Shown one piece after another: positions 1 to 64,000 of a DNA stretch of 64,000 nt. Within the stretch, counting starts at the first letter, position 1, and each line of letters opens with the position of its first letter. Under the pieces are notes generated by a model, which was given only the letters and a program-made list of their open reading frames with translations, was not told the origin of the DNA and searched no databases. A program made the translations under genes and the position numbers. Source of the stretch: Arcticibacter tournemirensis (GTDB lineage Bacteria > Bacteroidota > Bacteroidia > Sphingobacteriales > Sphingobacteriaceae); contig NZ_VFPL01000001.1 of NCBI RefSeq assembly GCF_006716645.1, positions 1,302,001 through 1,366,000 of the forward strand, read 5' to 3'.

Positions 1-1
1 T

Positions 2-658
2 ATAGAAACTGCTAGAAAGATCAATAAAGAGGGTGCAGCAAATCTAGCAAAGCTATGCCAATTGTATAATTCTGCATTGATCCATGTATCGACGGATTTT
101 GTTTTTAAAGGTGATAGGCCCAAGTTATTAAGTGAAGATGATGAAACTGATCCGATTAGCGTTTATGGACAAACAAAGCTCGAAGGTGAATTAGCTATTG
201 CAGAGGTAACAGATAAATACTTTATAATCCGTACTAGTTGGTTATACTCTGAGTATGGCAATAACTTTGTTAAAACCATGCAACGATTAGGGCGGGAACG
301 TGATGAGCTAAAAGTGATAGTGGATCAGGTTGGTACGCCCACCTATGCGATTGATCTGGCTGACGCAATTTTGAATATCGCTTTCTCCGGCAATGATGCA
401 TATGGGACTTACCACTATAGCAATGAAGGTGCGATTTCATGGTATGATTTTGCAAAGTCAATTTTTGAGGTCAGTGAAATAGATACAAAAGTGATTCCTA
501 TACCAACTTCAGAGTATATCACAAAAGCCCGGAGACCAGCATATTCCGTATTGGATAAAACCAAAATTAAAGAGACTTTTAAAATAGAGGTTCCATATTG
601 GAAAGATAGTTTGATATCATGTATTCATAAACTAAATGCTTTAACTAATAATTCATAG
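2..658 (+). CDS. rfbD: dTDP-4-dehydrorhamnose reductase, 5'-truncated by window edge
   Basis: Last step of dTDP-L-rhamnose synthesis: NADPH reduction of dTDP-4-keto-rhamnose in the cytoplasm. The frame is open from base 2, so the N-terminal Rossmann GxxGxxG motif lies outside the window. Visible are the SDR-type catalytic elements VSTDFVFKG (Ser/Thr side) and YGQTKLEGE (Tyr-x3-Lys), then a C-terminal substrate domain with RTSWLY and [14 protein letters not shown], typical of RmlD. A TTG at 62 falls inside the conserved fold and is not a start. rfbA begins 5 nt after the stop, so the two are co-transcribed. Base composition is more A+T rich than the housekeeping genes further on, as often seen in polysaccharide loci. 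Confidence 0.93.
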
Positions 659-663
659 CAACT

Positions 664-1521
664 ATGAAAGGTATAATACTTGCGGGCGGATCGGGAACTC
701 GATTGCACCCGCTTACATTAGCAACCAGTAAACAGATGATGCCGGTTTATGATAAACCAATGATCTATTATCCTTTGTCTATTTTGATGCTGGCTGGAAT
801 AAAGGAAATATTAATTATATCGACGCCTCACGATCTGCCGAATTTTGAGAAGTTGCTTGGGGACGGATCAAGGTTAGGATGTAAGTTTTCTTACGCCGTT
901 CAAGAACAGCCTAACGGACTTGCACAGGCTTTTGTAATCGGTGAAGAGTTCATTGGCAGTGATAGTGTCGCTCTAATACTAGGGGATAATATTTTTTATG
1001 GCGATGGCTTATCTCATCTGCTACAAGAGTTAAAAGAACCAGAGGGCGGAGTTGTATTTGCCTACCAGGTTTCGGACCCCGAGCGCTATGGGGTTGTTGA
1101 ATTTGACCAGGATAACAAAGTGATTTCAATTGAAGAAAAGCCATCACAACCCAGATCTCATTATGCTGTTCCCGGTCTTTATTTCTACGACAACTCTGTT
1201 GTAGAAATTGCAAAAAATATTAAAGCTTCTCCGCGTGGCGAGTATGAGATAACAGATATCAATAAAGTGTATCTGGAAAAAGGCAGACTAAAGGTGGGAG
1301 TATTAAGTCGCGGTACTGCCTGGTTGGATACCGGTACTTTTAATTCTTTAATGCAGGCCGGTCAATTTGTTCAGGTCATTGAAGAGAGGCAAGGATTGAA
1401 GATCGGATGTATTGAAGAGGTCGCTTATCGAATGGGATTTATCGGACAAGCGCAACTGAGAGAAATCGCAGCACCGTTAGTAAAAAGCGGTTACGGACAA
1501 TATCTAATGGGACTAGCTTAA
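664..1521 (+). CDS. rfbA: Glucose-1-phosphate thymidylyltransferase
   Basis: First step of dTDP-rhamnose synthesis: glucose-1-phosphate plus dTTP gives dTDP-glucose. At 285 aa it is full length for RmlA. The nucleotide-binding signature [11 protein letters not shown] lies at residues 8-18, followed by [16 protein letters not shown], the metal-binding region [13 protein letters not shown] and the sugar-binding EEKPSQPRS segment. It follows rfbD by 5 nt and is closed by an intrinsic terminator, so it is the last gene of this rhamnose operon. The expected rfbB is not in the window, and rfbC lies 7.5 kb away. Confidence 0.97.
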
Positions 1522-1528
1522 ACTAATG

Positions 1529-1564
1529 AAATAAGAGGAGTGCCGGTTAGGGTTCCTCTTATTT
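1529..1564. terminator. Bidirectional intrinsic terminator after rfbA
   Basis: Perfect 11-bp stem (1529-1539 with 1554-1564), 14-nt loop, T-rich on the + side and A-rich on the left, so it can serve both rfbA and the converging gene ending at 1596. Confidence 0.85.
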
Positions 1565-1595
1565 TTAAGTGTTTACTAAGCCGATTTGATTGCTT

Positions 1596-3176
1596 CTAAA
1601 AGTCCTTATACAGGTTCCTGAATGAGCTGCGTAGTCCGAAAGTCATCCATGCGGTATTGTTATTTACTAAACTGTTTTTCTCTTTTCTGAAAACTCCTCC
1701 AATCTCGAAGCGAAGATTGTATTTGGGATTAAGCAAGTATGACACTTTGCCGTCCAGGTAAAACAGATCGGTACTTAATCCCTGTCCTGTAGATGTTCCT
1801 GCACTTCCAATATCGGTTGTATTAAATATGTCTTTTCCATAGTTCACACCATCTCTATCAAGTCCATAGCGGGAGAACAGGACTTCTCCTGTAAAGCCGA
1901 AGCGTTTGTAGGTATAACCTAATATACCAAGCATTTCTCGGAAATTCGCTCCGTATAAATGACCCAAAGGCTGGTTATAGTGTGCATAGTTTATTACGCG
2001 GTTTGTTTGTGCAAAGGTATAGGGCTTTACTGTATTGTATTCGAGTATATAGGTTAGCGCTTCTGCTCCTGCCAGGTCTGTGCCTTTTATCCCTGCTTGT
2101 AACCCCCACAGGTCTTTTGAATCGTTTTTTATACCGTCGAGCACTAACTGGCCATACAGTGTTGTTTTATCTAGCACTTCGTATTTGCCGGTGAAGCCTA
2201 CCACCGAATTTTCACTGCCTGAAGAAATGGCGGGGTTCAGAAAGATAATGGGATTAATGTATTGAGCTTTTAACCCACTTTTACTGCCCGCTTCATTCTT
2301 TACTTCCCAGATTAACGCATCGAAGAAGCCTAAGGATAAACGGGGCGTGATATTCCAGTCGAGGTAATGAAATACAGCTCCCTTTCTTCGGTTACCTGTT
2401 TCGTAGGAATATGCAGGCGCTGAAGGATCCTGAAGTGATGCCCATACGCCAGTATACTGGATGTTCTTATAGCTGCCTGTAATCTTTATGAAGGGATAAG
2501 GAGAGGTGGCGTCCGAAAGAAGGAGTGAGCGATATCCGTCGCCTATAAATATCTTATCGTAGGCCAGGGAAATATTGATAAAATCGGCCGGTGTATAGGA
2601 GATATTTGCAGTTACGTATTGCCAGTCCTTTTGCTCTTGCTGTGTTCCGAAGAACTCGTTCGTTTGGCCTGGAACAATGCGGTATTTCTCAGAAAAATCC
2701 TGATAGTATTTAGGGAATTTACCCTGATTCTCGTAACCGCTGGTATAAAACGAAAACTTTTTACCGACTGTTCCGCCAAACTGATATCCTCTTGTATTCT
2801 GCCAGGTGGTTTTCTTTCCGGAAAAGTCGCGGCCAATAATAAAATCGGGAAGAAAATCTCCGTAGAAAGTATAATCATCCTTGTTTACCTGAAACAGGTG
2901 CTCGTTAAAAAGTTTTCTGCTGATCCAGCCATGCCTGCTGCTGTCAACTCCCCGGTTAAGCAGAGAGTCGGTCGCCTGGGTAATGATGCTGTCTTCTTTG
3001 ATATAAAAAGGTTTTAAGGAGCTGTGTACCCGTGTATTTGGGTCGTAGATCTCTTTGTTAAGCTGTTGGTAAAAATGGAACGAATAGGACAGATAGCCTG
3101 CCTGGGCGGATGCTCGTTGAACGGCTGCTGCTATCAGGATGATTGCAATAGTGCTTATTATATAATATCTTTTCAT
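1596..3176 (-). CDS. Wzi/RemB-like outer-membrane beta-barrel protein (copy 2)
   Basis: 526 aa from the ATG at 3176, which starts a clean signal peptide ending ...RASA-QAGYL. A longer in-frame start upstream would overlap the preceding gene and bury the signal peptide. The mature part has alternating aromatic beta-strand patterns and segments GDGYRSLLLSD, SLQDPSAP and RRKGAVFHYLDWN, also found in the neighbouring paralog. These resemble the capsule-assembly Wzi / gliding protein RemB barrel group. That assignment is from memory of family patterns, not a search. The C-terminus SSFRNLYKDF is almost identical to its paralog (TSFRNLYQDF). It begins 13 nt after the upstream paralog and is co-transcribed. 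Likely role: surface retention or export of polysaccharide, inferred from the rfb context. Confidence 0.7.
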   Translation of the reverse strand: MKRYYIISTIAIILIAAAVQRASAQAGYLSYSFHFYQQLNKEIYDPNTRVHSSLKPFYIKEDSIITQATDSLLNRGVDSSRHGWISRKLFNEHLFQVNKDDYTFYGDFLPDFIIGRDFSGKKTTWQNTRGYQFGGTVGKKFSFYTSGYENQGKFPKYYQDFSEKYRIVPGQTNEFFGTQQEQKDWQYVTANISYTPADFINISLAYDKIFIGDGYRSLLLSDATSPYPFIKITGSYKNIQYTGVWASLQDPSAPAYSYETGNRRKGAVFHYLDWNITPRLSLGFFDALIWEVKNEAGSKSGLKAQYINPIIFLNPAISSGSENSVVGFTGKYEVLDKTTLYGQLVLDGIKNDSKDLWGLQAGIKGTDLAGAEALTYILEYNTVKPYTFAQTNRVINYAHYNQPLGHLYGANFREMLGILGYTYKRFGFTGEVLFSRYGLDRDGVNYGKDIFNTTDIGSAGTSTGQGLSTDLFYLDGKVSYLLNPKYNLRFEIGGVFRKEKNSLVNNNTAWMTFGLRSSFRNLYKDF

Positions 3177-3189
3177 TTGTTCGGGGGTA

Positions 3190-4785
3190 TTAGAAGTCCT
3201 GGTAGAGGTTTCTGAATGATGTACGAAGTCCAAAGGTGAACAGGGTGGTATTATTTTTCTCCATGCGGTTTTTCTCGTTGCGGGTTATTAAGCCTGCTTC
3301 AAGACGAAGATTATAAGCCGGATTTAAAAGGAAGGCAACACGCGTATCTGTATAGTACAGATCTGTTCCGAGACCCTGGCCGATATAATTTCCGTTGTCG
3401 CGCGCTGGTTGGGTATAGGGCTTAAACAGGTCTCTTCCATAATTCAGGCCGTCAATGTCTTTGCCGTATCGTGAATAAAGTAACTGCGTGCTGATCTCGA
3501 AACGTTTAATTGAATAGTTTAACATTCCAATGGTTTCCCTGAAGTTAGCCCCATAAGGGTGCCCGAGAGGTTCGTTATAGTGAGCGTAATTAACCACTGC
3601 GATTCGCTCGCTGAAGGTATAGGGCCGGGCGGTATTGAACTCAAGCAGGTAGTTGAGACGCGGCACTTTCAGCAGGTCGGCCCCTCTGACGCCTAATTGT
3701 ACTCCCCATTTATTCCTCGAGCTACCATCGCCCGAAAAGAATTCTTTCGCCTGGAACTCATCGAGTGCAAATTGACCGTATACAGCCATTTTATCAAACA
3801 GCTCGTATTTGGCCGTGAAACCCATAACGGCATTGTCGGGTGATCCGCCGTCGGATTCTACGGGACGTAAAAAGATAATCGGGCTGGCATATCCGGGATC
3901 GAATCCTCTTTTGTTGCCTAAGCTATCATGCGTTGCCCATACCACCGCATCAAAGAAGCCGACAGAGAGGCGTTTGGTTACATTCCAGTCGAGATAGTGA
4001 AATATCGCTCCTTTTCTTCGGTCTGCCTTTTCAAACTTAGGTGCGGATGGATCCTGCAGCGAGCTCCACATGGCCATGTAGCGCACGGCGCCCAATGTTC
4101 CGGTAAGTTTAAGAAAAGGATAAGGCGAGCCAAAGTCGCTCAGCAGCAGCGAGCGGTAACCGTCGCCGATGAAGTTTTTATCGTATCCTGCCTGGATATT
4201 AATGTATTTAATGGGGGTATAAGATACCTGCCCGGTAAAGTAATTCCAGTCGGCTTCATCTGTTAGTGTGCTGTCGGGGCGATTGATCTTATGCCGCTGG
4301 CCGGGCAATACTTTGTGTTCCTGGATGTACCGGCTGTAATAGCTTGGGAGCTTCGCTTTATTGAAAAATCCGCTGGTATGGAAGGATAATTTATTGCTGA
4401 TGGTTCCGCCTATCTGGTAGCCAAAGGAGCGAAGCCATGTACTCTTGTCATTTTCGCCATCTCTTCCAAGAGTAATATCGGGTAGGAAGTCGGCATACAA
4501 GGTATAATTTTCTTTTTTTACTTCGGCCTGGTGGTTATTGAAGAACCTGCGGCTTAGAATACCGCTGCCTTCTGAATACCCGGCGGTTATCGAGTCGGCC
4601 TTAAGAAGCAGACTGTCGCCAATAAAGAATGGTTTCAGTGAGCTATGTGTTTTGGTATTTATATTATACATATCCCTGTTTAGCTTTTGATAAAAGGAAT
4701 ATGAATAGGGCTGTGAAGCCATCTGTGCGGAAGCGCTGAAGAGCGTTCCGCAAATAAGGACGGCGGCGAGGCTGATTTTCTTCAT
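3190..4785 (-). CDS. Wzi/RemB-like outer-membrane beta-barrel protein (copy 1)
   Basis: 531 aa with signal peptide MKKISLAAVLICGTLFSASA. It is the tandem paralog of the gene at 1596-3176. Shared blocks include SYSFYQKLNRDMY, HSSLKPFFI, FIGDGYRSLLLSD, PYPFLKLTG, RRKGAIFHYLDWNVT, NYAHYNEPLGHPYGANFRE and the terminal SFRNLYQDF. The two genes are collinear over their whole length, so this is a gene duplication and not domain sharing. Probable outer-membrane barrel acting on surface polysaccharide or in gliding; this is inferred. A -7 box (4790-4797) lies only 4 nt before the ATG. Confidence 0.7.
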   Translation of the reverse strand: MKKISLAAVLICGTLFSASAQMASQPYSYSFYQKLNRDMYNINTKTHSSLKPFFIGDSLLLKADSITAGYSEGSGILSRRFFNNHQAEVKKENYTLYADFLPDITLGRDGENDKSTWLRSFGYQIGGTISNKLSFHTSGFFNKAKLPSYYSRYIQEHKVLPGQRHKINRPDSTLTDEADWNYFTGQVSYTPIKYINIQAGYDKNFIGDGYRSLLLSDFGSPYPFLKLTGTLGAVRYMAMWSSLQDPSAPKFEKADRRKGAIFHYLDWNVTKRLSVGFFDAVVWATHDSLGNKRGFDPGYASPIIFLRPVESDGGSPDNAVMGFTAKYELFDKMAVYGQFALDEFQAKEFFSGDGSSRNKWGVQLGVRGADLLKVPRLNYLLEFNTARPYTFSERIAVVNYAHYNEPLGHPYGANFRETIGMLNYSIKRFEISTQLLYSRYGKDIDGLNYGRDLFKPYTQPARDNGNYIGQGLGTDLYYTDTRVAFLLNPAYNLRLEAGLITRNEKNRMEKNNTTLFTFGLRTSFRNLYQDF

Positions 4786-4789
4786 TCTG

Positions 4790-4797
4790 TAAAAATA
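4790..4797 (-). promoter_or_regulatory. -7 box TATTTTTA, 4 nt before start of the Wzi-like pair
   Basis: Minus-strand TATTTTTA matches the Bacteroidota TAnnTTTG pattern in 7 of 8 positions. It ends 4 nt before the ATG at 4785, implying a leaderless or near-leaderless mRNA. Confidence 0.5.
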
Positions 4798-4817
4798 AAT
4801 TTAAAGGAAAAAAGTTT

Positions 4818-4852
4818 TATCAAGTAACAAGTAGCTGGTATCAAGTATCAAG
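4818..4852. repeat. Heptad tandem repeat, 5 units (TATCAAG type)
   Basis: Five in-phase 7-mers: tatcaag, taacaag, tagctgg, tatcaag, tatcaag. Single arm, upstream of the Wzi-like pair. The rest of 4786-4981 shows no gene. Confidence 0.8.
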
Positions 4853-4981
4853 AGCCGCCAAGAGTGAGTAATTGAAAGCCGGGAGAAAGATAGTAAAGAT
4901 TCGCTATACAGAAAAAAAATAATGCGAGTTTAAACTTCGTCATAAGGTCAGCGTATTAACGATCAAAGACATTAATGACGG

Positions 4982-7357
4982 ATGGTGATGAAGATAAAGC
5001 CTTTTTTCGTTTTTTTGATAATTTCATTGATATTACAAGCTGTTAAAGTTAATTCCCAAACTGTAAGTCCTTTTAAATTACGTTACCAGACGGAGCAAAA
5101 GGGCGGCATTGTGTATGTTTCCAATACTATTCTTAGTTGTGAAAATTGTGATGCAGTAAATGAGTTACCTCCTAATGGAAAAAGTGATAATAATAATTTT
5201 ATTATGCATTATATTGACATTGATGCATCAACTGAAACATTCAGCAGCAGCTCGGCAGATCTGATCCTTCCTGACTGTTCCTCTATAACTTTCGCAGGGC
5301 TTTATTGGGGAGGAGCTATTAGCTCTACAAATAGTAGATTTAAAGATAAAAATAAAATTAAGTTAAAGAAGCCAGGAGCTACGGCGTATATTGATTTAAC
5401 TGCAGATAAAACGTGGGGGGGACAGTCTTTTAAAGATATCACTAGTATCGTAAAGTTGAGTCAACCGTCAAACGGTACTTTTACAGTTGCAAATGTTGTG
5501 GCAGATGAAGGGGTTGTTAACGTATATGCCGGATGGACGATAGTAATTGCTTATAAGCACGACCTTATGCCTCTACGAAACTTATCTGTTTTTGAAGGGC
5601 TCGTAGGTATCAATTTCCTAAGCAACGTAGAGTTTAGTATTTCAGGTTTTTTTTCTCCTCCCAACGGTCCTGTTAACTTTGATTTTGGGTTTGTTGCTTA
5701 TGATGGAGATCGGAGTTATAGTGGAGACTACTTAGAAATTAACAATCAAAAAGTTTTTGATTCGGCACATAATTCAGATAACCTATTCAATAGTTCTATT
5801 ACAAATAACGGGGAAGTCGTTCAAAGTAGAAATCCCGCTTATAATAATACGCTCGGTTATGAATCTAGCATTATTCACTTGAATAATGCGGATTTTAGGT
5901 ATTTGAAAAATGGTGCCAGATCTGCTCTGATAAATTTGGACACCGATATTGAATCATATTTGATAGGCGTCCTTACGGCCTCAATAGACATCTACAATCC
6001 CAACATTCAATTATCTCACCAATACCGCAACATCAGCAAATATGGTATTTCAGTACAAGCCGGAGAAACTGTTGAACTGCAGTATGACTTGAAGAACACA
6101 GGTAATGACGGAAGTACGAACACTGTTTTTATCGATACCATTCCTTCTCTCTTTGCATACGTAAAGGGATCTATAGAAGTTCAAGACATTAATGGCAACT
6201 GGAAAGCCCTGAGTGACCAGAGCGTTGATGATGCAGGAGAGTATATGGAGGCTGGAAGGCGGGTGCTGGTTAGACTGGGAGAGGGAGCGAATGCTTCAAG
6301 AGGTGGGGCTGTACCGGCAGATGGCCAGTTGAAAGTGCGCTATAAAATGCAGCTAATTGATGATGCTGAATTGTTGGGTTGTGCTCCCGCGCCTGTTTCT
6401 AAATATGGCTGGCTGCAATACTCGGGAAACGTAAATCCGGACAAGAGCTGGAAAGTAGCTTCGGATAAGGCTTTTTCTCAATATGATTGTTCTGGCGTTC
6501 GCAGTCCCCTGGTGCTGGCGCTGGAACCGCCATTGCCTCCCGGGGATTTAAATCTCACCTTTTATTGCCCGGTTTCTGTTGCTGATCTGGCTTTACCTAA
6601 AGGATACTCTCTATACAAAGAGGATAACACCACAGCAAGCAGAGGTATGCCTATGCCGGTTGCGAAAATATCTGAGTCGGGTACGTATAAGGCTTACCGC
6701 AGGCTGGCTGCGGGCTGTGAGTTCAGCTATACTATCCGGGTAAATATGGCGTCTATTGGTATTGCTGCACAACCTGCTCCACGGAAGATTGTGGAGGGGA
6801 AAAGCGCTGAATTTTCTGTGGAAACAAGCGGGCCTGATGTGAAGTACCAGTGGCAGGAGGATTCCGGTTATGATTCGTGGACCGACATACCGGGCGCCAC
6901 CGACCGGATTTTAACGCTGCGGAGCGTTTCGCTGAGCAAGAACCGGTCGCGTTACCGGGCGCTGATCTCTAATCCTTGCGGGCAGAAGCTGGTATCGTAT
7001 GCCGTTCTTCTGAATGTGGTGGAGAGCGAGGAGGGTACGCTGTTTGTGCCGAATGCATTTAGGCCTAACAGTGCGGTGGAGGAACTTACCCACTTTATAG
7101 TGAAAGGACGGAAACTTTCGCGCTGGCAGATGAGGGTTTATAATAAGTGGGACCAGCTGATCTGGGAAACTACTAAGCTGAACCCTGACGGCAGTCCTGC
7201 GGAAGGCTGGGATGGTAAGATTGGTGGTCAGGATGCGGCGCAGGGTATCTATCTCTGGGCAATCTCTGCCGTCTTCTGCGATGGCTCTGAATGGCAGGGC
7301 ATGAGTTTTAACCAGTCGGCACCGCGGAAAACGGGGATCGTTTATTTGATACGCTAG
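4982..7357 (+). CDS. Secreted T9SS type B cargo protein with gliding-motility C-terminal domain
   Basis: 791 aa with an N-terminal hydrophobic signal segment (residues ~5-25; start at 4982 or at the second ATG, 4988). The middle part has a DUF11/CARDB-like stretch (about 335-470, with LKNTGNDGSTN and FIDTIP) and an Ig-like stretch (about 610-680). The last ~90 residues are a gliding-motility-associated / type IX secretion type B sorting domain: LFVPNAFRPN, YNKWDQLIWET, EGWDGK and a terminal GIVYLIR. Such proteins are exported by Sec and then by the type IX system to the cell surface. Substrate or adhesin specificity is unknown. The first ~1 kb is clearly more A+T rich than the rest, suggesting a mosaic gene. 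Confidence 0.85.
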   Translation: MVMKIKPFFVFLIISLILQAVKVNSQTVSPFKLRYQTEQKGGIVYVSNTILSCENCDAVNELPPNGKSDNNNFIMHYIDIDASTETFSSSSADLILPDCSSITFAGLYWGGAISSTNSRFKDKNKIKLKKPGATAYIDLTADKTWGGQSFKDITSIVKLSQPSNGTFTVANVVADEGVVNVYAGWTIVIAYKHDLMPLRNLSVFEGLVGINFLSNVEFSISGFFSPPNGPVNFDFGFVAYDGDRSYSGDYLEINNQKVFDSAHNSDNLFNSSITNNGEVVQSRNPAYNNTLGYESSIIHLNNADFRYLKNGARSALINLDTDIESYLIGVLTASIDIYNPNIQLSHQYRNISKYGISVQAGETVELQYDLKNTGNDGSTNTVFIDTIPSLFAYVKGSIEVQDINGNWKALSDQSVDDAGEYMEAGRRVLVRLGEGANASRGGAVPADGQLKVRYKMQLIDDAELLGCAPAPVSKYGWLQYSGNVNPDKSWKVASDKAFSQYDCSGVRSPLVLALEPPLPPGDLNLTFYCPVSVADLALPKGYSLYKEDNTTASRGMPMPVAKISESGTYKAYRRLAAGCEFSYTIRVNMASIGIAAQPAPRKIVEGKSAEFSVETSGPDVKYQWQEDSGYDSWTDIPGATDRILTLRSVSLSKNRSRYRALISNPCGQKLVSYAVLLNVVESEEGTLFVPNAFRPNSAVEELTHFIVKGRKLSRWQMRVYNKWDQLIWETTKLNPDGSPAEGWDGKIGGQDAAQGIYLWAISAVFCDGSEWQGMSFNQSAPRKTGIVYLIR

Positions 7358-7360
7358 GTT

Positions 7361-7402
7361 TTAAGTGATGAATTATGGGTTATGAATTATGAGTTATGAA
7401 AT
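7361..7402. repeat. Heptad tandem repeat, 6 units (ATGAATT type), overlapping hipA stop
   Basis: Six in-phase 7-mers from ttaagtg to atgaaat. It starts 3 nt after the stop of the T9SS protein and runs into the 3' end of hipA, where it encodes the final His-Asn-Ser-stop. Confidence 0.8.
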
Positions 7403-8640
7403 GCCATAGCCATGTTTTCCTGTTCCCGGCGTGATAATTTATATTTGGCAGCAATGGCCGGCCATTTGGATACTGCGTTTTTAATGTTGTTAAAAATAGC
7501 GCTGGCTTCCTGTGGCTTTAGCCGGAAATGTTTTGCGACCGACAGGGCTAATTCCGGGTCAAGAGAATTGTCGTTTTCTGAAATATTTAAAGTCAAACCG
7601 TTGCCTTGTGGGTTGGCATTCATATCGTAGGCTGGTGAAAGTTCCCAGCCGTCTTCCCGCAATAAAAATCCATGGTTGCGCAAGTGATCATCGGTATTTT
7701 TTACCATGATATTGAAAACGATCCTTGCCCACAGCTCCTTTAGGTTATTGTTAACCTGACGCCCGTTTTGAATGATAAAAGCTGCGATGTCCAAATAGCT
7801 TGCCCCTGTGTGAAAATCAGTGCCGTCTTGCTGGCCAAGCAGGGTCATCGCTGATGCAAAGTGTATTCTGGTGGTTTGCTGGACGCGATCGAATCGCCTT
7901 GTCAGAAAGGTATGATGCCTTCCGGAAAATTGCTGAAGCCGTGCAGGTGCGACTGTGATACCCGAGTTCACCGCCAGTTCATAAACAACCATTTCCCATG
8001 CTCCAATATTGTGTTCATCATTGATACTTGGGAACTTGGCTATCCACAAATTTCCTTCCGGATCGTTCACACTGGCTTTAGGCCTGGCTCCGCCTAGAGA
8101 AGAACCGGGAGCCATCAGCATGTTTAGCCAACGTAGTTCTTCAGTTGAAGTCATCTCTTCGTTTTCAAGGCGTAAACTGGCATATTCGAGGTCACGCAGG
8201 TTAACCCAGGGCGGTGCAGCGAGCTCGGTAGCGTGACTCAAATATTCTCCGTCTTCGCTGGTTTTGAATCGAAGCCCGCCCATTCGGGTTCCGTCAAACA
8301 CGCCCAATAGGAAGTCTGACTCATTCAGGATACGCGGTTTTCGTTCTTCCTGACGCGAAATGATCGCCTCCCGTCTTTTCATTAGGACCCTTCCCCAACG
8401 ATCAGGCGATGAATCAAGGAACATGCCAAAATTCGGCTTACCATCGGCCAGATATTGCGGGCCTGAATATAATTGTAAGTCGGGATCGAGAATCTGGGCT
8501 TGTGGCCACTGAAGCCAATGCTCGCTATATTCAAAGGAAAATATTTCTCTTCCTCTTACAACCTCTGCACTCAATGTGCCAACCTGTATGGTTCGTGGTA
8601 ATCCAGCCCAATCTGCATAAACGAAAATTTTCGACGCCAT
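7387..8640 (-). CDS. hipA: HipA-family type II toxin kinase
   Basis: 417 aa, full length for HipA Ser/Thr kinase toxins, which in the studied cases phosphorylate glutamyl-tRNA synthetase and induce dormancy. Visible kinase elements are the P-loop-like GSSLGGARPK (179-188), the catalytic loop KNTDDHLRN (Asp317, Asn322) and the metal-binding YDMN (Asp339). The N-terminal subdomain with FGMFLDSSPDRWGR is also typical. All key residues are present, so it looks active. The antitoxin gene ends 4 nt upstream. The last three codons and the stop are formed by the heptad repeat. Whether the target is GltX is not shown by the sequence. Confidence 0.93.
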   Translation of the reverse strand: MASKIFVYADWAGLPRTIQVGTLSAEVVRGREIFSFEYSEHWLQWPQAQILDPDLQLYSGPQYLADGKPNFGMFLDSSPDRWGRVLMKRREAIISRQEERKPRILNESDFLLGVFDGTRMGGLRFKTSEDGEYLSHATELAAPPWVNLRDLEYASLRLENEEMTSTEELRWLNMLMAPGSSLGGARPKASVNDPEGNLWIAKFPSINDEHNIGAWEMVVYELAVNSGITVAPARLQQFSGRHHTFLTRRFDRVQQTTRIHFASAMTLLGQQDGTDFHTGASYLDIAAFIIQNGRQVNNNLKELWARIVFNIMVKNTDDHLRNHGFLLREDGWELSPAYDMNANPQGNGLTLNISENDNSLDPELALSVAKHFRLKPQEASAIFNNIKNAVSKWPAIAAKYKLSRREQENMAMAFHNS

Positions 8641-8644
8641 AGTT

Positions 8645-8953
8645 TTATTTTTTAGGAGCTCTTTCCTTTACAAGTAAGCCTGCGTCCTGTAGTTTTCTGC
8701 CGAGTTCATCGTCGGCGCCCAGCTTCAGAAAATCACTCTCAAGGCCGAGGACGAATAATACCTGGAAATAGGCTCCCATGGCGACTGTTGGTGTGCCTTT
8801 CTCAATTTGCCACAGGGTGGATCTGCTGATGCCTGCCCTTTCAGATACTTGTTCAGTACTCAGTTTTCGGCGCAAACGGGCCAGTTTGATGTTTTCTCCA
8901 AAATTGTTAAGTACTTTCTGCGCCTTTGGTAATAATACAAGATGCTGCTTCAT
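8645..8953 (-). CDS. hipB: HipB-type XRE antitoxin/repressor
   Basis: 102 aa helix-turn-helix protein. The HTH spans about residues 22-77 with ARLRRKLSTEQVSERAG, then SRSTLWQIEKG. Expected to neutralise HipA and repress its own operon. I chose the ATG at 8953 because an in-frame TTG at 8974 lies inside a TATATTTG promoter box and would precede the transcript. The short C-terminal extension (LVKERAPKK) is unlike the E. coli HipB tail and more like stand-alone XRE antitoxins of Bacteroidota. Confidence 0.88.
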   Translation of the reverse strand: MKQHLVLLPKAQKVLNNFGENIKLARLRRKLSTEQVSERAGISRSTLWQIEKGTPTVAMGAYFQVLFVLGLESDFLKLGADDELGRKLQDAGLLVKERAPKK

Positions 8954-8971
8954 AATGTCGTATATGTTGTA

Positions 8972-8979
8972 CAAATATA
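8972..8979 (-). promoter_or_regulatory. hipBA promoter -7 box TATATTTG
   Basis: Exact TAnnTTTG match on the minus strand, 18 nt before the hipB ATG. An imperfect dyad (TGT...ACA ends) overlaps the start of transcription and may be the HipB operator. That part is weak. Confidence 0.55.
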
Positions 8980-9003
8980 AGATTATTGTTTATTTTATAA
9001 AAC

Positions 9004-9066
9004 GTTATGAGTTGTGAGTATGGATTATAAGTTATGAATTATGGGTTATGTGTTGTGCGTTGGTGT
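9004..9066. repeat. Heptad tandem repeat, 9 units, between hipB and rfbC
   Basis: 63 bp in exact 7-bp phase. It begins gttatga, gttgtga, gtatgga, ttataag, ttatgaa and continues to ttgtgcg and ttggtgt. GTTG and TTATG words are mixed in one array, showing they belong to one family. Confidence 0.85.
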
Positions 9067-9082
9067 TTTAGACGTATTTTTG
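9053..9082 (+). promoter_or_regulatory. rfbC promoter: TTG - 19 bp - TATTTTTG
   Basis: -33 TTG at 9053-9055 lies inside a heptad unit. The exact -7 box TATTTTTG is at 9075-9082, 7 nt before the rfbC ATG. Predicts a near-leaderless mRNA. Confidence 0.65.
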
Positions 9083-9089
9083 CGATAGA

Positions 9090-9629
9090 ATGGAATTAAT
9101 TACTACACCTCTTGAGGGTTGTTATATTATAAAGCCTGCTGTATTTCCTGATCCGCGCGGGTACTTTTTCGAGAGTTTTAATGAACAGCGGTTTAATGAG
9201 AAAACGGGCCTGAATATTCACTTTGTGCAGGATAACCAGTCGATGTCGTCGTATGGTGTTTTGCGGGGTCTTCATTTCCAAAAGGGTGAGCATGCGCAGG
9301 CGAAGCTCGTAAGGGTATTGAAGGGTGAGGTATTGGATGTTGCTGTCGATCTTCGCCGTGGCTCGGCTACTTACGGTCAGCACTATAGTGTTGTATTAAG
9401 CGAGGAGAATAAACTGCAGTTTTTTATTCCGCGTGGTTTTGCTCACGGCTTTGTGGTGCTCTCTGAGCAGGCGGAGTTTTTTTATAAATGCGACAATTAC
9501 TATAACAAGGCGTCGGAAGGCGGTTTACACTACGCCGATCCTGCGTTGAATATCGACTGGCAGGTTCCTGCCGAGCAATTGCTGGTGTCGGATAAAGACC
9601 TTGTGCTGCCGGGTTTAGATTTGTTGTAA
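9090..9629 (+). CDS. rfbC: dTDP-4-dehydrorhamnose 3,5-epimerase
   Basis: 179 aa, full-length RmlC. It epimerises C3 and C5 of dTDP-4-keto-6-deoxyglucose before RfbD. Signature segments are DPRGYFFESFNEQRF, LRGLHFQKG (catalytic His), KLVRVLKGEVLDVAVDLR and IPRGFAHGFVVLSE, with the DNYYN region near the C-terminus. It stands alone with its own promoter, separated from rfbA/rfbD by the Wzi pair, the T9SS protein and hipBA. Its last 15 bp overlap the 3' end of higA on the opposite strand. Confidence 0.96.
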   Translation: MELITTPLEGCYIIKPAVFPDPRGYFFESFNEQRFNEKTGLNIHFVQDNQSMSSYGVLRGLHFQKGEHAQAKLVRVLKGEVLDVAVDLRRGSATYGQHYSVVLSEENKLQFFIPRGFAHGFVVLSEQAEFFYKCDNYYNKASEGGLHYADPALNIDWQVPAEQLLVSDKDLVLPGLDLL

Positions 9630-10001
9630 TATAAAATTACCATCTATCCCCAGTTTCTCATGAAGGGATTTAAGGAAGGGAACATCGGGTTCGCGTTTGC
9701 CGCTTAATATTTGTGATAGTTTTGGTGCACTTATACCCAGCATAGATGCCAGCCCTTTTTGAGTGACTCCAAGTTCTTCTTTTTTCGCCTGTACGACAGA
9801 GCTAATGGTTAAGCGCATTGGCATAACCTTCAATACTTCGTCCTCAAACTTCTCTGCCAATAAGCCAAGCCGCTCCAGTTCATCGGCTTCTTTCTTGCTC
9901 AATGAATGGAACCCTCCTCCATCGGTAGCCTTTTGAATGAAGTTTTCTATCAAAGACATCACCTGATTATACTGCTTTTCGTTCCTGATCCTGTCTATCA
10001 T
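9615..10001 (-). CDS. higA: HigA-family XRE antitoxin
   Basis: 128 aa. The N-terminal half (about 1-65) is helical and acidic, typical of the HigB-binding part. The C-terminal half carries an XRE HTH with GVTQKGLASMLGISAPKLSQ and LSGKREP. Begins 12 nt after higB in the toxin-first order characteristic of higBA. The last codons (ILQQI) are read from the complement of the rfbC terminus: the genes converge and share 15 bp, with no room for a terminator. Confidence 0.9.
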   Translation of the reverse strand: MIDRIRNEKQYNQVMSLIENFIQKATDGGGFHSLSKKEADELERLGLLAEKFEDEVLKVMPMRLTISSVVQAKKEELGVTQKGLASMLGISAPKLSQILSGKREPDVPFLKSLHEKLGIDGNFILQQI

Positions 10002-10013
10002 TAGTTTTTCCTT

Positions 10014-10310
10014 TTATACACGTGAACAATCCGCGATCTTGTCATACTCGGCATGCGTACCGACGAAACGTATGTAGACGGTCCGCTTATCGAAAAAAAT
10101 CATAGCAACTAACCTAAAATCATTGCCCTTGATATTAAATACATAGCGATCATTACCTACAGCGTCCACACTTCCAAATGTGTTTTTGACATCAGAGAAA
10201 TTACGCCAGTCCGATTGTTTTACAATATGAAACCAACTATTCAAGGCTGATTTCGATGTAATATGCTTCTCTGCGAAATTATTAATGATCGTTTTGGCGA
10301 TGATAACCAT
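10014..10310 (-). CDS. higB: HigB-family mRNA interferase toxin
   Basis: 98 aa. HigB_toxin family (RelE-like fold, ribosome-dependent mRNA cleavage) with diagnostic segments SDWRNFSDVKNTFGS, NDRYVFNIKGNDFRLVA and the C-terminal VYIRFVGTHAEYDKI. The ATG at 10310 is chosen because a longer TTG start would overlap the -7 box TATCTTTG. Paired with higA and preceded by a palindrome that is probably its operator. Full length with all conserved segments, so probably functional. Confidence 0.92.
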   Translation of the reverse strand: MVIIAKTIINNFAEKHITSKSALNSWFHIVKQSDWRNFSDVKNTFGSVDAVGNDRYVFNIKGNDFRLVAMIFFDKRTVYIRFVGTHAEYDKIADCSRV

Positions 10311-10315
10311 CAGTA

Positions 10316-10348
10316 CAAAGATAAGCAAAATTTCAAATTTTGAAATTT
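10316..10348 (-). promoter_or_regulatory. higBA promoter and candidate HigA operator palindrome
   Basis: Minus-strand -7 box TATCTTTG at 10316-10323, 5 nt before the higB ATG. Directly upstream is a perfect 10-bp inverted repeat, AAATTTCAAA (10328-10337) and TTTGAAATTT (10339-10348), with a 1-nt centre. It occupies the -33 region, where a repressor would block polymerase. Confidence 0.65.
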
Positions 10349-10409
10349 ATTTAGATATATGAAAGCGGGGCAAGGATAAGGTGTTGCCTGAATTAGAAGC
10401 ATTGGTTTG

Positions 10410-10459
10410 AAAAAGTCATACTATTTTATAGCCATATGTTAAAAATAGTATGACTTTTT
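10410..10459. terminator. Intrinsic terminator downstream of manC
   Basis: Perfect 18-bp stem (10410-10427 with 10442-10459), 14-nt loop, oligo-T on the minus-strand exit and also T-rich on the + side. Ends the manC transcript before the higBA promoter. Confidence 0.85.
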
Positions 10460-10471
10460 TCGATCAGAGTT

Positions 10472-11554
10472 CTAAGCGAAATCTTCGCCAAAGGTTGATT
10501 TGACGTCGGCTACAACCTGTTTTACTTCCTGCTCGCTGTTGCGGGGGACGATCATCAGTGTGTTGTTAGACTCTGCAATAATATAATCTTTCAGTCCTTT
10601 TACTACGATTTTTTTGCCTGCCGGGAGGTTGATCATGCAGCCGCTGCTGTTATAGAGTATAGCGCTGCCGGAGGGAACCACTACGTTTTCATGCTCGTCT
10701 TTTTGGGCAAGAGTATAGAGGGATGCCCAGGTGCCGAGATCTGACCAGCCGAACTCTACCGGAAGTACATACACGTTATCGGCCTGCTCCATGATGCCAT
10801 AATCGATGGAGATGTTCTGGCACTGTCCGTAGTTTTGGGTTAGAAATTCGGCTTCTTCGGGGGTGTTATATATTTCTTTTGCATCCTCAAACAAGGAATT
10901 CATTTCGGGAAGATGCTGATCAAATGCTTTTAGCACTTCAGCGGCGCTCCAAATGAAGATCCCCGCATTCCACAGGTACTCTCCGCTTCCCAGAAATGCT
11001 TCGGCGCGTTCTTTATCGGGCTTCTCTGTAAACTGCTGCACTTTACGGAATCCGTTTCCCAGCAGATGGTCGCTGAAGCGAATGTATCCATAGCCTGTAT
11101 CTGGCCGGGATGGCTGAATGCCCAGTGTAATGAGGCAGTTGTTCTCGCTCGCCGTTTGCAGTGCGTTGCTTACGTCTTTTGTAAACTGTGAGGTATTGAG
11201 TATGAGATGGTCGGATGGTGCCACTACTATCGCTGCTTCGGGATCGAGAGCGGCAATCTTGTGGCAGGCATAGGCGATGCAGGGCGCGGTGTTGCGCATT
11301 ACCGGCTCGCACAGTACCTGGTGGTACTGAATTCCTTTTAGTTGTTCTTTTACCAGCTCCCTGTATTTCTCGTTAGTGAGAATGTAGATATTTTCTTCGG
11401 GTACGATGTCTTTAAAACGCTGATAAGTAGCCTGGATGAGGCTCGTGCCGGTACCGGCAATGTCGATAAATTGTTTGGGATAAGAAGTGCGGCTTACGGG
11501 CCAGAAACGGCTGCCTACTCCTCCGGCCATAATAACTGCGTAGTAATTGTTCAT
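10472..11554 (-). CDS. manC: Mannose-1-phosphate guanylyltransferase
   Basis: 360 aa from the ATG at 11554. The longer in-frame extension runs through a heptad repeat and is not protein-like. Makes GDP-mannose from mannose-1-phosphate and GTP for glycan synthesis. N-terminal signature IMAGGVGSRFWPVSR with YPKQF, then EPVMRNTAPCIAYA, VVAPSDHLI and FTEKPDKERA. It ends soon after the nucleotidyltransferase and beta-helix parts and lacks the phosphomannose isomerase domain of bifunctional enzymes. Monocistronic, with a strong terminator. Confidence 0.94.
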   Translation of the reverse strand: MNNYYAVIMAGGVGSRFWPVSRTSYPKQFIDIAGTGTSLIQATYQRFKDIVPEENIYILTNEKYRELVKEQLKGIQYHQVLCEPVMRNTAPCIAYACHKIAALDPEAAIVVAPSDHLILNTSQFTKDVSNALQTASENNCLITLGIQPSRPDTGYGYIRFSDHLLGNGFRKVQQFTEKPDKERAEAFLGSGEYLWNAGIFIWSAAEVLKAFDQHLPEMNSLFEDAKEIYNTPEEAEFLTQNYGQCQNISIDYGIMEQADNVYVLPVEFGWSDLGTWASLYTLAQKDEHENVVVPSGSAILYNSSGCMINLPAGKKIVVKGLKDYIIAESNNTLMIVPRNSEQEVKQVVADVKSTFGEDFA

Positions 11555-11557
11555 TGG

Positions 11558-11592
11558 GTTGTGAGTTGTATGTGGTGAGTTGCGAGTGTTAA
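11558..11592. repeat. Heptad tandem repeat, 5 units (GTTGTGA type), upstream of manC
   Basis: gttgtga, gttgtat, gtggtga, gttgcga, gtgttaa in exact phase, starting 3 nt before the manC ATG. Confidence 0.75.
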
Positions 11593-11717
11593 TAAAGCGA
11601 TAAAGATAGTGATATTGGTAATGAAAATGAGGTACTAGTGTTATTTTTTTATTAAATAATCGTAAGGTATGAACATTTATCATAAAATATTGTTTAATTT
11701 TACAAAAATCTAAAACT

Positions 11718-11927
11718 ATGAGTACCATTACAGGATTTAACGCAGGTGGAAATACCTATAACTCCATGGCTGATAACAGCCCCCTGCATATGTGCCCGAA
11801 GTGTCAGGGTTATACCGATAAGAGGATTGCAAATTCGAAGTTGGTGAACAAGATGTTTTTCTGGATGTCGCTTCGTAAGTACCAGTGCCAGCATTGCGAC
11901 CACAGGTTCTACATCCTGGCCCGTTAA
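11718..11927 (+). CDS. Small zinc-ribbon protein
   Basis: 69 aa, function unknown. Two CxxC knuckles, CPKCQG (res ~26-31) and CQHCDHRF, separated by 30 residues with a basic hydrophobic middle (KMFFWMSLRKY), are typical of a treble-clef or zinc-ribbon fold. A similar protein is encoded at 17047-17247: same CPxC...RKYxCxxCxHxFF layout. A weak -7 box TAATTTTA at 11695-11702 precedes it. Divergent from manC. Could bind nucleic acid or a protein partner; this is not shown. Confidence 0.7.
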   Translation: MSTITGFNAGGNTYNSMADNSPLHMCPKCQGYTDKRIANSKLVNKMFFWMSLRKYQCQHCDHRFYILAR

Positions 11928-12000
11928 GGTTAATAAATCGTTTCTTATTTATTAATTTATCTCATTATTTTTTACCTTTCCACACTTTTTTACGTAGTGC

Positions 12001-13980
12001 TTGGAAAGACAGATTTTTAAGGGCTTAAGAGGCCTTGGCCAGAATATTTACATTTCGCTGCTGCTTAAGCTGCTTTTGGTTGCGGCGCTTTATACAGTTT
12101 GCCGCATAGCTTATTACCTGTTTAATACTTCATTGTTCCCGGCAATTGATGCCGGGGCGTTCCTGCTGATCCTGGCAGGGGGGCTGAAGTTTGACATCAG
12201 CGCCATACTTTATACCAATTCGCTGTATATCGCCAGCCAGATCATTCCTTTTAAATTCAGACATCATCCCCTCTATCAGAAGATTACTGCGGGGATCTTT
12301 TATGTGGTGAACGGACTGGCCCTGGTGGCTAATATTGCCGACATTGCTTATTATCCCTTCACCCTGAAACGTACTACCTTCACCGTGTTTTCGCAGTTTT
12401 CGGGCGAGCAGAACCGGCTGAGGCTCTTATCCCGGTTTTTGTTCGACTACTGGTATCTGCTGCTGCTGCTGGTTGTGTTGGTAATGGCCATGGTATGGCT
12501 CTATAAACGAATCGGGAAGCATAAGGTTACTTTCAGGAATCCGGTTGCTTATTACCTGAGCTCTTTGCTGATGATTCCGGTAGTGGCTGGTTTGTTTATC
12601 GCTGGTGCAAGGGGTGGCTTCAGGCATAGCACACGCCCTATTACGCTGAGTAACGCCGGCGAATATGTTGAGAACCCGGCCGAGCAGAACATTGTGTTGA
12701 ATACTCCTTTCGCCCTGCTGCGGACGATAAAGACGAAGTCGTTAAAGAAAGAGCAGTTTTTTTCGCAGCAGCAGCTGGATTCGTTGTATAATCCGCTTAA
12801 GGCTCCGGATAGTAGTGCGGCGCCTTTTATTAAAAAGAATGTAGTGGTGATCCTGCTGGAGAGTTTCAGCCGTGAATATCTCGGCGGCTTTAACCGTGAC
12901 CTTGAAGGGGGGAAATACAAGGGATATACTCCTTTTCTGGATTCGCTGATGGAGCGCAGCCTGGTGTTTACCAACGCCTATGCGAATGGCCGTAAATCGA
13001 TCGAGGGCCTTCCTTCGGTGCTGGCCAGTATCCCCGGAATACAGGAGCCTTTTGTGCTTTCTGACTATTCGTATAACCGGATTAACAGCTTCGGTAACCT
13101 GCTGTCGGCAGAGGGCTATCATACATCGTTTTTTCACGGCGCCCCCAATGGCTCCATGGGCTTCAGCTCTTTTGTGAAGATGGCCGGGATCAAAAATTAT
13201 TACGGCATGACGGAGTATGATAACGATGACGACTTTGATGGTATGTGGGGGATATGGGATGAGCCTTTTATGCAGTTCTGGGCACAGAACCTGAACCGCT
13301 TTAAACAGCCTTTCTTCAGCGCTCTGTTTTCGGTATCATCGCATCATCCTTTTAAGATCCCTGAGAAGTATGAGGGTCGCTTCCCTGAGGGTACCTTGCC
13401 CGTGCACCGTGGCGTAGGGTATACGGATTTTTCGCTGAAGCAGTTTTTTAAAACGGCGTCGCGTATGCCCTGGTATCGCAATACCCTCTTCGTTATTACT
13501 GCAGACCACTCTTCTGTGGCCTGGCATGAGGAATATAAAACTTCGCTTGGGGCTTATGCTGTTCCGATTATGATTTACGATCCTTCAGGGGATCTGAAAG
13601 GACGGAATGATCAACCCGTGCAACAGGCGGATATTCTGCCTACTGTGCTGAATTACCTGCATTACAAAAAGCCCTATTTTGCTTTTGGCAACGATATGAT
13701 TCGTTATTCGGATGACCACCCGGTTATACACTTTACGGATGGCCTGTACCAGATCATTATGGGAGACTTTGTCCTGATGTTCGATGGAGAGAAATCGGTG
13801 GAAATGTACAATTATCGCAGCGACCGGCTGCTGTCCCGTAATATTATTAACACCGGCGACCCGATGCAGAATAAGCTTGAAATGCACGTAAAGGCTTTTA
13901 TTCAGCAGTATAATGCTCATATGATCGATAATACGTTAACCGTAAATCATAATTCATCACTCAAAATTCATAATCCCTAA
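12001..13980 (+). CDS. LTA synthase-like phosphoglycerol/phosphoethanolamine transferase
   Basis: 659 aa membrane enzyme of the alkaline phosphatase/sulfatase superfamily. Five N-terminal transmembrane helices (within residues ~15-205), then a large periplasmic catalytic domain. Catalytic features: VVVILLESFS (metal-binding Glu), ANGRKSIEGLPS with Ser333 where LtaS has the nucleophile Thr, FHGAPNGSMGF, SSHHPF and ITADHSS (Asp502, His503). Starts at TTG 12001 because an in-frame TAG lies two codons upstream. Gram-negative relatives transfer phosphoglycerol or phosphoethanolamine to periplasmic glycans or lipids; the substrate here is unknown. The C-terminal tail is encoded by a heptad repeat. 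Confidence 0.85.
   Translation: MERQIFKGLRGLGQNIYISLLLKLLLVAALYTVCRIAYYLFNTSLFPAIDAGAFLLILAGGLKFDISAILYTNSLYIASQIIPFKFRHHPLYQKITAGIFYVVNGLALVANIADIAYYPFTLKRTTFTVFSQFSGEQNRLRLLSRFLFDYWYLLLLLVVLVMAMVWLYKRIGKHKVTFRNPVAYYLSSLLMIPVVAGLFIAGARGGFRHSTRPITLSNAGEYVENPAEQNIVLNTPFALLRTIKTKSLKKEQFFSQQQLDSLYNPLKAPDSSAAPFIKKNVVVILLESFSREYLGGFNRDLEGGKYKGYTPFLDSLMERSLVFTNAYANGRKSIEGLPSVLASIPGIQEPFVLSDYSYNRINSFGNLLSAEGYHTSFFHGAPNGSMGFSSFVKMAGIKNYYGMTEYDNDDDFDGMWGIWDEPFMQFWAQNLNRFKQPFFSALFSVSSHHPFKIPEKYEGRFPEGTLPVHRGVGYTDFSLKQFFKTASRMPWYRNTLFVITADHSSVAWHEEYKTSLGAYAVPIMIYDPSGDLKGRNDQPVQQADILPTVLNYLHYKKPYFAFGNDMIRYSDDHPVIHFTDGLYQIIMGDFVLMFDGEKSVEMYNYRSDRLLSRNIINTGDPMQNKLEMHVKAFIQQYNAHMIDNTLTVNHNSSLKIHNP
13945..13979. 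repeat. Heptad repeat forming the 3' end of the LTA synthase-like gene
   Basis: aatcata, attcatc, actcaaa, attcata, atcccta in phase. Read in frame it encodes the final NHNSSLKIHNP and the stop, a tail without conserved structure. Confidence 0.65.
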
Positions 13981-14090
13981 CACGCCTTCATTTTTATGGC
14001 AACTTTTTTTTATATGGCGTAACATTTGTTGTTGGTTTAACGTTAAAATACTGTTACTAACGTAATTATTAACCATTTAAAACAAGCCCC

Positions 14091-14189
14091 ATGACATCTG
14101 TTATCATATTAATTACTGTTACATATATCTGGTTGTACGAGGAGCTGATGCATGCATGGCCTGACCCTGAAGAGGAAGAGGAGTTCTGA
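14091..14189 (+). CDS. Candidate 32-aa small membrane peptide
   Basis: An ATG-to-TGA frame encodes a short peptide starting MTSVIILITVTYIWLY, a likely single membrane helix, followed by EELMHAWPD and a strongly acidic tail ending PEEEEEF. The hydrophobic-then-acidic pattern is non-random and resembles bacterial small membrane proteins. A palindrome TTAACGTTAA (14037-14046) lies upstream. No Shine-Dalgarno is evident, which is usual here. It lies 110 bp after the LTA synthase-like gene and is followed at once by a heptad repeat. Function unknown; expression unproven. Confidence 0.5.
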   Translation: MTSVIILITVTYIWLYEELMHAWPDPEEEEEF

Positions 14190-14194
14190 CGGGA

Positions 14195-14460
14195 GTTGAA
14201 GGTTCAGAGTTGAAAGTTGAGGGTTCTCGGATGAAAGTACTTAATAGCGGAAAGCCATTGAGAGTTGAAGGTTCAGGGTTGAAAGTTGAAGGCCCCTTAA
14301 AGCTAATTGCCCACAGCTAATCGCCTTTAAAGCGAAAAGCAGAAAGGTTAAAGCAAATTGCCCAACGCTAATAGCCAATAGCCAATAGCAATATTTGATA
14401 GCTTTTTTAAAGTTTAAAGCGTTAAGTTTAAGGCTGACTGCTTATATCTGATAGCTGTTT
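14195..14460. repeat. Composite heptad repeat region
   Basis: Starts with five exact units (gttgaag, gttcaga, gttgaaa, gttgagg, gttctcg) and continues with a second GTTGAAA block near 14260-14292, then AGCTAAT/ATAGCCA/AAAGC words to about 14460. No coding potential is seen. It fills much of the 0.9 kb gene-poor stretch 13981-14891. Confidence 0.6.
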
Positions 14461-14477
14461 TTATAGTATTCCTACTA

Positions 14478-14508
14478 TTGATAATCCCTAATGCACTCGC
14501 TAAGTTTG
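14478..14508 (+). promoter_or_regulatory. Promoter of candidate ncRNA: TTG - 20 bp - TAAGTTTG
   Basis: -33 TTG at 14478-14480 and an exact -7 TAnnTTTG box at 14501-14508. Places the transcription start near 14513, at the foot of the first hairpin. Confidence 0.6.
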
Positions 14509-14512
14509 GTGA

Positions 14513-14648
14513 TGGAAAAGCAAGCAGGATGAAACCTGTTTGTTCTTCCTATATAAATTAACGCTATCAGAGTTTATAGGCGCTTGTTGTTTACACAACG
14601 AGCGCTGTTAGGCTCACCTGGCAGGGCAAAGGAGTTTTGCCCTTTCTT
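14513..14648 (+). ncRNA. Candidate structured small RNA with own promoter and terminator
   Basis: About 135 nt with no plausible reading frame but consecutive stems. P1: 14514-14528 with 14535-14549, 15 positions with one A-C mismatch and two G-U, loop ATGAAA. P2: TATAAA 14552-14557 with 14573-14578. P3: 14580-14590 with 14595-14605, 11 pairs with one wobble, TTAC tetraloop. P4: GGGCAAA 14624-14630 with 14636-14642, followed by TTTCTT, an intrinsic terminator. A consensus promoter sits the right distance upstream. I do not recognise it as 6S, SRP RNA, tmRNA or RNase P RNA. Confidence 0.5.
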
Positions 14649-14891
14649 ACTTATCAAAATGAAATATGACCTGATATCATAAATAGATTATAACTGAAGT
14701 AGGTTGGTTTTGACGCAGAAAATTTGCTGGTTCTGTCCCGAATTTTGACAGCGGAGCCCCGAAAACTGACAATTTATCCTGAAAGCTGGTTTGACGTTTC
14801 CTAACTTAATGGTTTTATATTATCTTGCATTTACTGTAAAGGCTTACAGGTTAGTAGAATTGAGCTTTGAAATTCTAAATGTAAGATTTCT

Positions 14892-15080
14892 ATGAAAAAT
14901 ACAACGAAGATAATAATCGTCGCCCTCTCAGTTTTATGCATACTCTCTATCAGACTAAATGTAAGTACCTTAGCAACTATTAAAAGGTTGAAGGCCGATC
15001 AGCAAAACAAGGCAGATTCTATTCGGATCTTGAAAAGACAGATCGCCAATCTGAAATTTAGCTTAGGAGGACAGGAATAA
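14892..15080 (+). CDS. Small membrane-anchored coiled-coil protein
   Basis: 62 aa. One N-terminal hydrophobic helix (residues ~7-26, IIIVALSVLCILSI) followed by a charged helical stretch with heptad-like hydrophobics (IKRLKADQQNKADSIRILKRQIANLKF), probably a coiled coil. Function unknown. It ends 37 nt before the response regulator and may be co-transcribed with it, as a membrane partner. The downstream half of the gap before it (14650-14891) shows no feature beyond a weak TATCTTGC box at about 14821. Confidence 0.55.
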   Translation: MKNTTKIIIVALSVLCILSIRLNVSTLATIKRLKADQQNKADSIRILKRQIANLKFSLGGQE

Positions 15081-15117
15081 GAATTTTAATGAAAGTTATT
15101 GAACATACCGGTGTGCA

Positions 15118-15840
15118 ATGCGTAATATAAAATCGAAAGTAATACGTTTTGCCATCGCCGATAGCGATCCCGTATTCAGACAAGTATTGGTGTCGTATTT
15201 ATGTGCTTCTTTAGAGCGAAAAGTGATCTTTTGCGCTTCAAACGGCAGGGAGCTTTTTGAGAAAACCAAAATGCTGGGCACAGATATACTGATCGTCAAT
15301 TTGTTTATGCCGGTATTAAATGGTATAGAAAGTGTTCAGCTGATCAGAAAGCTTAATAAGAACGTAAAAATTCTCGCTGTGAGTTCTGTTTTTCAGCCAG
15401 AGCTTTTGCCCTTGCTGCAGCGCTATGGAGTTAGTGGTTATTGCTCGAAAAGTGTTCGGGACATACTTCATGCATTTACGCAAATAACGAATGGCTCTTT
15501 TTTCTTCGAGGAGCATTATTTCGACCAGTGGAAAGCCAGCGAGCTCATTCTCGAAGTGAATAAAGCTGAGATGTTTATCGAAAAACTAAGTCCGGCGGAA
15601 GTTAAGATCGTTGTGCTTTGCTGCCAGGGCATGAGTAACCGGGAAATAGCCGGGAAGCTTCATTTTAGCATACGGACGGTTGATACCTACCTCTCGAAAA
15701 TATTTACTAAACTCGACATTAAAAGCAGGCATGAACTTGTGAAACTTGCCTATGACAACGGAATCTGCCGGTTGATATGCTCGCATAGTGAGAAAGGTTA
15801 TTGTGAATTGGACAGTCCGTTTTTACTGGAGCACGCCTGA
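15118..15840 (+). CDS. NarL/LuxR-type response regulator with degenerate receiver
   Basis: 240 aa: receiver fold (about 9-130) plus C-terminal LuxR HTH (about 168-228, LSPAEVKIVVLCCQGMSNREIAGKL). The phospho-acceptor Asp is replaced: ILIVNLFMPVLNG has Asn61 in the DxxMPxxNG motif (codon AAT). The acidic pair is also altered (IADSDP where ADDHP is usual). The Ser/Thr (AVSS) and Lys (CSKS) positions remain. It is therefore probably not switched by aspartyl phosphorylation and may act constitutively or by another signal. No full histidine kinase adjoins it. A small membrane coiled-coil gene lies just upstream. Confidence 0.88.
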   Translation: MRNIKSKVIRFAIADSDPVFRQVLVSYLCASLERKVIFCASNGRELFEKTKMLGTDILIVNLFMPVLNGIESVQLIRKLNKNVKILAVSSVFQPELLPLLQRYGVSGYCSKSVRDILHAFTQITNGSFFFEEHYFDQWKASELILEVNKAEMFIEKLSPAEVKIVVLCCQGMSNREIAGKLHFSIRTVDTYLSKIFTKLDIKSRHELVKLAYDNGICRLICSHSEKGYCELDSPFLLEHA

Positions 15841-16070
15841 ATCTCAATCGGCGGAAAGATTACGATTAAATGTATTGAATGATTAGGTAATATTCCAATA
15901 ATAATATATTATTGTGAAATTATAATCGTCCTGTGGCTTGAGTTGCAGGGTGGTTTTAGGTATATACTCCTGCTTATATTGCAAATCTGCAGGGTTGTAA
16001 TTTGCGATTATCGCTGTTTGACAATCTTTCATTTAAATTAAAGCTGTTTAATAGACAGATAGGAGGTCTT

Positions 16071-16397
16071 ATGCCATTAAAAGAGTTATTGCTTAATAGT
16101 TCCAGTTTTACGGAACTTCTGAAACAACATTCTATCAATCCTGCTGATTTTACAATAAAGGACGAAGGTTTTATTATTTCAGATAAGTTGCTTTCCAAGG
16201 AGGACGTTTTTAAAGAAATGATCCTGATTGAGGGCCACAACGAAAGCGGGCGCATTAATCTGATCGGGACAATATATTGTAACTTTGTGAAGAATATTGC
16301 CGTATTCGAGCTTGAATCTGCAGAGCGGGTTAAAGAGGATACCGCGAATGCCCTGAACCGGGAATCGGGTGAAGGCGGAGCCGATCGGGAGGGGTGA
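16071..16397 (+). CDS. Hypothetical protein, 108 aa
   Basis: I chose the ATG at 16071 because AGGAGG sits at 16061-16066, a strong Shine-Dalgarno that is rare in this window; an upstream in-frame TTG has none. Soluble, mixed alpha/beta composition with an acidic, Gly/Glu-rich tail (NRESGEGGADREG). No family recognised. It is followed after 62 nt by another hypothetical protein; the two may form an operon. The 230 bp before it (15841-16070) holds only a small A+T-rich hairpin (15896-15914). Confidence 0.6.
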   Translation: MPLKELLLNSSSFTELLKQHSINPADFTIKDEGFIISDKLLSKEDVFKEMILIEGHNESGRINLIGTIYCNFVKNIAVFELESAERVKEDTANALNRESGEGGADREG

Positions 16398-16459
16398 CTG
16401 GTTCTTTTAAAACCAAAGGCGTTATATTATCGTTAATAGTAACATATATAAACTTTAAA

Positions 16460-17014
16460 ATGGCGGAAGAAAGAATTATCTCAGGACTCAACGAAGATGC
16501 TATATGGCAGCAGGTTAACGCTGACTTTTCAATAAACCCCGATCCCCTGGGGTATCATGTTGTACTTCAGCAGGAGAGCCGCCGTGTGTTGCTTGATATG
16601 GATATAGATTTAGGGGGCGGTTTTGAAAGCGGGTCGGCCTTTACGACGTTCAGCTCGTATCTTTTTGGGCGTGACGCATTTCGTTTTGCTATCCACCGGG
16701 AAGGTTTTCTGGATGAGATAGGGAAATTTTTCGGGATGCAGGATGTGGTTTTAGGATTCGGGGATTTTGACAAAAGGTTTGTTGTAAAAACGAATGACGA
16801 GGCGAAGACTATCGAGCTATTTAGTGATGCCGAGTTAAGAAATACGCTTACATCGTTACCTGACCTCAGCTTTGGTATTGTGCAATACCTGCTGGAAAGT
16901 ACAGATGACAAAGCGCCTTTTCTGGAGCTCAGAATTGAAGATGGAATTACAGATCCCGACATTTTAAGAAAAGCATACCATTCCTTCTTTTCTGTTCTTG
17001 AAAAGCTGGACTAA
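16460..17014 (+). CDS. Hypothetical soluble protein, 184 aa
   Basis: Start MAEERIISGLNED at 16460; the upstream in-frame extension from GTG 16394 reads through A+T-rich leader-like sequence. Soluble, acidic, with segments LLDMDIDLGGGFESGS and FRFAIHREGFLDEIGKFFG that look folded, but no motif ties it to a known enzyme family. No signal peptide and no membrane segments. Converges on the small zinc-ribbon gene. Confidence 0.6.
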   Translation: MAEERIISGLNEDAIWQQVNADFSINPDPLGYHVVLQQESRRVLLDMDIDLGGGFESGSAFTTFSSYLFGRDAFRFAIHREGFLDEIGKFFGMQDVVLGFGDFDKRFVVKTNDEAKTIELFSDAELRNTLTSLPDLSFGIVQYLLESTDDKAPFLELRIEDGITDPDILRKAYHSFFSVLEKLD

Positions 17015-17046
17015 AAACTATAAGTAAGTCACGAGCAGCGCGAGAA

Positions 17047-17247
17047 TCAGACAGATTGCTGTTTTTGCTTTTCTGTTTGTGCTTTAATGTGTACAAAGAA
17101 AGTATGAAAGCATTTGTCGCAACGATACTTGCGGACATCGCCTCCAAAACTAAATAACTTATCGATAACCGACCTTCTTATTCGGCTCAGATCAGTGGAG
17201 CTACACCTTGGGCATTTTTTTGTTCTGTGAGAGAATAGAGAGAGCAT
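17047..17247 (-). CDS. Small zinc-ribbon protein (paralog of 11718-11927)
   Basis: 66 aa. Two CxxC knuckles, KKCPRCSSTDL and YRCDKCFHTFF, with a basic spacer (RIRRSVIDKLFSFGGDVRKY). The layout and RKYxCxxC context match the protein at 11718. The C-terminal tail KAQTEKQKQQ is charged. Role unknown; possibly nucleic-acid binding. The following 163 bp (17248-17410) contains no convincing gene. Confidence 0.65.
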   Translation of the reverse strand: MLSLFSHRTKKCPRCSSTDLSRIRRSVIDKLFSFGGDVRKYRCDKCFHTFFVHIKAQTEKQKQQSV

Positions 17248-17410
17248 AGCGACGTAGTATTATTTAATAAAGATCGTTAAATGTTTGTCTAATTTCAACG
17301 AAATGGAAAAAATTGCCTCATTGTCAAAATCTACCGGTATCAACGCAGCGTTTTTGAATAAATAATAATAAAATCGCCTGTTATTTAGCATCTGATAAAG
17401 TCGGGAACCG

Positions 17411-18604
17411 TTAATTACATTCGAATTTGCTGATCTTCTGGTTTACTTCACGTACAATCAGATCTAAATCTTTAGCAGTAGTGAGAAGCATATCGAGGCA
17501 TTCTTTGCTTTCGGCAGGGTTGTCGGCCGCTTCCAGCAGCGGCACTAAAGCCATGATAGAGGCTACGGGGCGACGGATCTCATGAGAGGTTAAATAGGTG
17601 ATCTCTTTTAAAAAGAGGTTCTGATTTCTTATCTGCGTTTCCTTTTCTTTGCTTTCTGTGATGTCGTCGGCCAGAATAATGTACCCCTGCAACTCGCCCT
17701 CGTCGTTTTTAAGGGGGGAACCTTTTATTTTTACATACATGGTATCCCCGTTCTTTTTATATATATCGTACTCGACGGTGAAGTGTTTTTTTTGTTTTAC
17801 TGCTTCTTCAATTTTCGTAAGCATGTTCGCTGAGGTTTTTTCGCCATAAAGTATATCGGCAGGCCACAGCCCGATTACCTCATCGGGGGAGTATCCCAGC
17901 TTATTTTCAAATGCCCTGTTCACCCAGGAGATTTTTCGTTCGGAGTCTGTTATAACCACCATGGTCCTGATATTCTCCAGTATGATGTCGAGGCGGTTTT
18001 TTTCGATATAACTTTTGTTGAGTTTGTTTTCGAGTTCCTTTAATCTGGTGATATCCTGAAGAATTCCTTTTACAACGAAAGAGTTTCCTTTTACTCTTTT
18101 TATCCGGAAGCTCGCGTTAACATGTTTGGTTAGTCCCGGAGAGAGATGAAGTTCGTGAATGAAATTGTATATGGTGCCATGCTCCAGTTTGGACGACAGC
18201 GTCTTTCTGACTTCTGCCGCTTCTGCGGCGTTCAGTCTGGAAAGTATCTGATCAATAGTTGTTACCCTATGTGCTATGTTGTAGATTGTGGCCGCTTCTT
18301 CGGAAAGCAGTACCCGGCCGTTGTTTACTTCAATTTCGAACGTGCCCATCAATCCGAGCTGCATTACTTCACTTAGTTTTCGCTGAACTGTAGTTGCTTT
18401 TTTACTAACCGAATAGAAGAACAGGGATGAAACGGAAATAAACAGCAGCCCCTTGAATGAATGGATTGCAAACGGGGTTTCGTTGGAAACTGCTTTTACA
18501 GAGCTCGATACTAGAAAGTCTGTGGAAAGGATCCAGAGAATACCACATACAAAATAAAGGATGGTTAAATTCTGATAATTAATAAACCGCAGACGTCTGA
18601 TCAT
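17411..18604 (-). CDS. PAS sensor protein with HisKA H-box but no ATPase domain
   Basis: 397 aa. Two N-terminal membrane helices (about 13-33 and 49-67), then two PAS domains (about 75-190 and 200-315; the second with WVNRAFENKLGYSPDEVIG and DITESKEKE), then a dimerisation/phospho-acceptor helix pair with SHEIRRPVAS (His341). The protein stops about 50 residues later, with no HATPase_c N-, G1- or G2-boxes, and none remains in the downstream DNA. I have seen similar short PAS proteins in Bacteroidota, so this may be a genuine type that accepts phosphate from another kinase or acts as a scaffold. Divergent from wcaJ. Confidence 0.85.
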   Translation of the reverse strand: MIRRLRFINYQNLTILYFVCGILWILSTDFLVSSSVKAVSNETPFAIHSFKGLLFISVSSLFFYSVSKKATTVQRKLSEVMQLGLMGTFEIEVNNGRVLLSEEAATIYNIAHRVTTIDQILSRLNAAEAAEVRKTLSSKLEHGTIYNFIHELHLSPGLTKHVNASFRIKRVKGNSFVVKGILQDITRLKELENKLNKSYIEKNRLDIILENIRTMVVITDSERKISWVNRAFENKLGYSPDEVIGLWPADILYGEKTSANMLTKIEEAVKQKKHFTVEYDIYKKNGDTMYVKIKGSPLKNDEGELQGYIILADDITESKEKETQIRNQNLFLKEITYLTSHEIRRPVASIMALVPLLEAADNPAESKECLDMLLTTAKDLDLIVREVNQKISKFECN

Positions 18605-18788
18605 TGGAAAAGCGTTACTTTTCAGCTTATACGGGAAGCCTGGAATAAGGTTCGCAAGAAGTTATATGAATGGGCCTAATTTGTGCTTTTGCTCACTTAA
18701 TGATGGATTGTAATTGTTAAGATTATATTAAGTAAATTATTTTATTTAAAAAAAATCAACAAAAGTGCCTTGTGTTGATAAAATTTGT

Positions 18789-18796
18789 TATTTTTG
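18789..18796 (+). promoter_or_regulatory. wcaJ promoter -7 box TATTTTTG
   Basis: Exact TAnnTTTG, 32 nt before the wcaJ ATG. No well-spaced -33 TTG is seen. Confidence 0.5.
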
Positions 18797-18828
18797 CTAT
18801 AATTAATAACTCTCAAAAATTAACGCCG

Positions 18829-20217
18829 ATGCAAACTCGTTACTTGTACCTACTACGTCTTGTTTTGCTTGTAACAGATGTGCTTTTTGTGAATCTTGCG
18901 TTCCTTTTTGCTTATTATCTGCTTTTTGGATTTGATACGCAATTATTCAGCTATCCCTATAAGAATTACCTTTTAGTAAGTAATCTGATCTGGTTTTTTT
19001 CTTCCAGTCTTTTTGGGATGTACCGCGACGCTACTCTTGAGCATCTTGTGAATATTTACAGGGCTACCTGGAAAGCGGTAGCATTTCATGCGGTATTGTT
19101 CGTCTTTTATATTACATTCTCTAATGACGATAGTATTTCCAGGGGCTTTATCCTCGCATTTTATGCGGTTGTTACTCTTGGATTTCTATTGAGCCGGTTT
19201 ACGGGCACTGTTTTTGAATTTATGCTTTTCAGGCATTTTAATGTGAGCCGCCCTGTTGCTGTTCTTGGTAAGAACAATACAGGGCTTCGTCTTGCGGGAT
19301 TTCTTGAAAAGAGTCAGAACTTTAAGTTCGAAGGCTTTCTGCATGATGAGGAAACATTATATGTTGATGAAAATGGGGGGCTCATGCCTTCTACCTGCAA
19401 ACAGATTGCGGATGCAGCCAGCAGGGGTATTAAGGATGTATATGTTTCGTTGACCCCTGAGAGGATGACAGAAGCAAAGTATTTGCTGGAGGAGGCTGAA
19501 AAACAGTGTGTGAGACTGAAATTTGTCCCGGATCTGAGTGGTTCCCTGGCCGCACCTTTTACAGTTAGCTACCTGGGTGAGTTTCCGGTAATCAGTTTAC
19601 GGAATGAACCTCTTGAAAATATCCAGAACCGCTTTAGAAAAAGAGCGTTCGATGTGGTCTTTGCTACGTTTGTTCTGGTATTTCTTTTAAGCTGGCTTGT
19701 TCCGCTTATTGCTATCATTATTAAGATGCAAAGCCCTGGTCCAGTGTTTTTTAAACAGTTGCGGAGCGGAAGGAATAACGAGCCTTTCTGGTGCTATAAG
19801 TTCAGAAGCATGCGCGTTAACAATGAAAGTGATAAAATGCAGGCCCGTAAGGATGATACCCGGATTACGCCAATCGGACAGTTTCTTCGTAAAACTAGTC
19901 TGGATGAGCTGCCTCAGTTCTTTAATGTTCTTTTGGGTAATATGAGTGTTATTGGTCCACGGCCTCATATGCTTAAACATACTGAGCAGTATAGTGCGAT
20001 TATCGACAGATATATGGTAAGACAATTTCTAAAGCCGGGCATTAGCGGGTGGGCTCAGGTAAATGGTTATCGCGGTGAAACTGAAGATCCAAGTCTTATG
20101 GAGAAACGTGTGGAACATGATATTTGGTATATGGAAAACTGGAGCGCTATGCTTGATATTAAGATCATTTTTATGACAGTGATCAATATCTTTAAAGGAG
20201 AAGAGAACGCATATTAA
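18829..20217 (+). CDS. wcaJ: Undecaprenyl-phosphate glucose phosphotransferase
   Basis: 462 aa polyprenol hexose-1-phosphate transferase that loads the first sugar phosphate onto undecaprenyl phosphate for exopolysaccharide or O-unit assembly. Start MQTRYLYLLR at 18829; the ORF continues upstream across the -7 box. Four N-terminal membrane helices, a Rossmann-like middle domain (VAVLGKNNTG), then the catalytic C-terminal domain: KRAFDVVFA, QSPGPVFFKQ, CYKFRSMR, TSLDELPQFFNVL, MSVIGPRP and KPGISGWAQVNGYRGE. Full length. Followed by a strong terminator. Functionally linked with rfbA/C/D and manC. Confidence 0.95.
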   Translation: MQTRYLYLLRLVLLVTDVLFVNLAFLFAYYLLFGFDTQLFSYPYKNYLLVSNLIWFFSSSLFGMYRDATLEHLVNIYRATWKAVAFHAVLFVFYITFSNDDSISRGFILAFYAVVTLGFLLSRFTGTVFEFMLFRHFNVSRPVAVLGKNNTGLRLAGFLEKSQNFKFEGFLHDEETLYVDENGGLMPSTCKQIADAASRGIKDVYVSLTPERMTEAKYLLEEAEKQCVRLKFVPDLSGSLAAPFTVSYLGEFPVISLRNEPLENIQNRFRKRAFDVVFATFVLVFLLSWLVPLIAIIIKMQSPGPVFFKQLRSGRNNEPFWCYKFRSMRVNNESDKMQARKDDTRITPIGQFLRKTSLDELPQFFNVLLGNMSVIGPRPHMLKHTEQYSAIIDRYMVRQFLKPGISGWAQVNGYRGETEDPSLMEKRVEHDIWYMENWSAMLDIKIIFMTVINIFKGEENAY

Positions 20218-20245
20218 ATTTTTTCCATAAAGTAAATTTTTTTTT

Positions 20246-20271
20246 AAGAAGTTGATTAATATCAACTTCTT
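20246..20271 (+). terminator. Intrinsic terminator of wcaJ
   Basis: Perfect 11-bp stem (20246-20256 with 20261-20271), 4-nt loop, followed by A and eight T residues. Confidence 0.92.
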
Positions 20272-20328
20272 ATTTTTTTTAATACAGGTTGGTGTTGAAT
20301 GATGCTATTTTCAGGAAAATGACTTGCC

Positions 20329-21213
20329 GTGAAAGTAGTTTCTTTATTATTCATCATCGTGTTATTATGTTTCTCTTCTTGTAAGAAGACTGAAAACAAC
20401 CCTTCTTCTGAGTCCGATCTTCATTCGCTTACCCTAACGTTAAACGGGTTCGGCCAGATAATCACAGATACCAAGAATGGCGGTTTTATTTCGTCAGATC
20501 CGGTTCCTTTAAAAGATTATGTTCATTTTCTGAATTATTTCATCTATGGGCAGGACGGTAACCTGGTTCATTCTTTGAAACAGGCGGATACCGACGCCAA
20601 TTTCGGGAAGATTACGGACCAGGTTCCGGCGGGCACTTATTCTGTTGTTTTAGTAGGTAGCCGTTACAACAACACTTTTGGCGGCACAACTGCCCTTTCG
20701 ACTTCTAAGACGCTATCTGCGGCTGTGGATGACGACCTGTTTTTTAAGAAGGTTTCAATAACGGTTGGGAGTGATGATCTGAGCCAGAGTGTTGTTCTCG
20801 ACCGGGTAAGCTCTTATATGGAAGTAAGTATAGAGGAAAGCCTGCCTGCCGAAGTGGCGAGCATTGACGTCACCGTGCAAAATGAGGCGGATGTTTTTAT
20901 GTTTGCCTCCGAGTCTGTTCAGATTGGAACAGTCCCTGCGACGAAGAAGTTTACTAAAGTGATCAGCAGCGACGACGATCGGAATAACCCCAGAATGGGA
21001 ATGTGTATTTTGAATGTTGTTTCAGATCTATCAGTGCAAATATATTGTTACGACTCTGCTAAGAAGTATATAAAAGGTGTAAAGGTGCAGAATGTAAAGT
21101 GCGAAAAGAACAGGAAGACCATCCTCTATGGGAAGGTTTTTGCAATGCCGTCAGGAGAATTTCCGGTGTCTGTTAATCCAGAATGGGGCGATCCTATAGC
21201 TAAGCCATTTTGA
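20329..21213 (+). CDS. Hypothetical lipoprotein, possibly FimB/Mfa2-like
   Basis: 294 aa, starting at GTG 20329. Type II signal peptide ending LLCFSSC with Cys18 as lipidation site, then a polar linker. The first domain pattern (LNYFIYGQDGNLVHS then VPAGTYSVVLVG) recalls FimB/Mfa2-type fimbrial anchor subunits of Bacteroidota, with two beta-rich halves. That is only a resemblance. Monocistronic: terminators lie on both sides. Confidence 0.6.
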   Translation: MKVVSLLFIIVLLCFSSCKKTENNPSSESDLHSLTLTLNGFGQIITDTKNGGFISSDPVPLKDYVHFLNYFIYGQDGNLVHSLKQADTDANFGKITDQVPAGTYSVVLVGSRYNNTFGGTTALSTSKTLSAAVDDDLFFKKVSITVGSDDLSQSVVLDRVSSYMEVSIEESLPAEVASIDVTVQNEADVFMFASESVQIGTVPATKKFTKVISSDDDRNNPRMGMCILNVVSDLSVQIYCYDSAKKYIKGVKVQNVKCEKNRKTILYGKVFAMPSGEFPVSVNPEWGDPIAKPF

Positions 21214-21229
21214 AGTGAATAAGGGTGAA

Positions 21230-21267
21230 AAAAAAGAGGCTGTCAGAAATTCTGCAGCCTCTTTTTT
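21230..21267. terminator. Bidirectional terminator between the lipoprotein gene and recA
   Basis: Perfect 13-bp stem (21230-21242 with 21255-21267), A-tract on one side and T-tract on the other. Serves both converging genes. Confidence 0.93.
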
Positions 21268-21290
21268 CAAATGTTCAGCTAAACTGATCG

Positions 21291-22292
21291 TTAAACATGT
21301 GCTGTAACAGCTTCTTTAATCCGTGTTTCAAGTTCTTCCATGAGGTCGGGGTTATCGAGCAGTAGTTGTTTTACAGCATCGCGACCCTGCCCCAGTTTGG
21401 TGTCGCCGTAGCTGAACCATGATCCCGACTTCTTAACGATTTCATATTCTACTCCAAGGTCGATTATTTCGCCCGCTTTTGAAATACCTTCACCAAACAT
21501 GATGTCGAATTCGGCAAGTCTGAACGGGGGCGCTACCTTGTTTTTAACAACCTTTACTTTTACCCTGTTTCCTGAAACTTCTTCGGAATCTTTAATCTGC
21601 GATATGCGACGAACATCAAGGCGTACTGACGCATAAAACTTTAATGCGTTACCGCCGGTTGTCGTTTCGGGATTACCAAACATGACGCCGATTTTGTCGC
21701 GAAGCTGGTTGATGAAAATACAGCAACATCCCGTTTTTGAAATGGTACCTGTTAGCTTTCTTAAAGCTTGTGACATCAGGCGTGCCTGTAATCCCATTTT
21801 TGAGTCGCCCATTTCGCCTTCGATCTCTCCTTTGGGTACGAGAGCAGCGACTGAGTCTATTACAATAATATCTATTGCTCCCGAGCGAATCAGGTTGTCG
21901 GCTATTTCTAGCGCCTGCTCGCCATTGTCGGGTTGCGAAATCAGCAGATTTTCTATATCTACTCCGAGCTTGCTGGCATAAAACTTATCGAATGCATGCT
22001 CGGCGTCAATGAATGCTGCGATTCCACCTTTTTTTTGTGATTCTGCAATGGCGTGAATGGCAAGGGTGGTTTTACCAGATGATTCCGGGCCGTAAATTTC
22101 GATAACACGTCCCTTAGGAAGTCCGCCGATACCCAGCGCTATATCCAGACCTATTGAGCCCGTTGAAATGGATTCAAGAGGTTCTACTGCAGTATCGCCT
22201 AATTTCATTACTGCGCCTTTACCATATGATTTTTCCAGTTTATCCAGCGTTAATTGTAACGCCTTTAATTTATCTGCACTTGCGTTGCTCAT
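21291..22292 (-). CDS. recA: Recombinase RecA
   Basis: 333 aa. Homologous recombination and SOS co-protease. Walker [10 protein letters not shown] at 68-76, MAW-type LMSQALRKL, loop L2 [21 protein letters not shown], and the QLRDKIG segment. The C-terminus is short, as in many Bacteroidota. A -7-like TATCTTTA box lies about 20 nt before the ATG; no obvious LexA-type dyad was recognised. Confidence 0.98.
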
Positions 22293-22349
22293 TTATTTAG
22301 TTTATTGATTTGTAAAGATAGTTATTTATTTTGAATGCTAATAAAATTA

Positions 22350-22515
22350 GTTATGAGTTATGAGTTGCGGGTTGCGAGTTGTAGGTTGTAGGTTGCGAGT
22401 TGAGTGTTGTTTGTTTCATGTTTATGAAATAATACTAATCAAAAATACGTAATAATATTTTGAGTTCTGGATTGCTATTATAAATTTACAACCTACAACC
22501 TACAACCTACTACCC
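22350..22515. repeat. Paired heptad repeat, 9 + 4 units, between recA and nth
   Basis: Left arm 22350-22412: two gttatga units, then gttgcgg, gttgcga, gttgtag, gttgtag, gttgcga, gttgagt, gttgttt, in exact phase. Right arm 22488-22515: acaacct x3 and actaccc, the inverse of the gttgtag word. The right arm encodes the last residues and the stop of nth. Confidence 0.85.
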
Positions 22516-23147
22516 GCTATTTCATAGTATTTGCAAAACCAGCTTATGGGGCAGATTTCACATTTTGGCCTGCGGGCAACGCATATGTATCTGCCATGAA
22601 GAATAAGCCAATGGTGTGCACGACCAAGTGTCTCTTTAGGCAGATACTTCATTAGTTGCTTTTCTACGGAAAGGGGAGTTCGGGCGTTTTGAGTCAGTCC
22701 AAGCCTGTTGGCCACACGGAAGACATGCGTATCTACAGCAATTGCAGGTGCCTGATATACCACAGACGCAATTACATTGGCGGTTTTACGACCTACGCCC
22801 GGCATCTTTTGAAGTTCTTCTATTGACGAGGGTACTATCCCCTGGAACTCGCCTGTGAGCATACGGGCCATTCCTATCAGGTGTTTTGCTTTGTTATTTG
22901 GGTAACTTACGGTCCGGATATATTGAAATACTTCTTCCACGGAAGATGCAGCCAGGGTATATGGATCCGGAAAGCGTTCGAACAAAGCCGGTGTAATTTG
23001 ATTTATCCGTTTATCGGTACATTGGGCCGAGAGAATCACTGCCACCAGCAGCTCGTAAGGGTTTGTGTAGTGAAGTTCTGTTTTTGCATCCGGCTGATGA
23101 GTTGAAAAGTACTCTACGAACGCTTTAAAACGATCTTTCTTTAGCAT
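22500..23147 (-). CDS. nth: Endonuclease III
   Basis: 215 aa bifunctional DNA glycosylase/AP lyase removing oxidised pyrimidines. Helix-hairpin-helix MPGVGRKTANV with catalytic Lys121, catalytic Asp139 in AVDTHVFR, and the [4Fe-4S] cysteines C189-x6-C196-x2-C199-x5-C205. The extreme C-terminus (GSRL-stop) derives from the heptad repeat. Begins 15 nt after a small conserved-looking ORF that follows the ECF sigma gene. Confidence 0.96.
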   Translation of the reverse strand: MLKKDRFKAFVEYFSTHQPDAKTELHYTNPYELLVAVILSAQCTDKRINQITPALFERFPDPYTLAASSVEEVFQYIRTVSYPNNKAKHLIGMARMLTGEFQGIVPSSIEELQKMPGVGRKTANVIASVVYQAPAIAVDTHVFRVANRLGLTQNARTPLSVEKQLMKYLPKETLGRAHHWLILHGRYICVARRPKCEICPISWFCKYYEIAGSRL

Positions 23148-23162
23148 GCATAAAGATAATAA

Positions 23163-23363
23163 TTACTCCTTCATCGTAAATCTCGAAGAGTAATCCATGA
23201 TCCGTTCTATAGTTTCCGGGCTGGGTTCTTTCATCGACTCGTTAAGCCGCGCTTTCAGAGAATTAAAGAACCGTTCGTCTTCGTTAGTAAGGGTTTCTGA
23301 TAAGGGGTATTCCATTTCCTCTGCCGGAAACAAGCCTGAAGGGAGAGTAGAAAAATGTATCAT
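23163..23363 (-). CDS. Small acidic hypothetical protein between sigma factor gene and nth
   Basis: 66 aa from the ATG at 23363. Predicted helical and acidic: TLTNEDERFFNSLKARLNES, then KEPSPETIERIMDYSSRF. No membrane segment. Function unknown; position suggests a sigma-linked or DNA-repair-linked accessory protein. The start codon forms the last three bases of a 16-bp perfect hairpin, so translation may be controlled by RNA structure. Confidence 0.6.
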   Translation of the reverse strand: MIHFSTLPSGLFPAEEMEYPLSETLTNEDERFFNSLKARLNESMKEPSPETIERIMDYSSRFTMKE

Positions 23364-23409
23364 AAGCAATGCCGTTTAGCAGTTTACAAATAGAACGGCA
23401 TTGCTTATG
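23361..23409 (-). promoter_or_regulatory. 16-bp perfect inverted repeat enclosing a start codon
   Basis: 23361-23376 and 23394-23409 are exact reverse complements with a 17-nt loop. On the minus strand it follows the sigma gene and its 3' arm ends in the ATG of the 66-aa ORF, followed by a short T run (ATTTTTC). Either an attenuator/terminator of the sigma transcript or a translational switch. Confidence 0.7.
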
Positions 23410-23443
23410 CATTTATTTCATTGTATTGAAAATTTTGTTGAAT

Positions 23444-24031
23444 TTAACTCACTCTGACACTCTGATCACTGGTGTGGAGCATCTTTCTGAGGTTATTTAA
23501 CGCATACCGCATACGGCCTAAGGCTGTATTGATACTTACCTGTGTGACATCGGCAATATCTTTAAAGCTCATGTCGCCATAGTGGCGCATTATCAATACT
23601 TCTTTCTGTTCTGCCGGAAGCATCTGGATCATCTTTCGCAAATCCTTATGGGTTTGCTCGCGAACCATCCGCTCCTCGGTACTTTCATCGTGGAAACCAA
23701 GAACATCAAAAATGTCAAAGCCGTCGCCGTTTGTGATGAGCGGTGTGCGTTTGTCTTTCCGGAAGTAGTCGATCACCAGGTTGTGCGCAATACGCAGAAC
23801 CCATGGAAGAAACTTTCCTTCTTCGTTATACTTCCCTGTCTTTAATGTTTTGATTACCTTGATAAAGGTATCCTGAAAGATGTCTTCTGCCAGGTACTGG
23901 TCTTTAACCAGCATATAAATAGATGTATAAATTTTGGATTTGTGTCTGTTTATTAGCTCTTCCAAACCCGCCTCGTGACCAGCAACATATAAATGTATCA
24001 GTTCCTGGTCATTCTTCCCTTGAAGTTTCAT
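23444..24031 (-). CDS. ECF-type RNA polymerase sigma factor
   Basis: 195 aa sigma-70 family, extracytoplasmic-function type. Region 2 (about 20-95) with YLAEDIFQDTFIKV and FLPWVLRIAHNLVIDYFRK; region 4 (about 130-185) with LPAEQKEVLIMRHYGDMSFKDIA and SINTALGRMRYALNNLRK. No anti-sigma gene adjoins it; downstream are the 66-aa ORF and nth. A GAGGAGT Shine-Dalgarno precedes the ATG, and a strong promoter (TTG-20-TATATTTG) lies ~115 nt upstream. Target promoters cannot be inferred. Confidence 0.93.
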   Translation of the reverse strand: MKLQGKNDQELIHLYVAGHEAGLEELINRHKSKIYTSIYMLVKDQYLAEDIFQDTFIKVIKTLKTGKYNEEGKFLPWVLRIAHNLVIDYFRKDKRTPLITNGDGFDIFDVLGFHDESTEERMVREQTHKDLRKMIQMLPAEQKEVLIMRHYGDMSFKDIADVTQVSINTALGRMRYALNNLRKMLHTSDQSVRVS

Positions 24032-24149
24032 AGGACTCCTCTCTTTTTAATTCCCTTTAATTATTCGTGTAAAAAGTATTAAGTAGAGATTTCTCCAAAT
24101 ATTTTCTCCTGTTTGCTTGGGTTACTGTGTGTGTAAAACTAATTAATAT

Positions 24150-24180
24150 CAAATATAATTAAATATTATAATTGATGCAA
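24150..24180 (-). promoter_or_regulatory. Sigma factor gene promoter: TTG - 20 bp - TATATTTG
   Basis: Minus strand: -33 TTG at 24180-24178 and exact -7 TATATTTG at 24157-24150. Leaves a leader of about 115 nt. Confidence 0.7.
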
Positions 24181-24195
24181 CATTTTTTATTACAA

Positions 24196-24384
24196 GTGTC
24201 GGGTATCAAGTATCAGGTATCAAGTATCAGGTATCAAGTATCGGGTATCGGGTATCGAGTATCAGGTATCAGGTAGCAAGATGCTGACAGGGGAGTTTCT
24301 TAATGATTTATGGATTGTGTCTTGATACTTGATACTTGTGTCCTGCTACTTGTGTCTTGATACTTGCTACTTGTGTCTTGATAC
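24196..24384. repeat. Paired heptad repeat, 13 + 10 units (GTATCAA type)
   Basis: Best example of the family. Left arm 24196-24286 is 13 consecutive 7-mers (gtgtcgg, gtatcaa, gtatcag ... gtagcaa, gatgctg); right arm 24315-24384 is 10 inverted 7-mers (ttgtgtc, ttgatac, ttgatac ... ttgatac), both without a single phase slip. The 28-nt spacer could be a hairpin loop. Together with the sigma promoter it fills the 382-bp gap before uvrA. Confidence 0.92.
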
Positions 24385-24407
24385 TGAATTTCTATTCCCT
24401 AACTTTG
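24378..24407 (+). promoter_or_regulatory. uvrA promoter: TTG - 19 bp - TAACTTTG
   Basis: The -33 TTG (24378-24380) is the first three bases of the last heptad unit. The exact -7 TAACTTTG at 24400-24407 ends 6 nt before the ATG. Confidence 0.7.
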
Positions 24408-24413
24408 CTTTTG

Positions 24414-27221
24414 ATGACAGAAGCAGAAAGAGATCCGAAAAAATATATTATCATTAAAGGTGCGCGCGTTCATAATCTGAAGAACATCGATGTTGCCATA
24501 CCGAAAAACAAGTTAGTTGTGATAACGGGAATGTCGGGTTCGGGAAAGTCATCCCTTGCCTTTGATACGTTATATGCTGAAGGGCAGCGACGTTATGTAG
24601 AAAGCCTTTCATCCTATGCCCGCCAGTTTATGGGCAGGATGAATAAGCCTGAAGTTGATTATATCAAGGGAATTGCTCCGGCCATCGCCATCGAGCAAAA
24701 GGTTATTACCAGCAATCCCAGGTCGACTGTGGGGACATCTACCGAAATCTATGATTATCTCAAACTTCTTTTTTCGCGGATAGGCCGTACTTATTCTCCT
24801 GTCTCGGGAGGTGAAGTGAAGCGTGATACCGTAAGTTCTGTTGTGAATTTTGTGTCGTCGCTGCCCGAGGGTACCTCTGTAACAATTATTTGTCCGCTGC
24901 ATCCTCATAATAACCGTACTCTAAAGGAAGAGCTCGCGGTGTTGCTGCAAAAGGGGTTTCTAAGGGTATACCTGGATGACCACCTTTCTAAAATCGAAGA
25001 CCTGCTGGAGGATGAATCGTTGAAAGATGGAAAGCTAAGTGACGACGGAAAACTGAAGATTATAGTGGATCGTATTTCCGTAAGCCAGGACGACGAGACT
25101 TTAAGCCGCGTAGCTGATTCTGTGCAAACTGCTTTTTTTGAGGGCAGAGGTGATTGCCTTGTGGAGGAGAATGGAAATACCCATGTTTTTTGTGATCGCT
25201 TCGAGCTGGATGGTATTCGGTTTGAAGAGCCTTCGCCTAACTTTTTTAGTTTTAATAATCCTTATGGCGCCTGTAAGCGTTGCGAAGGGTATGGCAAGGT
25301 AATAGGGATCGATGAAGACCTTGTAATTCCGGATAAAAGCAAGTCGGTTTACGATGGCGCAGTAGCCCCCTGGAGAGGCGAGAAGATGAGGACGTGGCTG
25401 GATGAGTTGCTGAAGCACGCCCTGAAGTTCGATTTTCCGGTACACCGGGCGTATAATCAGCTGACCGAAGAGCAGCGTAGATTGTTGTGGACAGGAAATA
25501 AATGGTTCAGAGGTCTTGATGACTTTTTTCTGGAACTCGAATCACAAACATATAAGATACAGTATCGCGTGATGCTTTCGCGTTACAGGGGAAAGACGAA
25601 CTGTCCGGAATGTAAAGGGAGTCGTCTTCGGCAAGATGCATCCTATGTAAAAGTAGGAGGACGTTCAATTATAGATATTGTGCTGATGCCTTTGGATTCG
25701 GCTCTTGATTTTTTTAGTTCGCTGGATCTTTCGGAGAACGAGACGAAGATTGCAAAGCGACTTCTTACTGAAATCACTAACAGAATAAAGTTTTTGAACG
25801 ATGTTGGGCTTAGTTATTTAACACTTAACAGGCTTTCCAACACGCTGTCGGGAGGTGAATCGCAGCGGATTAATCTGGCTACTTCTCTTGGGAGTTCTCT
25901 TGTAGGTTCTGTTTATGTCCTTGATGAGCCGAGTATCGGCCTTCATCCACGTGATACCCATCGATTAATAGGAGTCCTTAAATCGCTAAGAGATGCGGGC
26001 AATACTGTGCTAGTGGTGGAGCATGAGGAAGAAATGATGAAGTCGGCCGACCATTTGATTGATATCGGTCCAGCAGCCGGGACTCATGGCGGAGAACTTG
26101 TTTTTACAGGTAATTATGAGCAGATCGTAAAGGATGAGACCAGTCTCACCGGCAAATATCTAAGTGGCAGGGAGATGATAGACGTGCCTTCGGGAAGGCG
26201 AAAATGGACAGACTTTATCGAGGTAAAAGGCGCCAGGGAAAATAATCTTAAAAATATTGATGTGAAGTTTCCGCTGAACGTCCTTACCTGCGTCACGGGC
26301 GTTTCGGGGTCGGGAAAAACTTCATTGGTGAAGCGGATCCTTCAGCCTGCCTTACAGAAAGCTATAGGGAATTATTCGGGAGAGCAGACCGGCGCTTACG
26401 ATTCTATTGATGGAAGTTACAATAGAGTGGAGCAGATCGAACTGGTAGATCAGAACCCGATAGGACGTTCATCCCGTTCTAATCCTGTTACTTATGTGAA
26501 AGCCTGGGATGATATACGTAATTTGTTTGCTTCGCAGTCGGCGGCTAAAGCTGCTGGGTTGAAACCTTCGGCATTTTCGTTTAATGTTGAAGGCGGACGT
26601 TGTGATACCTGCCAGGGGGAAGGTGAGGTGAAAATTGAAATGCAGTTCATGGCCGACATTTATCTTCCCTGTGAATCATGCGGAGGCAAGCGTTTTAAAC
26701 AGCCTGTCCTGGATGTTGAGTATCATGAGAAAAATGTTGCCGATATTCTGTCGATGACTATTGAGGAGGCGCTGGATTTCTTTAAGGATGAACCGAAGAT
26801 AATCGGTAAGATTCAGCCGTTGGCGGATGTGGGGCTTGGATATGTTAAACTGGGCCAGTCGTCAAATACCCTTTCAGGAGGGGAAGCGCAGCGTATTAAA
26901 CTGGCTTCGTTCCTAATCAGGGGAAATAACGCCAATAAAACACTTTTCATTTTTGATGAACCTACAACGGGTTTACATTTTCACGATATCAAAAAATTGC
27001 TGAAATCGTTTGATGCCTTGCTTGATCAGGGTAATACGATCATTGTAATTGAACACAATGTAGATGTGATCAAATGTTCCGACTGGATTATTGACATTGG
27101 TCCCGAAGGGGGGGATAAAGGAGGCAACCTGGTTTTTGAGGGGATACCTGAAGCTTTGGTGAAGGTTCCCGAATCATATACCGGGAGTTTCTTGAAAAGT
27201 ACGCTTGCTGGGAAGGGCTAG
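24414..27221 (+). CDS. uvrA: Excinuclease ABC subunit A
   Basis: 935 aa damage-recognition ATPase of nucleotide excision repair. Start [10 protein letters not shown] at 24414; the longer frame reads through repeat and promoter. Two ABC modules: Walker [10 protein letters not shown] (near residue 39) and GVSGSGKTS, signatures LSGGESQR and LSGGEAQR, Walker [12 protein letters not shown] and [10 protein letters not shown]. Zinc modules CKRC/CPEC in the first half and CDTCQGEG...CESCGGKR in the second. Full length. No uvrB nearby. Confidence 0.98.
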
Positions 27222-27290
27222 GCTGTCATTTTAAACCAATATTGTTTATTTTGTGTTATAGATTTTATTTAATTCTGCGATAATTAACCA

Positions 27291-28328
27291 ATGACAAAAC
27301 TAAACCTCGATCAACAGGAAGCTGAATTTCTAGATCAAACCATTACTCACTGGGAAGCAGAGGGCTTAATTACCGCAGATATTGCGACCCAGCTACGGTC
27401 GTCTTATGATATTAAGCAGTTCGACTGGAGGCGACTAGCGCAGTATTCATTCTGGATAGCACTTGCCTGTGGCCTGATTGCTGTTGCATCACTGGTTATT
27501 GACGACGCGATCATTAACCTTCTGCAAAAGCTTTACGACACCCCGGATATTGTGATCAGTATGATTGCTGCAGGGCTCGCTTCGTGGTTTTATTATTATG
27601 GGCAGAAGCAGAAGGACAAACATCCTGAAAGGCTGTTCAGTAATGAAGCAACCGTTTTTACGGGGGTATTGTTTACGGCTATCAGTATCGCTTTCCTTGG
27701 AAAGGCTCTTGACAACGGATCGGGACATTTTTCTATACTCTTCCTGATTTCGGTTTTTGTATACGGCATATTGGCGTTTAAATTTAAGTCGAAGCTTATA
27801 TGGGCTTTCGCCCTTATCTCATTTGGAAGCTGGTTCGGAACGGAAACGGGATATCAAACTCAGTGGAGCAATTACTTCCTGGGAATGAACTATCCTTTGC
27901 GCTTTGTTTTCTTTGGCAGCTTGCTTACTGCAGTGGGCTTGTTTCTTGAAAAGTGGCGGCGATTGCCTGATTTTAATACGCTTACCTATATAATAGGACT
28001 GTTCTATCTTTTTATTTCACTGTGGCTGCTTTCTATCTTTGGCAATTTTGGAGATATAGAAGACTGGATTAAGGTAAAGCAAACGAATCTGTTCTATTGG
28101 GGAATCGTCTCGGCGGTGGTTTCTCTTGGTTTTATGATCTATGGACTTAAGGGAAAAGATGCTCTCGCTCGTGAATTCGGAATAACATTTCTTCTAATTA
28201 ATATTTACACCCGCTATGTTGAGTATCTGTGGGACATCACTGATAAGGCTGTTTTCTTTGGGGTTCTGGCCATCTCTTTCTGGCTTATCGGTCGCAAAGC
28301 CGAGAAAATCTGGAATCTGAGGAGCTAA
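27291..28328 (+). CDS. DUF2157 domain membrane protein
   Basis: 345 aa. A soluble N-terminal stretch (1-45) with the DUF2157-type start WEAEGLITADIATQL, then about eight to nine hydrophobic helices. Family function unknown. Stands between uvrA (69 bp upstream) and a heptad repeat. No catalytic motif visible. Confidence 0.8.
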   Translation: MTKLNLDQQEAEFLDQTITHWEAEGLITADIATQLRSSYDIKQFDWRRLAQYSFWIALACGLIAVASLVIDDAIINLLQKLYDTPDIVISMIAAGLASWFYYYGQKQKDKHPERLFSNEATVFTGVLFTAISIAFLGKALDNGSGHFSILFLISVFVYGILAFKFKSKLIWAFALISFGSWFGTETGYQTQWSNYFLGMNYPLRFVFFGSLLTAVGLFLEKWRRLPDFNTLTYIIGLFYLFISLWLLSIFGNFGDIEDWIKVKQTNLFYWGIVSAVVSLGFMIYGLKGKDALAREFGITFLLINIYTRYVEYLWDITDKAVFFGVLAISFWLIGRKAEKIWNLRS

Positions 28329-28333
28329 GTATT

Positions 28334-28382
28334 TAGTATCAGGTATCTAGTATCAGGTATCAAGAGACGCGATGCAAGAGCC
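28334..28382. repeat. Heptad tandem repeat, 7 units (TAGTATC type)
   Basis: tagtatc, aggtatc, tagtatc, aggtatc, aagagac, gcgatgc, aagagcc, exact phase, starting 5 nt after the DUF2157 stop. Confidence 0.85.
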
Positions 28383-28446
28383 AAGAAAAAGGACTTAAAA
28401 AGTGTAATGTTTGGCTTCATATTGAGTATATGAAGCCGGAGGAAAT

Positions 28447-28491
28447 CGTTTCAAATATGCGGGATGTCGACCATCCCGCATATTTGAAACG
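28447..28491. repeat. 20-bp perfect inverted repeat upstream of the HTH/AraC operon
   Basis: 28447-28466 and 28472-28491 are exact reverse complements with a 5-nt loop (TCGAC). No T-tract follows, so it is a poor intrinsic terminator. It lies 55 nt before the first gene of the regulator operon. Could be an operator for a dimeric regulator, an mRNA leader hairpin or a cruciform. Confidence 0.85.
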
Positions 28492-28545
28492 TCTTAACCC
28501 ACTTCTGGTACTACCTTTGACTTCGTTAAACATCCACAAAAAAAC

Positions 28546-28902
28546 ATGAACAATACATCTCGAATTCACATGGGGGAGATCGTTGAAAAGCAAGTGCGTC
28601 TCAGCATGGTTAGCATCACGGAAGTGTCGAAAAGCTTAAATGTTAACCGTAGAACCTTATATAATTGGTTTTCGAAGCCGGTAATTCCTGCGCCTGTTAT
28701 TCTCAATATCGGAGAATGTATAGGCTATGATTTTTCAACTCTGATTCCTCAGATAGCCGAAAGTAAAGCTCTTTTTACTCCCCGGCCGGGTATAGGGTAT
28801 CCCAGAGAGGAAGAGAGCGCGTATAAAATGAAATACTTACATTTGCTGGAGAAGTATAACCTGGCGCTCGAAGAGCTCCGGGTATACCGATTTAGTACCT
28901 GA
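28546..28902 (+). CDS. Helix-turn-helix protein, 118 aa
   Basis: HTH at about residues 20-55: VSITEVSKSLNVNRRTLYNWF followed by IPAPVILNIGECIG, similar to XRE/Fis-like helix pairs; the C-terminal half ends in a charged helix (LHLLEKYNLALEELRVY). DNA-binding regulator of unknown target. First gene of a tight operon: the next gene starts 4 nt after the stop. Confidence 0.75.
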   Translation: MNNTSRIHMGEIVEKQVRLSMVSITEVSKSLNVNRRTLYNWFSKPVIPAPVILNIGECIGYDFSTLIPQIAESKALFTPRPGIGYPREEESAYKMKYLHLLEKYNLALEELRVYRFST

Positions 28903-28906
28903 TGAA

Positions 28907-29974
28907 ATGCTTTTATACCTTGGAATCATTGCCTTACTGTTTACCGTATGTACTGTATTGATTTTTATTCTCACTAGATCCCGTCAAAATACATTTCTGC
29001 TTCTTTTCTTAGCCGCAATATTTTTACATGGGCTTGCTATTCTGGCGGACACAGGAATTCCGATTGTTTTGCTGTACGGCCCGTTTATATTTCTTGCTCT
29101 GGAGGAATACAGGAAGAGAAAAATCTTGCCTTTAAAGCTATTCAAACACAGTATTCCTTTCGTTTTTTTCTCCCTGTGGTATTTCATCCTGCATACCTTT
29201 ATTGTTTCGGGCTTGGCCGAGGAGAAAATTCTGGTGTCTTATTATGCTTTATACTTCTTTTCGATGCCTGTATCACTGATCGCCTATGGTGTTTATTGCT
29301 TAAGAAGGCGGCTTGAAAAACAAAATGCATTCGAGGTATTGATAGATCAGTTATCGATCATTGAGATTATCGAGGGAGTCTTGATTCTGGTTATGTTTGC
29401 GGATTTCCTTTCTCTGCTTCCCGAATTAGGTTTTAATCTCCGGTGGATTGTACTAACTATGTTGGTTGCTTCAGCTGGCCTGATATTGCGATTTTTGATT
29501 TATTCGTATAGAAAAGCACGTATAAAGGGAAGTGAAAAGTGGCAAGAACCGGTAATTCCACCACTGCAAGAAAGAATAAAAGCATACAAAGGGTCTATGC
29601 CCGAGTTGCGCCTTCTGGAGGCTTACGAGCGGCAGTTAAGGGAATACTTTGAGCGTTCAAAAGCTTTTCTCAATCCTGGCCTCACTGCTGGCATGGTGGC
29701 AGCTGAACTCGGAATGCCGAAGCATCATTTTTCGGTGCTCCTTAATGTTTACATTGGCAGAAGCTTTTACAATTTGGTTGCGTATTACCGGATCTTATAT
29801 GCAATGGAGCTGATTGCTGGCAGCGAATCGTCGTTGAGCATAGAAGCGTTGGCTAACGAGTGTGGATTTAATTCGAAGACTTCGTTTAACCGGTATTTCA
29901 GAGAATTCACAGGGTTTAATCCTTCTGAATTTAAGGGGTATCTCGATGGCCCGGATATGGAGGTCGCAATATGA
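28907..29974 (+). CDS. Membrane-anchored AraC-type regulator (copy 1)
   Basis: 355 aa. Six to seven N-terminal membrane helices (about 3-200), then a cytoplasmic AraC HTH pair (about 255-345: LTAGMVAAELGMPKHHFSVL and IEALANECGFNSKTSFNRYF, ending FTGFNPSEFK). The layout suggests a one-component membrane sensor that binds DNA from the membrane. Its stop overlaps the next start (ATGA, 4 nt), so translation is coupled to its paralog. Ligand unknown. Confidence 0.85.
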   Translation: MLLYLGIIALLFTVCTVLIFILTRSRQNTFLLLFLAAIFLHGLAILADTGIPIVLLYGPFIFLALEEYRKRKILPLKLFKHSIPFVFFSLWYFILHTFIVSGLAEEKILVSYYALYFFSMPVSLIAYGVYCLRRRLEKQNAFEVLIDQLSIIEIIEGVLILVMFADFLSLLPELGFNLRWIVLTMLVASAGLILRFLIYSYRKARIKGSEKWQEPVIPPLQERIKAYKGSMPELRLLEAYERQLREYFERSKAFLNPGLTAGMVAAELGMPKHHFSVLLNVYIGRSFYNLVAYYRILYAMELIAGSESSLSIEALANECGFNSKTSFNRYFREFTGFNPSEFKGYLDGPDMEVAI

Positions 29975-31041
29975 TTCTTGCAATTATTATTACAGGGAGT
30001 ACACTGTCTGCGTGTTCTCTTTGCCTGTTTTTCCTGCTGGACAGTAGGAATAATTTTTATCGATTGTGCAGGGCCTTTCTTGTGTTTATCCTGATTCACT
30101 TCCTGCACGTATTAGTATGTGAGCTTTTTTTTAATAGTCCCGATAAACGATATATTGACTGGGCTGCTCCATATGCGTTGTTATACGGCCCTTTTCTGTT
30201 TGCAGCTCAACATACCGACAGAGGAAGGTTGAAAAATAGGGCTGGTCTTCTATTACAGATTCTGCCTTTTTTGATCTTTTCTGTGTTGTATATACTTCTT
30301 ATCTGCCTTCCTGAGTACAGGCACGTCTATCTTCGCGACCATAAAATATGGCTTTTTCGTGTGATCAAGGTATCTTTTCTTGTCTATGCCTTCTTTGTTA
30401 TTTTTCAGGGAACCAAAGTGAGACGCTTATTGAGCCTTTTCGCGATCATTCTTGCAACGCTAAGCCTGATTTTCATATCAGCGGCGCAGGTATCGTCACC
30501 GGGCCTGGGGCCGTATCGCTTTCTCTGGTCGAGGATAGTGATATACCTGGTTATGACCGGTGTGGTTGTCGTTTTGTTCAGGCATGGTTTGCTGACAATT
30601 TCGCAACACATAGCGCAAAAAAGGAAGGGGGAGATCCCTCGCCAAACGGCGGAGAATGGAGAACCCGCGTATCAGAAGTCGATATTGCCGGAGGATGTAA
30701 TGGAGAGATATTATGAACGATTGAAGGATGCTATGGAGACAGATCAAGCTTTTCTGGATCAGGAGCTTTCCCTGGAGGGACTTGCTTCGAAACTTAAAAT
30801 GCCCAGGCATCATCTGACTCAACTACTGAGTGTCTATCTCGATACCAATTTTTATCAGTTCGTTAATACGTACAGGGTGAATTATGCCTGCGATCTTATT
30901 AAATCTGGTGGTGAAGTTAAATCTCTTGAAGATATAGGGCTTCAAAGCGGTTTTAACTCTAAAACCTCTTTTAACCGGTACTTTAGAAACCAGACAGGTT
31001 GCACTCCATCAGAGTTCAGGAAGAGGCACAAAGGAAGTTGA
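29971..31041 (+). CDS. Membrane-anchored AraC-type regulator (copy 2)
   Basis: 356 aa paralog of the preceding gene with the same layout: membrane helices (about 5-215), then AraC domain (LSLEGLASKLKMPRHHLTQLL, IGLQSGFNSKTSFNRYF, TGCTPSEFRKRHKGS). The shared phrase ALLYGPFLFAA/VLLYGPFIFLA in the membrane part supports tandem duplication. Expressed with copy 1 through a 4-nt overlap, so the two may work as a heteromer. Converges on the LysE gene. Confidence 0.85.
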   Translation: MILAIIITGSTLSACSLCLFFLLDSRNNFYRLCRAFLVFILIHFLHVLVCELFFNSPDKRYIDWAAPYALLYGPFLFAAQHTDRGRLKNRAGLLLQILPFLIFSVLYILLICLPEYRHVYLRDHKIWLFRVIKVSFLVYAFFVIFQGTKVRRLLSLFAIILATLSLIFISAAQVSSPGLGPYRFLWSRIVIYLVMTGVVVVLFRHGLLTISQHIAQKRKGEIPRQTAENGEPAYQKSILPEDVMERYYERLKDAMETDQAFLDQELSLEGLASKLKMPRHHLTQLLSVYLDTNFYQFVNTYRVNYACDLIKSGGEVKSLEDIGLQSGFNSKTSFNRYFRNQTGCTPSEFRKRHKGS

Positions 31042-31056
31042 TATAGCAGGACCGTA

Positions 31057-31665
31057 TCAAAAGAAAGCTACCTTGATAATGTGTATGACAGCGAGGATGA
31101 AGAAGATGACGGAGATGCTTCTGTTGATGATCTTCGTGCTGAGATCAAATTTTTCCTGGATATACCGGGCAAAATAAGCAAAAAGAGAGAGGGAGAGAAA
31201 GGCTCCTAATCCAGCACCTATAGAAAACAGTTCTATTCCGGGGCCTTCAGTTGTAATCCAATGCTGCGAAATGAGGTAGGTGCCTCCGATCATCCAGAAA
31301 GGGATCTGCATAGGATTGAAAATGCCCAGTATGATGCCATATCTTATACTGTCGCGGCGTTTGAACTCAACGTGCTTTGGATGTGTAGAAGCGTGCCAGC
31401 TGAAATATCCCATTATAAGAAACACAGCGATCAGAAGATAGTCGATGATGTACAGCCAATTCTTGTGCATGGCGAACCATTCGGCGAAGCGCATCAGAAT
31501 ATATGTAAATATGGTGTCGACTACTGCAAATGTAGTTGTGAAATACAAAGCCTGCTTTATTCCACGGTTTACAGAAATATGAACAGTTGTAAGGTTAATA
31601 TTACCCGGAGGAATATATCCCAGGAAGTTCATAAGCACTGCGACAAGGAAGGTGAGAAGGAGCAT
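31057..31665 (-). CDS. LysE-family exporter
   Basis: 202 aa with about six membrane helices. The family motif GYIPPGNINLTTV lies at residues 16-28, then a charged cytoplasmic loop (STHPKHVEFKRRDSIRYG) and the second hydrophobic half. Members export amino acids or their metabolites; the substrate cannot be told. Its promoter region is occupied by a heptad repeat starting 4 nt before the ATG. Confidence 0.85.
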   Translation of the reverse strand: MLLLTFLVAVLMNFLGYIPPGNINLTTVHISVNRGIKQALYFTTTFAVVDTIFTYILMRFAEWFAMHKNWLYIIDYLLIAVFLIMGYFSWHASTHPKHVEFKRRDSIRYGIILGIFNPMQIPFWMIGGTYLISQHWITTEGPGIELFSIGAGLGAFLSLSLFAYFARYIQEKFDLSTKIINRSISVIFFILAVIHIIKVAFF

Positions 31666-31668
31666 TTC

Positions 31669-31785
31669 TGAGTTATTGGTTATGAATTGTGAGTTATGAA
31701 TTAGGGATTATGGGTTATGAATTATGGGGTATGAATTTTACAAAAAAAACTTATAACTCATATCTTATAACTCATAACTAACTAA
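31669..31785. repeat. Paired heptad repeat, 10 + 5 units (TTATGAA type)
   Basis: Left arm 31669-31738 (tgagtta, ttggtta, tgaattg ...) and inverted right arm 31751-31785 (ttataac, tcatatc, ttataac, tcataac, taactaa), both in exact phase. The right arm overlaps the osmC stop. Confidence 0.88.
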
Positions 31786-32198
31786 CTACTTACCGCTATT
31801 TCATAATTAATTTCAACTCCTCCGGCGGCTAACATATCATGAACGGAGCAATACTTTTTTACGGCCAGCTCAGCCGCTTTTTCTGCTTTAGCTTGATCAA
31901 CATTGCCGCTTAGCTTAAATTTCATGTGGATTTTGGTAAAAACAGCGGGTATTGCGTCTGCACGCTCGCCTTCAACTGATACGGAAAAGTCCTGAATTTC
32001 CTGGCGTTGTTTTTTGAGGATCTGTATAAGATCCAAAGCGCTGCATGATCCGAGGGCCATCAGTACGAGTTCCATAGGGCGTACCCCTTGTCCTTCGCCA
32101 CCGAGTTCGGGAGAGCCTTCGATGTGAACGTTAATGCTTCCTGATCCTGCGGCTTCAAAATGAACAGCCTCGTTAATGCGGTTTAATTCTATCTTCAT
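31782..32198 (-). CDS. OsmC family peroxiredoxin-like protein
   Basis: 138 aa OsmC/Ohr fold. Conserved SPELGGEGQGVRPMELVLMALGSCSALD with Cys54-type catalytic position, and the second Cys in KKYCSVHDML. Reduces organic or inorganic peroxides, or handles reactive sulfur in some members. It lies 3 nt after metZ, so it is co-transcribed with a sulfur-assimilation enzyme; a role in sulfide or persulfide stress is an inference. Confidence 0.88.
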   Translation of the reverse strand: MKIELNRINEAVHFEAAGSGSINVHIEGSPELGGEGQGVRPMELVLMALGSCSALDLIQILKKQRQEIQDFSVSVEGERADAIPAVFTKIHMKFKLSGNVDQAKAEKAAELAVKKYCSVHDMLAAGGVEINYEIAVSS

Positions 32199-32201
32199 TA
32201 G

Positions 32202-33371
32202 CTATTTTGAATTGTCTAAGGCTTGCTTTATATCAGCAATAATGTCTTCAGTATCTTCCAGTCCGACGGAAATGCGTATAGAGCCGGGATATATTCCCAG
32301 GTTTTCGCGTTCTGCTTCCGTTAGCTTTGAATGCGTTGTTGAACTGGGATGTGTTGCTATTGATCGCGAATCGCCTAAATTGGAGGTTATAAGGATCATC
32401 TTCAACGCGTCAAGGAAGCGTTTAGCTCTCTCAAAACCGCCTCTTACAATGAAAGTAACGATGCCGCCTCCCTGTTTCATTTGTTTCTTTGCCAGCTCAT
32501 ACTGCGGATGGGAGGGCAGATGAGGATACCGTACTATCTCCACTTCGGGGTGTCCTTCAAGCATTTCAGCAAGCTGAAGCGCGCTGCTGCAATGCCTGTC
32601 CATCCGGATGGTAAGCGTTTCCAGACTTTTGGAAAAGATCCAGGCATTAAAGGCCGACATCGCCGGGCCTGTGTGGCGAATAAAGAACATCAGCTCTTTT
32701 ATCAGATCAGCCCGGCCTGCTACGATGCCTCCTAAAACGCGTCCCTGTCCATCCATATACTTGGTGGCTGAATGGCAAACCAGGTCTATTCCATAAGGAA
32801 TAGGTTTCTGAAGGTATGGGGTAGCAAAGCAATTATCCACGTTCAGAATAATATGCGGGTATTTCTTTTTGAAGCCACCCAGCCATTCAAGGTCTACAAG
32901 TTCGAGTCCTGGATTGGAAGGGGTTTCCAGAAAGATCATCTTTGTTTCAGGCCTTATTGCAGCTTCCCATTCTTCCGGTTTTAATGCATCTACATAAGTA
33001 TAGGTGATGCCCCATCTTGGAAATAGCTGATTCAGCAACTGGTGCGTTGATCCAAATACAGAACGGCAGGATATTATGTGATCTCCACTTTTCAGCAGAC
33101 CTGCCGTCGATGCAAATACTGCCGCCATCCCTGATGCAAAGGCTAGTCCCGCTTCAGCGCCTTCTAGGTCGCATACTTTATTGATGAGCTCTGTTGTATT
33201 TGGGTTAGAATAACGGGAGTATACATTTCCTGCTTCTTCTTCAGCGAAAATTGCACGTCCTTGTTCTGCATCATCAAAAATAAAACTCGAAGTGAGATAA
33301 AGGGGAACAGAGTGCTCACGGTGCTGGCTGCGTTCAGCCTGATTGCGAATTAATCTGGATTGTTCGTTCAT
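32202..33371 (-). CDS. metZ: O-succinylhomoserine sulfhydrylase / trans-sulfuration PLP enzyme
   Basis: 389 aa Cys/Met metabolism PLP family, cytoplasmic. PLP-binding Lys204 in HSATKYMDGQG, plus YSRYSNPNTTELINKV, FASGMAAVFAS, ETPSNPGLELVD and VDNCFATPYLQKP. The MDGQGRVLGG wording fits O-succinylhomoserine sulfhydrylase (direct sulfhydrylation to homocysteine) better than cystathionine gamma-synthase, but the reaction is not certain. Followed by osmC after 3 nt. A promoter box lies about 98 nt upstream. Confidence 0.85.
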   Translation of the reverse strand: MNEQSRLIRNQAERSQHREHSVPLYLTSSFIFDDAEQGRAIFAEEEAGNVYSRYSNPNTTELINKVCDLEGAEAGLAFASGMAAVFASTAGLLKSGDHIISCRSVFGSTHQLLNQLFPRWGITYTYVDALKPEEWEAAIRPETKMIFLETPSNPGLELVDLEWLGGFKKKYPHIILNVDNCFATPYLQKPIPYGIDLVCHSATKYMDGQGRVLGGIVAGRADLIKELMFFIRHTGPAMSAFNAWIFSKSLETLTIRMDRHCSSALQLAEMLEGHPEVEIVRYPHLPSHPQYELAKKQMKQGGGIVTFIVRGGFERAKRFLDALKMILITSNLGDSRSIATHPSSTTHSKLTEAERENLGIYPGSIRISVGLEDTEDIIADIKQALDNSK

Positions 33372-33384
33372 TATAGTATAGAAT

Positions 33385-33412
33385 CAGATGTCAGATATCA
33401 GAGACCAGAGAG
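33385..33412. repeat. Heptad tandem repeat, 4 units (CAGATAT type), in metZ leader
   Basis: cagatgt, cagatat, cagagac, cagagag in phase, 14 nt upstream of the metZ ATG and downstream of its predicted promoter, so it is transcribed. Confidence 0.6.
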
Positions 33413-33469
33413 AATATTTATCTGTATGAGTATACCTGAGCTGATGAAAAGTATCTGTATTAATTATTG

Positions 33470-33477
33470 CAAATATA
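33470..33477 (-). promoter_or_regulatory. metZ promoter -7 box TATATTTG
   Basis: Exact TAnnTTTG on the minus strand, giving a leader of about 95 nt. I saw no SAM-II riboswitch core in that leader. Confidence 0.5.
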
Positions 33478-33501
33478 ATGAATAGATTTATTTTGACGGG
33501 A

Positions 33502-34443
33502 TTAAAGCCATCCGATAATAAAGGTTATGATACTTTTGAGACTCACCAGTATTACAATTATTCCCACGGCAAGCATAATGGATTTAGCAGATATTTTATT
33601 TGCAACCCTTGCTGCGATGGGAGAAGCAATTGCGCTGCCTAGAATAAGCCCCCCAATGGCTTCCCAATGAAGGCCCTTCAACATTGTGATAAATGTTAAT
33701 GAGCTCATAAATGCCACGAAAAATCGTGATAGTTTCACCGATCCAAGTGAAAAGCGTGCATGGCGTCCGCCGGCAATAAGTGATGAAAGTACGATGGAGC
33801 CCCAGCCGCCACCTCCCACGGCATCAACGAAGCCGCCAAAAAGACCAAGTCCTCTTATGTTCGTGATCTTTTTTTGCCGTGTTTTTTTTCTTGCTGTGAG
33901 GTTCAGCGCTTTGCGGAGTATCACCGCTCCGAGGATCAGGGTATATACGGAAACAACCGGCTTTGTGTACATGCTGTAGTGCTCCAGCGACGACAGAAGA
34001 TAGGCGCCGGCCATAGCTCCTACAATTCCCGGAATTACGAGCATTTTAAAAAGCTTTATATTTACATTCCCCATCCGGTAGTGCATTACCCCGGCGATGC
34101 CGTTGCTAAGAATTTCGGAGAGGTGTACCGCTGTACTTGCCGAAGCAGGAGGTATTCCCATCGAGAGACTGAAAGTAGTAGAGGTGACCCCATACGACAT
34201 TCCGATAGCTCCGTCGATCATTGCGAAAATAAATCCTGCCACCAGAAAATAGTAGAACATGTGCGGAATTTCTTCGAAGCGTGCCTTAAAGGACGGAACG
34301 AAATTCCAGAGAAGGATGAATGCAATTGTAATAACTGATAAAGAAAAAAGCCAGAACAGCCACTTCTGACCGGCAGACTTTGGCGGTTCCTCTAAAGATA
34401 AAATCTCTCCGGTAACTTCTTCCTCCTTTGATGGTATTTCCAT
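33502..34443 (-). CDS. TauE/SafE family sulfite/anion permease
   Basis: 313 aa, about eight membrane helices after a charged 30-residue N-terminus. Family features: GAIGMSYGVTSTTFSLSMGIPPASASTAVHLSE in the first half and GGFVDAVGGGGWGSIVLSSLI in the second, the internal duplication typical of TauE/SafE. Likely exports sulfite, sulfonate or a related anion. Position next to metZ-osmC suggests a sulfur-metabolism theme (inference). Confidence 0.88.
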   Translation of the reverse strand: MEIPSKEEEVTGEILSLEEPPKSAGQKWLFWLFSLSVITIAFILLWNFVPSFKARFEEIPHMFYYFLVAGFIFAMIDGAIGMSYGVTSTTFSLSMGIPPASASTAVHLSEILSNGIAGVMHYRMGNVNIKLFKMLVIPGIVGAMAGAYLLSSLEHYSMYTKPVVSVYTLILGAVILRKALNLTARKKTRQKKITNIRGLGLFGGFVDAVGGGGWGSIVLSSLIAGGRHARFSLGSVKLSRFFVAFMSSLTFITMLKGLHWEAIGGLILGSAIASPIAARVANKISAKSIMLAVGIIVILVSLKSIITFIIGWL

Positions 34444-34484
34444 GTACGTTGGATAACAGAATCTTAAAGTATTTCTAAAGGGAG

Positions 34485-34492
34485 CAAATATA
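34485..34492 (-). promoter_or_regulatory. Permease gene -7 box TATATTTG
   Basis: Exact TAnnTTTG on the minus strand, 41 nt before the ATG at 34443. Confidence 0.5.
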
Positions 34493-34511
34493 CAAAGTGT
34501 TGGAGTGGAAA

Positions 34512-34698
34512 GTTGAAGGTTGAAAGTTGAAAGTTGCGATTGCAGGTTGAAAGTTGGGTTGAAGGTTGCGTGGGGAAAGAAAAGAAGTATAAGTACAAAG
34601 TAGTGGAAAGCATAAAGGCGAAAGCAGAAAGCTTAAAGTTGGTGAAAACGAAACAAACTGAGTGATGAATGCTTACGGTTGAAAGCTAATTGCCAATT
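34512..34698. repeat. Heptad repeats between the TauE/SafE permease gene and ribF
   Basis: 34512-34572 carries gttgaag, gttgaaa, gttgaaa, gttgcga and later GTTGaaa/GTTGcg units, with two phase slips. AAAGC-rich words follow. 34678-34698 is gttgaaa, gctaatt, gccaatt, running into the ribF stop codon. No gene is seen in 34444-34696. Confidence 0.7.
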
Positions 34699-35638
34699 AT
34701 CCGAAATAATCCATTACCGACTTCTTGTCTCTCGAAATCTGTGCCCGAAGCTCGTCGAGCCCGTTGAACTTCATGTCGCCGCGAACAAAGTGATGGAAAT
34801 GGAGCCTCAATGTTTTGCCGTAGATCTCTTCGTCGAAGTCGAAAATGTTCACCTCTATGTTGCGCAACATGCCGTTAATAGTAGGACGGTTGCCGATGTA
34901 GGCCATTCCCTTCCATTCGTTGCCGGTGGTGCCGAACTGTGCTACCTCAATGGTGGCAGCGTAAATTCCATCGGCAGGAATCAGTTTATACGCTTCTTCA
35001 ACAAGGAGATTTGCTGTCGGGTAGCCTATTTTGCGCCCTATCTGATCTCCTTTGATTACTTTTCCTGTGAGATGAAAAGGGTAGCCGAGGAAGTCGGCCG
35101 CCGTTTTAACGTCGCCATGGAGGAGGGCCTCCCGTACTTTTGTAGAACTTACCGCTACGTCGTGTATGTCTTGTTCTGCGATTTTCTCGATTTCATAATT
35201 GTACACCGATGAATAATGTTGCAGAAGAGCGAAATTTCCCGCGCGATCTTTGCCGAAACGGTGGTCGTATCCTATGATGATTTTCCTGATCCCTATTCTT
35301 TCTATCAGGATCTGTTCGATATAGCTCTCAGGAGAAAGATTAGAAAAGTCGCGTGTAAAGGGGGTAATGATCAGGTGATCAACACCCAGGCTTTCTATTA
35401 GTTCAGTTTTCTCCTGTATGGTGGTTATCAGTTTGAGGCTTTCGTCTTCAGGATGGAGAATCATCCTGGGATGAGGGAAAAACGTAAGAATAACGCTCTC
35501 TCCTTTCATATTTCTGGCGTCTTCGACCAGCCGGGAGATAATTTTACGATGCCCGATATGCACACCATCGAAAGTTCCGATAGTAGCGACTGCATTGTTT
35601 GATTTCTGAAATTCGTTGAGATGTTTGTATACTTTCAT
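34697..35638 (-). CDS. ribF: Bifunctional riboflavin kinase / FAD synthetase
   Basis: 313 aa. N-terminal FAD synthetase with TIGTFDGVHIGHRKI and FTRDFSNLSPESYIEQ, GYDHRFGKDRAG; C-terminal riboflavin kinase with GKVIKGDQIGRKIGYPTANL and NRPTINGM. Makes FMN and FAD. Last gene of the ftsX-DUF3098-uppP-truB-ribF cluster, 18 nt after truB, with its own internal promoter. Confidence 0.96.
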   Translation of the reverse strand: MKVYKHLNEFQKSNNAVATIGTFDGVHIGHRKIISRLVEDARNMKGESVILTFFPHPRMILHPEDESLKLITTIQEKTELIESLGVDHLIITPFTRDFSNLSPESYIEQILIERIGIRKIIIGYDHRFGKDRAGNFALLQHYSSVYNYEIEKIAEQDIHDVAVSSTKVREALLHGDVKTAADFLGYPFHLTGKVIKGDQIGRKIGYPTANLLVEEAYKLIPADGIYAATIEVAQFGTTGNEWKGMAYIGNRPTINGMLRNIEVNIFDFDEEIYGKTLRLHFHHFVRGDMKFNGLDELRAQISRDKKSVMDYFG

Positions 35639-35648
35639 TTTGCCGCTG

Positions 35649-35656
35649 CAAAATTA
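35649..35656 (-). promoter_or_regulatory. Internal ribF promoter -7 box TAATTTTG
   Basis: Exact TAnnTTTG directly after the truB stop codon and 10 nt before the ribF ATG. Predicts a very short leader. Confidence 0.5.
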
Positions 35657-36391
35657 CTAAAGCTGTGTTGATAACTCTTTTTCTTTCTTACTTCTGATAT
35701 GGCCTACGAGTTCCATGACTTCGTAAGCATCTTCGCTTTTGAAGTCGCCGCTGCGGGTGCGTCTGAGTCGCGATAGGTAGGCGCCATTGTTGAGCGCCTT
35801 GCCGAAATCATGAATGAGGGAACGAATGTAGGTACCCTTACTGCACACTACCCTGAAATCAATCTCGGGCAGTGCTATCCTGGTTATCTCAAAAGTATCT
35901 ATGGTAATACTGCGGGCCCGAAGTTCCACAGTTTCGCCCCGGCGAGCCTTATGATATAGTCGTTCGCCCTCAATTTTCACGGCTGAATGCGCCGGAGGGA
36001 ATTGTTCTATTGCTCCCCGGAAGTTTGTGCATGCCGCGTGGATGTCTTCTTCTGTAATTCCGGAAATATCGAATTTTGCGTCAACTTCCGTTTCGAGGTC
36101 GTATGAGGGAGTGGTTGCTCCGAGGATCATGGTGCCTGTATATTCCTTTTCCTGCGCCTGATACTCATCAATTTTTTTGGTGAGCTTTCCGGTACAGATT
36201 ATAAGGAGGCCGGTTGCCAGTGGGTCGAGTGTTCCGGCATGACCTACTTTTAGTTTTAAAGGCTTAAATGCATTTCTAATCTTACTGACGACATCAAAGC
36301 TTGTCCACCGGTAGGGCTTGTTCACGAGTAACAACTCGCCTTCGGCGAAGTTAAAGTCCGGAAATTCTCTTTTAATCTCTTCTTTATCCAT
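35657..36391 (-). CDS. truB: tRNA pseudouridine(55) synthase
   Basis: 244 aa from the ATG at 36391. Modifies U55 of the T-loop. Motifs: LLVNKPYRWTSFDVV, KVGHAGTLDPLATGLL with the catalytic Asp, YTGTMILGATTPSYD, and CSKGTYIRSLIHDFG. The start overlaps the uppP stop by one base (TAATG), giving translational coupling; a longer frame would lie inside uppP. Confidence 0.96.
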   Translation of the reverse strand: MDKEEIKREFPDFNFAEGELLLVNKPYRWTSFDVVSKIRNAFKPLKLKVGHAGTLDPLATGLLIICTGKLTKKIDEYQAQEKEYTGTMILGATTPSYDLETEVDAKFDISGITEEDIHAACTNFRGAIEQFPPAHSAVKIEGERLYHKARRGETVELRARSITIDTFEITRIALPEIDFRVVCSKGTYIRSLIHDFGKALNNGAYLSRLRRTRSGDFKSEDAYEVMELVGHIRSKKEKELSTQL

Positions 36392-37185
36392 TACACTATT
36401 TGCAGGCTCTTTCCTGCAAGCAACAAAATTAATATTATCCCTCCAACCACGATGCGGTACCACCCAAATATTCTGAAGCCATGTTTAGTAACATACCCGA
36501 TGAACGACTTGATAGCAATGATGGCAACTATAAATCCTACTATATTACCGACAAGGAGAAGCGTTAGTTCATTGTCTTTAAATTCATAACCGCTTTTGTA
36601 GAAATCGTAAAGTTTTTTCGCTGTCGCACCAAGCATGGTAGGTACAGCGAGAAAGAACGAAAACTCAGCTGCTGCCTTGCGTGAAAGCTTTTGAGACATA
36701 CCACCGATAATCGTTGCTCCCGAACGGGATACACCCGGAATCATAGCAAGGCACTGAAAAAGGCCAATCTTAAAAGCCGTAGGATAACTAATCTGCTCGG
36801 TTGAATCAATTTCCGGATTGTTGAACCATTTATCTGCGTAAAGCAATACAACTCCTCCAAGTACCAGCGATATAGCGACTGCGAGCGGGCTTTCCAGCAA
36901 TTGATCGATAGTGTCGCTAAGCAATGCGCCAAATATGATTGCAGGAATGAAGGCCACCAGAAGCTTGAAATAGAAATCGAAGCTCTGGAAAAAACGTTTG
37001 AAATAAAGAACAACTACGGATAGAATAGTGCCTAACTGGATGACTACGGTAAACAGTTTTACAAATTCGTTCGACTGGATTCCCATCAGGGAAGAGCCGA
37101 TAATCATATGGCCGGTAGACGAAACGGGCAAAAACTCGGTCAGGCCTTCAATGATGGCCAGGATAATTGCTTCAAGAATAGTCAT
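36391..37185 (-). CDS. uppP: Undecaprenyl-diphosphatase
   Basis: 264 aa membrane protein that recycles undecaprenyl pyrophosphate for peptidoglycan and glycan synthesis. Motifs [16 protein letters not shown] at 14-29 and [14 protein letters not shown], both catalytic segments of the BacA family; about eight helices. It lies 6 nt after the DUF3098 gene and overlaps truB. It supplies the same lipid carrier that WcaJ uses. Confidence 0.96.
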
Positions 37186-37191
37186 TTAATG

Positions 37192-37422
37192 TTATTTACG
37201 CTTCTTTAAAATTGCGAAAAATCCGATAGTGAAGCCAATGAGCACTACAATAGGGGCAAGCACTGTTTTGCGGAAATCGTAGATGTCGGTATCTCCGGCC
37301 ATTAGTGCAAATCCAATAACGACTACGGCAATGCTGATGAGCATGAGCCTGTAATTGCTTTTATCAAAAATAAAATGAACCTGCCTGTTTTCTGTATTTT
37401 CAGAAATTGTTTTTTTTGCCAT
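37192..37422 (-). CDS. DUF3098 small membrane protein
   Basis: 76 aa with two membrane helices (about 27-46 and 55-73) and a short charged N-terminus with FIFDKSNYRLML. Conserved neighbour of ftsX in Bacteroidota; role unknown. The ATG overlaps the ftsX stop by one base (TAATG). Confidence 0.85.
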   Translation of the reverse strand: MAKKTISENTENRQVHFIFDKSNYRLMLISIAVVVIGFALMAGDTDIYDFRKTVLAPIVVLIGFTIGFFAILKKRK

Positions 37423-38300
37423 TATCTGTAGAGGTTATAAATTTTTAACCGTAAATATTTACTGACCGCAAAGTAAGTACTTAAAACTGAGATTAATATC
37501 CCGATGCCAATAACAGCGATGAACACAAACCCAAACTCAATCCAATTACGTAGTATAATGAGCTCGGGTATTTGTTGCTGTGCGAGATACAGGGTTAACA
37601 ACAGTAGAATGATGGCTATAAGGCCGCCAAGGAAACCGTGTAACAGACCATATCCCAGGAATGGTTTCTGAATAAAACTCTTGGTGGCACCCACAAGCTG
37701 CATACTTTTTATCAGGAAGCGCTGCGAATAAATGGCAAGACGGATGGTATTGTTAATAAGAGCTACTGCGATCACGAGAAGTACCATCGCAAACGCCAGG
37801 ATAACCAGTCCGATGACCTTTATATTCTGATTCACCATATCGATGAGTGACTTCTGATAAATAACTTCTTTTACAAGGGGATTCTTAGTAAGCTGGCGAC
37901 TCAGCGTCTCGATGCTGGCATTATTCGCGTAATCGGCCTTTAAGTAGATGTCTATAGATGAAAGAAGCGGATTATATCCCAGGAACTGAACAAAATCCTC
38001 ACCCAGGTCTTTTTGAAGATTGCGGGCGGCCAGTTCTTTACTCACGTATTGTGTCTTTAGTACAAAAGGATGGGTATCGAGTTGCTTTTGAAGCGCGAGC
38101 ACGTCCACTTCTTTCGCGCCATCGCTTACTATAATATTCAATACGATATTTTCTTTAACGTAGTTCGAAAGATTACGTGCATGAACCAGTATCAGCCCGA
38201 GTAACCCAATCATGAGCAGCACCAGCGCTATGCTGATTACTGTCGATATATACACCTGTTTGGTCTTTTTAGAAGAAGCACTGCTTTCAAATTCTTCCAT
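37422..38300 (-). CDS. ftsX: Cell division permease-like protein FtsX
   Basis: 292 aa from MEEFESS at 38300; the longer frame runs into heptad repeat. Four membrane helices with an extracytoplasmic domain (about 50-160) after the first, and the C-terminal FtsX permease domain (LVGATKSFIQKPFLGYGLLHGFLGG). Couples FtsE ATPase to peptidoglycan hydrolase activation at the septum. ftsE is not adjacent. Heads the operon with DUF3098-uppP-truB-ribF. Confidence 0.92.
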   Translation of the reverse strand: MEEFESSASSKKTKQVYISTVISIALVLLMIGLLGLILVHARNLSNYVKENIVLNIIVSDGAKEVDVLALQKQLDTHPFVLKTQYVSKELAARNLQKDLGEDFVQFLGYNPLLSSIDIYLKADYANNASIETLSRQLTKNPLVKEVIYQKSLIDMVNQNIKVIGLVILAFAMVLLVIAVALINNTIRLAIYSQRFLIKSMQLVGATKSFIQKPFLGYGLLHGFLGGLIAIILLLLTLYLAQQQIPELIILRNWIEFGFVFIAVIGIGILISVLSTYFAVSKYLRLKIYNLYR

Positions 38301-38335
38301 AGTCAATTTTAAGATACGCGAAAATAGTGATTTGA

Positions 38336-38384
38336 GTTGAAAGTTGAACTTTAAAAGTTGAAAGTTAAAAGCTAAACGTTGAAA
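38336..38384. repeat. Heptad tandem repeat, 7 units (GTTGAAA type)
   Basis: gttgaaa, gttgaac, tttaaaa, gttgaaa, gttaaaa, gctaaac, gttgaaa in exact phase between the divergent ftsX and leuS; a further GTTGAAA lies near 38410. GTT- and GCTAA-type words occur together. Confidence 0.8.
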
Positions 38385-38479
38385 GAAGCGGGACAAGTTT
38401 AGAGTCTAAAGTTGAAAGTGAAGTGTGTTTTACATGCAACTCATCGCTGTTAATCTGCTTCAAATTCAGCTCAAATTGC

Positions 38480-38487
38480 TATTTTCG
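38480..38487 (+). promoter_or_regulatory. leuS -7 box TATTTTCG, 4 nt before start
   Basis: Seven of eight matches to TAnnTTTG. Only CAGC separates it from the ATG at 38492. Confidence 0.5.
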
Positions 38488-38491
38488 CAGC

Positions 38492-41296
38492 ATGGATTAC
38501 CAGTTTAGAGAAATAGAGAGAAAATGGCAACAGTTTTGGTCAGAAAATCAGACTTATAAGGTTGATAATAACTCCGAAAAGCCTAAATATTATGTGTTAG
38601 ACATGTTCCCTTATCCTTCGGGAGCGGGCTTGCACGTAGGACATCCTCTAGGATATATTGCCTCAGATATTTTTGCCCGTTATAAACGCCTTAAAGGGTT
38701 TAACGTTTTACATCCGATGGGTTATGACTCATTTGGGCTTCCTGCCGAGCAATATGCCATCCAGACCGGGCAGCATCCTGCGGTAACAACAGAACAGAAT
38801 ATTGCTACTTACCGGAGGCAGCTTGATCAGATTGGGTTTTCTTTCGATTGGAGCCGTGAAGTTCGGACGAGTGATCCTTCTTATTATAAATGGACACAAT
38901 GGATCTTTATGCAGTTGTTTAATTCATGGTACAACCTTGAATCAGACAGAGCAGAGTCGATAAAAGAGCTGGAAATTCATTTTTCGGCATCTGGAAGCGC
39001 AGGCGTAAAGGCTGTTTGTGATGAAGATGTTAAAAGCTTTACTGCTGACGAATGGAAGCAAATGACTGAACGCGAGCAGCAGGAAGAGCTTTTGAAATAT
39101 CGCCTAACCTATTTAAGAGAGAGTACCGTGAACTGGTGTCCTGCACTTGGAACGGTGCTTGCCAACGATGAGGTAAAGGATGGAGTCTCAGAAAGGGGAG
39201 GATATCCTGTAGAACAGAAGAAAATGATGCAGTGGAGTATGCGCATCACAGCGTATGCCGACCGGCTTCTTCAGGGCCTGGATACCATAGACTGGCCTGA
39301 GCCCCTGAAAGAGATGCAGCGAAACTGGATCGGCAAAAGTACAGGGGCCAGTGTGAAGTTTAAAGTTGAAAGTTCAGAGCCAACTCACAACTCCATAGAA
39401 GTGTTCACAACACGTGTAGATACGATCTTTGGTGTCACTTTTCTGGTTATTGCCCCCGAGCATGAGCTGGTACCTTTATTGACCACTCCGGAACAAAAGG
39501 AAGAAATAGAAACATATATAGCCCAGGCCAGGAAGAAATCTGAGCTTGACCGCATGGCCGATACGAAGACTGTATCGGGAGCCTTTACGGGAAGCTATGT
39601 GCTGAATCCTCTTAACGGTGAGAAGGTACCTGTTTGGATAGCCGACTATGTACTGGCAGGCTATGGTACAGGTGCCGTAATGGCTGTACCTTCGGGTGAC
39701 CAACGCGACTGGCTCTTTGCAAAGCACTTTAATCTTCCTGTTATTCAGATCCTCGATAAGCAGAAAGATGTTGAGCATGAAGCTGATCCTACAAAAGAAG
39801 GCCGTTACATAAATTCTGACTTTATTAATGGACTGACCTACCAGGAAGCGATCCCCGTTTTAATTAATAAACTGGAAGAGATCGGCGCAGGCAGGGCAAA
39901 AATACAGTACCGGATGCGCGACGCCATTTTTGGTCGCCAGCGTTACTGGGGAGAGCCTGTCCCCGTTTATTTTAAGGAAAATGTTCCTTACCTGATAGAA
40001 GAAAGTGAGCTGCCTTTGGTTTTACCTGAGGTAGATAAATATCTGCCTACGGAAGCTGGTGATCCTCCATTAGGACGGGCAAAAGAGTGGAAGTACAGAG
40101 GAGAGGCTCCTTATGAACTTAGTACGATGCCTGGCTGGGCAGGTTCAAGCTGGTACTGGTATCGTTATATGGCATCGCCGGAAGAAAGACAGGGAGATAC
40201 GTTTGCTCCGCAGAAAGCAATCCAATACTGGAAAGATGTCGATCTGTATATCGGCGGTTCTGAACATGCCACCGGTCACCTTTTATACAGCCGTTTCTGG
40301 AACAAATTTCTGAAAGACCTGGCTCTTGTAGAAGAGGAAGAACCGTTTAAGAAGCTGATCAATCAGGGTATGATCCAGGGGAGGTCGAACTTCGTTTACC
40401 GTGTTATTAATGACGACGGAGTGGGAACTCATGTTTTCGTGTCGTACGGATTGAAAGACCAGTATAAAACTTCTCATATTCATGTTGACGTTAATATAGT
40501 CGAGAATGAAGTGCTCGATCTGGATAAATTCAGGAGCTTCAGGCCTGAATTTGAGAATGCTGAGTTTATACTTGAGAATGGCAAGTATATATGCGGTGTA
40601 GAGGTGGAGAAAATGTCGAAATCGAAATATAATGTTGTAAATCCAGACGACATTATAGAACGTTACGGCGCAGATACCCTTCGTTTATACGAAATGTTCC
40701 TTGGTCCGCTTGAGCAAAGCAAGCCATGGAATACAAACGGTATAGAGGGCGTATTTAAGTTCCTCCGCAAATTCTGGAAGCTCTTCCATAATGATCAGTT
40801 TGAGTTTTTCGTATCTGACGAGCAACCGTCACGCGCAGAATTGAAGTCGCTGCATAAGATCATCAGGAAGGTAGAGGAAGATATAGAGCGCTTCTCATTT
40901 AACACCTCTGTATCCAGTTTTATGATCTGCGTAAATGAGCTGACAGATTTAAAATGTAACAAACGCCAGATCCTGCAAGATTTGGTTATCGTTCTGGCGC
41001 CCTATGCTCCTCATATTACCGAAGAGCTGTGGACGCTTCTGGGTAACCAGCCGGGAACTTTCTCTGATGCTGCTTTTCCGAAGTTTAATCCTGACTTCCT
41101 GGTAGAAGATGAGTTTGCTTATCCTATTTCGGTAAATGGAAAAATGAAGATGAACCTCAATATCTCTCTGGCCCTTGAAGTTCCGGAAATAGAAAAGGTG
41201 GTTCTCGAAAATGCTGCAGTTCAAAAGTTCCTTGACGGAAAACCTCCTAAAAAGGTGATTGTAGTTAAAGGCAGAATTGTAAATATTGTGATTTGA
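38492..41296 (+). CDS. leuS: Leucyl-tRNA synthetase
   Basis: 934 aa class I synthetase. Start [16 protein letters not shown] at 38492; the upstream in-frame stretch overlaps the -7 box. HIGH-type [31 protein letters not shown], editing domain with TTRVDTIFG, and KMSKS in [15 protein letters not shown] large insertion before KMSKS (about 625-700, [17 protein letters not shown]) fits the Bacteroidota form. At residues ~288-301 the coding DNA looks like a heptad repeat pair. Confidence 0.97.
39353..39394. repeat. Heptad-like repeat inside leuS coding sequence
   Basis: gtgaagt, ttaaagt, tgaaagt, tcagagc, caactca, caactcc: six 7-mers with a GTTGAAAGTT-like left half and a CAACTCaCAACTC right half. 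Encodes a loop ([11 protein letters not shown]) between two editing-domain strands. Confidence 0.5.
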
Positions 41297-41458
41297 TATA
41301 AACTAACGGTTTAAAATTAGCAGCGTGGTTTGATCTGGACTGCCTCTTTCAATTAGAATTGGTAGCCAGGCTGGAGTGCTATGATTTTGCTGTTTACATT
41401 TTACCTGTAACAAATATTCGCCCTTTACAACTAAATAAGGGAACACACATTTAAAAAA

Positions 41459-43942
41459 ATGAAATATCTATTAATTGCTGCCTTGTTATGCAGTACAGTC
41501 GCTTTCGCTCAGATGCCTCAGGGTGGATCTCCTTCACTAACAGGTAAGATTTCAGGACTTATTATTGATTCGCTTACCAAAAAGCCAGTAGAATATGCGA
41601 CGGTAGCCTTATCCAGGGCAGGTGCAGCAAAAAGTACAAATGGTGCCCTTACCGACAATAAGGGTACGTTTAAAATAGAAAATGTTGCTCCGGGAAAATA
41701 TAAGGTTACGGTGTCTTTCATGGGGTATCAGACTAAAGTTATCGAGGTTTCAACTTCAGCCCATAAGCCTGACGCAAATGCCGGACGCATTATTCTCTCC
41801 CCTTCGGCCAATATCCTCCAGGAAGTTGCTGTTACCGGCGAAGTTCCGGTTGTAGAAAACAGGGTTGATAAGGTGGTTTATAATGCAGAGAAGGATGCAA
41901 CAGTAAGCGGTGGTAATGCCGGAGATGTATTGCGAAAAGTACCCATGGTGTCTGTAGACCAGGATGGAAATGTTTCACTGAGAGGAAGTCAGAACGTACG
42001 TATCCTGGTTAACGGAAAGCCTACAGGAGCTGTGGCTGCAAGCACTGCCGATGCCATGAGAATGCTTCCTGCCGACCAGATTAAAAACGTAGAAGTGATC
42101 ACCAGTCCCTCGGCCAAATACGATGCTGAAGGAACCGGAGGCATCATCAATATCATTACAAAAAAGAAGGAGATGAGCGGTGTGAGCGGATCTGTAAGTG
42201 GAGGACTTGGTACGCGTCAGAATAATGGTAACGCAAATCTCAATATCAACAAGAACCGCCTGAGCATTACAGCGAACTTTGGCGGCAACAGCACCTGGCC
42301 TCAAACTACTGAAACGTTTAACAGCAGTCTCACGCCAGCTGATAATATATTGAGAGTTCAAACAGGCACAAGTCGTACAAGCAGGTACGGATTCAGGAGT
42401 TCGGGTAACGTAAGTTATGACTTTAATGACTATAACAGTATATCGTCGGGGATTACGGTAGGACAGGGCCGTTTTAAGACCGAGGGTGAATCTTTGAGCA
42501 ACCGCTTTACAAACGATAACCTTAGCGAAGCGTATTCTTTTGACAATCTAAACAAGACAAAATTTGGGGGCTTCGACTGGAACGCTGATTATGTTCACAA
42601 ATTTAAGACTCAGGGCCATGAGATCAGCCTTGCGGGGCAATGGAGTCACAATAATAATAACACCGATTTCTCATCGCTTTATTCGCTGGAATCGCTTAAA
42701 GATAAAACCGGTGAGAATGATGCAACGAATGACGAGTATACCGTACAGTTCGATTATACGCTTCCGGTAAGTAAGGCAGTCAAACTGGAGACCGGTGCCA
42801 AAACCATATTGAGAGACATAAACAGCACTTCGGACTTTTATACATCTGTTAATAACAGCCCTTTTGCATTTGATAATGATCTTTCAAATGTATACACCTA
42901 TAATCAGGATGTTTATTCAGGGTACGCGGTACTTAGTTTTCAGCTGCCAAAAGGCTATGGTTTGCAGGTCGGAGGGCGTTTAGAAAACACGCAGATAGAA
43001 GGAACTTCGGCAAATCCCAAGCTTGGAATTGAACCTATTTCTAACAGCTACACCAATTTTATTCCCAGCTTTGCTATTTCCAAAACGCTAAAGAATTTTC
43101 AATCGCTTCGCCTGAGTTACAGCAAACGTATTCAAAGGCCAAGCCTTCAATATCTGAACCCTTTCAGAGACGTGAGCAACGATCAGTTTCAACGTCAGGG
43201 GAACCCTGACTTATCTCCTGAAGTCACTCAAAGTGTTGAGCTTAACTACTCGGCGATGCTGAGTAAAACTTCGATGATCAATACTTCTGTGTATTTCAGG
43301 CATACTACAGACATCATCGAGAGTTTCGTGAAGTCCGACACGTACGAAGGCAGGCCGGTATCACTCACCACATTTAATAATACCGGAAATAATAATTCGG
43401 TTGGCGCCAGCTTTTACGGATCCGTCACTCCGGTTAAGAATGTTACTTTCAGAGGAAATGTTGACGTTTTTTCATATAAACCGAACGCTTCCGGGCAGTT
43501 TGAAAACTTTGCCGGAAGCAGAAAAACATATGCCCAGTATAAAGCATTCATCAGCGGTTCCTACACTCTTCCTCAGAACTTCGTGATGGAGACCTTTATG
43601 ATCTTTAATTCACCCCGAAGAACATTTCAGGGGAAAAATCCCTCATTTAATATGTGGCAGCTGTCTTTCAATAAGCAATTCCTGAATAAGAAGGCGAAGA
43701 TAGGCCTGAATGTAGTTGATCCTTTTAATGAGAGCAAGCATTTTAAATCGGATATTAACACAGCTGGTCTGGTTCAGGTACAGGATTTTTCTATTCCTTT
43801 CCGCTCCTTCGGCCTTAATTTTAGCTATTCGTTCGGAAAAGTGAACTATAATCCTCAGCCAAAGAAAAAGCGCGGTGTAAATAATGACGACCTGAAGCAG
43901 GACGGTGGTCAGAATGGACAGGGCGTGGGAGGTGGAAATTAG
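41459..43942 (+). CDS. TonB-linked outer-membrane beta-barrel family protein
   Basis: 827 aa. Signal peptide MKYLLIAALLCSTVAFAQ, a CarboxypepD-regulatory-like domain (about 28-110), a plug-like domain (about 120-225, VLRKVPMVSVDQDGNVSLRG and ILVNGKPTG), then a long barrel of the OMP_b-brl_3 type ending FGLNFSYSFGKVNY. A polar Gly/Asn-rich tail (about 30 residues, KKKRGVNNDD...) follows the last strand, which is unusual because barrels normally end in an aromatic residue. No SusD partner nearby; substrate unknown. Confidence 0.88.
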   Translation: MKYLLIAALLCSTVAFAQMPQGGSPSLTGKISGLIIDSLTKKPVEYATVALSRAGAAKSTNGALTDNKGTFKIENVAPGKYKVTVSFMGYQTKVIEVSTSAHKPDANAGRIILSPSANILQEVAVTGEVPVVENRVDKVVYNAEKDATVSGGNAGDVLRKVPMVSVDQDGNVSLRGSQNVRILVNGKPTGAVAASTADAMRMLPADQIKNVEVITSPSAKYDAEGTGGIINIITKKKEMSGVSGSVSGGLGTRQNNGNANLNINKNRLSITANFGGNSTWPQTTETFNSSLTPADNILRVQTGTSRTSRYGFRSSGNVSYDFNDYNSISSGITVGQGRFKTEGESLSNRFTNDNLSEAYSFDNLNKTKFGGFDWNADYVHKFKTQGHEISLAGQWSHNNNNTDFSSLYSLESLKDKTGENDATNDEYTVQFDYTLPVSKAVKLETGAKTILRDINSTSDFYTSVNNSPFAFDNDLSNVYTYNQDVYSGYAVLSFQLPKGYGLQVGGRLENTQIEGTSANPKLGIEPISNSYTNFIPSFAISKTLKNFQSLRLSYSKRIQRPSLQYLNPFRDVSNDQFQRQGNPDLSPEVTQSVELNYSAMLSKTSMINTSVYFRHTTDIIESFVKSDTYEGRPVSLTTFNNTGNNNSVGASFYGSVTPVKNVTFRGNVDVFSYKPNASGQFENFAGSRKTYAQYKAFISGSYTLPQNFVMETFMIFNSPRRTFQGKNPSFNMWQLSFNKQFLNKKAKIGLNVVDPFNESKHFKSDINTAGLVQVQDFSIPFRSFGLNFSYSFGKVNYNPQPKKKRGVNNDDLKQDGGQNGQGVGGGN

Positions 43943-43953
43943 GTTAAGCTTTA

Positions 43954-43961
43954 TACCTTTG
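43954..43961 (+). promoter_or_regulatory. -7 box TACCTTTG before the BtuF-like gene
   Basis: Exact TAnnTTTG, 14 nt before the ATG at 43976, and only 11 nt after the preceding stop. Confidence 0.5.
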
Positions 43962-43975
43962 CACAAAAAAGATTA

Positions 43976-44902
43976 ATGTCAGCTAAGAAAATTATTTCCC
44001 TTCTGCCGTCTGCGACTGAAATTGTTTGTGCATTGGGACTGGAAGATCAATTGGCAGGACGGTCGCATGAGTGCGACTATCCTGAATTTGTTAAACAGCT
44101 TCCGGTTTGTTCATATCCGCGTTTTGACACTGATTTATCAAGCACAGATATAGATAGAACTGTAAAGGAATTGACCATGAGCGCCATTTCCCTTTATCGG
44201 ATTGATGAGGAACAAATTAGAAATATTCAGCCTGATGTAATTATCACCCAGGATCAGTGTAAAGTGTGTGCCGTAAATATAGATGATGTACAGCAGGTGC
44301 TTAAGGATGTTACTGGCAACGACACAGAAGTTATATCCCTGCACCCATCATCGCCTGATGATATATTAAAGGATATTTTGCAGGTTGCTTCGCGGCTCGG
44401 CGTAAGCGCCAGGGCTGAAGTTTTGGTTGAGTCGCTTAATGAGCGAATAGACATCATTAAACACAAACTGCGATTTGTTGAAGACCGTCCTTCTGTGGCC
44501 TGTATAGAGTGGCTTTCGCCTTTAATGATATCTGGCAACTGGATGCCTGAAATTATTGAGGTTGCTGGAGGAAAGCCGGTACTTGCTCAAAAAGGCGGGC
44601 ATTCCTCTTATGTCGAATTTGAAGCATTGAAAGATGTCGATCCTGATATCCTGATTATTGCCGTTTGCGGCTTCACCATAGAAAGAACAATAAAAGAGAT
44701 CGGCGTTTTGCTTGAATATGACGGATGGAACGATCTTTCGGCCGTAAAAAATAATCAGGTATATATCGCGGACGGAAACAGGTACTTTAATCGTCCGGGG
44801 CCGGGAATAATCGATACGGCTGAAATGCTTGCCGAAATAATACAACCTAAACAGTTTATATTTGGCTTCGAAGGAAGCGCCTGGGTTAAATTCGGAATAT
44901 AG
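43976..44902 (+). CDS. BtuF-like cobalamin/metal-chelate binding protein without signal peptide
   Basis: 308 aa. Periplasmic-binding-protein fold of the helical-backbone type (IISLLPSATEIVCALGLEDQLAGRSHECDYP, PDVIITQDQC, IACIEW-like VACIEWLSPLMISGNW, DPDILIIAVCGF). No signal peptide or lipobox: the N-terminus MSAKKIISLLP starts at the first beta-strand. Such cytoplasmic relatives are usually annotated cobalamin-binding; the ligand is unproven. Its own promoter separates it from the outer-membrane protein upstream. Confidence 0.8.
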   Translation: MSAKKIISLLPSATEIVCALGLEDQLAGRSHECDYPEFVKQLPVCSYPRFDTDLSSTDIDRTVKELTMSAISLYRIDEEQIRNIQPDVIITQDQCKVCAVNIDDVQQVLKDVTGNDTEVISLHPSSPDDILKDILQVASRLGVSARAEVLVESLNERIDIIKHKLRFVEDRPSVACIEWLSPLMISGNWMPEIIEVAGGKPVLAQKGGHSSYVEFEALKDVDPDILIIAVCGFTIERTIKEIGVLLEYDGWNDLSAVKNNQVYIADGNRYFNRPGPGIIDTAEMLAEIIQPKQFIFGFEGSAWVKFGI

Positions 44903-44961
44903 AAATTTTACAAGGGCACGTGCTGCTCATCGTGGAATGAATATTGCGCAAAACAACTATT

Positions 44962-46026
44962 ATGGCAACACTTTTTAGTCCTCTTAAAATAAGAGGTGTA
45001 GAGCTGCGGAACAGAATCGCTGTTTCTCCGATGTGTCAGTATTCTGCAGAAGACGGATTTGCAAATGACTGGCACCTGGTTCATTTAGGCAGCAGAGCAG
45101 TCGGCGGAGCCGGACTCGTTATCGCTGAAGCGACGGCGGTATCACCAGAGGGAAGAATAACGCCTGCCGATCTCGGCATCTGGACCGATGACCATGTAGC
45201 ACCTCTGCGAAGGATCGTAGATTTTATACATGCTCAGGGGAGTGTAGCCGGTATACAAATTGCACACGCAGGGAGAAAAGCCAGTAAAACATCTCCCTGG
45301 AACGGCGACAGGTTCCTTGATCTGGAAGAAGGAGGATGGCACACGGTTGCTCCCAGCGCTATGCCATTTTCTGAAGGCGACCGGTTGCCTCATGCTCTTA
45401 CTCCTGAAGGGATTGAAAATGTTATCATCGATTTCCATGCAGCTGCAAAAAGGGCTCTGGATGCCGGATTTAAAGTACTCGAAATACATGGAGCTCATGG
45501 CTATCTTCTCCATGAGTTCTTATCTCCCCTGTCGAATTTAAGAACCGATAATTATGGAGGTTCTTTTGAGAACCGGACGAGACTGCTTCTTGAAGTTACT
45601 GAAGCGGTACGACTGGTATGGCCGGAAGAATATCCTTTGTTTATTCGTATTTCGTCGACTGATTGGGTTGAAGGCGGGTGGACAAGCAGCGATTCTGTAA
45701 AATTAGCTACCTTTTTGAAGGAGAAGGGCGTTGATTTGATCGATTGTTCTTCGGGCGGGAATATCCCTAATGTTAAAATACCGGCAGGCCCGGATTACCA
45801 GGTAGAATTTGCAGAAGCGGTCCGTAAAGGTGCGGGTATCATGACTGGCGCTGTTGGGATTATCACGATGCCCGAACAGGCTCAAAGAATAATAGCGGAC
45901 GAAAGGGCCGACATTGTGCTGCTGGCCCGTGAACTGCTGCGTGACCCTTATTTCCCCTTGCACGCAGCTAAAGCGCTTGGAGAAGATATCAAATGGCCGG
46001 TGCAGTATGAGAGAGCGAAAAGGTAG
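44962..46026 (+). CDS. NADH:flavin oxidoreductase, OYE/YqjM family
   Basis: 354 aa from MATLFSPLKIRG at 44962; a TTG 18 nt upstream is less likely. FMN-dependent ene-reductase: SPMCQYSAEDG with the YqjM-type Cys, HLGSRAVGGAGLVIAEATAV, QIAHAGRKAS, EIHGAHGYLLHEFLSPLSN, and the C-terminal FMN phosphate site TGAVGII with DIVLLARELLRDPYFPL. Reduces activated C=C bonds; physiological substrate unknown. Confidence 0.93.
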   Translation: MATLFSPLKIRGVELRNRIAVSPMCQYSAEDGFANDWHLVHLGSRAVGGAGLVIAEATAVSPEGRITPADLGIWTDDHVAPLRRIVDFIHAQGSVAGIQIAHAGRKASKTSPWNGDRFLDLEEGGWHTVAPSAMPFSEGDRLPHALTPEGIENVIIDFHAAAKRALDAGFKVLEIHGAHGYLLHEFLSPLSNLRTDNYGGSFENRTRLLLEVTEAVRLVWPEEYPLFIRISSTDWVEGGWTSSDSVKLATFLKEKGVDLIDCSSGGNIPNVKIPAGPDYQVEFAEAVRKGAGIMTGAVGIITMPEQAQRIIADERADIVLLARELLRDPYFPLHAAKALGEDIKWPVQYERAKR

Positions 46027-46028
46027 TT

Positions 46029-46150
46029 GTTGTAGGTTGTAAGTTGCAGGTTGTGGGTTGCAGGACGAAAGAATTAGGATTTATGCAAGTTTAACCTACA
46101 ACTCATATAGCATTTAGTCCTGCAACCCATAACACAGAACTCACAACTCA
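46029..46150. repeat. Paired heptad repeat (GTTGTAG type) between OYE and L,D-transpeptidase genes
   Basis: Left arm 46029-46063: gttgtag, gttgtaa, gttgcag, gttgtgg, gttgcag. Right arm about 46091-46150 with AAC recurring every 7 bp (46124, 46131, 46138, 46145). Lies at the 3' ends of two converging genes. Confidence 0.82.
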
Positions 46151-46151
46151 T

Positions 46152-46970
46152 TTAGCTTCCCGCGAGCATCTGCTGGCCTGCGCCAAAATGGCTTACTGCT
46201 GATGCTTCATCCAGATAAGACGACGCATATTTAACAGTAGCCGGGCCATTGATAAATAAAGTTGTTTTGTCCTTAATTGTATTGATGATAGCAGGGGTCA
46301 GCTCAACAGGAACCGCGGGACAACCATAACTTCTGCCGAGGCGTCCGTGCTGTTTAATAAAATCTGAGCTAACATATTCGGCTCCGTGTACCACTACGGC
46401 TCTGTTCAGAGCATTTGTATTGAACCCTTCATCCATCCCGTTTAAGCGGAGGGAAAGACCGTGTTTTCCATGGTAAGTGTTGCTTGTGATGTAAAAACCA
46501 AGACTGCTCTGGTGCGATTCGGAAGTATTGGAAAAGCCCGTTGCGAGGTTATCGCCGCTCCCCTGACCGTGTGCCACCAATGTATTAAACAATAATTTCT
46601 TACTTGCCAGATCCACTATCCAAAGACGTTTCATGGTACTTGGCCTGTTAAAGTCGGCAATAGAAATAATCTGTTTATCTGAAGAAACAAGTCCGGAAGT
46701 CCTGAAATTAAAATAGCCGGTTACAGCTTTGCGGAATACGTCGAAGTCAAGACCAGAGACATCCAGCTTCGCTGTTGTGTATATCTCCGATATATAGGTG
46801 TCAAAAGCTTCTGTTGCCGATACCGGCTTAGTTATCACAGATACTTTGCCTGTTGAATCTTTTGTGTTTTGCGTTATTGTTGTGGTGTCATCTTTCAGAG
46901 ACCAGCTCAAAGCGGTAATACCTAATGCTAAAATGATATAGGTTGCTCCCTTAAAAATCCTCTTTCTCAT
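46152..46970 (-). CDS. Murein L,D-transpeptidase catalytic domain protein
   Basis: 272 aa. An N-terminal membrane or signal helix (about 8-24), a spacer, then the YkuD-like catalytic domain with VVVHGAEYVS (His195) and GRLGRSYGCPAVP (Cys217 in the SxGCP motif). Forms 3-3 peptidoglycan cross-links or attaches proteins in the periplasm, or acts as a related transpeptidase. Active-site residues are intact. Monocistronic. Confidence 0.85.
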   Translation of the reverse strand: MRKRIFKGATYIILALGITALSWSLKDDTTTITQNTKDSTGKVSVITKPVSATEAFDTYISEIYTTAKLDVSGLDFDVFRKAVTGYFNFRTSGLVSSDKQIISIADFNRPSTMKRLWIVDLASKKLLFNTLVAHGQGSGDNLATGFSNTSESHQSSLGFYITSNTYHGKHGLSLRLNGMDEGFNTNALNRAVVVHGAEYVSSDFIKQHGRLGRSYGCPAVPVELTPAIINTIKDKTTLFINGPATVKYASSYLDEASAVSHFGAGQQMLAGS

Positions 46971-47162
46971 ATTAATCCCTCAGTAATTTAAGTACAGCTT
47001 TGTTTCGATAGATAGTATTTAAAAGGTTAGAACTCTAAGTTGTAACAAAGATACGAAGATAAGGGTGAAAATCAAAGGATTAAGCAGGAGTTTTGTCAGA
47101 TGAAGATAATAAAAAGGTAGAAGCAGATCATGAGGCCCCCCACCTCATGATCTGTAAGAAGC

Positions 47163-48626
47163 TTATTTGCTTAATAAATTTTCCCAGCTAACCAGTTTGC
47201 CTATAATGGAGCCCAATTGGTCGGCAGCAACACGTTCCTGTTCCATAGAGTCACGGTGGCGTATTGTTACAGTATTATCTTCGAGTGACTGGTGATCGAT
47301 GGTAATGCAGAACGGTGTACCAATGGCATCCTGCCGGCGATAACGTTTACCGATAGAGTCTTTCTCCTCGTACATCAGATTATAGTCGAATTTAAGCCTG
47401 TCCATAATCTCTCTCGCCTTTTCAGGTAGTCCGTCCTTCTTTGTTAAAGGAAGAATTGCCGCTTTCACAGGGGCCAGGCAGGGGTGAAGTTTCAGTACCA
47501 CCCGGCTGTCTTTCTTATCGCCATCGCTGAGATCCTGTTCCTCGTATGCATTGATCAGTGTAAGAAGGAACATGCGGTCGAGACCGATAGATGTTTCTAT
47601 TACATAAGGAACATAATTCTGATTTATCTCCGGATCAAAATATTGAATCTTTTTACCCGAAAACTTCTGATGCTGGCTCAGATCGAAGTCTGTACGGCTA
47701 TGTATACCCTCTACCTCTTTGAATCCAAAGGGGAATTCAAATTCGATATCTACGGCTGCATTTGCATAGTGCGCCAGTTTGGTGTGATTATGGAAACGGT
47801 ATTTTTCTTCCGGGGTTCCTAATCCTTTATGCCATTTGAGGCGCGTTTCTTTCCAGTATTCGTACCATTCCATCTCTGAGCCGGGACGTACAAAGAACTG
47901 CATCTCCATCTGTTCAAATTCGCGCATTCGCATAATGAACTGACGTGCAATTACTTCGTTCCGAAAAGCCTTGCCTATCTGGGCAATTCCAAAGGGAATT
48001 TTCATCCTTCCGGTTTTCTGAACGTTGAGGTAGTTTACGAAAATACCCTGCGCTGTCTCGGGACGCAGGTAGATCACGTCTGATTCGTCGGCAATAGCAC
48101 CCATTTTTGTTGAGAACATCAGGTTGAACTGTCTTACGTCAGTCCAGTTGCGGGTGCCCGACACAGGGCAGGCAATTTCGTGTTCGATAATCAGGTCGCG
48201 CAGAGCATCCAGGTTGTCCGTTTTCAGCGCTTCGTCCATACTATCCTGAAGTTGGGCTGCCTTATCTGTTTTGCCGTCCTTTTCGTACCTGGCAATCTTA
48301 TCTTCAAGCAGCTGATCGGCACGGTAACGTTTTTTTGAATCTTTATTATCGATCATCGGATCGTTAAACCCGTCGACGTGGCCCGATGCTTTCCATGTAG
48401 TGGGGTGCATGAAAATGGCCGCATCTATCCCTACGATGTTTTCGTGCATCTGCACCATTGATTTCCACCAATAGGTTTTAATATTATTTTTTAGTTCAGA
48501 ACCGTTTTGTCCGTAATCATACACGGCGCTTAATCCGTCATAGATCTCGCTTGACTGAAATACAAATCCATACTCTTTGGCATGGGAGATAACGTTTTTA
48601 AAAAGTTCGTCGTTATTTTTACTCAT
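47163..48626 (-). CDS. glyS: Glycyl-tRNA synthetase, dimeric class II type
   Basis: 487 aa from MSKNNDELFK at 48626; a longer start overlaps the promoter. Single-chain alpha2 GlyRS: SAVYDYGQNGSELKNNIK, RPETAQGIFVNYLNV, PFGIAQIGKAFRNEV, REFEQMEMQFF and the anticodon-binding C-terminus. -7 box TATATTTG lies 7 nt before the ATG. No T-box leader is possible with so short a 5' end. Confidence 0.96.
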   Translation of the reverse strand: MSKNNDELFKNVISHAKEYGFVFQSSEIYDGLSAVYDYGQNGSELKNNIKTYWWKSMVQMHENIVGIDAAIFMHPTTWKASGHVDGFNDPMIDNKDSKKRYRADQLLEDKIARYEKDGKTDKAAQLQDSMDEALKTDNLDALRDLIIEHEIACPVSGTRNWTDVRQFNLMFSTKMGAIADESDVIYLRPETAQGIFVNYLNVQKTGRMKIPFGIAQIGKAFRNEVIARQFIMRMREFEQMEMQFFVRPGSEMEWYEYWKETRLKWHKGLGTPEEKYRFHNHTKLAHYANAAVDIEFEFPFGFKEVEGIHSRTDFDLSQHQKFSGKKIQYFDPEINQNYVPYVIETSIGLDRMFLLTLINAYEEQDLSDGDKKDSRVVLKLHPCLAPVKAAILPLTKKDGLPEKAREIMDRLKFDYNLMYEEKDSIGKRYRRQDAIGTPFCITIDHQSLEDNTVTIRHRDSMEQERVAADQLGSIIGKLVSWENLLSK

Positions 48627-48633
48627 GATGGTG

Positions 48634-48641
48634 CAAATATA
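48634..48641 (-). promoter_or_regulatory. glyS promoter -7 box TATATTTG, 7 nt before start
   Basis: Exact TAnnTTTG on the minus strand; implies a leaderless or near-leaderless mRNA. Confidence 0.55.
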
Positions 48642-48648
48642 TAATTCA

Positions 48649-48782
48649 GCCGTTAGCAATTAGCTATCAGCCTTTAGTTTTTCGATCTCCTCTGTACAAA
48701 ACAAAATAAAGCAATTGTTTTTATTCCAATATATAAATGTTTATAGCAATTTTGAAATCTGAAAGAAAGCTAACAGCTAATT
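48649..48782. repeat. Heptad repeats between glyS and the GldA-like gene
   Basis: gccgtta, gcaatta, gctatca, gccttta (48649-48676) and the inverted gctaaca, gctaatt (48769-48782), the latter ending directly at the ATG of the next gene. Confidence 0.6.
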
Positions 48783-49502
48783 ATGAGCATAGAAGTACAT
48801 CAGCTTACAAAAATATACGGCCAGCAAAAGGCAATAGATAACATCTCGTTCACCGCCGGGCCGGGTGAGATATTGGGCTTTCTGGGGCCTAATGGCGCCG
48901 GTAAATCCACTACAATGAAGATTCTATCCTGCTTTATCCCACAGTCCTCAGGCTCGGCCAGTGTATCGGGATTTGATACAAGTCGTGAACCAATGGAAGT
49001 GAAAAAGCGACTGGGGTATCTGCCCGAGCATAATCCCTTATACCTGGATATGTATGTAAAAGAAGCACTGGAGTTTGTTGCAGGGGTTTATGGGATACGC
49101 AATAAAAGAAGCCGGATAGAGGAGGTAATAGAATTAACAGGGCTCGGAGAGGGGCGTCACAAGAAGATCGGTGCGCTATCCAAGGGGTACCGGCAAAGAG
49201 TAGGACTCGCACAGGTTATTTTGCATGATCCGGAAGTTTTGATAATGGATGAGCCTACATCCGGGCTTGATCCGAACCAACTGGTAGAAATCAGGTCGCT
49301 GATTAAAGATCTGGGAAAAACAAAGACAATTATTCTTTCAACACACATCATGCAAGAGGCAGAGGCTATTTGCAATAAGGCTGTGATTATCAATAAGGGT
49401 AAGATAGTGGCAGATGACAGTCTGACCGCGTTGTATGAAAAGAATCCCGGTAAAACCTTTGAAGAGATTTTCATCGGCTTGACCAACACAGGTTTAAATT
49501 AA
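48783..49502 (+). CDS. ABC transporter ATP-binding protein, GldA-like
   Basis: 239 aa ATPase with Walker A GPNGAGKST (38-46), signature LSKGYRQRVGLAQ, Walker B VLIMDEPTSGLDP and the H-loop STHIM. Opening SIEVHQLTKIYGQQKAIDNIS resembles GldA, the gliding-associated ATPase that works with GldF and GldG. It is somewhat shorter than the flavobacterial GldA I know (about 300 aa), and no permease gene adjoins it. Gliding role therefore uncertain. Confidence 0.8.
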   Translation: MSIEVHQLTKIYGQQKAIDNISFTAGPGEILGFLGPNGAGKSTTMKILSCFIPQSSGSASVSGFDTSREPMEVKKRLGYLPEHNPLYLDMYVKEALEFVAGVYGIRNKRSRIEEVIELTGLGEGRHKKIGALSKGYRQRVGLAQVILHDPEVLIMDEPTSGLDPNQLVEIRSLIKDLGKTKTIILSTHIMQEAEAICNKAVIINKGKIVADDSLTALYEKNPGKTFEEIFIGLTNTGLN

Positions 49503-49571
49503 ACTTTATTCAACAATAGCTTTGCAGTCATGTTGTAAACAGGAGAATAATTCTAATTTAAATCACTATCT

Positions 49572-50162
49572 ATGAAACGATTACTGTTATTATTTACACT
49601 TAATGTTATTGGAGCCTTCACTGTCGCCGCACAGGTTACAACTCCGCAGACTTCTTCGCCTTCCCAGGAAACTGCAATCAGCGAGGGCAACTGGATGATA
49701 GGGGCCGGCCTGGGCTCTACGAATTACAATTTTAGTTCCGAAACCTTTAATCTCAATATTTTTCCAAAGGCGGCTTATTTCATAAGTGATAATGTAGCGG
49801 TGGGAGCCGGAGTTACATTAGGCTTAACGTCATATGACGGGGGAACGAATTTTCTGTATGGTGTCGCCCCACTCGTCCGCTATTATTTCCCCCAGGGTGC
49901 AACAGCTACCAGCAGATGGTTTGCTGAGGGGAATGTCGGCGTGTCGGGCAATCACGTCAAAGATAGCAGCGCAGATCAGCCCGTTTCGTTATTGCTCGGT
50001 GTAAGTGCCGGATATACTCATTTTATTACCCCGAGTGTTGCCTTAGAGGCAACATTGGGCTATAATTATACAAAAGCCGATATTGAGCAAGGCGCAGGAA
50101 TATCTGGACTAGGTCTGGGATTTGGGTTTCAGATCTATTTGCCGGGGAAAACCATTAGGTAG
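49572..50162 (+). CDS. Outer-membrane beta-barrel protein (porin-like)
   Basis: 196 aa. Signal peptide MKRLLLLFTLNVIGAFTVAAQ, a short polar linker, then an eight-strand-like barrel with alternating aromatic and Gly residues (NWMIGAGLGSTNYNF, YFISDNVAVGAGVTLGL, VALEATLGYNY, GLGFGFQIYL). Similar to OMP_b-brl/OmpA-like small barrels; function unknown. A -7 box TAGCTTTG lies at 49517-49524 and an AGGAGA element about 20 nt before the ATG. Confidence 0.8.
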   Translation: MKRLLLLFTLNVIGAFTVAAQVTTPQTSSPSQETAISEGNWMIGAGLGSTNYNFSSETFNLNIFPKAAYFISDNVAVGAGVTLGLTSYDGGTNFLYGVAPLVRYYFPQGATATSRWFAEGNVGVSGNHVKDSSADQPVSLLLGVSAGYTHFITPSVALEATLGYNYTKADIEQGAGISGLGLGFGFQIYLPGKTIR

Positions 50163-50167
50163 ACGAA

Positions 50168-50212
50168 AAAACCGGGATTATCCAGGGTGAAATATGATAT
50201 TATTCCGGTTTT
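50168..50212 (+). terminator. Probable terminator after the porin-like gene
   Basis: AAAACCGG (50168-50175) pairs with CCGGTTTT (50205-50212); the loop side allows further imperfect pairing. Moderate strength. Confidence 0.55.
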
Positions 50213-50313
50213 CCCGATTTTAGAAGTACAGGCAACGGGAAAGACAGCGAACATCTCCAAATTATGCGCTAAAAAAGCCCATCGTCTTCGATAACATTTT
50301 TTCTTTCAACCTA

Positions 50314-50342
50314 TTGATAGTCAAAAATAAATACTACCTTTG
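50314..50342 (+). promoter_or_regulatory. str operon promoter: TTG - 18 bp - TACCTTTG
   Basis: -33 TTG at 50314-50316, exact -7 box at 50335-50342. Leader of about 53 nt before rpsL, unlike the very short leaders elsewhere. Confidence 0.7.
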
Positions 50343-50399
50343 CGTTCCTTTTTAGGATAATAGTGTTTAAAGCAAATTAAATTAAATCAAAAAACGTAA

Positions 50400-50813
50400 A
50401 TGCCTACTATTCAACAATTAGTTAGGAAAGGTAGAGTAGCTCTGGAGGATAAGAGTAAATCCCCAGCGTTGGACAGCTGTCCACAGCGAAGAGGCGTGTG
50501 TACCCGTGTATACACCACTACCCCTAAAAAACCAAACTCAGCAATGCGTAAAGTTGCACGTGTTCGCTTAACAAACGGAAAAGAAGTAAACGCTTACATC
50601 CCCGGTGAAGGACACAACTTACAGGAACACTCTATCGTGTTAATCCGTGGTGGTCGTGTTAAGGATTTACCAGGTGTACGTTATCACATCATCCGTGGAG
50701 CACTTGATACTTCGGGCGTTAACGGAAGAAACCAACGTCGTTCTAAATATGGTACTAAACGTCCTAAACCAGGACAAGCTGCGGCTGCTCCTGCAAAGGG
50801 TAAAAAGAAATAA
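50400..50813 (+). CDS. rpsL: 30S ribosomal protein S12
   Basis: 137 aa. Decoding-centre protein; segments [20 protein letters not shown] and [19 protein letters not shown] carry the lysines associated with streptomycin resistance, here wild type. An Ala/Lys-rich tail ([13 protein letters not shown]) extends the usual C-terminus. First gene of the str cluster. Confidence 0.99.
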
Positions 50814-50832
50814 GTAAAGGAGGATAACACAA

Positions 50833-51300
50833 ATGAGAAAGTCAAAACCAAAAAAGAGAATTATCCTGCCTGATCCGAAGTTCAACGACGTGATGGTAAC
50901 CCGGTTCGTAAACAACATGATGTACGATGGGAAAAAATCTATTGCTTATTCTATTTTCTATGATGCTGTAGAACTGGTTGAAAAAAGAACCAGCGAAAGC
51001 GGACTGGAAGCATGGAAGAAAGCATTAAATAATGTAATGCCTGCTGTAGAAGTTAAATCCCGCCGTGTTGGTGGTGCTAACTTCCAGGTTCCTACAGAAG
51101 TTCGTCCTGAGCGTAAAATTGCTTTAGGAATGAAATGGCTGATCCTTTATGCTCGCAGACGTGGTGAAAAGACCATGATGGAGAAATTGGCATCTGAAAT
51201 CATTTCTGCTTCAAAAGGCGAAGGTGCTGCTGTGAAGAAGAAGGAAGATACCCACAAGATGGCTGAAGCAAATAAGGCATTTTCACACTTCAGATTCTAA
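50833..51300 (+). CDS. rpsG: 30S ribosomal protein S7
   Basis: 155 aa, full length. Head-domain 16S rRNA binder: [53 protein letters not shown]. Preceded by AAGGAGG at 50817-50823, one of the few strong Shine-Dalgarno sites in the window, 9 nt before the ATG. Confidence 0.99.
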
Positions 51301-51394
51301 CAATAAGATTACACCGATTTAAAGAAGATTACACAGGCTTCGCTTAACATTGCTTACCATGTAATCTTCTTTAATCAAGAAATCAAAAAATATA

Positions 51395-53506
51395 ATGGCA
51401 AGAGATTTAAAATATACAAGAAATATAGGTATTGCTGCCCATATTGATGCTGGTAAAACCACCACCACTGAGCGTATCCTTTATTATGCGGGTGTTAGCC
51501 ACAAAATTGGTGAAGTGCACGAAGGTGCTGCAACAATGGACTGGATGGCACAGGAGCAGGAGCGTGGTATTACCATCACTTCGGCTGCTACTACCGTTAA
51601 CTGGAAATACAGAGGTCAGACGTACCACATCAATATTATTGATACCCCGGGACACGTGGATTTTACTGTTGAGGTAAACCGTTCTTTGCGTGTATTGGAT
51701 GGACTGGTTTTCTTATTTTCTGCAGTTGATGGCGTTGAGCCTCAATCTGAGACAAACTGGCGCCTGGCAAATAACTATAATGTTGCCCGTATCGGTTTCG
51801 TTAATAAAATGGACCGCTCTGGTGCTGACTTCTTAAAGGTTGTTAAGCAGGTTAAAGATATGCTTGGAAGCAATGCAGTTCCTCTGCAGTTGCCTCTGGG
51901 AGCAGAAGACAGCTTTAAAGGTGTAATTGACTTAATTAACTTCCGTGGAGTTGTTTGGAATGAGCATGATAAAGGGATGACCTTTACCGAAGTTCCTATT
52001 CCTGATGATATGATTGCTGAAGCAACCGAGTGGAGAGAGAAATTACTTGAGTCTGTAGCAGAGTATGACGAGTCTTTAATGGAGAAATTCTTTGAAGCTC
52101 CTGAAACTATTACAGAACGGGAAGTTTTAGACGCTTTACGTCAGGCTGTTCTGGATGCCAAGATCGTTCCTATGGTATGCGGTTCATCTTTCAAGAATAA
52201 AGGTGTACAGACCATGCTTGATTATGTGATGGAATTACTACCTTCACCTATGGATGTTGAAGGTATTGTAGGTCATCATCCTGATACAGGAGCTGAAATC
52301 CTTCGCAGACCAGATGTAAACGAGCCTTTTTCTGCATTAGCGTTTAAAATTGCTACCGACCCGTTTGTTGGCCGCTTATGCTTTATTCGTGTTTATTCGG
52401 GTAATCTCGAGGCAGGTTCTTACGTGTACAATATGAGATCGGCCAATAAGGAACGTATCTCTCGTATCTTCCAGATGCATGCTAACAAGCAAAACCCAAT
52501 CCCTAACGTAGGTGCTGGTGATATTGCTGCTGTTGTTGGATTTAAAGACATCAAAACAGGAGATACTCTATGCGACGAGAAGAATCAAATTATCCTTGAG
52601 TCGATGATATTCCCTGAGCCGGTAATTGGTTTAGCTATTGAACCTAAGACTCAGGCTGACGTTGATAAATTGGGTATGGCTTTGGCTAAATTAGCTGAAG
52701 AAGATCCGACATTCCACGTTAAGACAGATGAAGAGACTGGTCAGACCGTAATTTCAGGTATGGGCGAGCTTCACCTTGATATTTTAATGGATCGTTTAAA
52801 ACGTGAATTTAAGGTAGAAGTGAACCAGGGTGCTCCTCAGGTAGCTTATAAAGAAGCTATCACGGGTACTGTACAGCATCGTGAAACCTATAAGAAACAA
52901 ACCGGTGGTCGTGGTAAGTTTGCGGATATCCAGGTGGTAATTTCACCTATCGATGCCGACTACGAAAAAGGCGGTCTTCAGTTTGTGAATGAAATTTCGG
53001 GTGGTGCTATCCCCCGCGAATTTATTCCATCTGTTGAAAAAGGATTCGCTGCTGCGATGGCTAATGGTGTTTTAGCTGGTTACCCTGTTTCCGACATGAA
53101 GGTGCGCCTTATTGATGGTTCGTTCCACGCAGTCGATTCAGACGCGCTGTCTTTCGAGATTTGTGCCCGTTCTGCCTTCCGCGAAGCTTTACCTAAAGCA
53201 CGCCCGGTATTAATGGAGCCAATTATGAAAGTAGAGATACTTACCCCAGAAGAAAATATGGGTGATGTAATTGGTGATATGAACCGCCGTCGTGGTCAGC
53301 TTTTAGGTATGGATACCCGTGCCGGATCGCAAGTAATTAAAGCTACTGTACCTCTTTCAGAAATGTTTGGTTATGTAACTCAGTTACGTACGATCACTTC
53401 TGGCCGTGCAACTTCAACAATGGAATTTGATCATTACGAAGAAGCTCCTAAGAACGTTCAGGACGAAGTAATTGCTAAAGTAAAAGGTAAAAAAGCGAAT
53501 GCTTAA
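51395..53506 (+). CDS. fusA: Elongation factor G
   Basis: 703 aa translocation GTPase. G1 AHIDAGKTT (18-26), G3 DTPGHVDF, G4 NKMD, then domains II-V with [15 protein letters not shown] and [14 protein letters not shown] and the ending [13 protein letters not shown]. 94-nt gap after rpsG. Standard str operon position. Confidence 0.99.
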
Positions 53507-53512
53507 TTAAAA

Positions 53513-53601
53513 GTTGAAAGTTGCAGGTTGTGAGTTGAAGGTCTTGACAGCTTTCTGAAAGGCGTTTAGCATACAACACACAACTTGCAACCCACAACAC
53601 A
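53513..53601. repeat. Paired heptad repeat, 4 + 4 units, between fusA and rpsJ
   Basis: Left arm gttgaaa, gttgcag, gttgtga, gttgaag (53513-53540); inverted right arm caacaca, caacttg, caaccca, caacaca (53574-53601). Lies inside an operon that is normally continuous, so it cannot be a full terminator unless rpsJ has its own promoter. Confidence 0.88.
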
Positions 53602-53659
53602 TAAAAATAATCTGTAGCCGTAATTAATAGCTCTTACGGTTATGTAAAACAAAAATAAA

Positions 53660-53965
53660 ATGAGCCAAAGAATCAGAATCAAATTAAAATCTTACGATTA
53701 CAACCTGGTTGATAAATCAGCTGAGAAGATCGTTAAAACAGTAAAACCTACTGGTGCAGTAGTAAGTGGTCCGATCCCTCTTCCAACAGAGAAGAAGATC
53801 TTTACTGTATTACGTTCACCACACGTTAACAAGAAAGCTCGTGAGCAGTTCCAGTTATGCTCTTACAAAAGACTGCTGGATATCTATAGTTCAAATTCAA
53901 AAACTGTAGATGCGCTGATGAAACTTGAATTGCCAAGTGGTGTTGAAGTTGAGATCAAGGTGTGA
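53660..53965 (+). CDS. rpsJ: 30S ribosomal protein S10
   Basis: 101 aa: [50 protein letters not shown]. Also the NusE antitermination factor. Usually opens the S10-spc cluster (rplC, rplD...), but here a strong terminator follows and the next gene is on the other strand. A short hairpin CCGTAA/TTACGG (53618-53639) lies just upstream. Confidence 0.98.
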
Positions 53966-53988
53966 CGGATAAGATTATCTGAAAAAAT

Positions 53989-54022
53989 AAAAGCCCGTAT
54001 AGTTTATTCTGTACGGGCTTTT
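53989..54022. terminator. Intrinsic terminator after rpsJ
   Basis: Perfect 11-bp stem (53989-53999 with 54012-54022), 12-nt loop, followed by T-rich sequence; A-rich on the other side, so it may serve the converging gene too. Confidence 0.9.
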
Positions 54023-54037
54023 TCTTTTAATAGAAGA

Positions 54038-54685
54038 TTATTTTCTGTTTGATAATTCGTCGAGCTTATTTCTTTCGTCCTGTAATTCACGGGCAAGTTT
54101 TTTCTCGCGGTCGTTTGCTTTGATCTTGTAGGTTTGAAATTCAGAAGACAGTTCCTCAAAAAGCTTAATGCGATAAGAGGCCTCTCTTTTGTATTTTCCC
54201 ATTAGAAATACAATAATGGTAAGAGCAAGAGCCAGTAATAATACCAGTCCCCACATAACTAAATTATAAACCGTTTTTTCAACAGGAATGCCGAACAAGG
54301 AGATGCTGTTAACCATTTCCAGAGACTGATCCAGGCTTTCTTTATTTTTGGAGAGGCTGTCTTTCATTGCACTCATACCTGCCATTCCCGATGAAAGTTT
54401 TTGCTCAGCCTCAATACGCTTTCTTTTCTCGGCTCTTAAAGTATCCATCGTGTTTTTCCAGAGCGTTGTAAGCCTGAAAGGATTGACAAGTTTATACCCC
54501 TCCTGCGTTCTCGACCTCATAAGCATATCACGATACTGCCCGTTCAGAGAAGGATCTGCTAATTTAACCGGAGCCTGTGTAACAGGAGCAACTCTTTTGC
54601 CAGTAGTATCCTGTGCCGACAAGCTTGTAACGTTCACCAGCATTAGTACAGAAAGAAATAGAGGAACTGCAAAATTTCGTGTCAT
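54038..54685 (-). CDS. Hypothetical exported membrane-anchored coiled-coil protein
   Basis: 215 aa. Signal peptide MTRNFAVPLFLSVLMLVNVTSLSA, a periplasmic part (25-140) with QYRDMLMRSRTQEGYKLVNP and an alpha-helical stretch, one membrane helix (about 142-165, LVMWGLVLLLALALTIIVFL), then a charged C-terminal coiled coil (YRIKLFEELSSEFQTYKIK, AREL...DELSNRK). No enzyme motif seen. Resembles conserved Bacteroidota proteins of unknown function. Confidence 0.7.
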   Translation of the reverse strand: MTRNFAVPLFLSVLMLVNVTSLSAQDTTGKRVAPVTQAPVKLADPSLNGQYRDMLMRSRTQEGYKLVNPFRLTTLWKNTMDTLRAEKRKRIEAEQKLSSGMAGMSAMKDSLSKNKESLDQSLEMVNSISLFGIPVEKTVYNLVMWGLVLLLALALTIIVFLMGKYKREASYRIKLFEELSSEFQTYKIKANDREKKLARELQDERNKLDELSNRK

Positions 54686-54868
54686 AGAATTTAGTTTTGG
54701 TTCTCTTTTTTTAAGAACACGATTTATAAATATATTGCTGATAACAAGTATAAAGAAAGTTATTGTTTATAAAAATTCGGATTTCAAATCAGCAAAGCAA
54801 ATCTATAAATATGTTTTGAAGTACTGACGCTTAAAAGGCAATATCCTTTGGTAAAAGAAAATTGTACG

Positions 54869-54898
54869 TTGCACGCTGCAAATCAATATTTATATTTA
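54869..54898 (+). promoter_or_regulatory. tyrA promoter: TTG - 19 bp - TATATTTA
   Basis: -33 TTG at 54869-54871; -7 box with 7 of 8 matches at 54891-54898, only 4 nt before the ATG. Confidence 0.6.
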
Positions 54899-54902
54899 CA
54901 AC

Positions 54903-56159
54903 ATGAACATAGGCATAATAGGTCTTGGAGATATGGGTTCTCTCTGTGCCAGGAAATGGGCTCAGAAAGGATACTCCGTATTTGGATGCGATCTGCCGGA
55001 ACGTTTTGAGATGCTCCAGCGAACATTTGCCGGTACATCGGTGATGATTCTTCCCAATGCGAAGGCGGTGGCGAGGAAGGCTGACTTTTTGCTGTATTCA
55101 GTCGAAACTTCCCATATTAGTGATGTTGTTCAGGCGACAGCTGATTCGATTAAATATGGTGCTATAGTAGGGGGGCAAACGTCGGTAAAGCATCCGGAGA
55201 TAGAAGCGTTTGAAAAGTATCTTGCCGACGACGTACATATTGTCACCTGTCACTCTTTACATGGACCTGCCTTTTCAACAGAGGGACAAAAGCTGGTAGT
55301 CGTGCCTCACCGTGCCAACAAGCAGGTGTACGAAAGGGCAATGGTTGTGTACGAGGCTCTGGAGTCGGAAATTATCGAGATAGATAGTTATGAGCAGCAC
55401 GACCAGATTATGGCCGATACGCAGGCGGTAACCCATATGGGATTCGAAAGTATGGGAACGGCCTGGAAGAATGCCGGGTTTTATCCATGGGATCACGGGG
55501 CTTATTCTACCGGAATCGACAATGTTAAGATTCTTACTACATTACGGATATTCAGCTATAAAGCTCACGTCTATGCAGGGATGGCTATACTGAACCCGTA
55601 TGCGCGTAAGCTGGTGCGACAATATGCACGGTCAGAATCCGAACTGTTTAAAATGATGATCTGCGAAAATGAAACTGAGTTTCGGAACCGTATAAAAGCA
55701 GCGAGCGAATTTGTGTTTCATGGGGAAAGAGAGTTTATTACTCTCGATCACGACGTAATGCTGGATTTCAGAATGGCAGAGGAGGCTGGTGAATATATGC
55801 CAAATTCTCACCTTAGCTTGCTGGCCATGGTTGACGCGTGGTATCAAATGAAGGTAAATCCGTACGAAAACCTCATTTGTCAGACTCCTCCTTTCCGTTT
55901 GCGGCTCGGTATTGCCGAATACCTGTTTAAAAACCCTCTTCTGCTGGAAGAAACGATATCAACAGCACTATACGACAAAAGTATCCGTGCCGACGATCTG
56001 GAATTTCATTCAGCGGTGCGGGAATGGGCCTCTATCATAGAATACGGAGACATGGACGGCTATATTGCACATTTTAACCAGGTAAAGGACTTTTTTGACG
56101 GACGGCTTCAGGAAGGAGCCCGTCAAAGCGCAAAGCTTATAGATAAGTTAACGCAGTAA
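54903..56159 (+). CDS. Prephenate dehydrogenase of the fungal Tyr1-like type
   Basis: 418 aa. Tyrosine synthesis, NAD(P)+-dependent oxidative decarboxylation of prephenate. Rossmann GLGDMGSLCARKWA (7-20), VGGQTSVKHPEIEAFEKYL (90-107), HSLHGPAFSTEGQKLVVVPHR, DTQAVTHMGFESMGTAW and a long helical C-terminus with HVYAGMAILNPYA. These phrases resemble yeast Tyr1 more than the usual bacterial TyrA, judged from memory. Monocistronic with a predicted near-leaderless promoter. Confidence 0.82.
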   Translation: MNIGIIGLGDMGSLCARKWAQKGYSVFGCDLPERFEMLQRTFAGTSVMILPNAKAVARKADFLLYSVETSHISDVVQATADSIKYGAIVGGQTSVKHPEIEAFEKYLADDVHIVTCHSLHGPAFSTEGQKLVVVPHRANKQVYERAMVVYEALESEIIEIDSYEQHDQIMADTQAVTHMGFESMGTAWKNAGFYPWDHGAYSTGIDNVKILTTLRIFSYKAHVYAGMAILNPYARKLVRQYARSESELFKMMICENETEFRNRIKAASEFVFHGEREFITLDHDVMLDFRMAEEAGEYMPNSHLSLLAMVDAWYQMKVNPYENLICQTPPFRLRLGIAEYLFKNPLLLEETISTALYDKSIRADDLEFHSAVREWASIIEYGDMDGYIAHFNQVKDFFDGRLQEGARQSAKLIDKLTQ

Positions 56160-56183
56160 AAAGTCTGTTAAGGCAGTGGTGTT

Positions 56184-56912
56184 TTAAATAGAGGTTACAG
56201 GAACTTCGCCGGCTTCCATATACTGTTTGAAGTTTCGTACATCTTCTCTTATAAGATTTTCTACCAGGGGATTGATAAGCCATCCTATTCCCGTGCCAAT
56301 ACCGCCCCCGGGAAGGTGGTAACTGAATACCAGCTGTACTTCGGTTCCCTGACCGTTCGGAGCATCATTAAATTCTACTTTACCGGTATTTACGATTACG
56401 GATCCTTTAATAGACTGCCAGCCGATAAAGTGATTCTCTTCCTCTTTAACTATTTCAGCATTCCAGCTTATTGCAGGTACCCCTCCGGCAAATTTTGCTT
56501 TCCAATGCCAGAGGTTATCGCCTTTTTTTTCCACGGATTGCAGGTGACGCATAAACATGGGAAGGTTTTCGAACTTACGCCAGAACGCGAAAACCTCTGC
56601 CCTGGATTTGTTTATAGTAAAGTATTGTTTGACATTTATGGCTTCGCTCTGCGTACCATCTTTTCCTAAAGCGGCATAAGCAGGGCAATATCCGGAAGTT
56701 CCTCTGATGAGTAAAGTTCCTCCCGCTACCGCTTTTGAAACAGCGACAAAAGGATTTTTGAAAAGATGTTTTATTCCAGAGTAAAGAAGAAAGGACCCGG
56801 CGGCCACCGAAAAAATCCTTTCGGCAGTATTAATGTTTATATGCTTGTAGTTTTGAGGGTATACCGGATGGGTTTTTCCCTGCTGAAGCAATCGTGGATA
56901 TATCAGAGCCAT
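56184..56912 (-). CDS. DUF2892-SRPBCC fusion protein
   Basis: 242 aa. N-terminal DUF2892-type hydrophobic hairpin (about 28-70, ERIFSVAAGSFLLYSGIKHL and GYCPAYAALG), then an SRPBCC/polyketide-cyclase-like lipid-binding domain (about 95-235, INKSRAEVFAFWRKFENLPMF, HWKAKFAGGVPAISWNAEI). A hydrophobic-ligand binding role at the membrane is plausible; substrate unknown. Converges on tyrA with a 24-bp gap. Confidence 0.8.
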   Translation of the reverse strand: MALIYPRLLQQGKTHPVYPQNYKHININTAERIFSVAAGSFLLYSGIKHLFKNPFVAVSKAVAGGTLLIRGTSGYCPAYAALGKDGTQSEAINVKQYFTINKSRAEVFAFWRKFENLPMFMRHLQSVEKKGDNLWHWKAKFAGGVPAISWNAEIVKEEENHFIGWQSIKGSVIVNTGKVEFNDAPNGQGTEVQLVFSYHLPGGGIGTGIGWLINPLVENLIREDVRNFKQYMEAGEVPVTSI

Positions 56913-57065
56913 AGTTTACAGGTTTCTGATAAAAACGCCTCTGCCTCCTTAGAGTTTCGTTTAATTTAAAAAAAAGTAAAAATCGCTTTACAAACAATGC
57001 TCTTTTTAAATAGTTGTTAAATTTATTGAATCGCTTTATAACAGCGTGCACAACAAGCCGCAAAT

Positions 57066-59132
57066 ATGTATAGAAAAACCCTTCCCCTGATATTCATAAT
57101 ATTACAAACGGCTCTGCTGAGAGCGCAGGAAAATCCTGGAGATACTACAAATCTGCTGAGGCCTGTCGTCGTAAATGCTTATTTTGGAAGCCAGCCCGCC
57201 TTAACAATGCCTTCGACGATAAGTGTTGTAACAGCCGGGCAGATTGAGGCGCTGCAGTCTCATTCGTTATTGCCAGCCATGAATGCGGTACCTGGGGTAA
57301 GGATGGAAGAGCGGTCGCCGGGGAGTTATCGTCTTTCTATAAGAGGAAGCCTCCTTCGTGCGCCTTTCGGCATAAGGAATATAAAGATGTATCTGGACGA
57401 CTTTCTTCTCACCGATGCAGGAGGCAACACCTATTTTGGCTCTCTTGATGCAGTCGGAATAGGACGGCTGGAGATATTAAAGGGACCGGAAGCAAGTGTA
57501 TTTGGCGCTAATACAGGGGGCGTGATCCTGATAGGAACAGGAAGTACTGCAGCCGATGGTGATGCTTCTGTGAAAGCAGATATCGGAGGGGGCTCCTACG
57601 GCTTGTTTCGTCAGAGTGTTTCTTTGCGAAAGTCGTGGAACCAGGTAAGCTTAGACGTTAGTCAGGCCTGGCAGCGATCCGACGGTTATCGCGAAAACAG
57701 CGGTATGGATCGTAAATATATCCATGCTGTACCACGCTGGGCTTATTCAGAAAAGGGAAGCGTAAAGGTGCTGTTACTTTATACCGACACAGATTATCAT
57801 ACCCCGGGAGGATTAACAGAAATGCAGGTTAGTCAGAACCGGCGCGCGGCCCGACCTGCATCTGGTCCTAACCCTGGCGCCGCGGAGCAGAAGGCTGGCA
57901 TTATGAATACGACCTCACTTGGCGGTATTGCGCATGAGTACAGGTTTTCAGACAGGCTACGACACGTTGTTTCATTCACCGGCTCCCATACCGACTTTAA
58001 GAATCCTTTTATTACAAACTATGAAGTGAGGGACGAGAATACTGCGGGCTTGAGGACGTATTTTGAGTTGAAAGGGTCAAAGCAGTCGGTCATACCATGG
58101 CAGGGACAGGTCGGCTTTGAAGCACAGCGCACCGGTACCGATATTAGTAATTACGGAAACAGGCAGGGCGTACGTGATACGCTCCAGGCAGCCGACCGCT
58201 TAACGGCCACTCAGCAGTTTGCCTTTGTTCACTTATTATTCAACTTAACGCCAAAACTGGTGGTTGAAATGGCTGGAAGCCTGAATTTCTACAATTATAA
58301 GTATGCCGCATTGCAGCCAGCCACGCCTGAGTCGAAAAAAACCTTTAAAGAACAGCTCATGCCAAGGCTTGCGTTTTCTTATTTGCTAAGCACGAATGTC
58401 GCCTTGCGTGCATCTGCAAGCCGTGGATATTCGCCTCCAACCATTGCCGAAGTTAGAGCATCGGATAATATTATCAACACGGCTCTGCAGGCGGAAAGGG
58501 GATGGAATTATGAAACCGGACTTCGTCTGTCATTCTTTAATAACCGCCTTTATTGGGATGGGGTGGTATTTAATCTTAATCTGGATGATGCGATCGTAAG
58601 GCGATTAAATGATGGAGGAAATGAGTTCTTCATGAATGCCGGAACCAGGCAGACCGGTGTCGAATCTCAAATCTTCTGCTGGATCATTCCACCGGGCAGC
58701 CCGGGTATAATCACTGGATTACAGCTTGGCAATGCGTATACATTCAGTTCTTTTTATTTTCGGAATTACAGCGATGAAGGTAACGACTATACCGGTAATC
58801 GTTTAACAGGCGTACCGCGCCATATTCTCGTGAATTCTTTGTCGGTTCAGTTTACCGGTGGGTTTTATTTAAACGGACAGCACAATTTCACGTCTTCACT
58901 CCCTTTAAACGATGCAGGTAGCGTATATGCGCGCAGTTATCATTTAGTTCAGCTCAAGGCTGGCTTGAACAGAAAGCTCAGTACTAAATATGGGTTTTCA
59001 ATTTACGCCGGGGCCGACAACCTGTTGAATCAAGAATATAGCCTGGGAAATGATCTGAATGCTTTCCGCGACCGGTATTTTAACCCCGCTCCCGGCCGGA
59101 ACTTTTTTGCGGGTATATCCACTAAATTTTAA
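57066..59132 (+). CDS. TonB-dependent receptor, siderophore type
   Basis: 688 aa. Signal peptide MYRKTLPLIFIILQTALLRAQ; plug domain (about 30-165: VNAYFGSQPALTMPSTISVV, MNAVPGVRMEERSPGSYRLSIRG, RLEILKGPEASVFGANTGGVI), then a 22-strand-like barrel ending FFAGISTKF with the aromatic C-terminal residue. No CarboxypepD domain and no SusD, so metal-chelate uptake is more likely than glycan uptake. The antiporter starts 9 nt after the stop. Confidence 0.9.
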   Translation: MYRKTLPLIFIILQTALLRAQENPGDTTNLLRPVVVNAYFGSQPALTMPSTISVVTAGQIEALQSHSLLPAMNAVPGVRMEERSPGSYRLSIRGSLLRAPFGIRNIKMYLDDFLLTDAGGNTYFGSLDAVGIGRLEILKGPEASVFGANTGGVILIGTGSTAADGDASVKADIGGGSYGLFRQSVSLRKSWNQVSLDVSQAWQRSDGYRENSGMDRKYIHAVPRWAYSEKGSVKVLLLYTDTDYHTPGGLTEMQVSQNRRAARPASGPNPGAAEQKAGIMNTTSLGGIAHEYRFSDRLRHVVSFTGSHTDFKNPFITNYEVRDENTAGLRTYFELKGSKQSVIPWQGQVGFEAQRTGTDISNYGNRQGVRDTLQAADRLTATQQFAFVHLLFNLTPKLVVEMAGSLNFYNYKYAALQPATPESKKTFKEQLMPRLAFSYLLSTNVALRASASRGYSPPTIAEVRASDNIINTALQAERGWNYETGLRLSFFNNRLYWDGVVFNLNLDDAIVRRLNDGGNEFFMNAGTRQTGVESQIFCWIIPPGSPGIITGLQLGNAYTFSSFYFRNYSDEGNDYTGNRLTGVPRHILVNSLSVQFTGGFYLNGQHNFTSSLPLNDAGSVYARSYHLVQLKAGLNRKLSTKYGFSIYAGADNLLNQEYSLGNDLNAFRDRYFNPAPGRNFFAGISTKF

Positions 59133-59141
59133 ACGTATATA

Positions 59142-60320
59142 ATGTCAACTTATATAACGCTGATCATCTTAAGCGGACTGGTAATTTGCTCTTATATGTT
59201 TGAGCTTCTTGCCAGTAAAACAAGGCTGCCTTCCGTGCTTTTGTTGTTGTTTTTAGGTATTGGCTTACAACAGGCTTTTACTTATTTTCATATTCAGACT
59301 TTCAACTTTCAGTCGGTACTTCCTGCCTTAGGCACCATTGGGCTTATTCTGATTGTGTTTGAAGGGTCTCTTGAGTTACGATATGAAAGTCACAAGAATA
59401 GGCTTATTTCCCGGTCTTTCCTGTCGGCGCTTATCATTCTTCTAGCCACTACAACAGCAATAGCAATCATCATTCAGCATTTCTCTGGCTATAACTTCTA
59501 TGTTTGCTTTACCAATGCAATTCCCTTAAGTATTATTAGTTCGGCCATTGCTATACCGTCGGCTTCTGGCCTTGATAAACAAAAAAAAGAATTTATAGTG
59601 TATGAGTCCTCATTTTCTGATATTCTCGGCATCATAGCCTTCAACTTTGCTATCAACAACAGGAATATTACCTTTTCGTCGTTTACCCGGTTAGGGGCAG
59701 AAATTGTTCTTATCCTTGTTATTTCGGTGATATCGTGTTTGCTGTTGCTTTATCTCATGGGGCGTATCGGCCATCATATTAAGTTCTTTCTGATAATTTC
59801 TATTCTGATATTGGTATACGCCCTTGGTCAGAAGTATCACTTATCTGCTTTGATCATTATCCTTGCGTTCGGCCTTTTTTTAAATAATGCAGATAAAATC
59901 AGGATACCGCTTTTTAGAAAAGTTTTCCTTTATTCTCATCTTCCTAAAGACCTTGTGCAACTTCTGCAGCTTTCGGCTGAGAGCGCTTTTATCATCCGTA
60001 CTTTTTTCTTTGTTATTTTCGGTTTTACCATGTCAGTAAGCGACCTGGGCCAGATAGAATTGCTGATGCAGGGCGTAATAATACTCTTCGCTGTTTACAT
60101 GATCAGATTCATTTATTTGAAATTCGTTGCCCGAGGCGATGTCTTTCCGGAAGTTTTTATCTCTCCCAGGGGACTGATCAGTATCCTTCTTTACTATAAT
60201 TTGCCAGCCTACCTTCAGATTGAGGAGGTTGGAAAGGGACTGTTATTTGTCATAATACTCCTTTCGAGTATCATTATGAGTATCGGTCTTTTATTGACGC
60301 GGAAGCGTACTCCCGTTTAA
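59142..60320 (+). CDS. Cation:proton antiporter, CPA family
   Basis: 392 aa with 11-12 hydrophobic helices. Family features: LILIVFEGSLELR, SAIAIPSASGL and YESSFSDILGIIAFNF (the acidic ion-binding region), and SPRGLISILLYYNLP. No C-terminal TrkA/RCK domain. Immediately downstream of the TonB receptor gene and probably co-transcribed. Cation specificity unknown. Confidence 0.88.
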   Translation: MSTYITLIILSGLVICSYMFELLASKTRLPSVLLLLFLGIGLQQAFTYFHIQTFNFQSVLPALGTIGLILIVFEGSLELRYESHKNRLISRSFLSALIILLATTTAIAIIIQHFSGYNFYVCFTNAIPLSIISSAIAIPSASGLDKQKKEFIVYESSFSDILGIIAFNFAINNRNITFSSFTRLGAEIVLILVISVISCLLLLYLMGRIGHHIKFFLIISILILVYALGQKYHLSALIIILAFGLFLNNADKIRIPLFRKVFLYSHLPKDLVQLLQLSAESAFIIRTFFFVIFGFTMSVSDLGQIELLMQGVIILFAVYMIRFIYLKFVARGDVFPEVFISPRGLISILLYYNLPAYLQIEEVGKGLLFVIILLSSIIMSIGLLLTRKRTPV

Positions 60321-60410
60321 GAAAAATTAATGTGTGTTAGACGAATAATGAATTATATTTATACATTCATTTCGTAATAATGATGCAGACCATTGCATTC
60401 CTAAATCCTT

Positions 60411-62312
60411 ATGGATCAAAAAATGACAAAAGACAAAAACACCGGGTTAGCAGCAAACAATACAGTGAATGGCATTCGCCAGGATAACAATAACTTAATG
60501 CATTCATTAACAGCGCTTCTCAATAGTATTCCCGATCAGTTACTTAGAATTACGGATTCAGGTGAGTGCTTTTTATATGCAGCTAACAATGCTGGCGAGG
60601 ATGATATGGAGAAGGATTGTTTTGAGCAATTGGAATTACGGGAGATTTTTGGCACTTCGGTTGCAGAAAGGTGTCTTCATTGTGCGAAGAATGTAATCAG
60701 ATCAGGCAAAGCCGAAACATATGAATACAGTTCGGAGGGCGAAGATGGAAATCCGCAGTATTTTGAAGCAAGGTTCGTAAAGAACTCTGAACGTGATGCT
60801 CTGGCCATAATCAGGGATATAACAGAGTCCGCCCGTCAGCGAGTACAGAACAGCGCCGACAAAGAGCTATACGAGAATGTTATCAACAGCGTAAATGTTA
60901 GCATTGCGGTACTTGATGACAAAAACAGGTATATACTCGTTAATAACGCTGCGCTGAAAGATGATGATGTAAGAAAATGGATTATCGGAAAGGATGATTC
61001 TGATTATAGCAGGATGAAAGGAAAGCATCCGGAAATCGCAGAAGCCAGGATGAAAATGTATTCACTCGCTGACGAACTTAGGGAGCCGGTAGAGTGGATT
61101 GAAGAAATCCCTGATGGCAAATCGAATAAGCGTTTTTTCGCAAGAACACTAAGGCCATTCAATTCAGGAAATAAACACTACAAAATAGCGTACGGAGTAG
61201 ATATTACAGCGTTAAAGGTTGTACAGGATGAACTTCTGCGCAGGGAGCATCTGCTTTCTTTTAGCCATAAGCTTGCCCGAATAGGTTATTGGGTGTATTA
61301 TCCACGTCTCGGAAAACACGAGTGGAGCGATGGGGTATATGATATACTTGGACTGGAGCGAAATTATATTCCACCCTCATTGGAAACTTATTACGGTTTT
61401 ATTCATCCCGACGACAGCGAATCTGTAAAGCAGAACAAAAAGCTTTCAGCAGAAAGCGCCTCCTCCGTTTCAGCAGAGTTCCGGATCGTTACGAAGGGGG
61501 GAGAAGTGAAGTATATTAAGGAACAGTCATCATCCCGACATTCTGATACTGAAGAGTATGTATTTGGCGTAATCCAGGATATAACTGAAATCAAACAGCA
61601 TATTGATGAGAAGGAGCGGTTGATAAAAGAGATCAATCACAAGTATAACGATCTCATGCAATTCAATTATATCATTTCTCACAACCTTCGTTCGCCGGTG
61701 GCAAATATTCTTGGAATGTCATCGCTTTTTGAGATGGATCTTAGCGACGAAGAAAGATCACAGATCTACGAATACATCTTAGAGTCGGCAGAGTCCATTG
61801 ATAGCGTAATCAAGGATCTGAACCATATCCTTTCATTTAAGTCTGATCTAAATGAAATGAAAGAACGTTTCAGATTATCAGAGATCGTTAAAATGGTATG
61901 TTCTAATCTTAAGAAACAGATTAAAGAATCAGACGCTGCTATCTTTGTTGATATTGCTGAAGACGCCGACATCATATTTAGTATTAGAAGTTATATCCAA
62001 AGTATTATTTATAACCTGATATCCAACTCTATAAAGTATAAGGCAGCCGAAAGGTTTCCCGAAATTATTATCACGTCGAGAAAAGAAAGTAATACAATAC
62101 TGATTAAGGTAGCAGATAACGGGATAGGCATAGATATGAACCAGCATAAGAATGAGCTTTTTGGCCTTTACAAACGGTTTACCGACCAAAAAGAAGGAAG
62201 GGGGCTGGGCTTGCATATGACCAAAGTGCAGGTCGACTCCCTCGGCGGTACAATCAGTGCTGAAAGTATTCCCGGCAGGGGAACAACTTTTACCGTTTCA
62301 TTCGGGCTGTAG
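60411..62312 (+). CDS. Soluble multi-PAS sensor histidine kinase
   Basis: 633 aa, no membrane helix. Three PAS-like regions (about 30-145, 155-275, 285-395; e.g. FAVIQDITEIKQ-like VFGVIQDITEIKQ), then HisKA with SHNLRSPVANILGMSS (His424) and a complete HATPase_c: N-box NLISNSIKY, G1 DNGIGID, G2 GRGLGLHMTK and the ending GRGTTFTVSFGL. No response regulator adjoins it, so it is an orphan kinase. It contrasts with the ATPase-less protein at 17411-18604. Confidence 0.93.
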   Translation: MDQKMTKDKNTGLAANNTVNGIRQDNNNLMHSLTALLNSIPDQLLRITDSGECFLYAANNAGEDDMEKDCFEQLELREIFGTSVAERCLHCAKNVIRSGKAETYEYSSEGEDGNPQYFEARFVKNSERDALAIIRDITESARQRVQNSADKELYENVINSVNVSIAVLDDKNRYILVNNAALKDDDVRKWIIGKDDSDYSRMKGKHPEIAEARMKMYSLADELREPVEWIEEIPDGKSNKRFFARTLRPFNSGNKHYKIAYGVDITALKVVQDELLRREHLLSFSHKLARIGYWVYYPRLGKHEWSDGVYDILGLERNYIPPSLETYYGFIHPDDSESVKQNKKLSAESASSVSAEFRIVTKGGEVKYIKEQSSSRHSDTEEYVFGVIQDITEIKQHIDEKERLIKEINHKYNDLMQFNYIISHNLRSPVANILGMSSLFEMDLSDEERSQIYEYILESAESIDSVIKDLNHILSFKSDLNEMKERFRLSEIVKMVCSNLKKQIKESDAAIFVDIAEDADIIFSIRSYIQSIIYNLISNSIKYKAAERFPEIIITSRKESNTILIKVADNGIGIDMNQHKNELFGLYKRFTDQKEGRGLGLHMTKVQVDSLGGTISAESIPGRGTTFTVSFGL

Positions 62313-62327
62313 GCTGTGCATTATTTT

Positions 62328-62400
62328 TATCTTTGCAGTCAAAATTCAATAGCCTCTTTAAAGCTGCCTATTTGATGTTTATAAAATTAGTAAGAGGCTA
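62328..62400 (+). promoter_or_regulatory. Promoter box and leader hairpin upstream of the flippase-like gene
   Basis: Exact -7 box TATCTTTG at 62328-62335, then a perfect 9-bp inverted repeat TAGCCTCTT (62350-62358) / AAGAGGCTA (62392-62400) with a 33-nt loop. Gives a leader of about 170 nt, long for this genome. No -33 TTG is well placed. Confidence 0.45.
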
Positions 62401-62506
62401 ATGTGGAGTTAAGGCGAAATAGGCTTTTGTAAACAAGCATTTTAAATGGCTTGCACTCAACTTACAACTTAACAACGGCGGCTCATAGTCACCAAGAAAC
62501 ATTTTA

Positions 62507-63445
62507 ATGAACAGGAAAACACTGTGGAACATAGCTAAGATAGCCTTCAAATTAGGATTTACGGTCTTACTGGTTTATCTGGTCTTTAGGAAAATAGACT
62601 TTCAGCAGGTCAAATCTATATTTTTGAAGAGCGACCCATGGTACATTCTTGCAGCTTTGCTTACCTATTTCTTTTCCCAGGTTATTTCGTCATGGCGTTT
62701 GTTAAGCTTTTTACGCAGCATCGGACTCCCGCTTAAGTTCAGTTTTAACTTCAGGCTTTACCTCTTAGGCATGTTCTATAATGTGTTCCTACCCGGCGGC
62801 GTAGGGGGCGATGGCTATAAGATATACCTGTTACGGAAGAAGTTCCAAAAGCCAACCCGGAAAATATTCTTCTCCCTGTTTTTCGACAGGGTAAGCGGTT
62901 TGTGGGCTATCGCAACCTTAAGTGTTGCCCTGATAATACTGATTCCGCGGATAGATATCCCAAGGGCCTGGCCCTTGGCGGCCCTTATCGTCGGCACCGC
63001 GGTTTATTATTTGGTTATGCGGCGGTTTTTTGCCGATTATATAAAGTATTTTGCAGAAGCTCATCTTAAGGCGGTGCTGGTGCAATCGCTTCAGCTGTTA
63101 AGCGTTGTTTTTATCCTTCTCTCTCAGGACTTCGACGGGAAATTCTCACCGTATCTTTTTAGCTTTCTGGTGTCGTCCCTGGCAACGATCCTCCCTTTAA
63201 GCATAGGCGGCTTCGGTATCAGAGAATATGTGATGACGCATGCCTCGACTGTTTTCGACATGAACCAGGCTTTGGCAGTCTATACAACCATTACATTTTA
63301 TATCCTGTCGACAATAGCGGCCCTGCCAGGAATCTGGTTTGTATACCGGTCGAAAGAATTTGATCCTATGCCGGATGAAAAGGAAGTAAGCGCAGTTGAG
63401 AATGATATAGACGATGTTATTGAATCACACCACACTACCCCCTAA
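62507..63445 (+). CDS. Flippase-like / LPG synthase-type membrane protein (UPF0104)
   Basis: 312 aa with about eight membrane helices. Family segments: VFRKIDFQQVKSIF, SWRLLSFLRSIGLPL, YLLGMFYNVFLPGGVGGDGYKIYLLRK, FDRVSGLWA and LPLSIGGFGIREYVM. Relatives include the membrane part of lysylphosphatidylglycerol synthase and glycolipid-handling proteins such as AglD. No aminoacyl-transfer domain. Exact role unknown. Confidence 0.87.
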   Translation: MNRKTLWNIAKIAFKLGFTVLLVYLVFRKIDFQQVKSIFLKSDPWYILAALLTYFFSQVISSWRLLSFLRSIGLPLKFSFNFRLYLLGMFYNVFLPGGVGGDGYKIYLLRKKFQKPTRKIFFSLFFDRVSGLWAIATLSVALIILIPRIDIPRAWPLAALIVGTAVYYLVMRRFFADYIKYFAEAHLKAVLVQSLQLLSVVFILLSQDFDGKFSPYLFSFLVSSLATILPLSIGGFGIREYVMTHASTVFDMNQALAVYTTITFYILSTIAALPGIWFVYRSKEFDPMPDEKEVSAVENDIDDVIESHHTTP

Positions 63446-63446
63446 G

Positions 63447-63490
63447 CTTGTTTTATGTGCAGCTTTATGTAAACTTGCATATAAAATAAG
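63447..63490. terminator. Probable terminator after the flippase-like gene
   Basis: 15-bp stem with two G-U pairs (63447-63461 with 63476-63490), 14-nt loop, starting directly after the stop codon; T-rich DNA follows. Confidence 0.65.
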
Positions 63491-63593
63491 TTTAACTTAG
63501 TTTATTGATTATTTCTTTTTCTGGCAGATATTTTGTCTTTGATATAGTCATTTCGACAAGCCTGAGATAAATGGAGGTTATAATTCTTTAAAT

Positions 63594-64000
63594 ATGAAAA
63601 TTCTCATAACAGGAGCAAGCAGTGGAGTAGGATTTGAAGCTGTGCTCGACTTAATTCTTAACAGTGAACATGAGGTGATTGCTTTAGCCCGGTCGGATGA
63701 TAAGCTGAGAAGGTTATTTGAGATAGCGAAGGGACTGAATCCCGACTGCAAACTTTTCCCCGCTAAGTTTGATATTGTACATGATGATTATGCGTCTCTC
63801 GTTTCCTTTGTAAAAGAAAGAGCAGGCTCCCTGGATATTTTGATAAACAATGCAGGTCAGCTAATAAATAAACCGTTTGAGCAACTGACCCAACTGGACT
63901 TTGCTCAGATGCTGCAGAGCAACCTTCTTGGCCACGTCAAATTGGTCCAGCATATGCTGCCTTTGCTGAATGCAAATGCCCATGTTGTCAATATAGGAAG
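63594..64000 (+). CDS. Short-chain dehydrogenase/reductase, 3'-truncated by window edge
   Basis: 135 codons are visible. N-terminal MKILITGASSGVGFEAV with the TGxxxGxG cofactor motif (6-13), VIALARSDDKLRRL, then DILINNAG (NNAG motif) and VVNIG where the catalytic Ser strand begins. Classical SDR; the YxxxK site lies beyond the window. Substrate unknown. The 148-bp gap before it holds the terminator above and no gene. Confidence 0.9.
   Translation, partial: MKILITGASSGVGFEAVLDLILNSEHEVIALARSDDKLRRLFEIAKGLNPDCKLFPAKFDIVHDDYASLVSFVKERAGSLDILINNAGQLINKPFEQLTQLDFAQMLQSNLLGHVKLVQHMLPLLNANAHVVNIG

Follow-up and report, generated by a model that had tools for sequence, protein, structure and literature searches.

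A 64,000-nucleotide stretch of the Arcticibacter tournemirensis genome (hereafter the window, meaning the whole stretch analysed) raises the question of how runs of 7-nucleotide words, differing in sequence and often set as two inverted arms, came to recur between its genes. The genome falls within the Sphingobacteriaceae, close to Pararcticibacter. That the window holds dispersed 7-bp arrays is a confirmed observation. Of 23 array arms listed in an earlier note, 22 overlap a lag-7 segment (at least 17 matches in 28 positions); the other, at 48769, consists of two words only, and for the arm placed at 46091 the segment starts at 46114. Additional segments were found at 14254-14295, 14350-14442, 34601-34643 and 38393-38431. 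Autocorrelation, the check that the earlier note had proposed, gave a lag-7 identity of 0.338 in intergenic DNA against 0.276 expected (z=12.0), followed by lags 14 (z=10.4) and 21 (z=9.5), with lags 1, 3 and 28 likewise elevated (z of 8.0, 3.7 and 3.8); coding DNA, with a lag-7 identity of 0.251, showed no excess relative to lags 8 and 10. The window contains 23 lag-7 segments, compared to 0.8 in shuffled sequence and 0-3 for other lags from 4 to 13, and arrays occupy 13 of its 36 intergenic regions of at least 50 bp, where dinucleotide shuffles give 0.3. In an even sample of the same genome (G000; 20 evenly spaced stretches of 20 kb), 29 segments were found against 3.5 shuffled (lag-7 excess z=3.7) and 19 of 158 intergenic regions held an array (shuffles, 2.7), showing that arrays are denser in the window than in the genome at large. 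Other G000 stretches were picked mostly by array matches, and nine of ten G002 stretches outside contig C263 lie on contigs already listed with matches, so densities there are biased.

Many of the arrays, all recognized as lag-7 segments, stand alone. On the plus strand these are 4814..4858 (CAAGTAT-type words), 7354..7411 (TGAATTA and TGGGTTA, at a stop codon in a convergent gene gap), 9000..9070 (passing from TGAGTTG to TGAATTA), 11546..11592 (TGAGTTG) and 28319..28373 (TTAGTAT and CAGGTAT, 3' of a stop codon), along with a short, weak array of TCAGATA words at 33372..33422; the TGAATTA array at 13921..13984 has its purine-rich strand on the minus strand. Several arrays lie in a row at 14190..14442 (+), where AAAGTTG words are followed by AATAGCC and AAAGCNN types. 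At 34496..34558 (+) the words are AAAGTTG and AAGGTTG, and at 34601..34643 (+) they are AAAGCAT, AAAGGCG and AAAGCAG, with AAAG kept in phase and the remaining letters free. The array between ftsX and leuS (38325..38431, +), also compared among relatives, consists of AAAGTTG and AAAGCTA words. A 7-periodic stretch at 39336..39394 (+), listed earlier at 39353, is a doubtful member because it falls within the reading frame of leuS, at a loop that differs in length among relatives.

Other arrays form pairs, with the left arm on the plus strand and the right arm on the minus strand. The recA-nth pair combines TGAGTTA, CGGGTTG and TAGGTTG words at 22339..22427 with TAGGTTG words at 22470..22530, adjoining the nth stop codon. 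At 24187..24294 the words are CAAGTAT and CAGGTAT, an array with the same start point being present in G004, and the partner at 24297..24391 (CAAGTAT, CAAGACA and CAAGTAG) lies ahead of a uvrA-like gene; this pair sits between divergent genes. The arms at 31663..31742 (TGAATTA and TGAGTTA) and 31738..31798 (TGAGTTA and TAAGATA) make up a third pair. A fourth fills the gap between the genes for an FMN oxidoreductase and a YkuD protein, its left arm (46018..46083, TAGGTTG and CAGGTTG) starting at the stop codon of the former and its right arm (46114..46159, TGAGTTG and CAGGACT) reaching the stop codon of the latter. The fifth begins directly 3' of the fusA stop codon (53495..53545, AAAGTTG and CAGGTTG) and ends ahead of the rpsJ leader (53562..53608, TGTGTTG and TGGGTTG). 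At the start of proS, the array at 48636..48690 (-, ATAGCTA and AAGGCTG) has a partner, at 48769, that falls under the threshold.

The suggestion that these differing words belong to one evolving system is borne out by a single degenerate matrix, approximately [ACT][AG][AG]GTT[GA], which is common to the arrays of G000 (z=37; z=10.9 in the evenly spread part of the genome). The G000 matrix also fits the arrays of two congeners, G002 and G004 (reached by 0 of 200 permutations), among the six genomes of the genus compared (G000-G005), and fits weakly those of Mucilaginibacter (2 of 200 permutations), whose own matrix gives only z=2.2. Arrays have a median length of six words, one strand is purine-rich, and word positions differ in their freedom, position 1 being rarely G and positions 2-3 mostly purine. 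A letter table was built from arrays picked for GTTG, which makes the GTTG conservation in it partly circular and the matrix test the fairer one. The pattern read backwards also matched (25+39 in G000, 191+156 in G002), but is no clean control because it contains the same GTTG blocks and picks up the same arrays. The unequal freedom of positions and the sharing of one matrix by several species would suit a protein that binds DNA or RNA and occupies successive sites along an array, with one heptamer per subunit. However, entire word types are swapped at the same site between congeners, and the constancy of letters within the GTTG subset partly reflects how it was chosen, which makes this explanation very doubtful.

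Expansion by slippage, as the earlier note proposed, finds support when arrays are pooled: identical words are in excess at distances of one and two words (z of 2.3 and 4.2 in G000; 3.9 and 5.7 in G002), the local duplication of adjacent units that characterizes slippage repeats, with no excess at three words (z of 0.3 and 0.1). The same proposal was not upheld array by array, as word order reached p<0.05 in only 2 of 64 arrays (1 of 19 in G002), and decay along arrays and flanks did not clearly point to growth from one end (p=0.053 in G000, 0.84 in G002).

A strong rule governs how neighbouring arrays are placed. Within 100 bp of each other in G000, 30 pairs face, 2 are reversed, and 13 and 6 run in the same direction, counted in the window and in stretches mostly picked by array matches, with 4 of 155 segments lacking skew; at 101-200 bp the two pair orders are even (2:2). 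Under stricter rules based on G-C skew, facing outnumber reversed pairs by 27:1 in G000 and 7:0 in G002; purine content gives 16:1 and 6:0, and by that measure Mucilaginibacter has three facing pairs and one reversed. The two arms of one pair give better alignments than arms taken from different pairs (mean score 19.6 versus 11.4, 42 pairs) and tend to keep the same word order (mean z 1.49, 64% above 1); at the fusA-rpsJ site of G002, the two arms differ in word type. Five of the roughly six hairpin sites named earlier (22350, 24187, 31669, 46029 and 53513) do fold on both strands, with RNA folding z of -3.5 to -10.5, but the sixth, 48649/48769, reaches only -1.2 and -2.9. The single arrays at 9004, 38336 and 28334 do not fold (z of -1.8 to 0.7).

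Arrays are also oriented relative to genes. In G000, again counted in the window and in stretches mostly chosen by matches, the arrays point away from the nearest gene in 71 of 89 cases and toward it in 18, and in G002 the purine/G-rich strand runs away from the nearest ORF in 25 of 30. These counts drop arrays with a G-C difference below 4 or without two flanking ORFs, omit those inside ORFs (9 in G000, 5 in G002), and depend on crude ORF calls (longest first, minimum 80 to 100 codons). With few arrays available, G004 does not show the orientation (2 of 6) and Mucilaginibacter follows no clear rule (5 of 8). Single arrays, of which the three named above do not fold, obey the rule in 30 of 43 cases in G000, and thus a hairpin function alone is an insufficient explanation. 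It is conceivable that the arrays are neutral and functionless, 7 nt being the step that slips most easily and selection merely barring them from genes. Such a history would account for the local word duplications and for sites that abut the limits of conserved sequence, and in many prokaryotes heptamers outnumber other long simple repeats, which has been attributed to the polymerase footprint (Mrazek 2007, as cited in PMC4679880). Neutral slippage fails, however, to predict that arrays face each other (30:2), that they point outward in G000 (71:18) or that one word matrix is common to arrays and species, and we consider it rather unlikely.

Comparison between species indicates that the sites can be empty. 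The earlier note had asked whether any relative lacks an array at an otherwise conserved junction, and such junctions exist: the fusA-rpsJ spacer is empty, at 57-66 bp, in G001, G003, G005, G008, G010, G012 and G015, and measures 109-325 bp where it is filled with hairpins (153 bp in G000, 325 bp in G002). Similarly, in G001 and G003 the FMN oxidoreductase-YkuD spacer spans roughly 11-22 bp, whereas in G000, G002 and G004 it holds arrays whose words differ between species. Presence is patchy within the genus, G001, G003 and G005 being array-free, and array sites abut the edges of conserved sequence.

Units that occupy otherwise clean junctions might be non-autonomous mobile elements with heptamer-array ends, mobilized by a transposase reading 7-bp steps. 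A body of roughly 90 bp (94 bp) has 45 matches in G002; in 23 of 30 copies examined, 27 of the 30 being properly placed by the script, an array adjoins the 5' end of the body at a near-constant junction. However, this body is absent from the other five genomes of the genus, and the arms of one site, fusA-rpsJ of G002, may differ in word type. Moreover, non-7-periodic alignments make up only 25 of 2247 among 248 intergenic regions in 464 kb of G000, where no listed non-periodic sequence recurs at more than three places, no recurrent loop or flank sequence was found, and internal sequence between terminal inverted repeats, as expected of a MITE, was not seen. REP/BIME elements, which depend on RAYT transposases, are also intergenic hairpins in inverted pairs; the arrays differ in lacking a conserved hairpin core, and a Y1 transposase is absent from all six genus genomes (11 of all 29 genomes searched have one). 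A mobile element is therefore an unlikely source.

Insertion at short conserved junctions would equally be expected if 3' ends at intergenic breaks were extended with purine-rich repeats, by a telomerase-like reverse transcriptase or an end-joining polymerase, and then joined, since two such extensions joined head to head would reproduce the facing geometry (30:2). Ku is found in all six genus genomes, and a bacterial reverse transcriptase, DRT10, has been described that uses an ncRNA as template for the synthesis of tandem-repeat DNA (PMC12632851). But DRT10 requires both the enzyme and the ncRNA, and reverse transcriptase does not follow the arrays: RVT_1 matches number 11 in G000 and 3 in G004, and none were found in the array-rich G002, though its assembly is 87% complete; array-free G001 has 3, G005 has 1 and G003 has 0. 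The earlier idea of an enzyme copying 7-nt steps gains no support from these matches or from the search for Y1 transposases. Ku likewise occurs in array-free genomes, a fixed template does not predict local word duplication, and independent extension does not predict the shared word order of arms; end extension thus appears distinctly improbable. As candidate causes, reverse transcriptase, Ku, Y1 transposase, SbcD and MutS1 were rejected or gave null results, none tracking the arrays among the six genomes. Within the window there was no Rfam match at gathering scores and no tRNA, and plasmid and phage collections gave no match to the arrays, although a simple-repeat filter may mask such queries. 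Integron core sites (GTTRRRY) were dismissed as a counterpart, since their letters and the order of these differ.

The reading that we favour, tentatively and at somewhat short of an even chance, is that the arrays are intergenic heptamer hairpins growing in place by slippage and arm copying, with a possible role at transcription boundaries. Sites arise at conserved junctions and then stay put while their words turn over, and the arrays of a pair face each other over a short loop; growth would proceed by replication slippage in 7- and 14-nt steps. Intrastrand template switching, known to perfect quasi-palindromes, may keep the two arms similar. The likeness of arms in words and order, together with word repeats at a distance of one to two words, is what slippage plus arm-to-arm copying would give.

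Less firmly, the hairpins could persist by acting as, or replacing, transcription boundaries at gene ends, a role that might, as in intrinsic terminators that work in both directions, favour purines in the 5' arm and pyrimidines in the 3' arm. The pairs of the window are long imperfect hairpins, not the short GC-rich stem and T run of a canonical intrinsic terminator. In convergent gaps of G000, canonical terminators occur in 1 of 9 with an array versus 20 of 38 without (p=0.03, a single test), and in those of G002 in 1 of 6 versus 4 of 7 (p=0.27); tandem gaps show no exclusion between arrays and terminators (11 of 64 versus 29 of 194, p=0.69). Canonical stems in G000 have a purine-rich 5' arm in a ratio of 39:19 (of 60), the same lean as the arrays but weaker, and the lean is weaker still (17:12) in array-free G001 and G003.

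Repeats with a 7-nt unit have precedents. The STRR heptamers of cyanobacteria are dispersed arrays with several word types; they have other words and belong to another phylum, and we know of no facing pairs among them. The view that no such family was described in Bacteroidota was not quite right, as TAACTGA direct repeats were reported from Beggiatoaceae and cyanobacteria as well as from five Bacteroidetes (MacGregor 2015, PMC4679880). These are likewise heptamer arrays at gene edges, accompanied by other heptamers in some Bacteroidetes, but have a single near-exact word where the G000 words are degenerate. Their complement, TCAGTTA, is similar to the word TGAGTTA of G000, a genome in which three consecutive exact TAACTGA units occur nowhere. 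TAACTGA arrays are present in 18 of 395 Bacteroidota genomes, with the purine/G-rich strand away from the nearest ORF in 13 of 20 cases. None of four neighbouring TAACTGA pairs scored as facing in a scripted count; by eye, several loci look like facing pairs.

Xanthomonas and Nostoc carry GGGNATC-type repeats (Rehm et al. 2015, PMC4692102), which together with the TAACTGA repeats come nearest to the arrays described here. They share a 7-nt unit that is mostly non-coding, as is the tandem intergenic unit here, and lie nearer the 5' ORF, on the coding strand after stops and on the non-coding strand before starts. They are under-represented between divergent ORFs, share most sites between two related species with variable length and sequence, and include some mention of inverted repeats. 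They differ in having G-tract words that form quadruplexes and a preference for four units. The G000 matrix has no fixed G tract; its words are far more degenerate, the median is six, and facing pairs could be counted.

It is an improbable suggestion that the arrays of G000, Xanthomonas/Nostoc and the TAACTGA family, in unrelated bacteria, all stem from one general undescribed process with the orientation rule as its signature. In that process, intergenic breaks or stalled ends would be the places where the purine-rich strand is extended in the direction leading away from genes, 7 nt at a time, and the facing arm would then be copied back. The weak orientation in G004 and Mucilaginibacter, and the mixed one in the Microcystis sample of TAACTGA repeats (PMC4679880), make it somewhat less probable.

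The arrays are thus a real new form of an already known kind of heptamer repeat that lacks an agreed mechanism. What is new is the facing geometry, the likeness of arms in words and order, the local repetition of words, the empty sites and word turnover between relatives, and the patchy presence within a genus. The outward orientation is new for G000 and does not show clearly in two further genomes that have few arrays, the same rule being in print for Xanthomonas and Nostoc (PMC4692102). The heptamer repeats of cyanobacteria, Xanthomonas and Beggiatoaceae were noted without an agreed mechanism; those of G000 are locally dense, degenerate and patchy in the genus, follow a strong pairing rule and have empty sites for comparison. 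The origin of 7-nt arrays, and their possible role as markers of transcription boundaries, can thereby be tested directly in Sphingobacteriaceae.

The dispersed arrays of degenerate 7-bp words that the earlier note described as one system of constant period are mostly intergenic, with one purine-rich strand, and segments with lag-7 identity (at least 17 matches in 28 positions) overlap 22 of the 23 arms it gave. The window holds 23 such segments, compared to 0.8 under dinucleotide shuffling. The autocorrelation of intergenic DNA bears the period out, with a lag-7 identity of 0.338 against 0.276 expected (z=12.0) and raised identity at lags 14 (z=10.4) and 21 (z=9.5); the control lags 5 and 8 show almost no excess (z=0.3 and 0.2), and no lag-7 excess was seen in coding DNA. 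The genome, G000, consists of two contigs (5.66 Mb), with the window at 1,302,001-1,366,000 of C1. Of 158 intergenic regions in an even sample of this genome (20 evenly spaced 20-kb stretches, 400 kb), 19 hold arrays, against 2.7 in shuffled sequence, and in the window 13 of 36 do; the window is thus denser in arrays than the genome at large.

The arrays are one family of words. A common matrix, approximately [ACT][AG][AG]GTT[GA], fits 163 arrays of G000 aligned over strand and phase, with a likelihood 37 standard deviations above that of column-permuted arrays, and the excess is 10.9 standard deviations when the even sample (26 arrays) is taken by itself. Applied to arrays of G002 and G004, two of the five other genomes of the genus (G001-G005), the G000 matrix beats 200 of 200 permutations, and on 17 Mucilaginibacter arrays 198 of 200; a matrix fitted on the Mucilaginibacter arrays alone reaches only z=2.2. 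The word types (HRRGTTG, CRAGTAT/CAAGACA, TGRRTTA, AAAGCNG, TTRGCNA, and ACARKKG) differ, as judged by eye, by one or two changes, and the CAAGTAT type is found elsewhere, in a facing pair of Mucilaginibacter and between fusA and rpsJ of G006, a member of another genus.

Neighbouring arrays tend to face one another, the purine-rich strand running rightward in the left array and leftward in the right array. Among arrays no more than 100 bp apart, 30 are facing and 2 reversed, with 13 and 6 in the two same-direction arrangements, and at 101-200 bp facing and reversed are even (2:2). Under stricter pair rules the ratio of facing to reversed, by G-C skew and by purine content respectively, is 27:1 and 16:1 in G000, 7:0 and 6:0 in G002, and 4:0 and 3:1 in Mucilaginibacter; under a combined score, the named loci L010-L088 give 3:0, and added Mucilaginibacter and Paradesertivirga stretches 2:0. 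Control lags of 5, 6, 8, 9, and 10 yield 12 neighbouring segments in total, 2 of them facing. Orientation also follows the genes, as 71 of 89 G000 arrays (50:8 on the stop side, 21:10 on the start side) and 25 of 30 in G002 have the purine-rich strand directed away from the ORF closest to them; for G004 the count is only 2 of 6, and for Mucilaginibacter it is 5 of 8. An identical orientation relative to ORFs has been published for the Xanthomonas and Nostoc heptamers (PMC4692102). Arrays of TAACTGA, a known heptamer family, follow the rule weakly in other Bacteroidota (13 of 20). According to MacGregor, TAACTGA lies mainly forward directly upstream of start codons in one Beggiatoaceae genome, a direction that agrees with the rule described here, and a Microcystis sample is mixed, with six forward and eight reverse to the start codon and eight between stop codons (PMC4679880). 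Neither degenerate heptamer arrays in Sphingobacteriaceae nor the facing-pair rule was found in titles and abstract openings, mostly from outside subscription journals.

How the arrays grow is suggested by their words. In the 42 facing pairs compared, drawn from four genomes, an arm aligns better with its partner than with arms of other pairs (mean 19.6 versus 11.4), and the alignment score falls when the words of one arm are shuffled (mean z 1.49, 64% above 1). In arrays of at least six words (91 in G000, 26 in G002), identical words are in excess at distance 1 (z 2.3 and 3.9, respectively) and distance 2 (z 4.2 and 5.7), with no excess at distance 3 (z 0.3 and 0.1); a word-order test run per array gave no signal. 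Quasi-palindrome template switching is a known process, and the word repeats and arm likeness fit slippage by 7 or 14 nt at a time, together with copying from arm to arm. On both strands, the folding of five window pairs exceeds that of shuffled sequence by a wide margin (z -3.5 to -10.5); the three single arrays tested show no such excess.

Among the six genomes of the genus, arrays are present in G000, G002, and G004 and absent from G001, G003, and G005, a division that none of the candidate trans-acting genes examined follows. Reverse transcriptase (RVT_1) has 11, 0, and 3 matches versus 3, 0, and 1, in the same order, the G002 assembly being 87% complete; Ku, SbcD, and MutS1 are each present in all six genomes, and Y1 transposase was found in none. 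Because none of these genes tracks the arrays, and no recurrent sequence is common to their loops or flanks in 464 kb of G000, growth in place is preferred, whereby arrays would lengthen by slippage, with copying between arms. Four of the G000 reverse transcriptase matches (C1 1508330, 3296407, 3427854, and 4944935) have equal scores and 454-aa frames, and may all derive from a single group II intron-like element that has been copied; two further long frames (604 and 616 aa) lie close together at 2.79 Mb.

The rival explanation, that facing pairs are themselves mobile elements, is kept alive by a body of ~90 bp that matches 45 times in G002; at E 0.001, the five remaining genomes of the genus show no match. 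Of the 30 copies of this body examined, 23 have an array directly against the 5' end, with a near-identical junction and word types that vary; in this set L140, L143, and L154 were misplaced by the script and rows L142 and L145 are one copy. Copies lie at 4256-4343, 7099-7191, and 16900-16992 of L117, a stretch of G002:C263, and in L137-L166; the element has an internal inverted repeat (TACAACACATT...AATGTGTTGTA). The body may be an insertion with a preference for the ends of arrays; alternatively, it may form a mobile unit's conserved core. A second dispersed repeat, in G000, is ~119-136 bp long with a long inverted repeat (GTGCTTCTTCGA...) and occurs in three places (L098 2232-2630, L105 9827-10061, and L094 17849-18267) that are 81-86% identical.

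Arrays are also seen outside the genus. The nearest named loci for proS, at 92% each, are those of Pararcticibacter amylolyticus and Pedobacter sp. SYSU D00535, followed by Desertivirga xinjiangensis (89%) and Paradesertivirga mongoliensis (87%), which places G000 in Sphingobacteriaceae. The pattern (GTTGNRR)x3 matches 93+116 times in G000, 492+533 times in G002, and once in G004, and is missing from G001, G003, and G005; of 60 relatives searched, 15 have at least one match. Sequence samples agree with this search on array presence. Arrays occupy 25 of 82 intergenic regions in G002 (2.7 shuffled; a sample picked mostly by matches), 9 of 73 in G004 (1.0 shuffled; the lag-7 excess is low overall, at z=0.9), 12 of 60 in Mucilaginibacter sp. 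OK283 (1.3 shuffled), and 2 of 35 in Paradesertivirga (0.3 shuffled), compared to 0 of 36 sampled in G003 (2.0 shuffled) and 1 of 43 in G001, below the shuffled 2.7. In an automated tally, AAAGTTG/AAAGCAG-type array DNA matched in 115 of 251 family genomes and 12 of 25 genera, with per-genome counts of little meaning because no more than a few candidates were scored in each.

Empty and filled sites can be compared at the fusA-rpsJ gap in 17 family genomes and 12 others. The gap is 57-66 bp, barely beyond the leader hairpin, in G001, G003, G005, G008, G010, G012, and G015, and 90 bp without an array in G007. It measures 153 bp in G000, 325 in G002, 109 in G016, 116 in G006, 112 in G011, and 125 in G009, with best lag-7 counts in 28 of 19, 27, 20, 16, 13, and 18, respectively, those of G006 and G011 being below the threshold of 17; by eye, all have facing heptamer hairpins, G011 less clearly. 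The 149-bp gap of G004 has a count of 17 and a sequence unlike the others. G017 and G018, from two other genera, carry other hairpins, GC-rich and with arms like CCCCTCTCC/GGAGAGGGG, instead of heptamer pairs (L226 and L228), and several hairpin kinds have therefore settled at this junction. Outside the family, the gaps of the 12 genomes measure 7-84 bp, apart from one of 292 bp, and hold no arrays. A leader with AATAGCTCT within an inverted repeat (window 53609-53659) lies upstream of rpsJ in 16 family genomes, all of those compared but G012, and looks like an S10-operon leader; an Rfam search of the window at gathering scores returned no matches, this leader included. The gap that separates the FMN oxidoreductase gene from the YkuD gene is ~11-22 bp in G001 and G003; in G000, G002, and G004 it holds arrays with differing words. 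Arrays at a uvrA-like gene start at an identical flank in G000 and G004, with different word types. Such sites, shared between species with differing words, show that array positions are more durable than the words that fill them. In the P. amylolyticus draft (G004, L124-L126), runs of N, which may be assembly gaps at hairpins, stand at several of the intergenic sites that hold arrays in G000.

The arrangement of arrays among genes bears on why they persist. Divergent gene pairs hold 4 of 89 G000 arrays, against 48 of 353 gene pairs, and a count by gap type finds arrays in 9 of 79 gaps between divergent genes, 64 of 258 between tandem genes, and 9 of 47 between convergent ones; several arrays start at stop codons. 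In convergent gaps a canonical terminator is present in 1 of 9 with an array versus 20 of 38 without (nominal p=0.03), with p=0.27 in G002 alone and no effect in tandem gaps. Canonical terminator stems share the lean of the arrays in G000 (39:19), and lean 17:12 in the array-free G001 and G003. Support for a boundary role is modest. Because arrays are rarer between divergent genes, in several cases start at stop codons, seldom share a convergent gap with a canonical terminator, and match the lean of terminator stems, our best guess is that a role at transcription boundaries accounts for their persistence.
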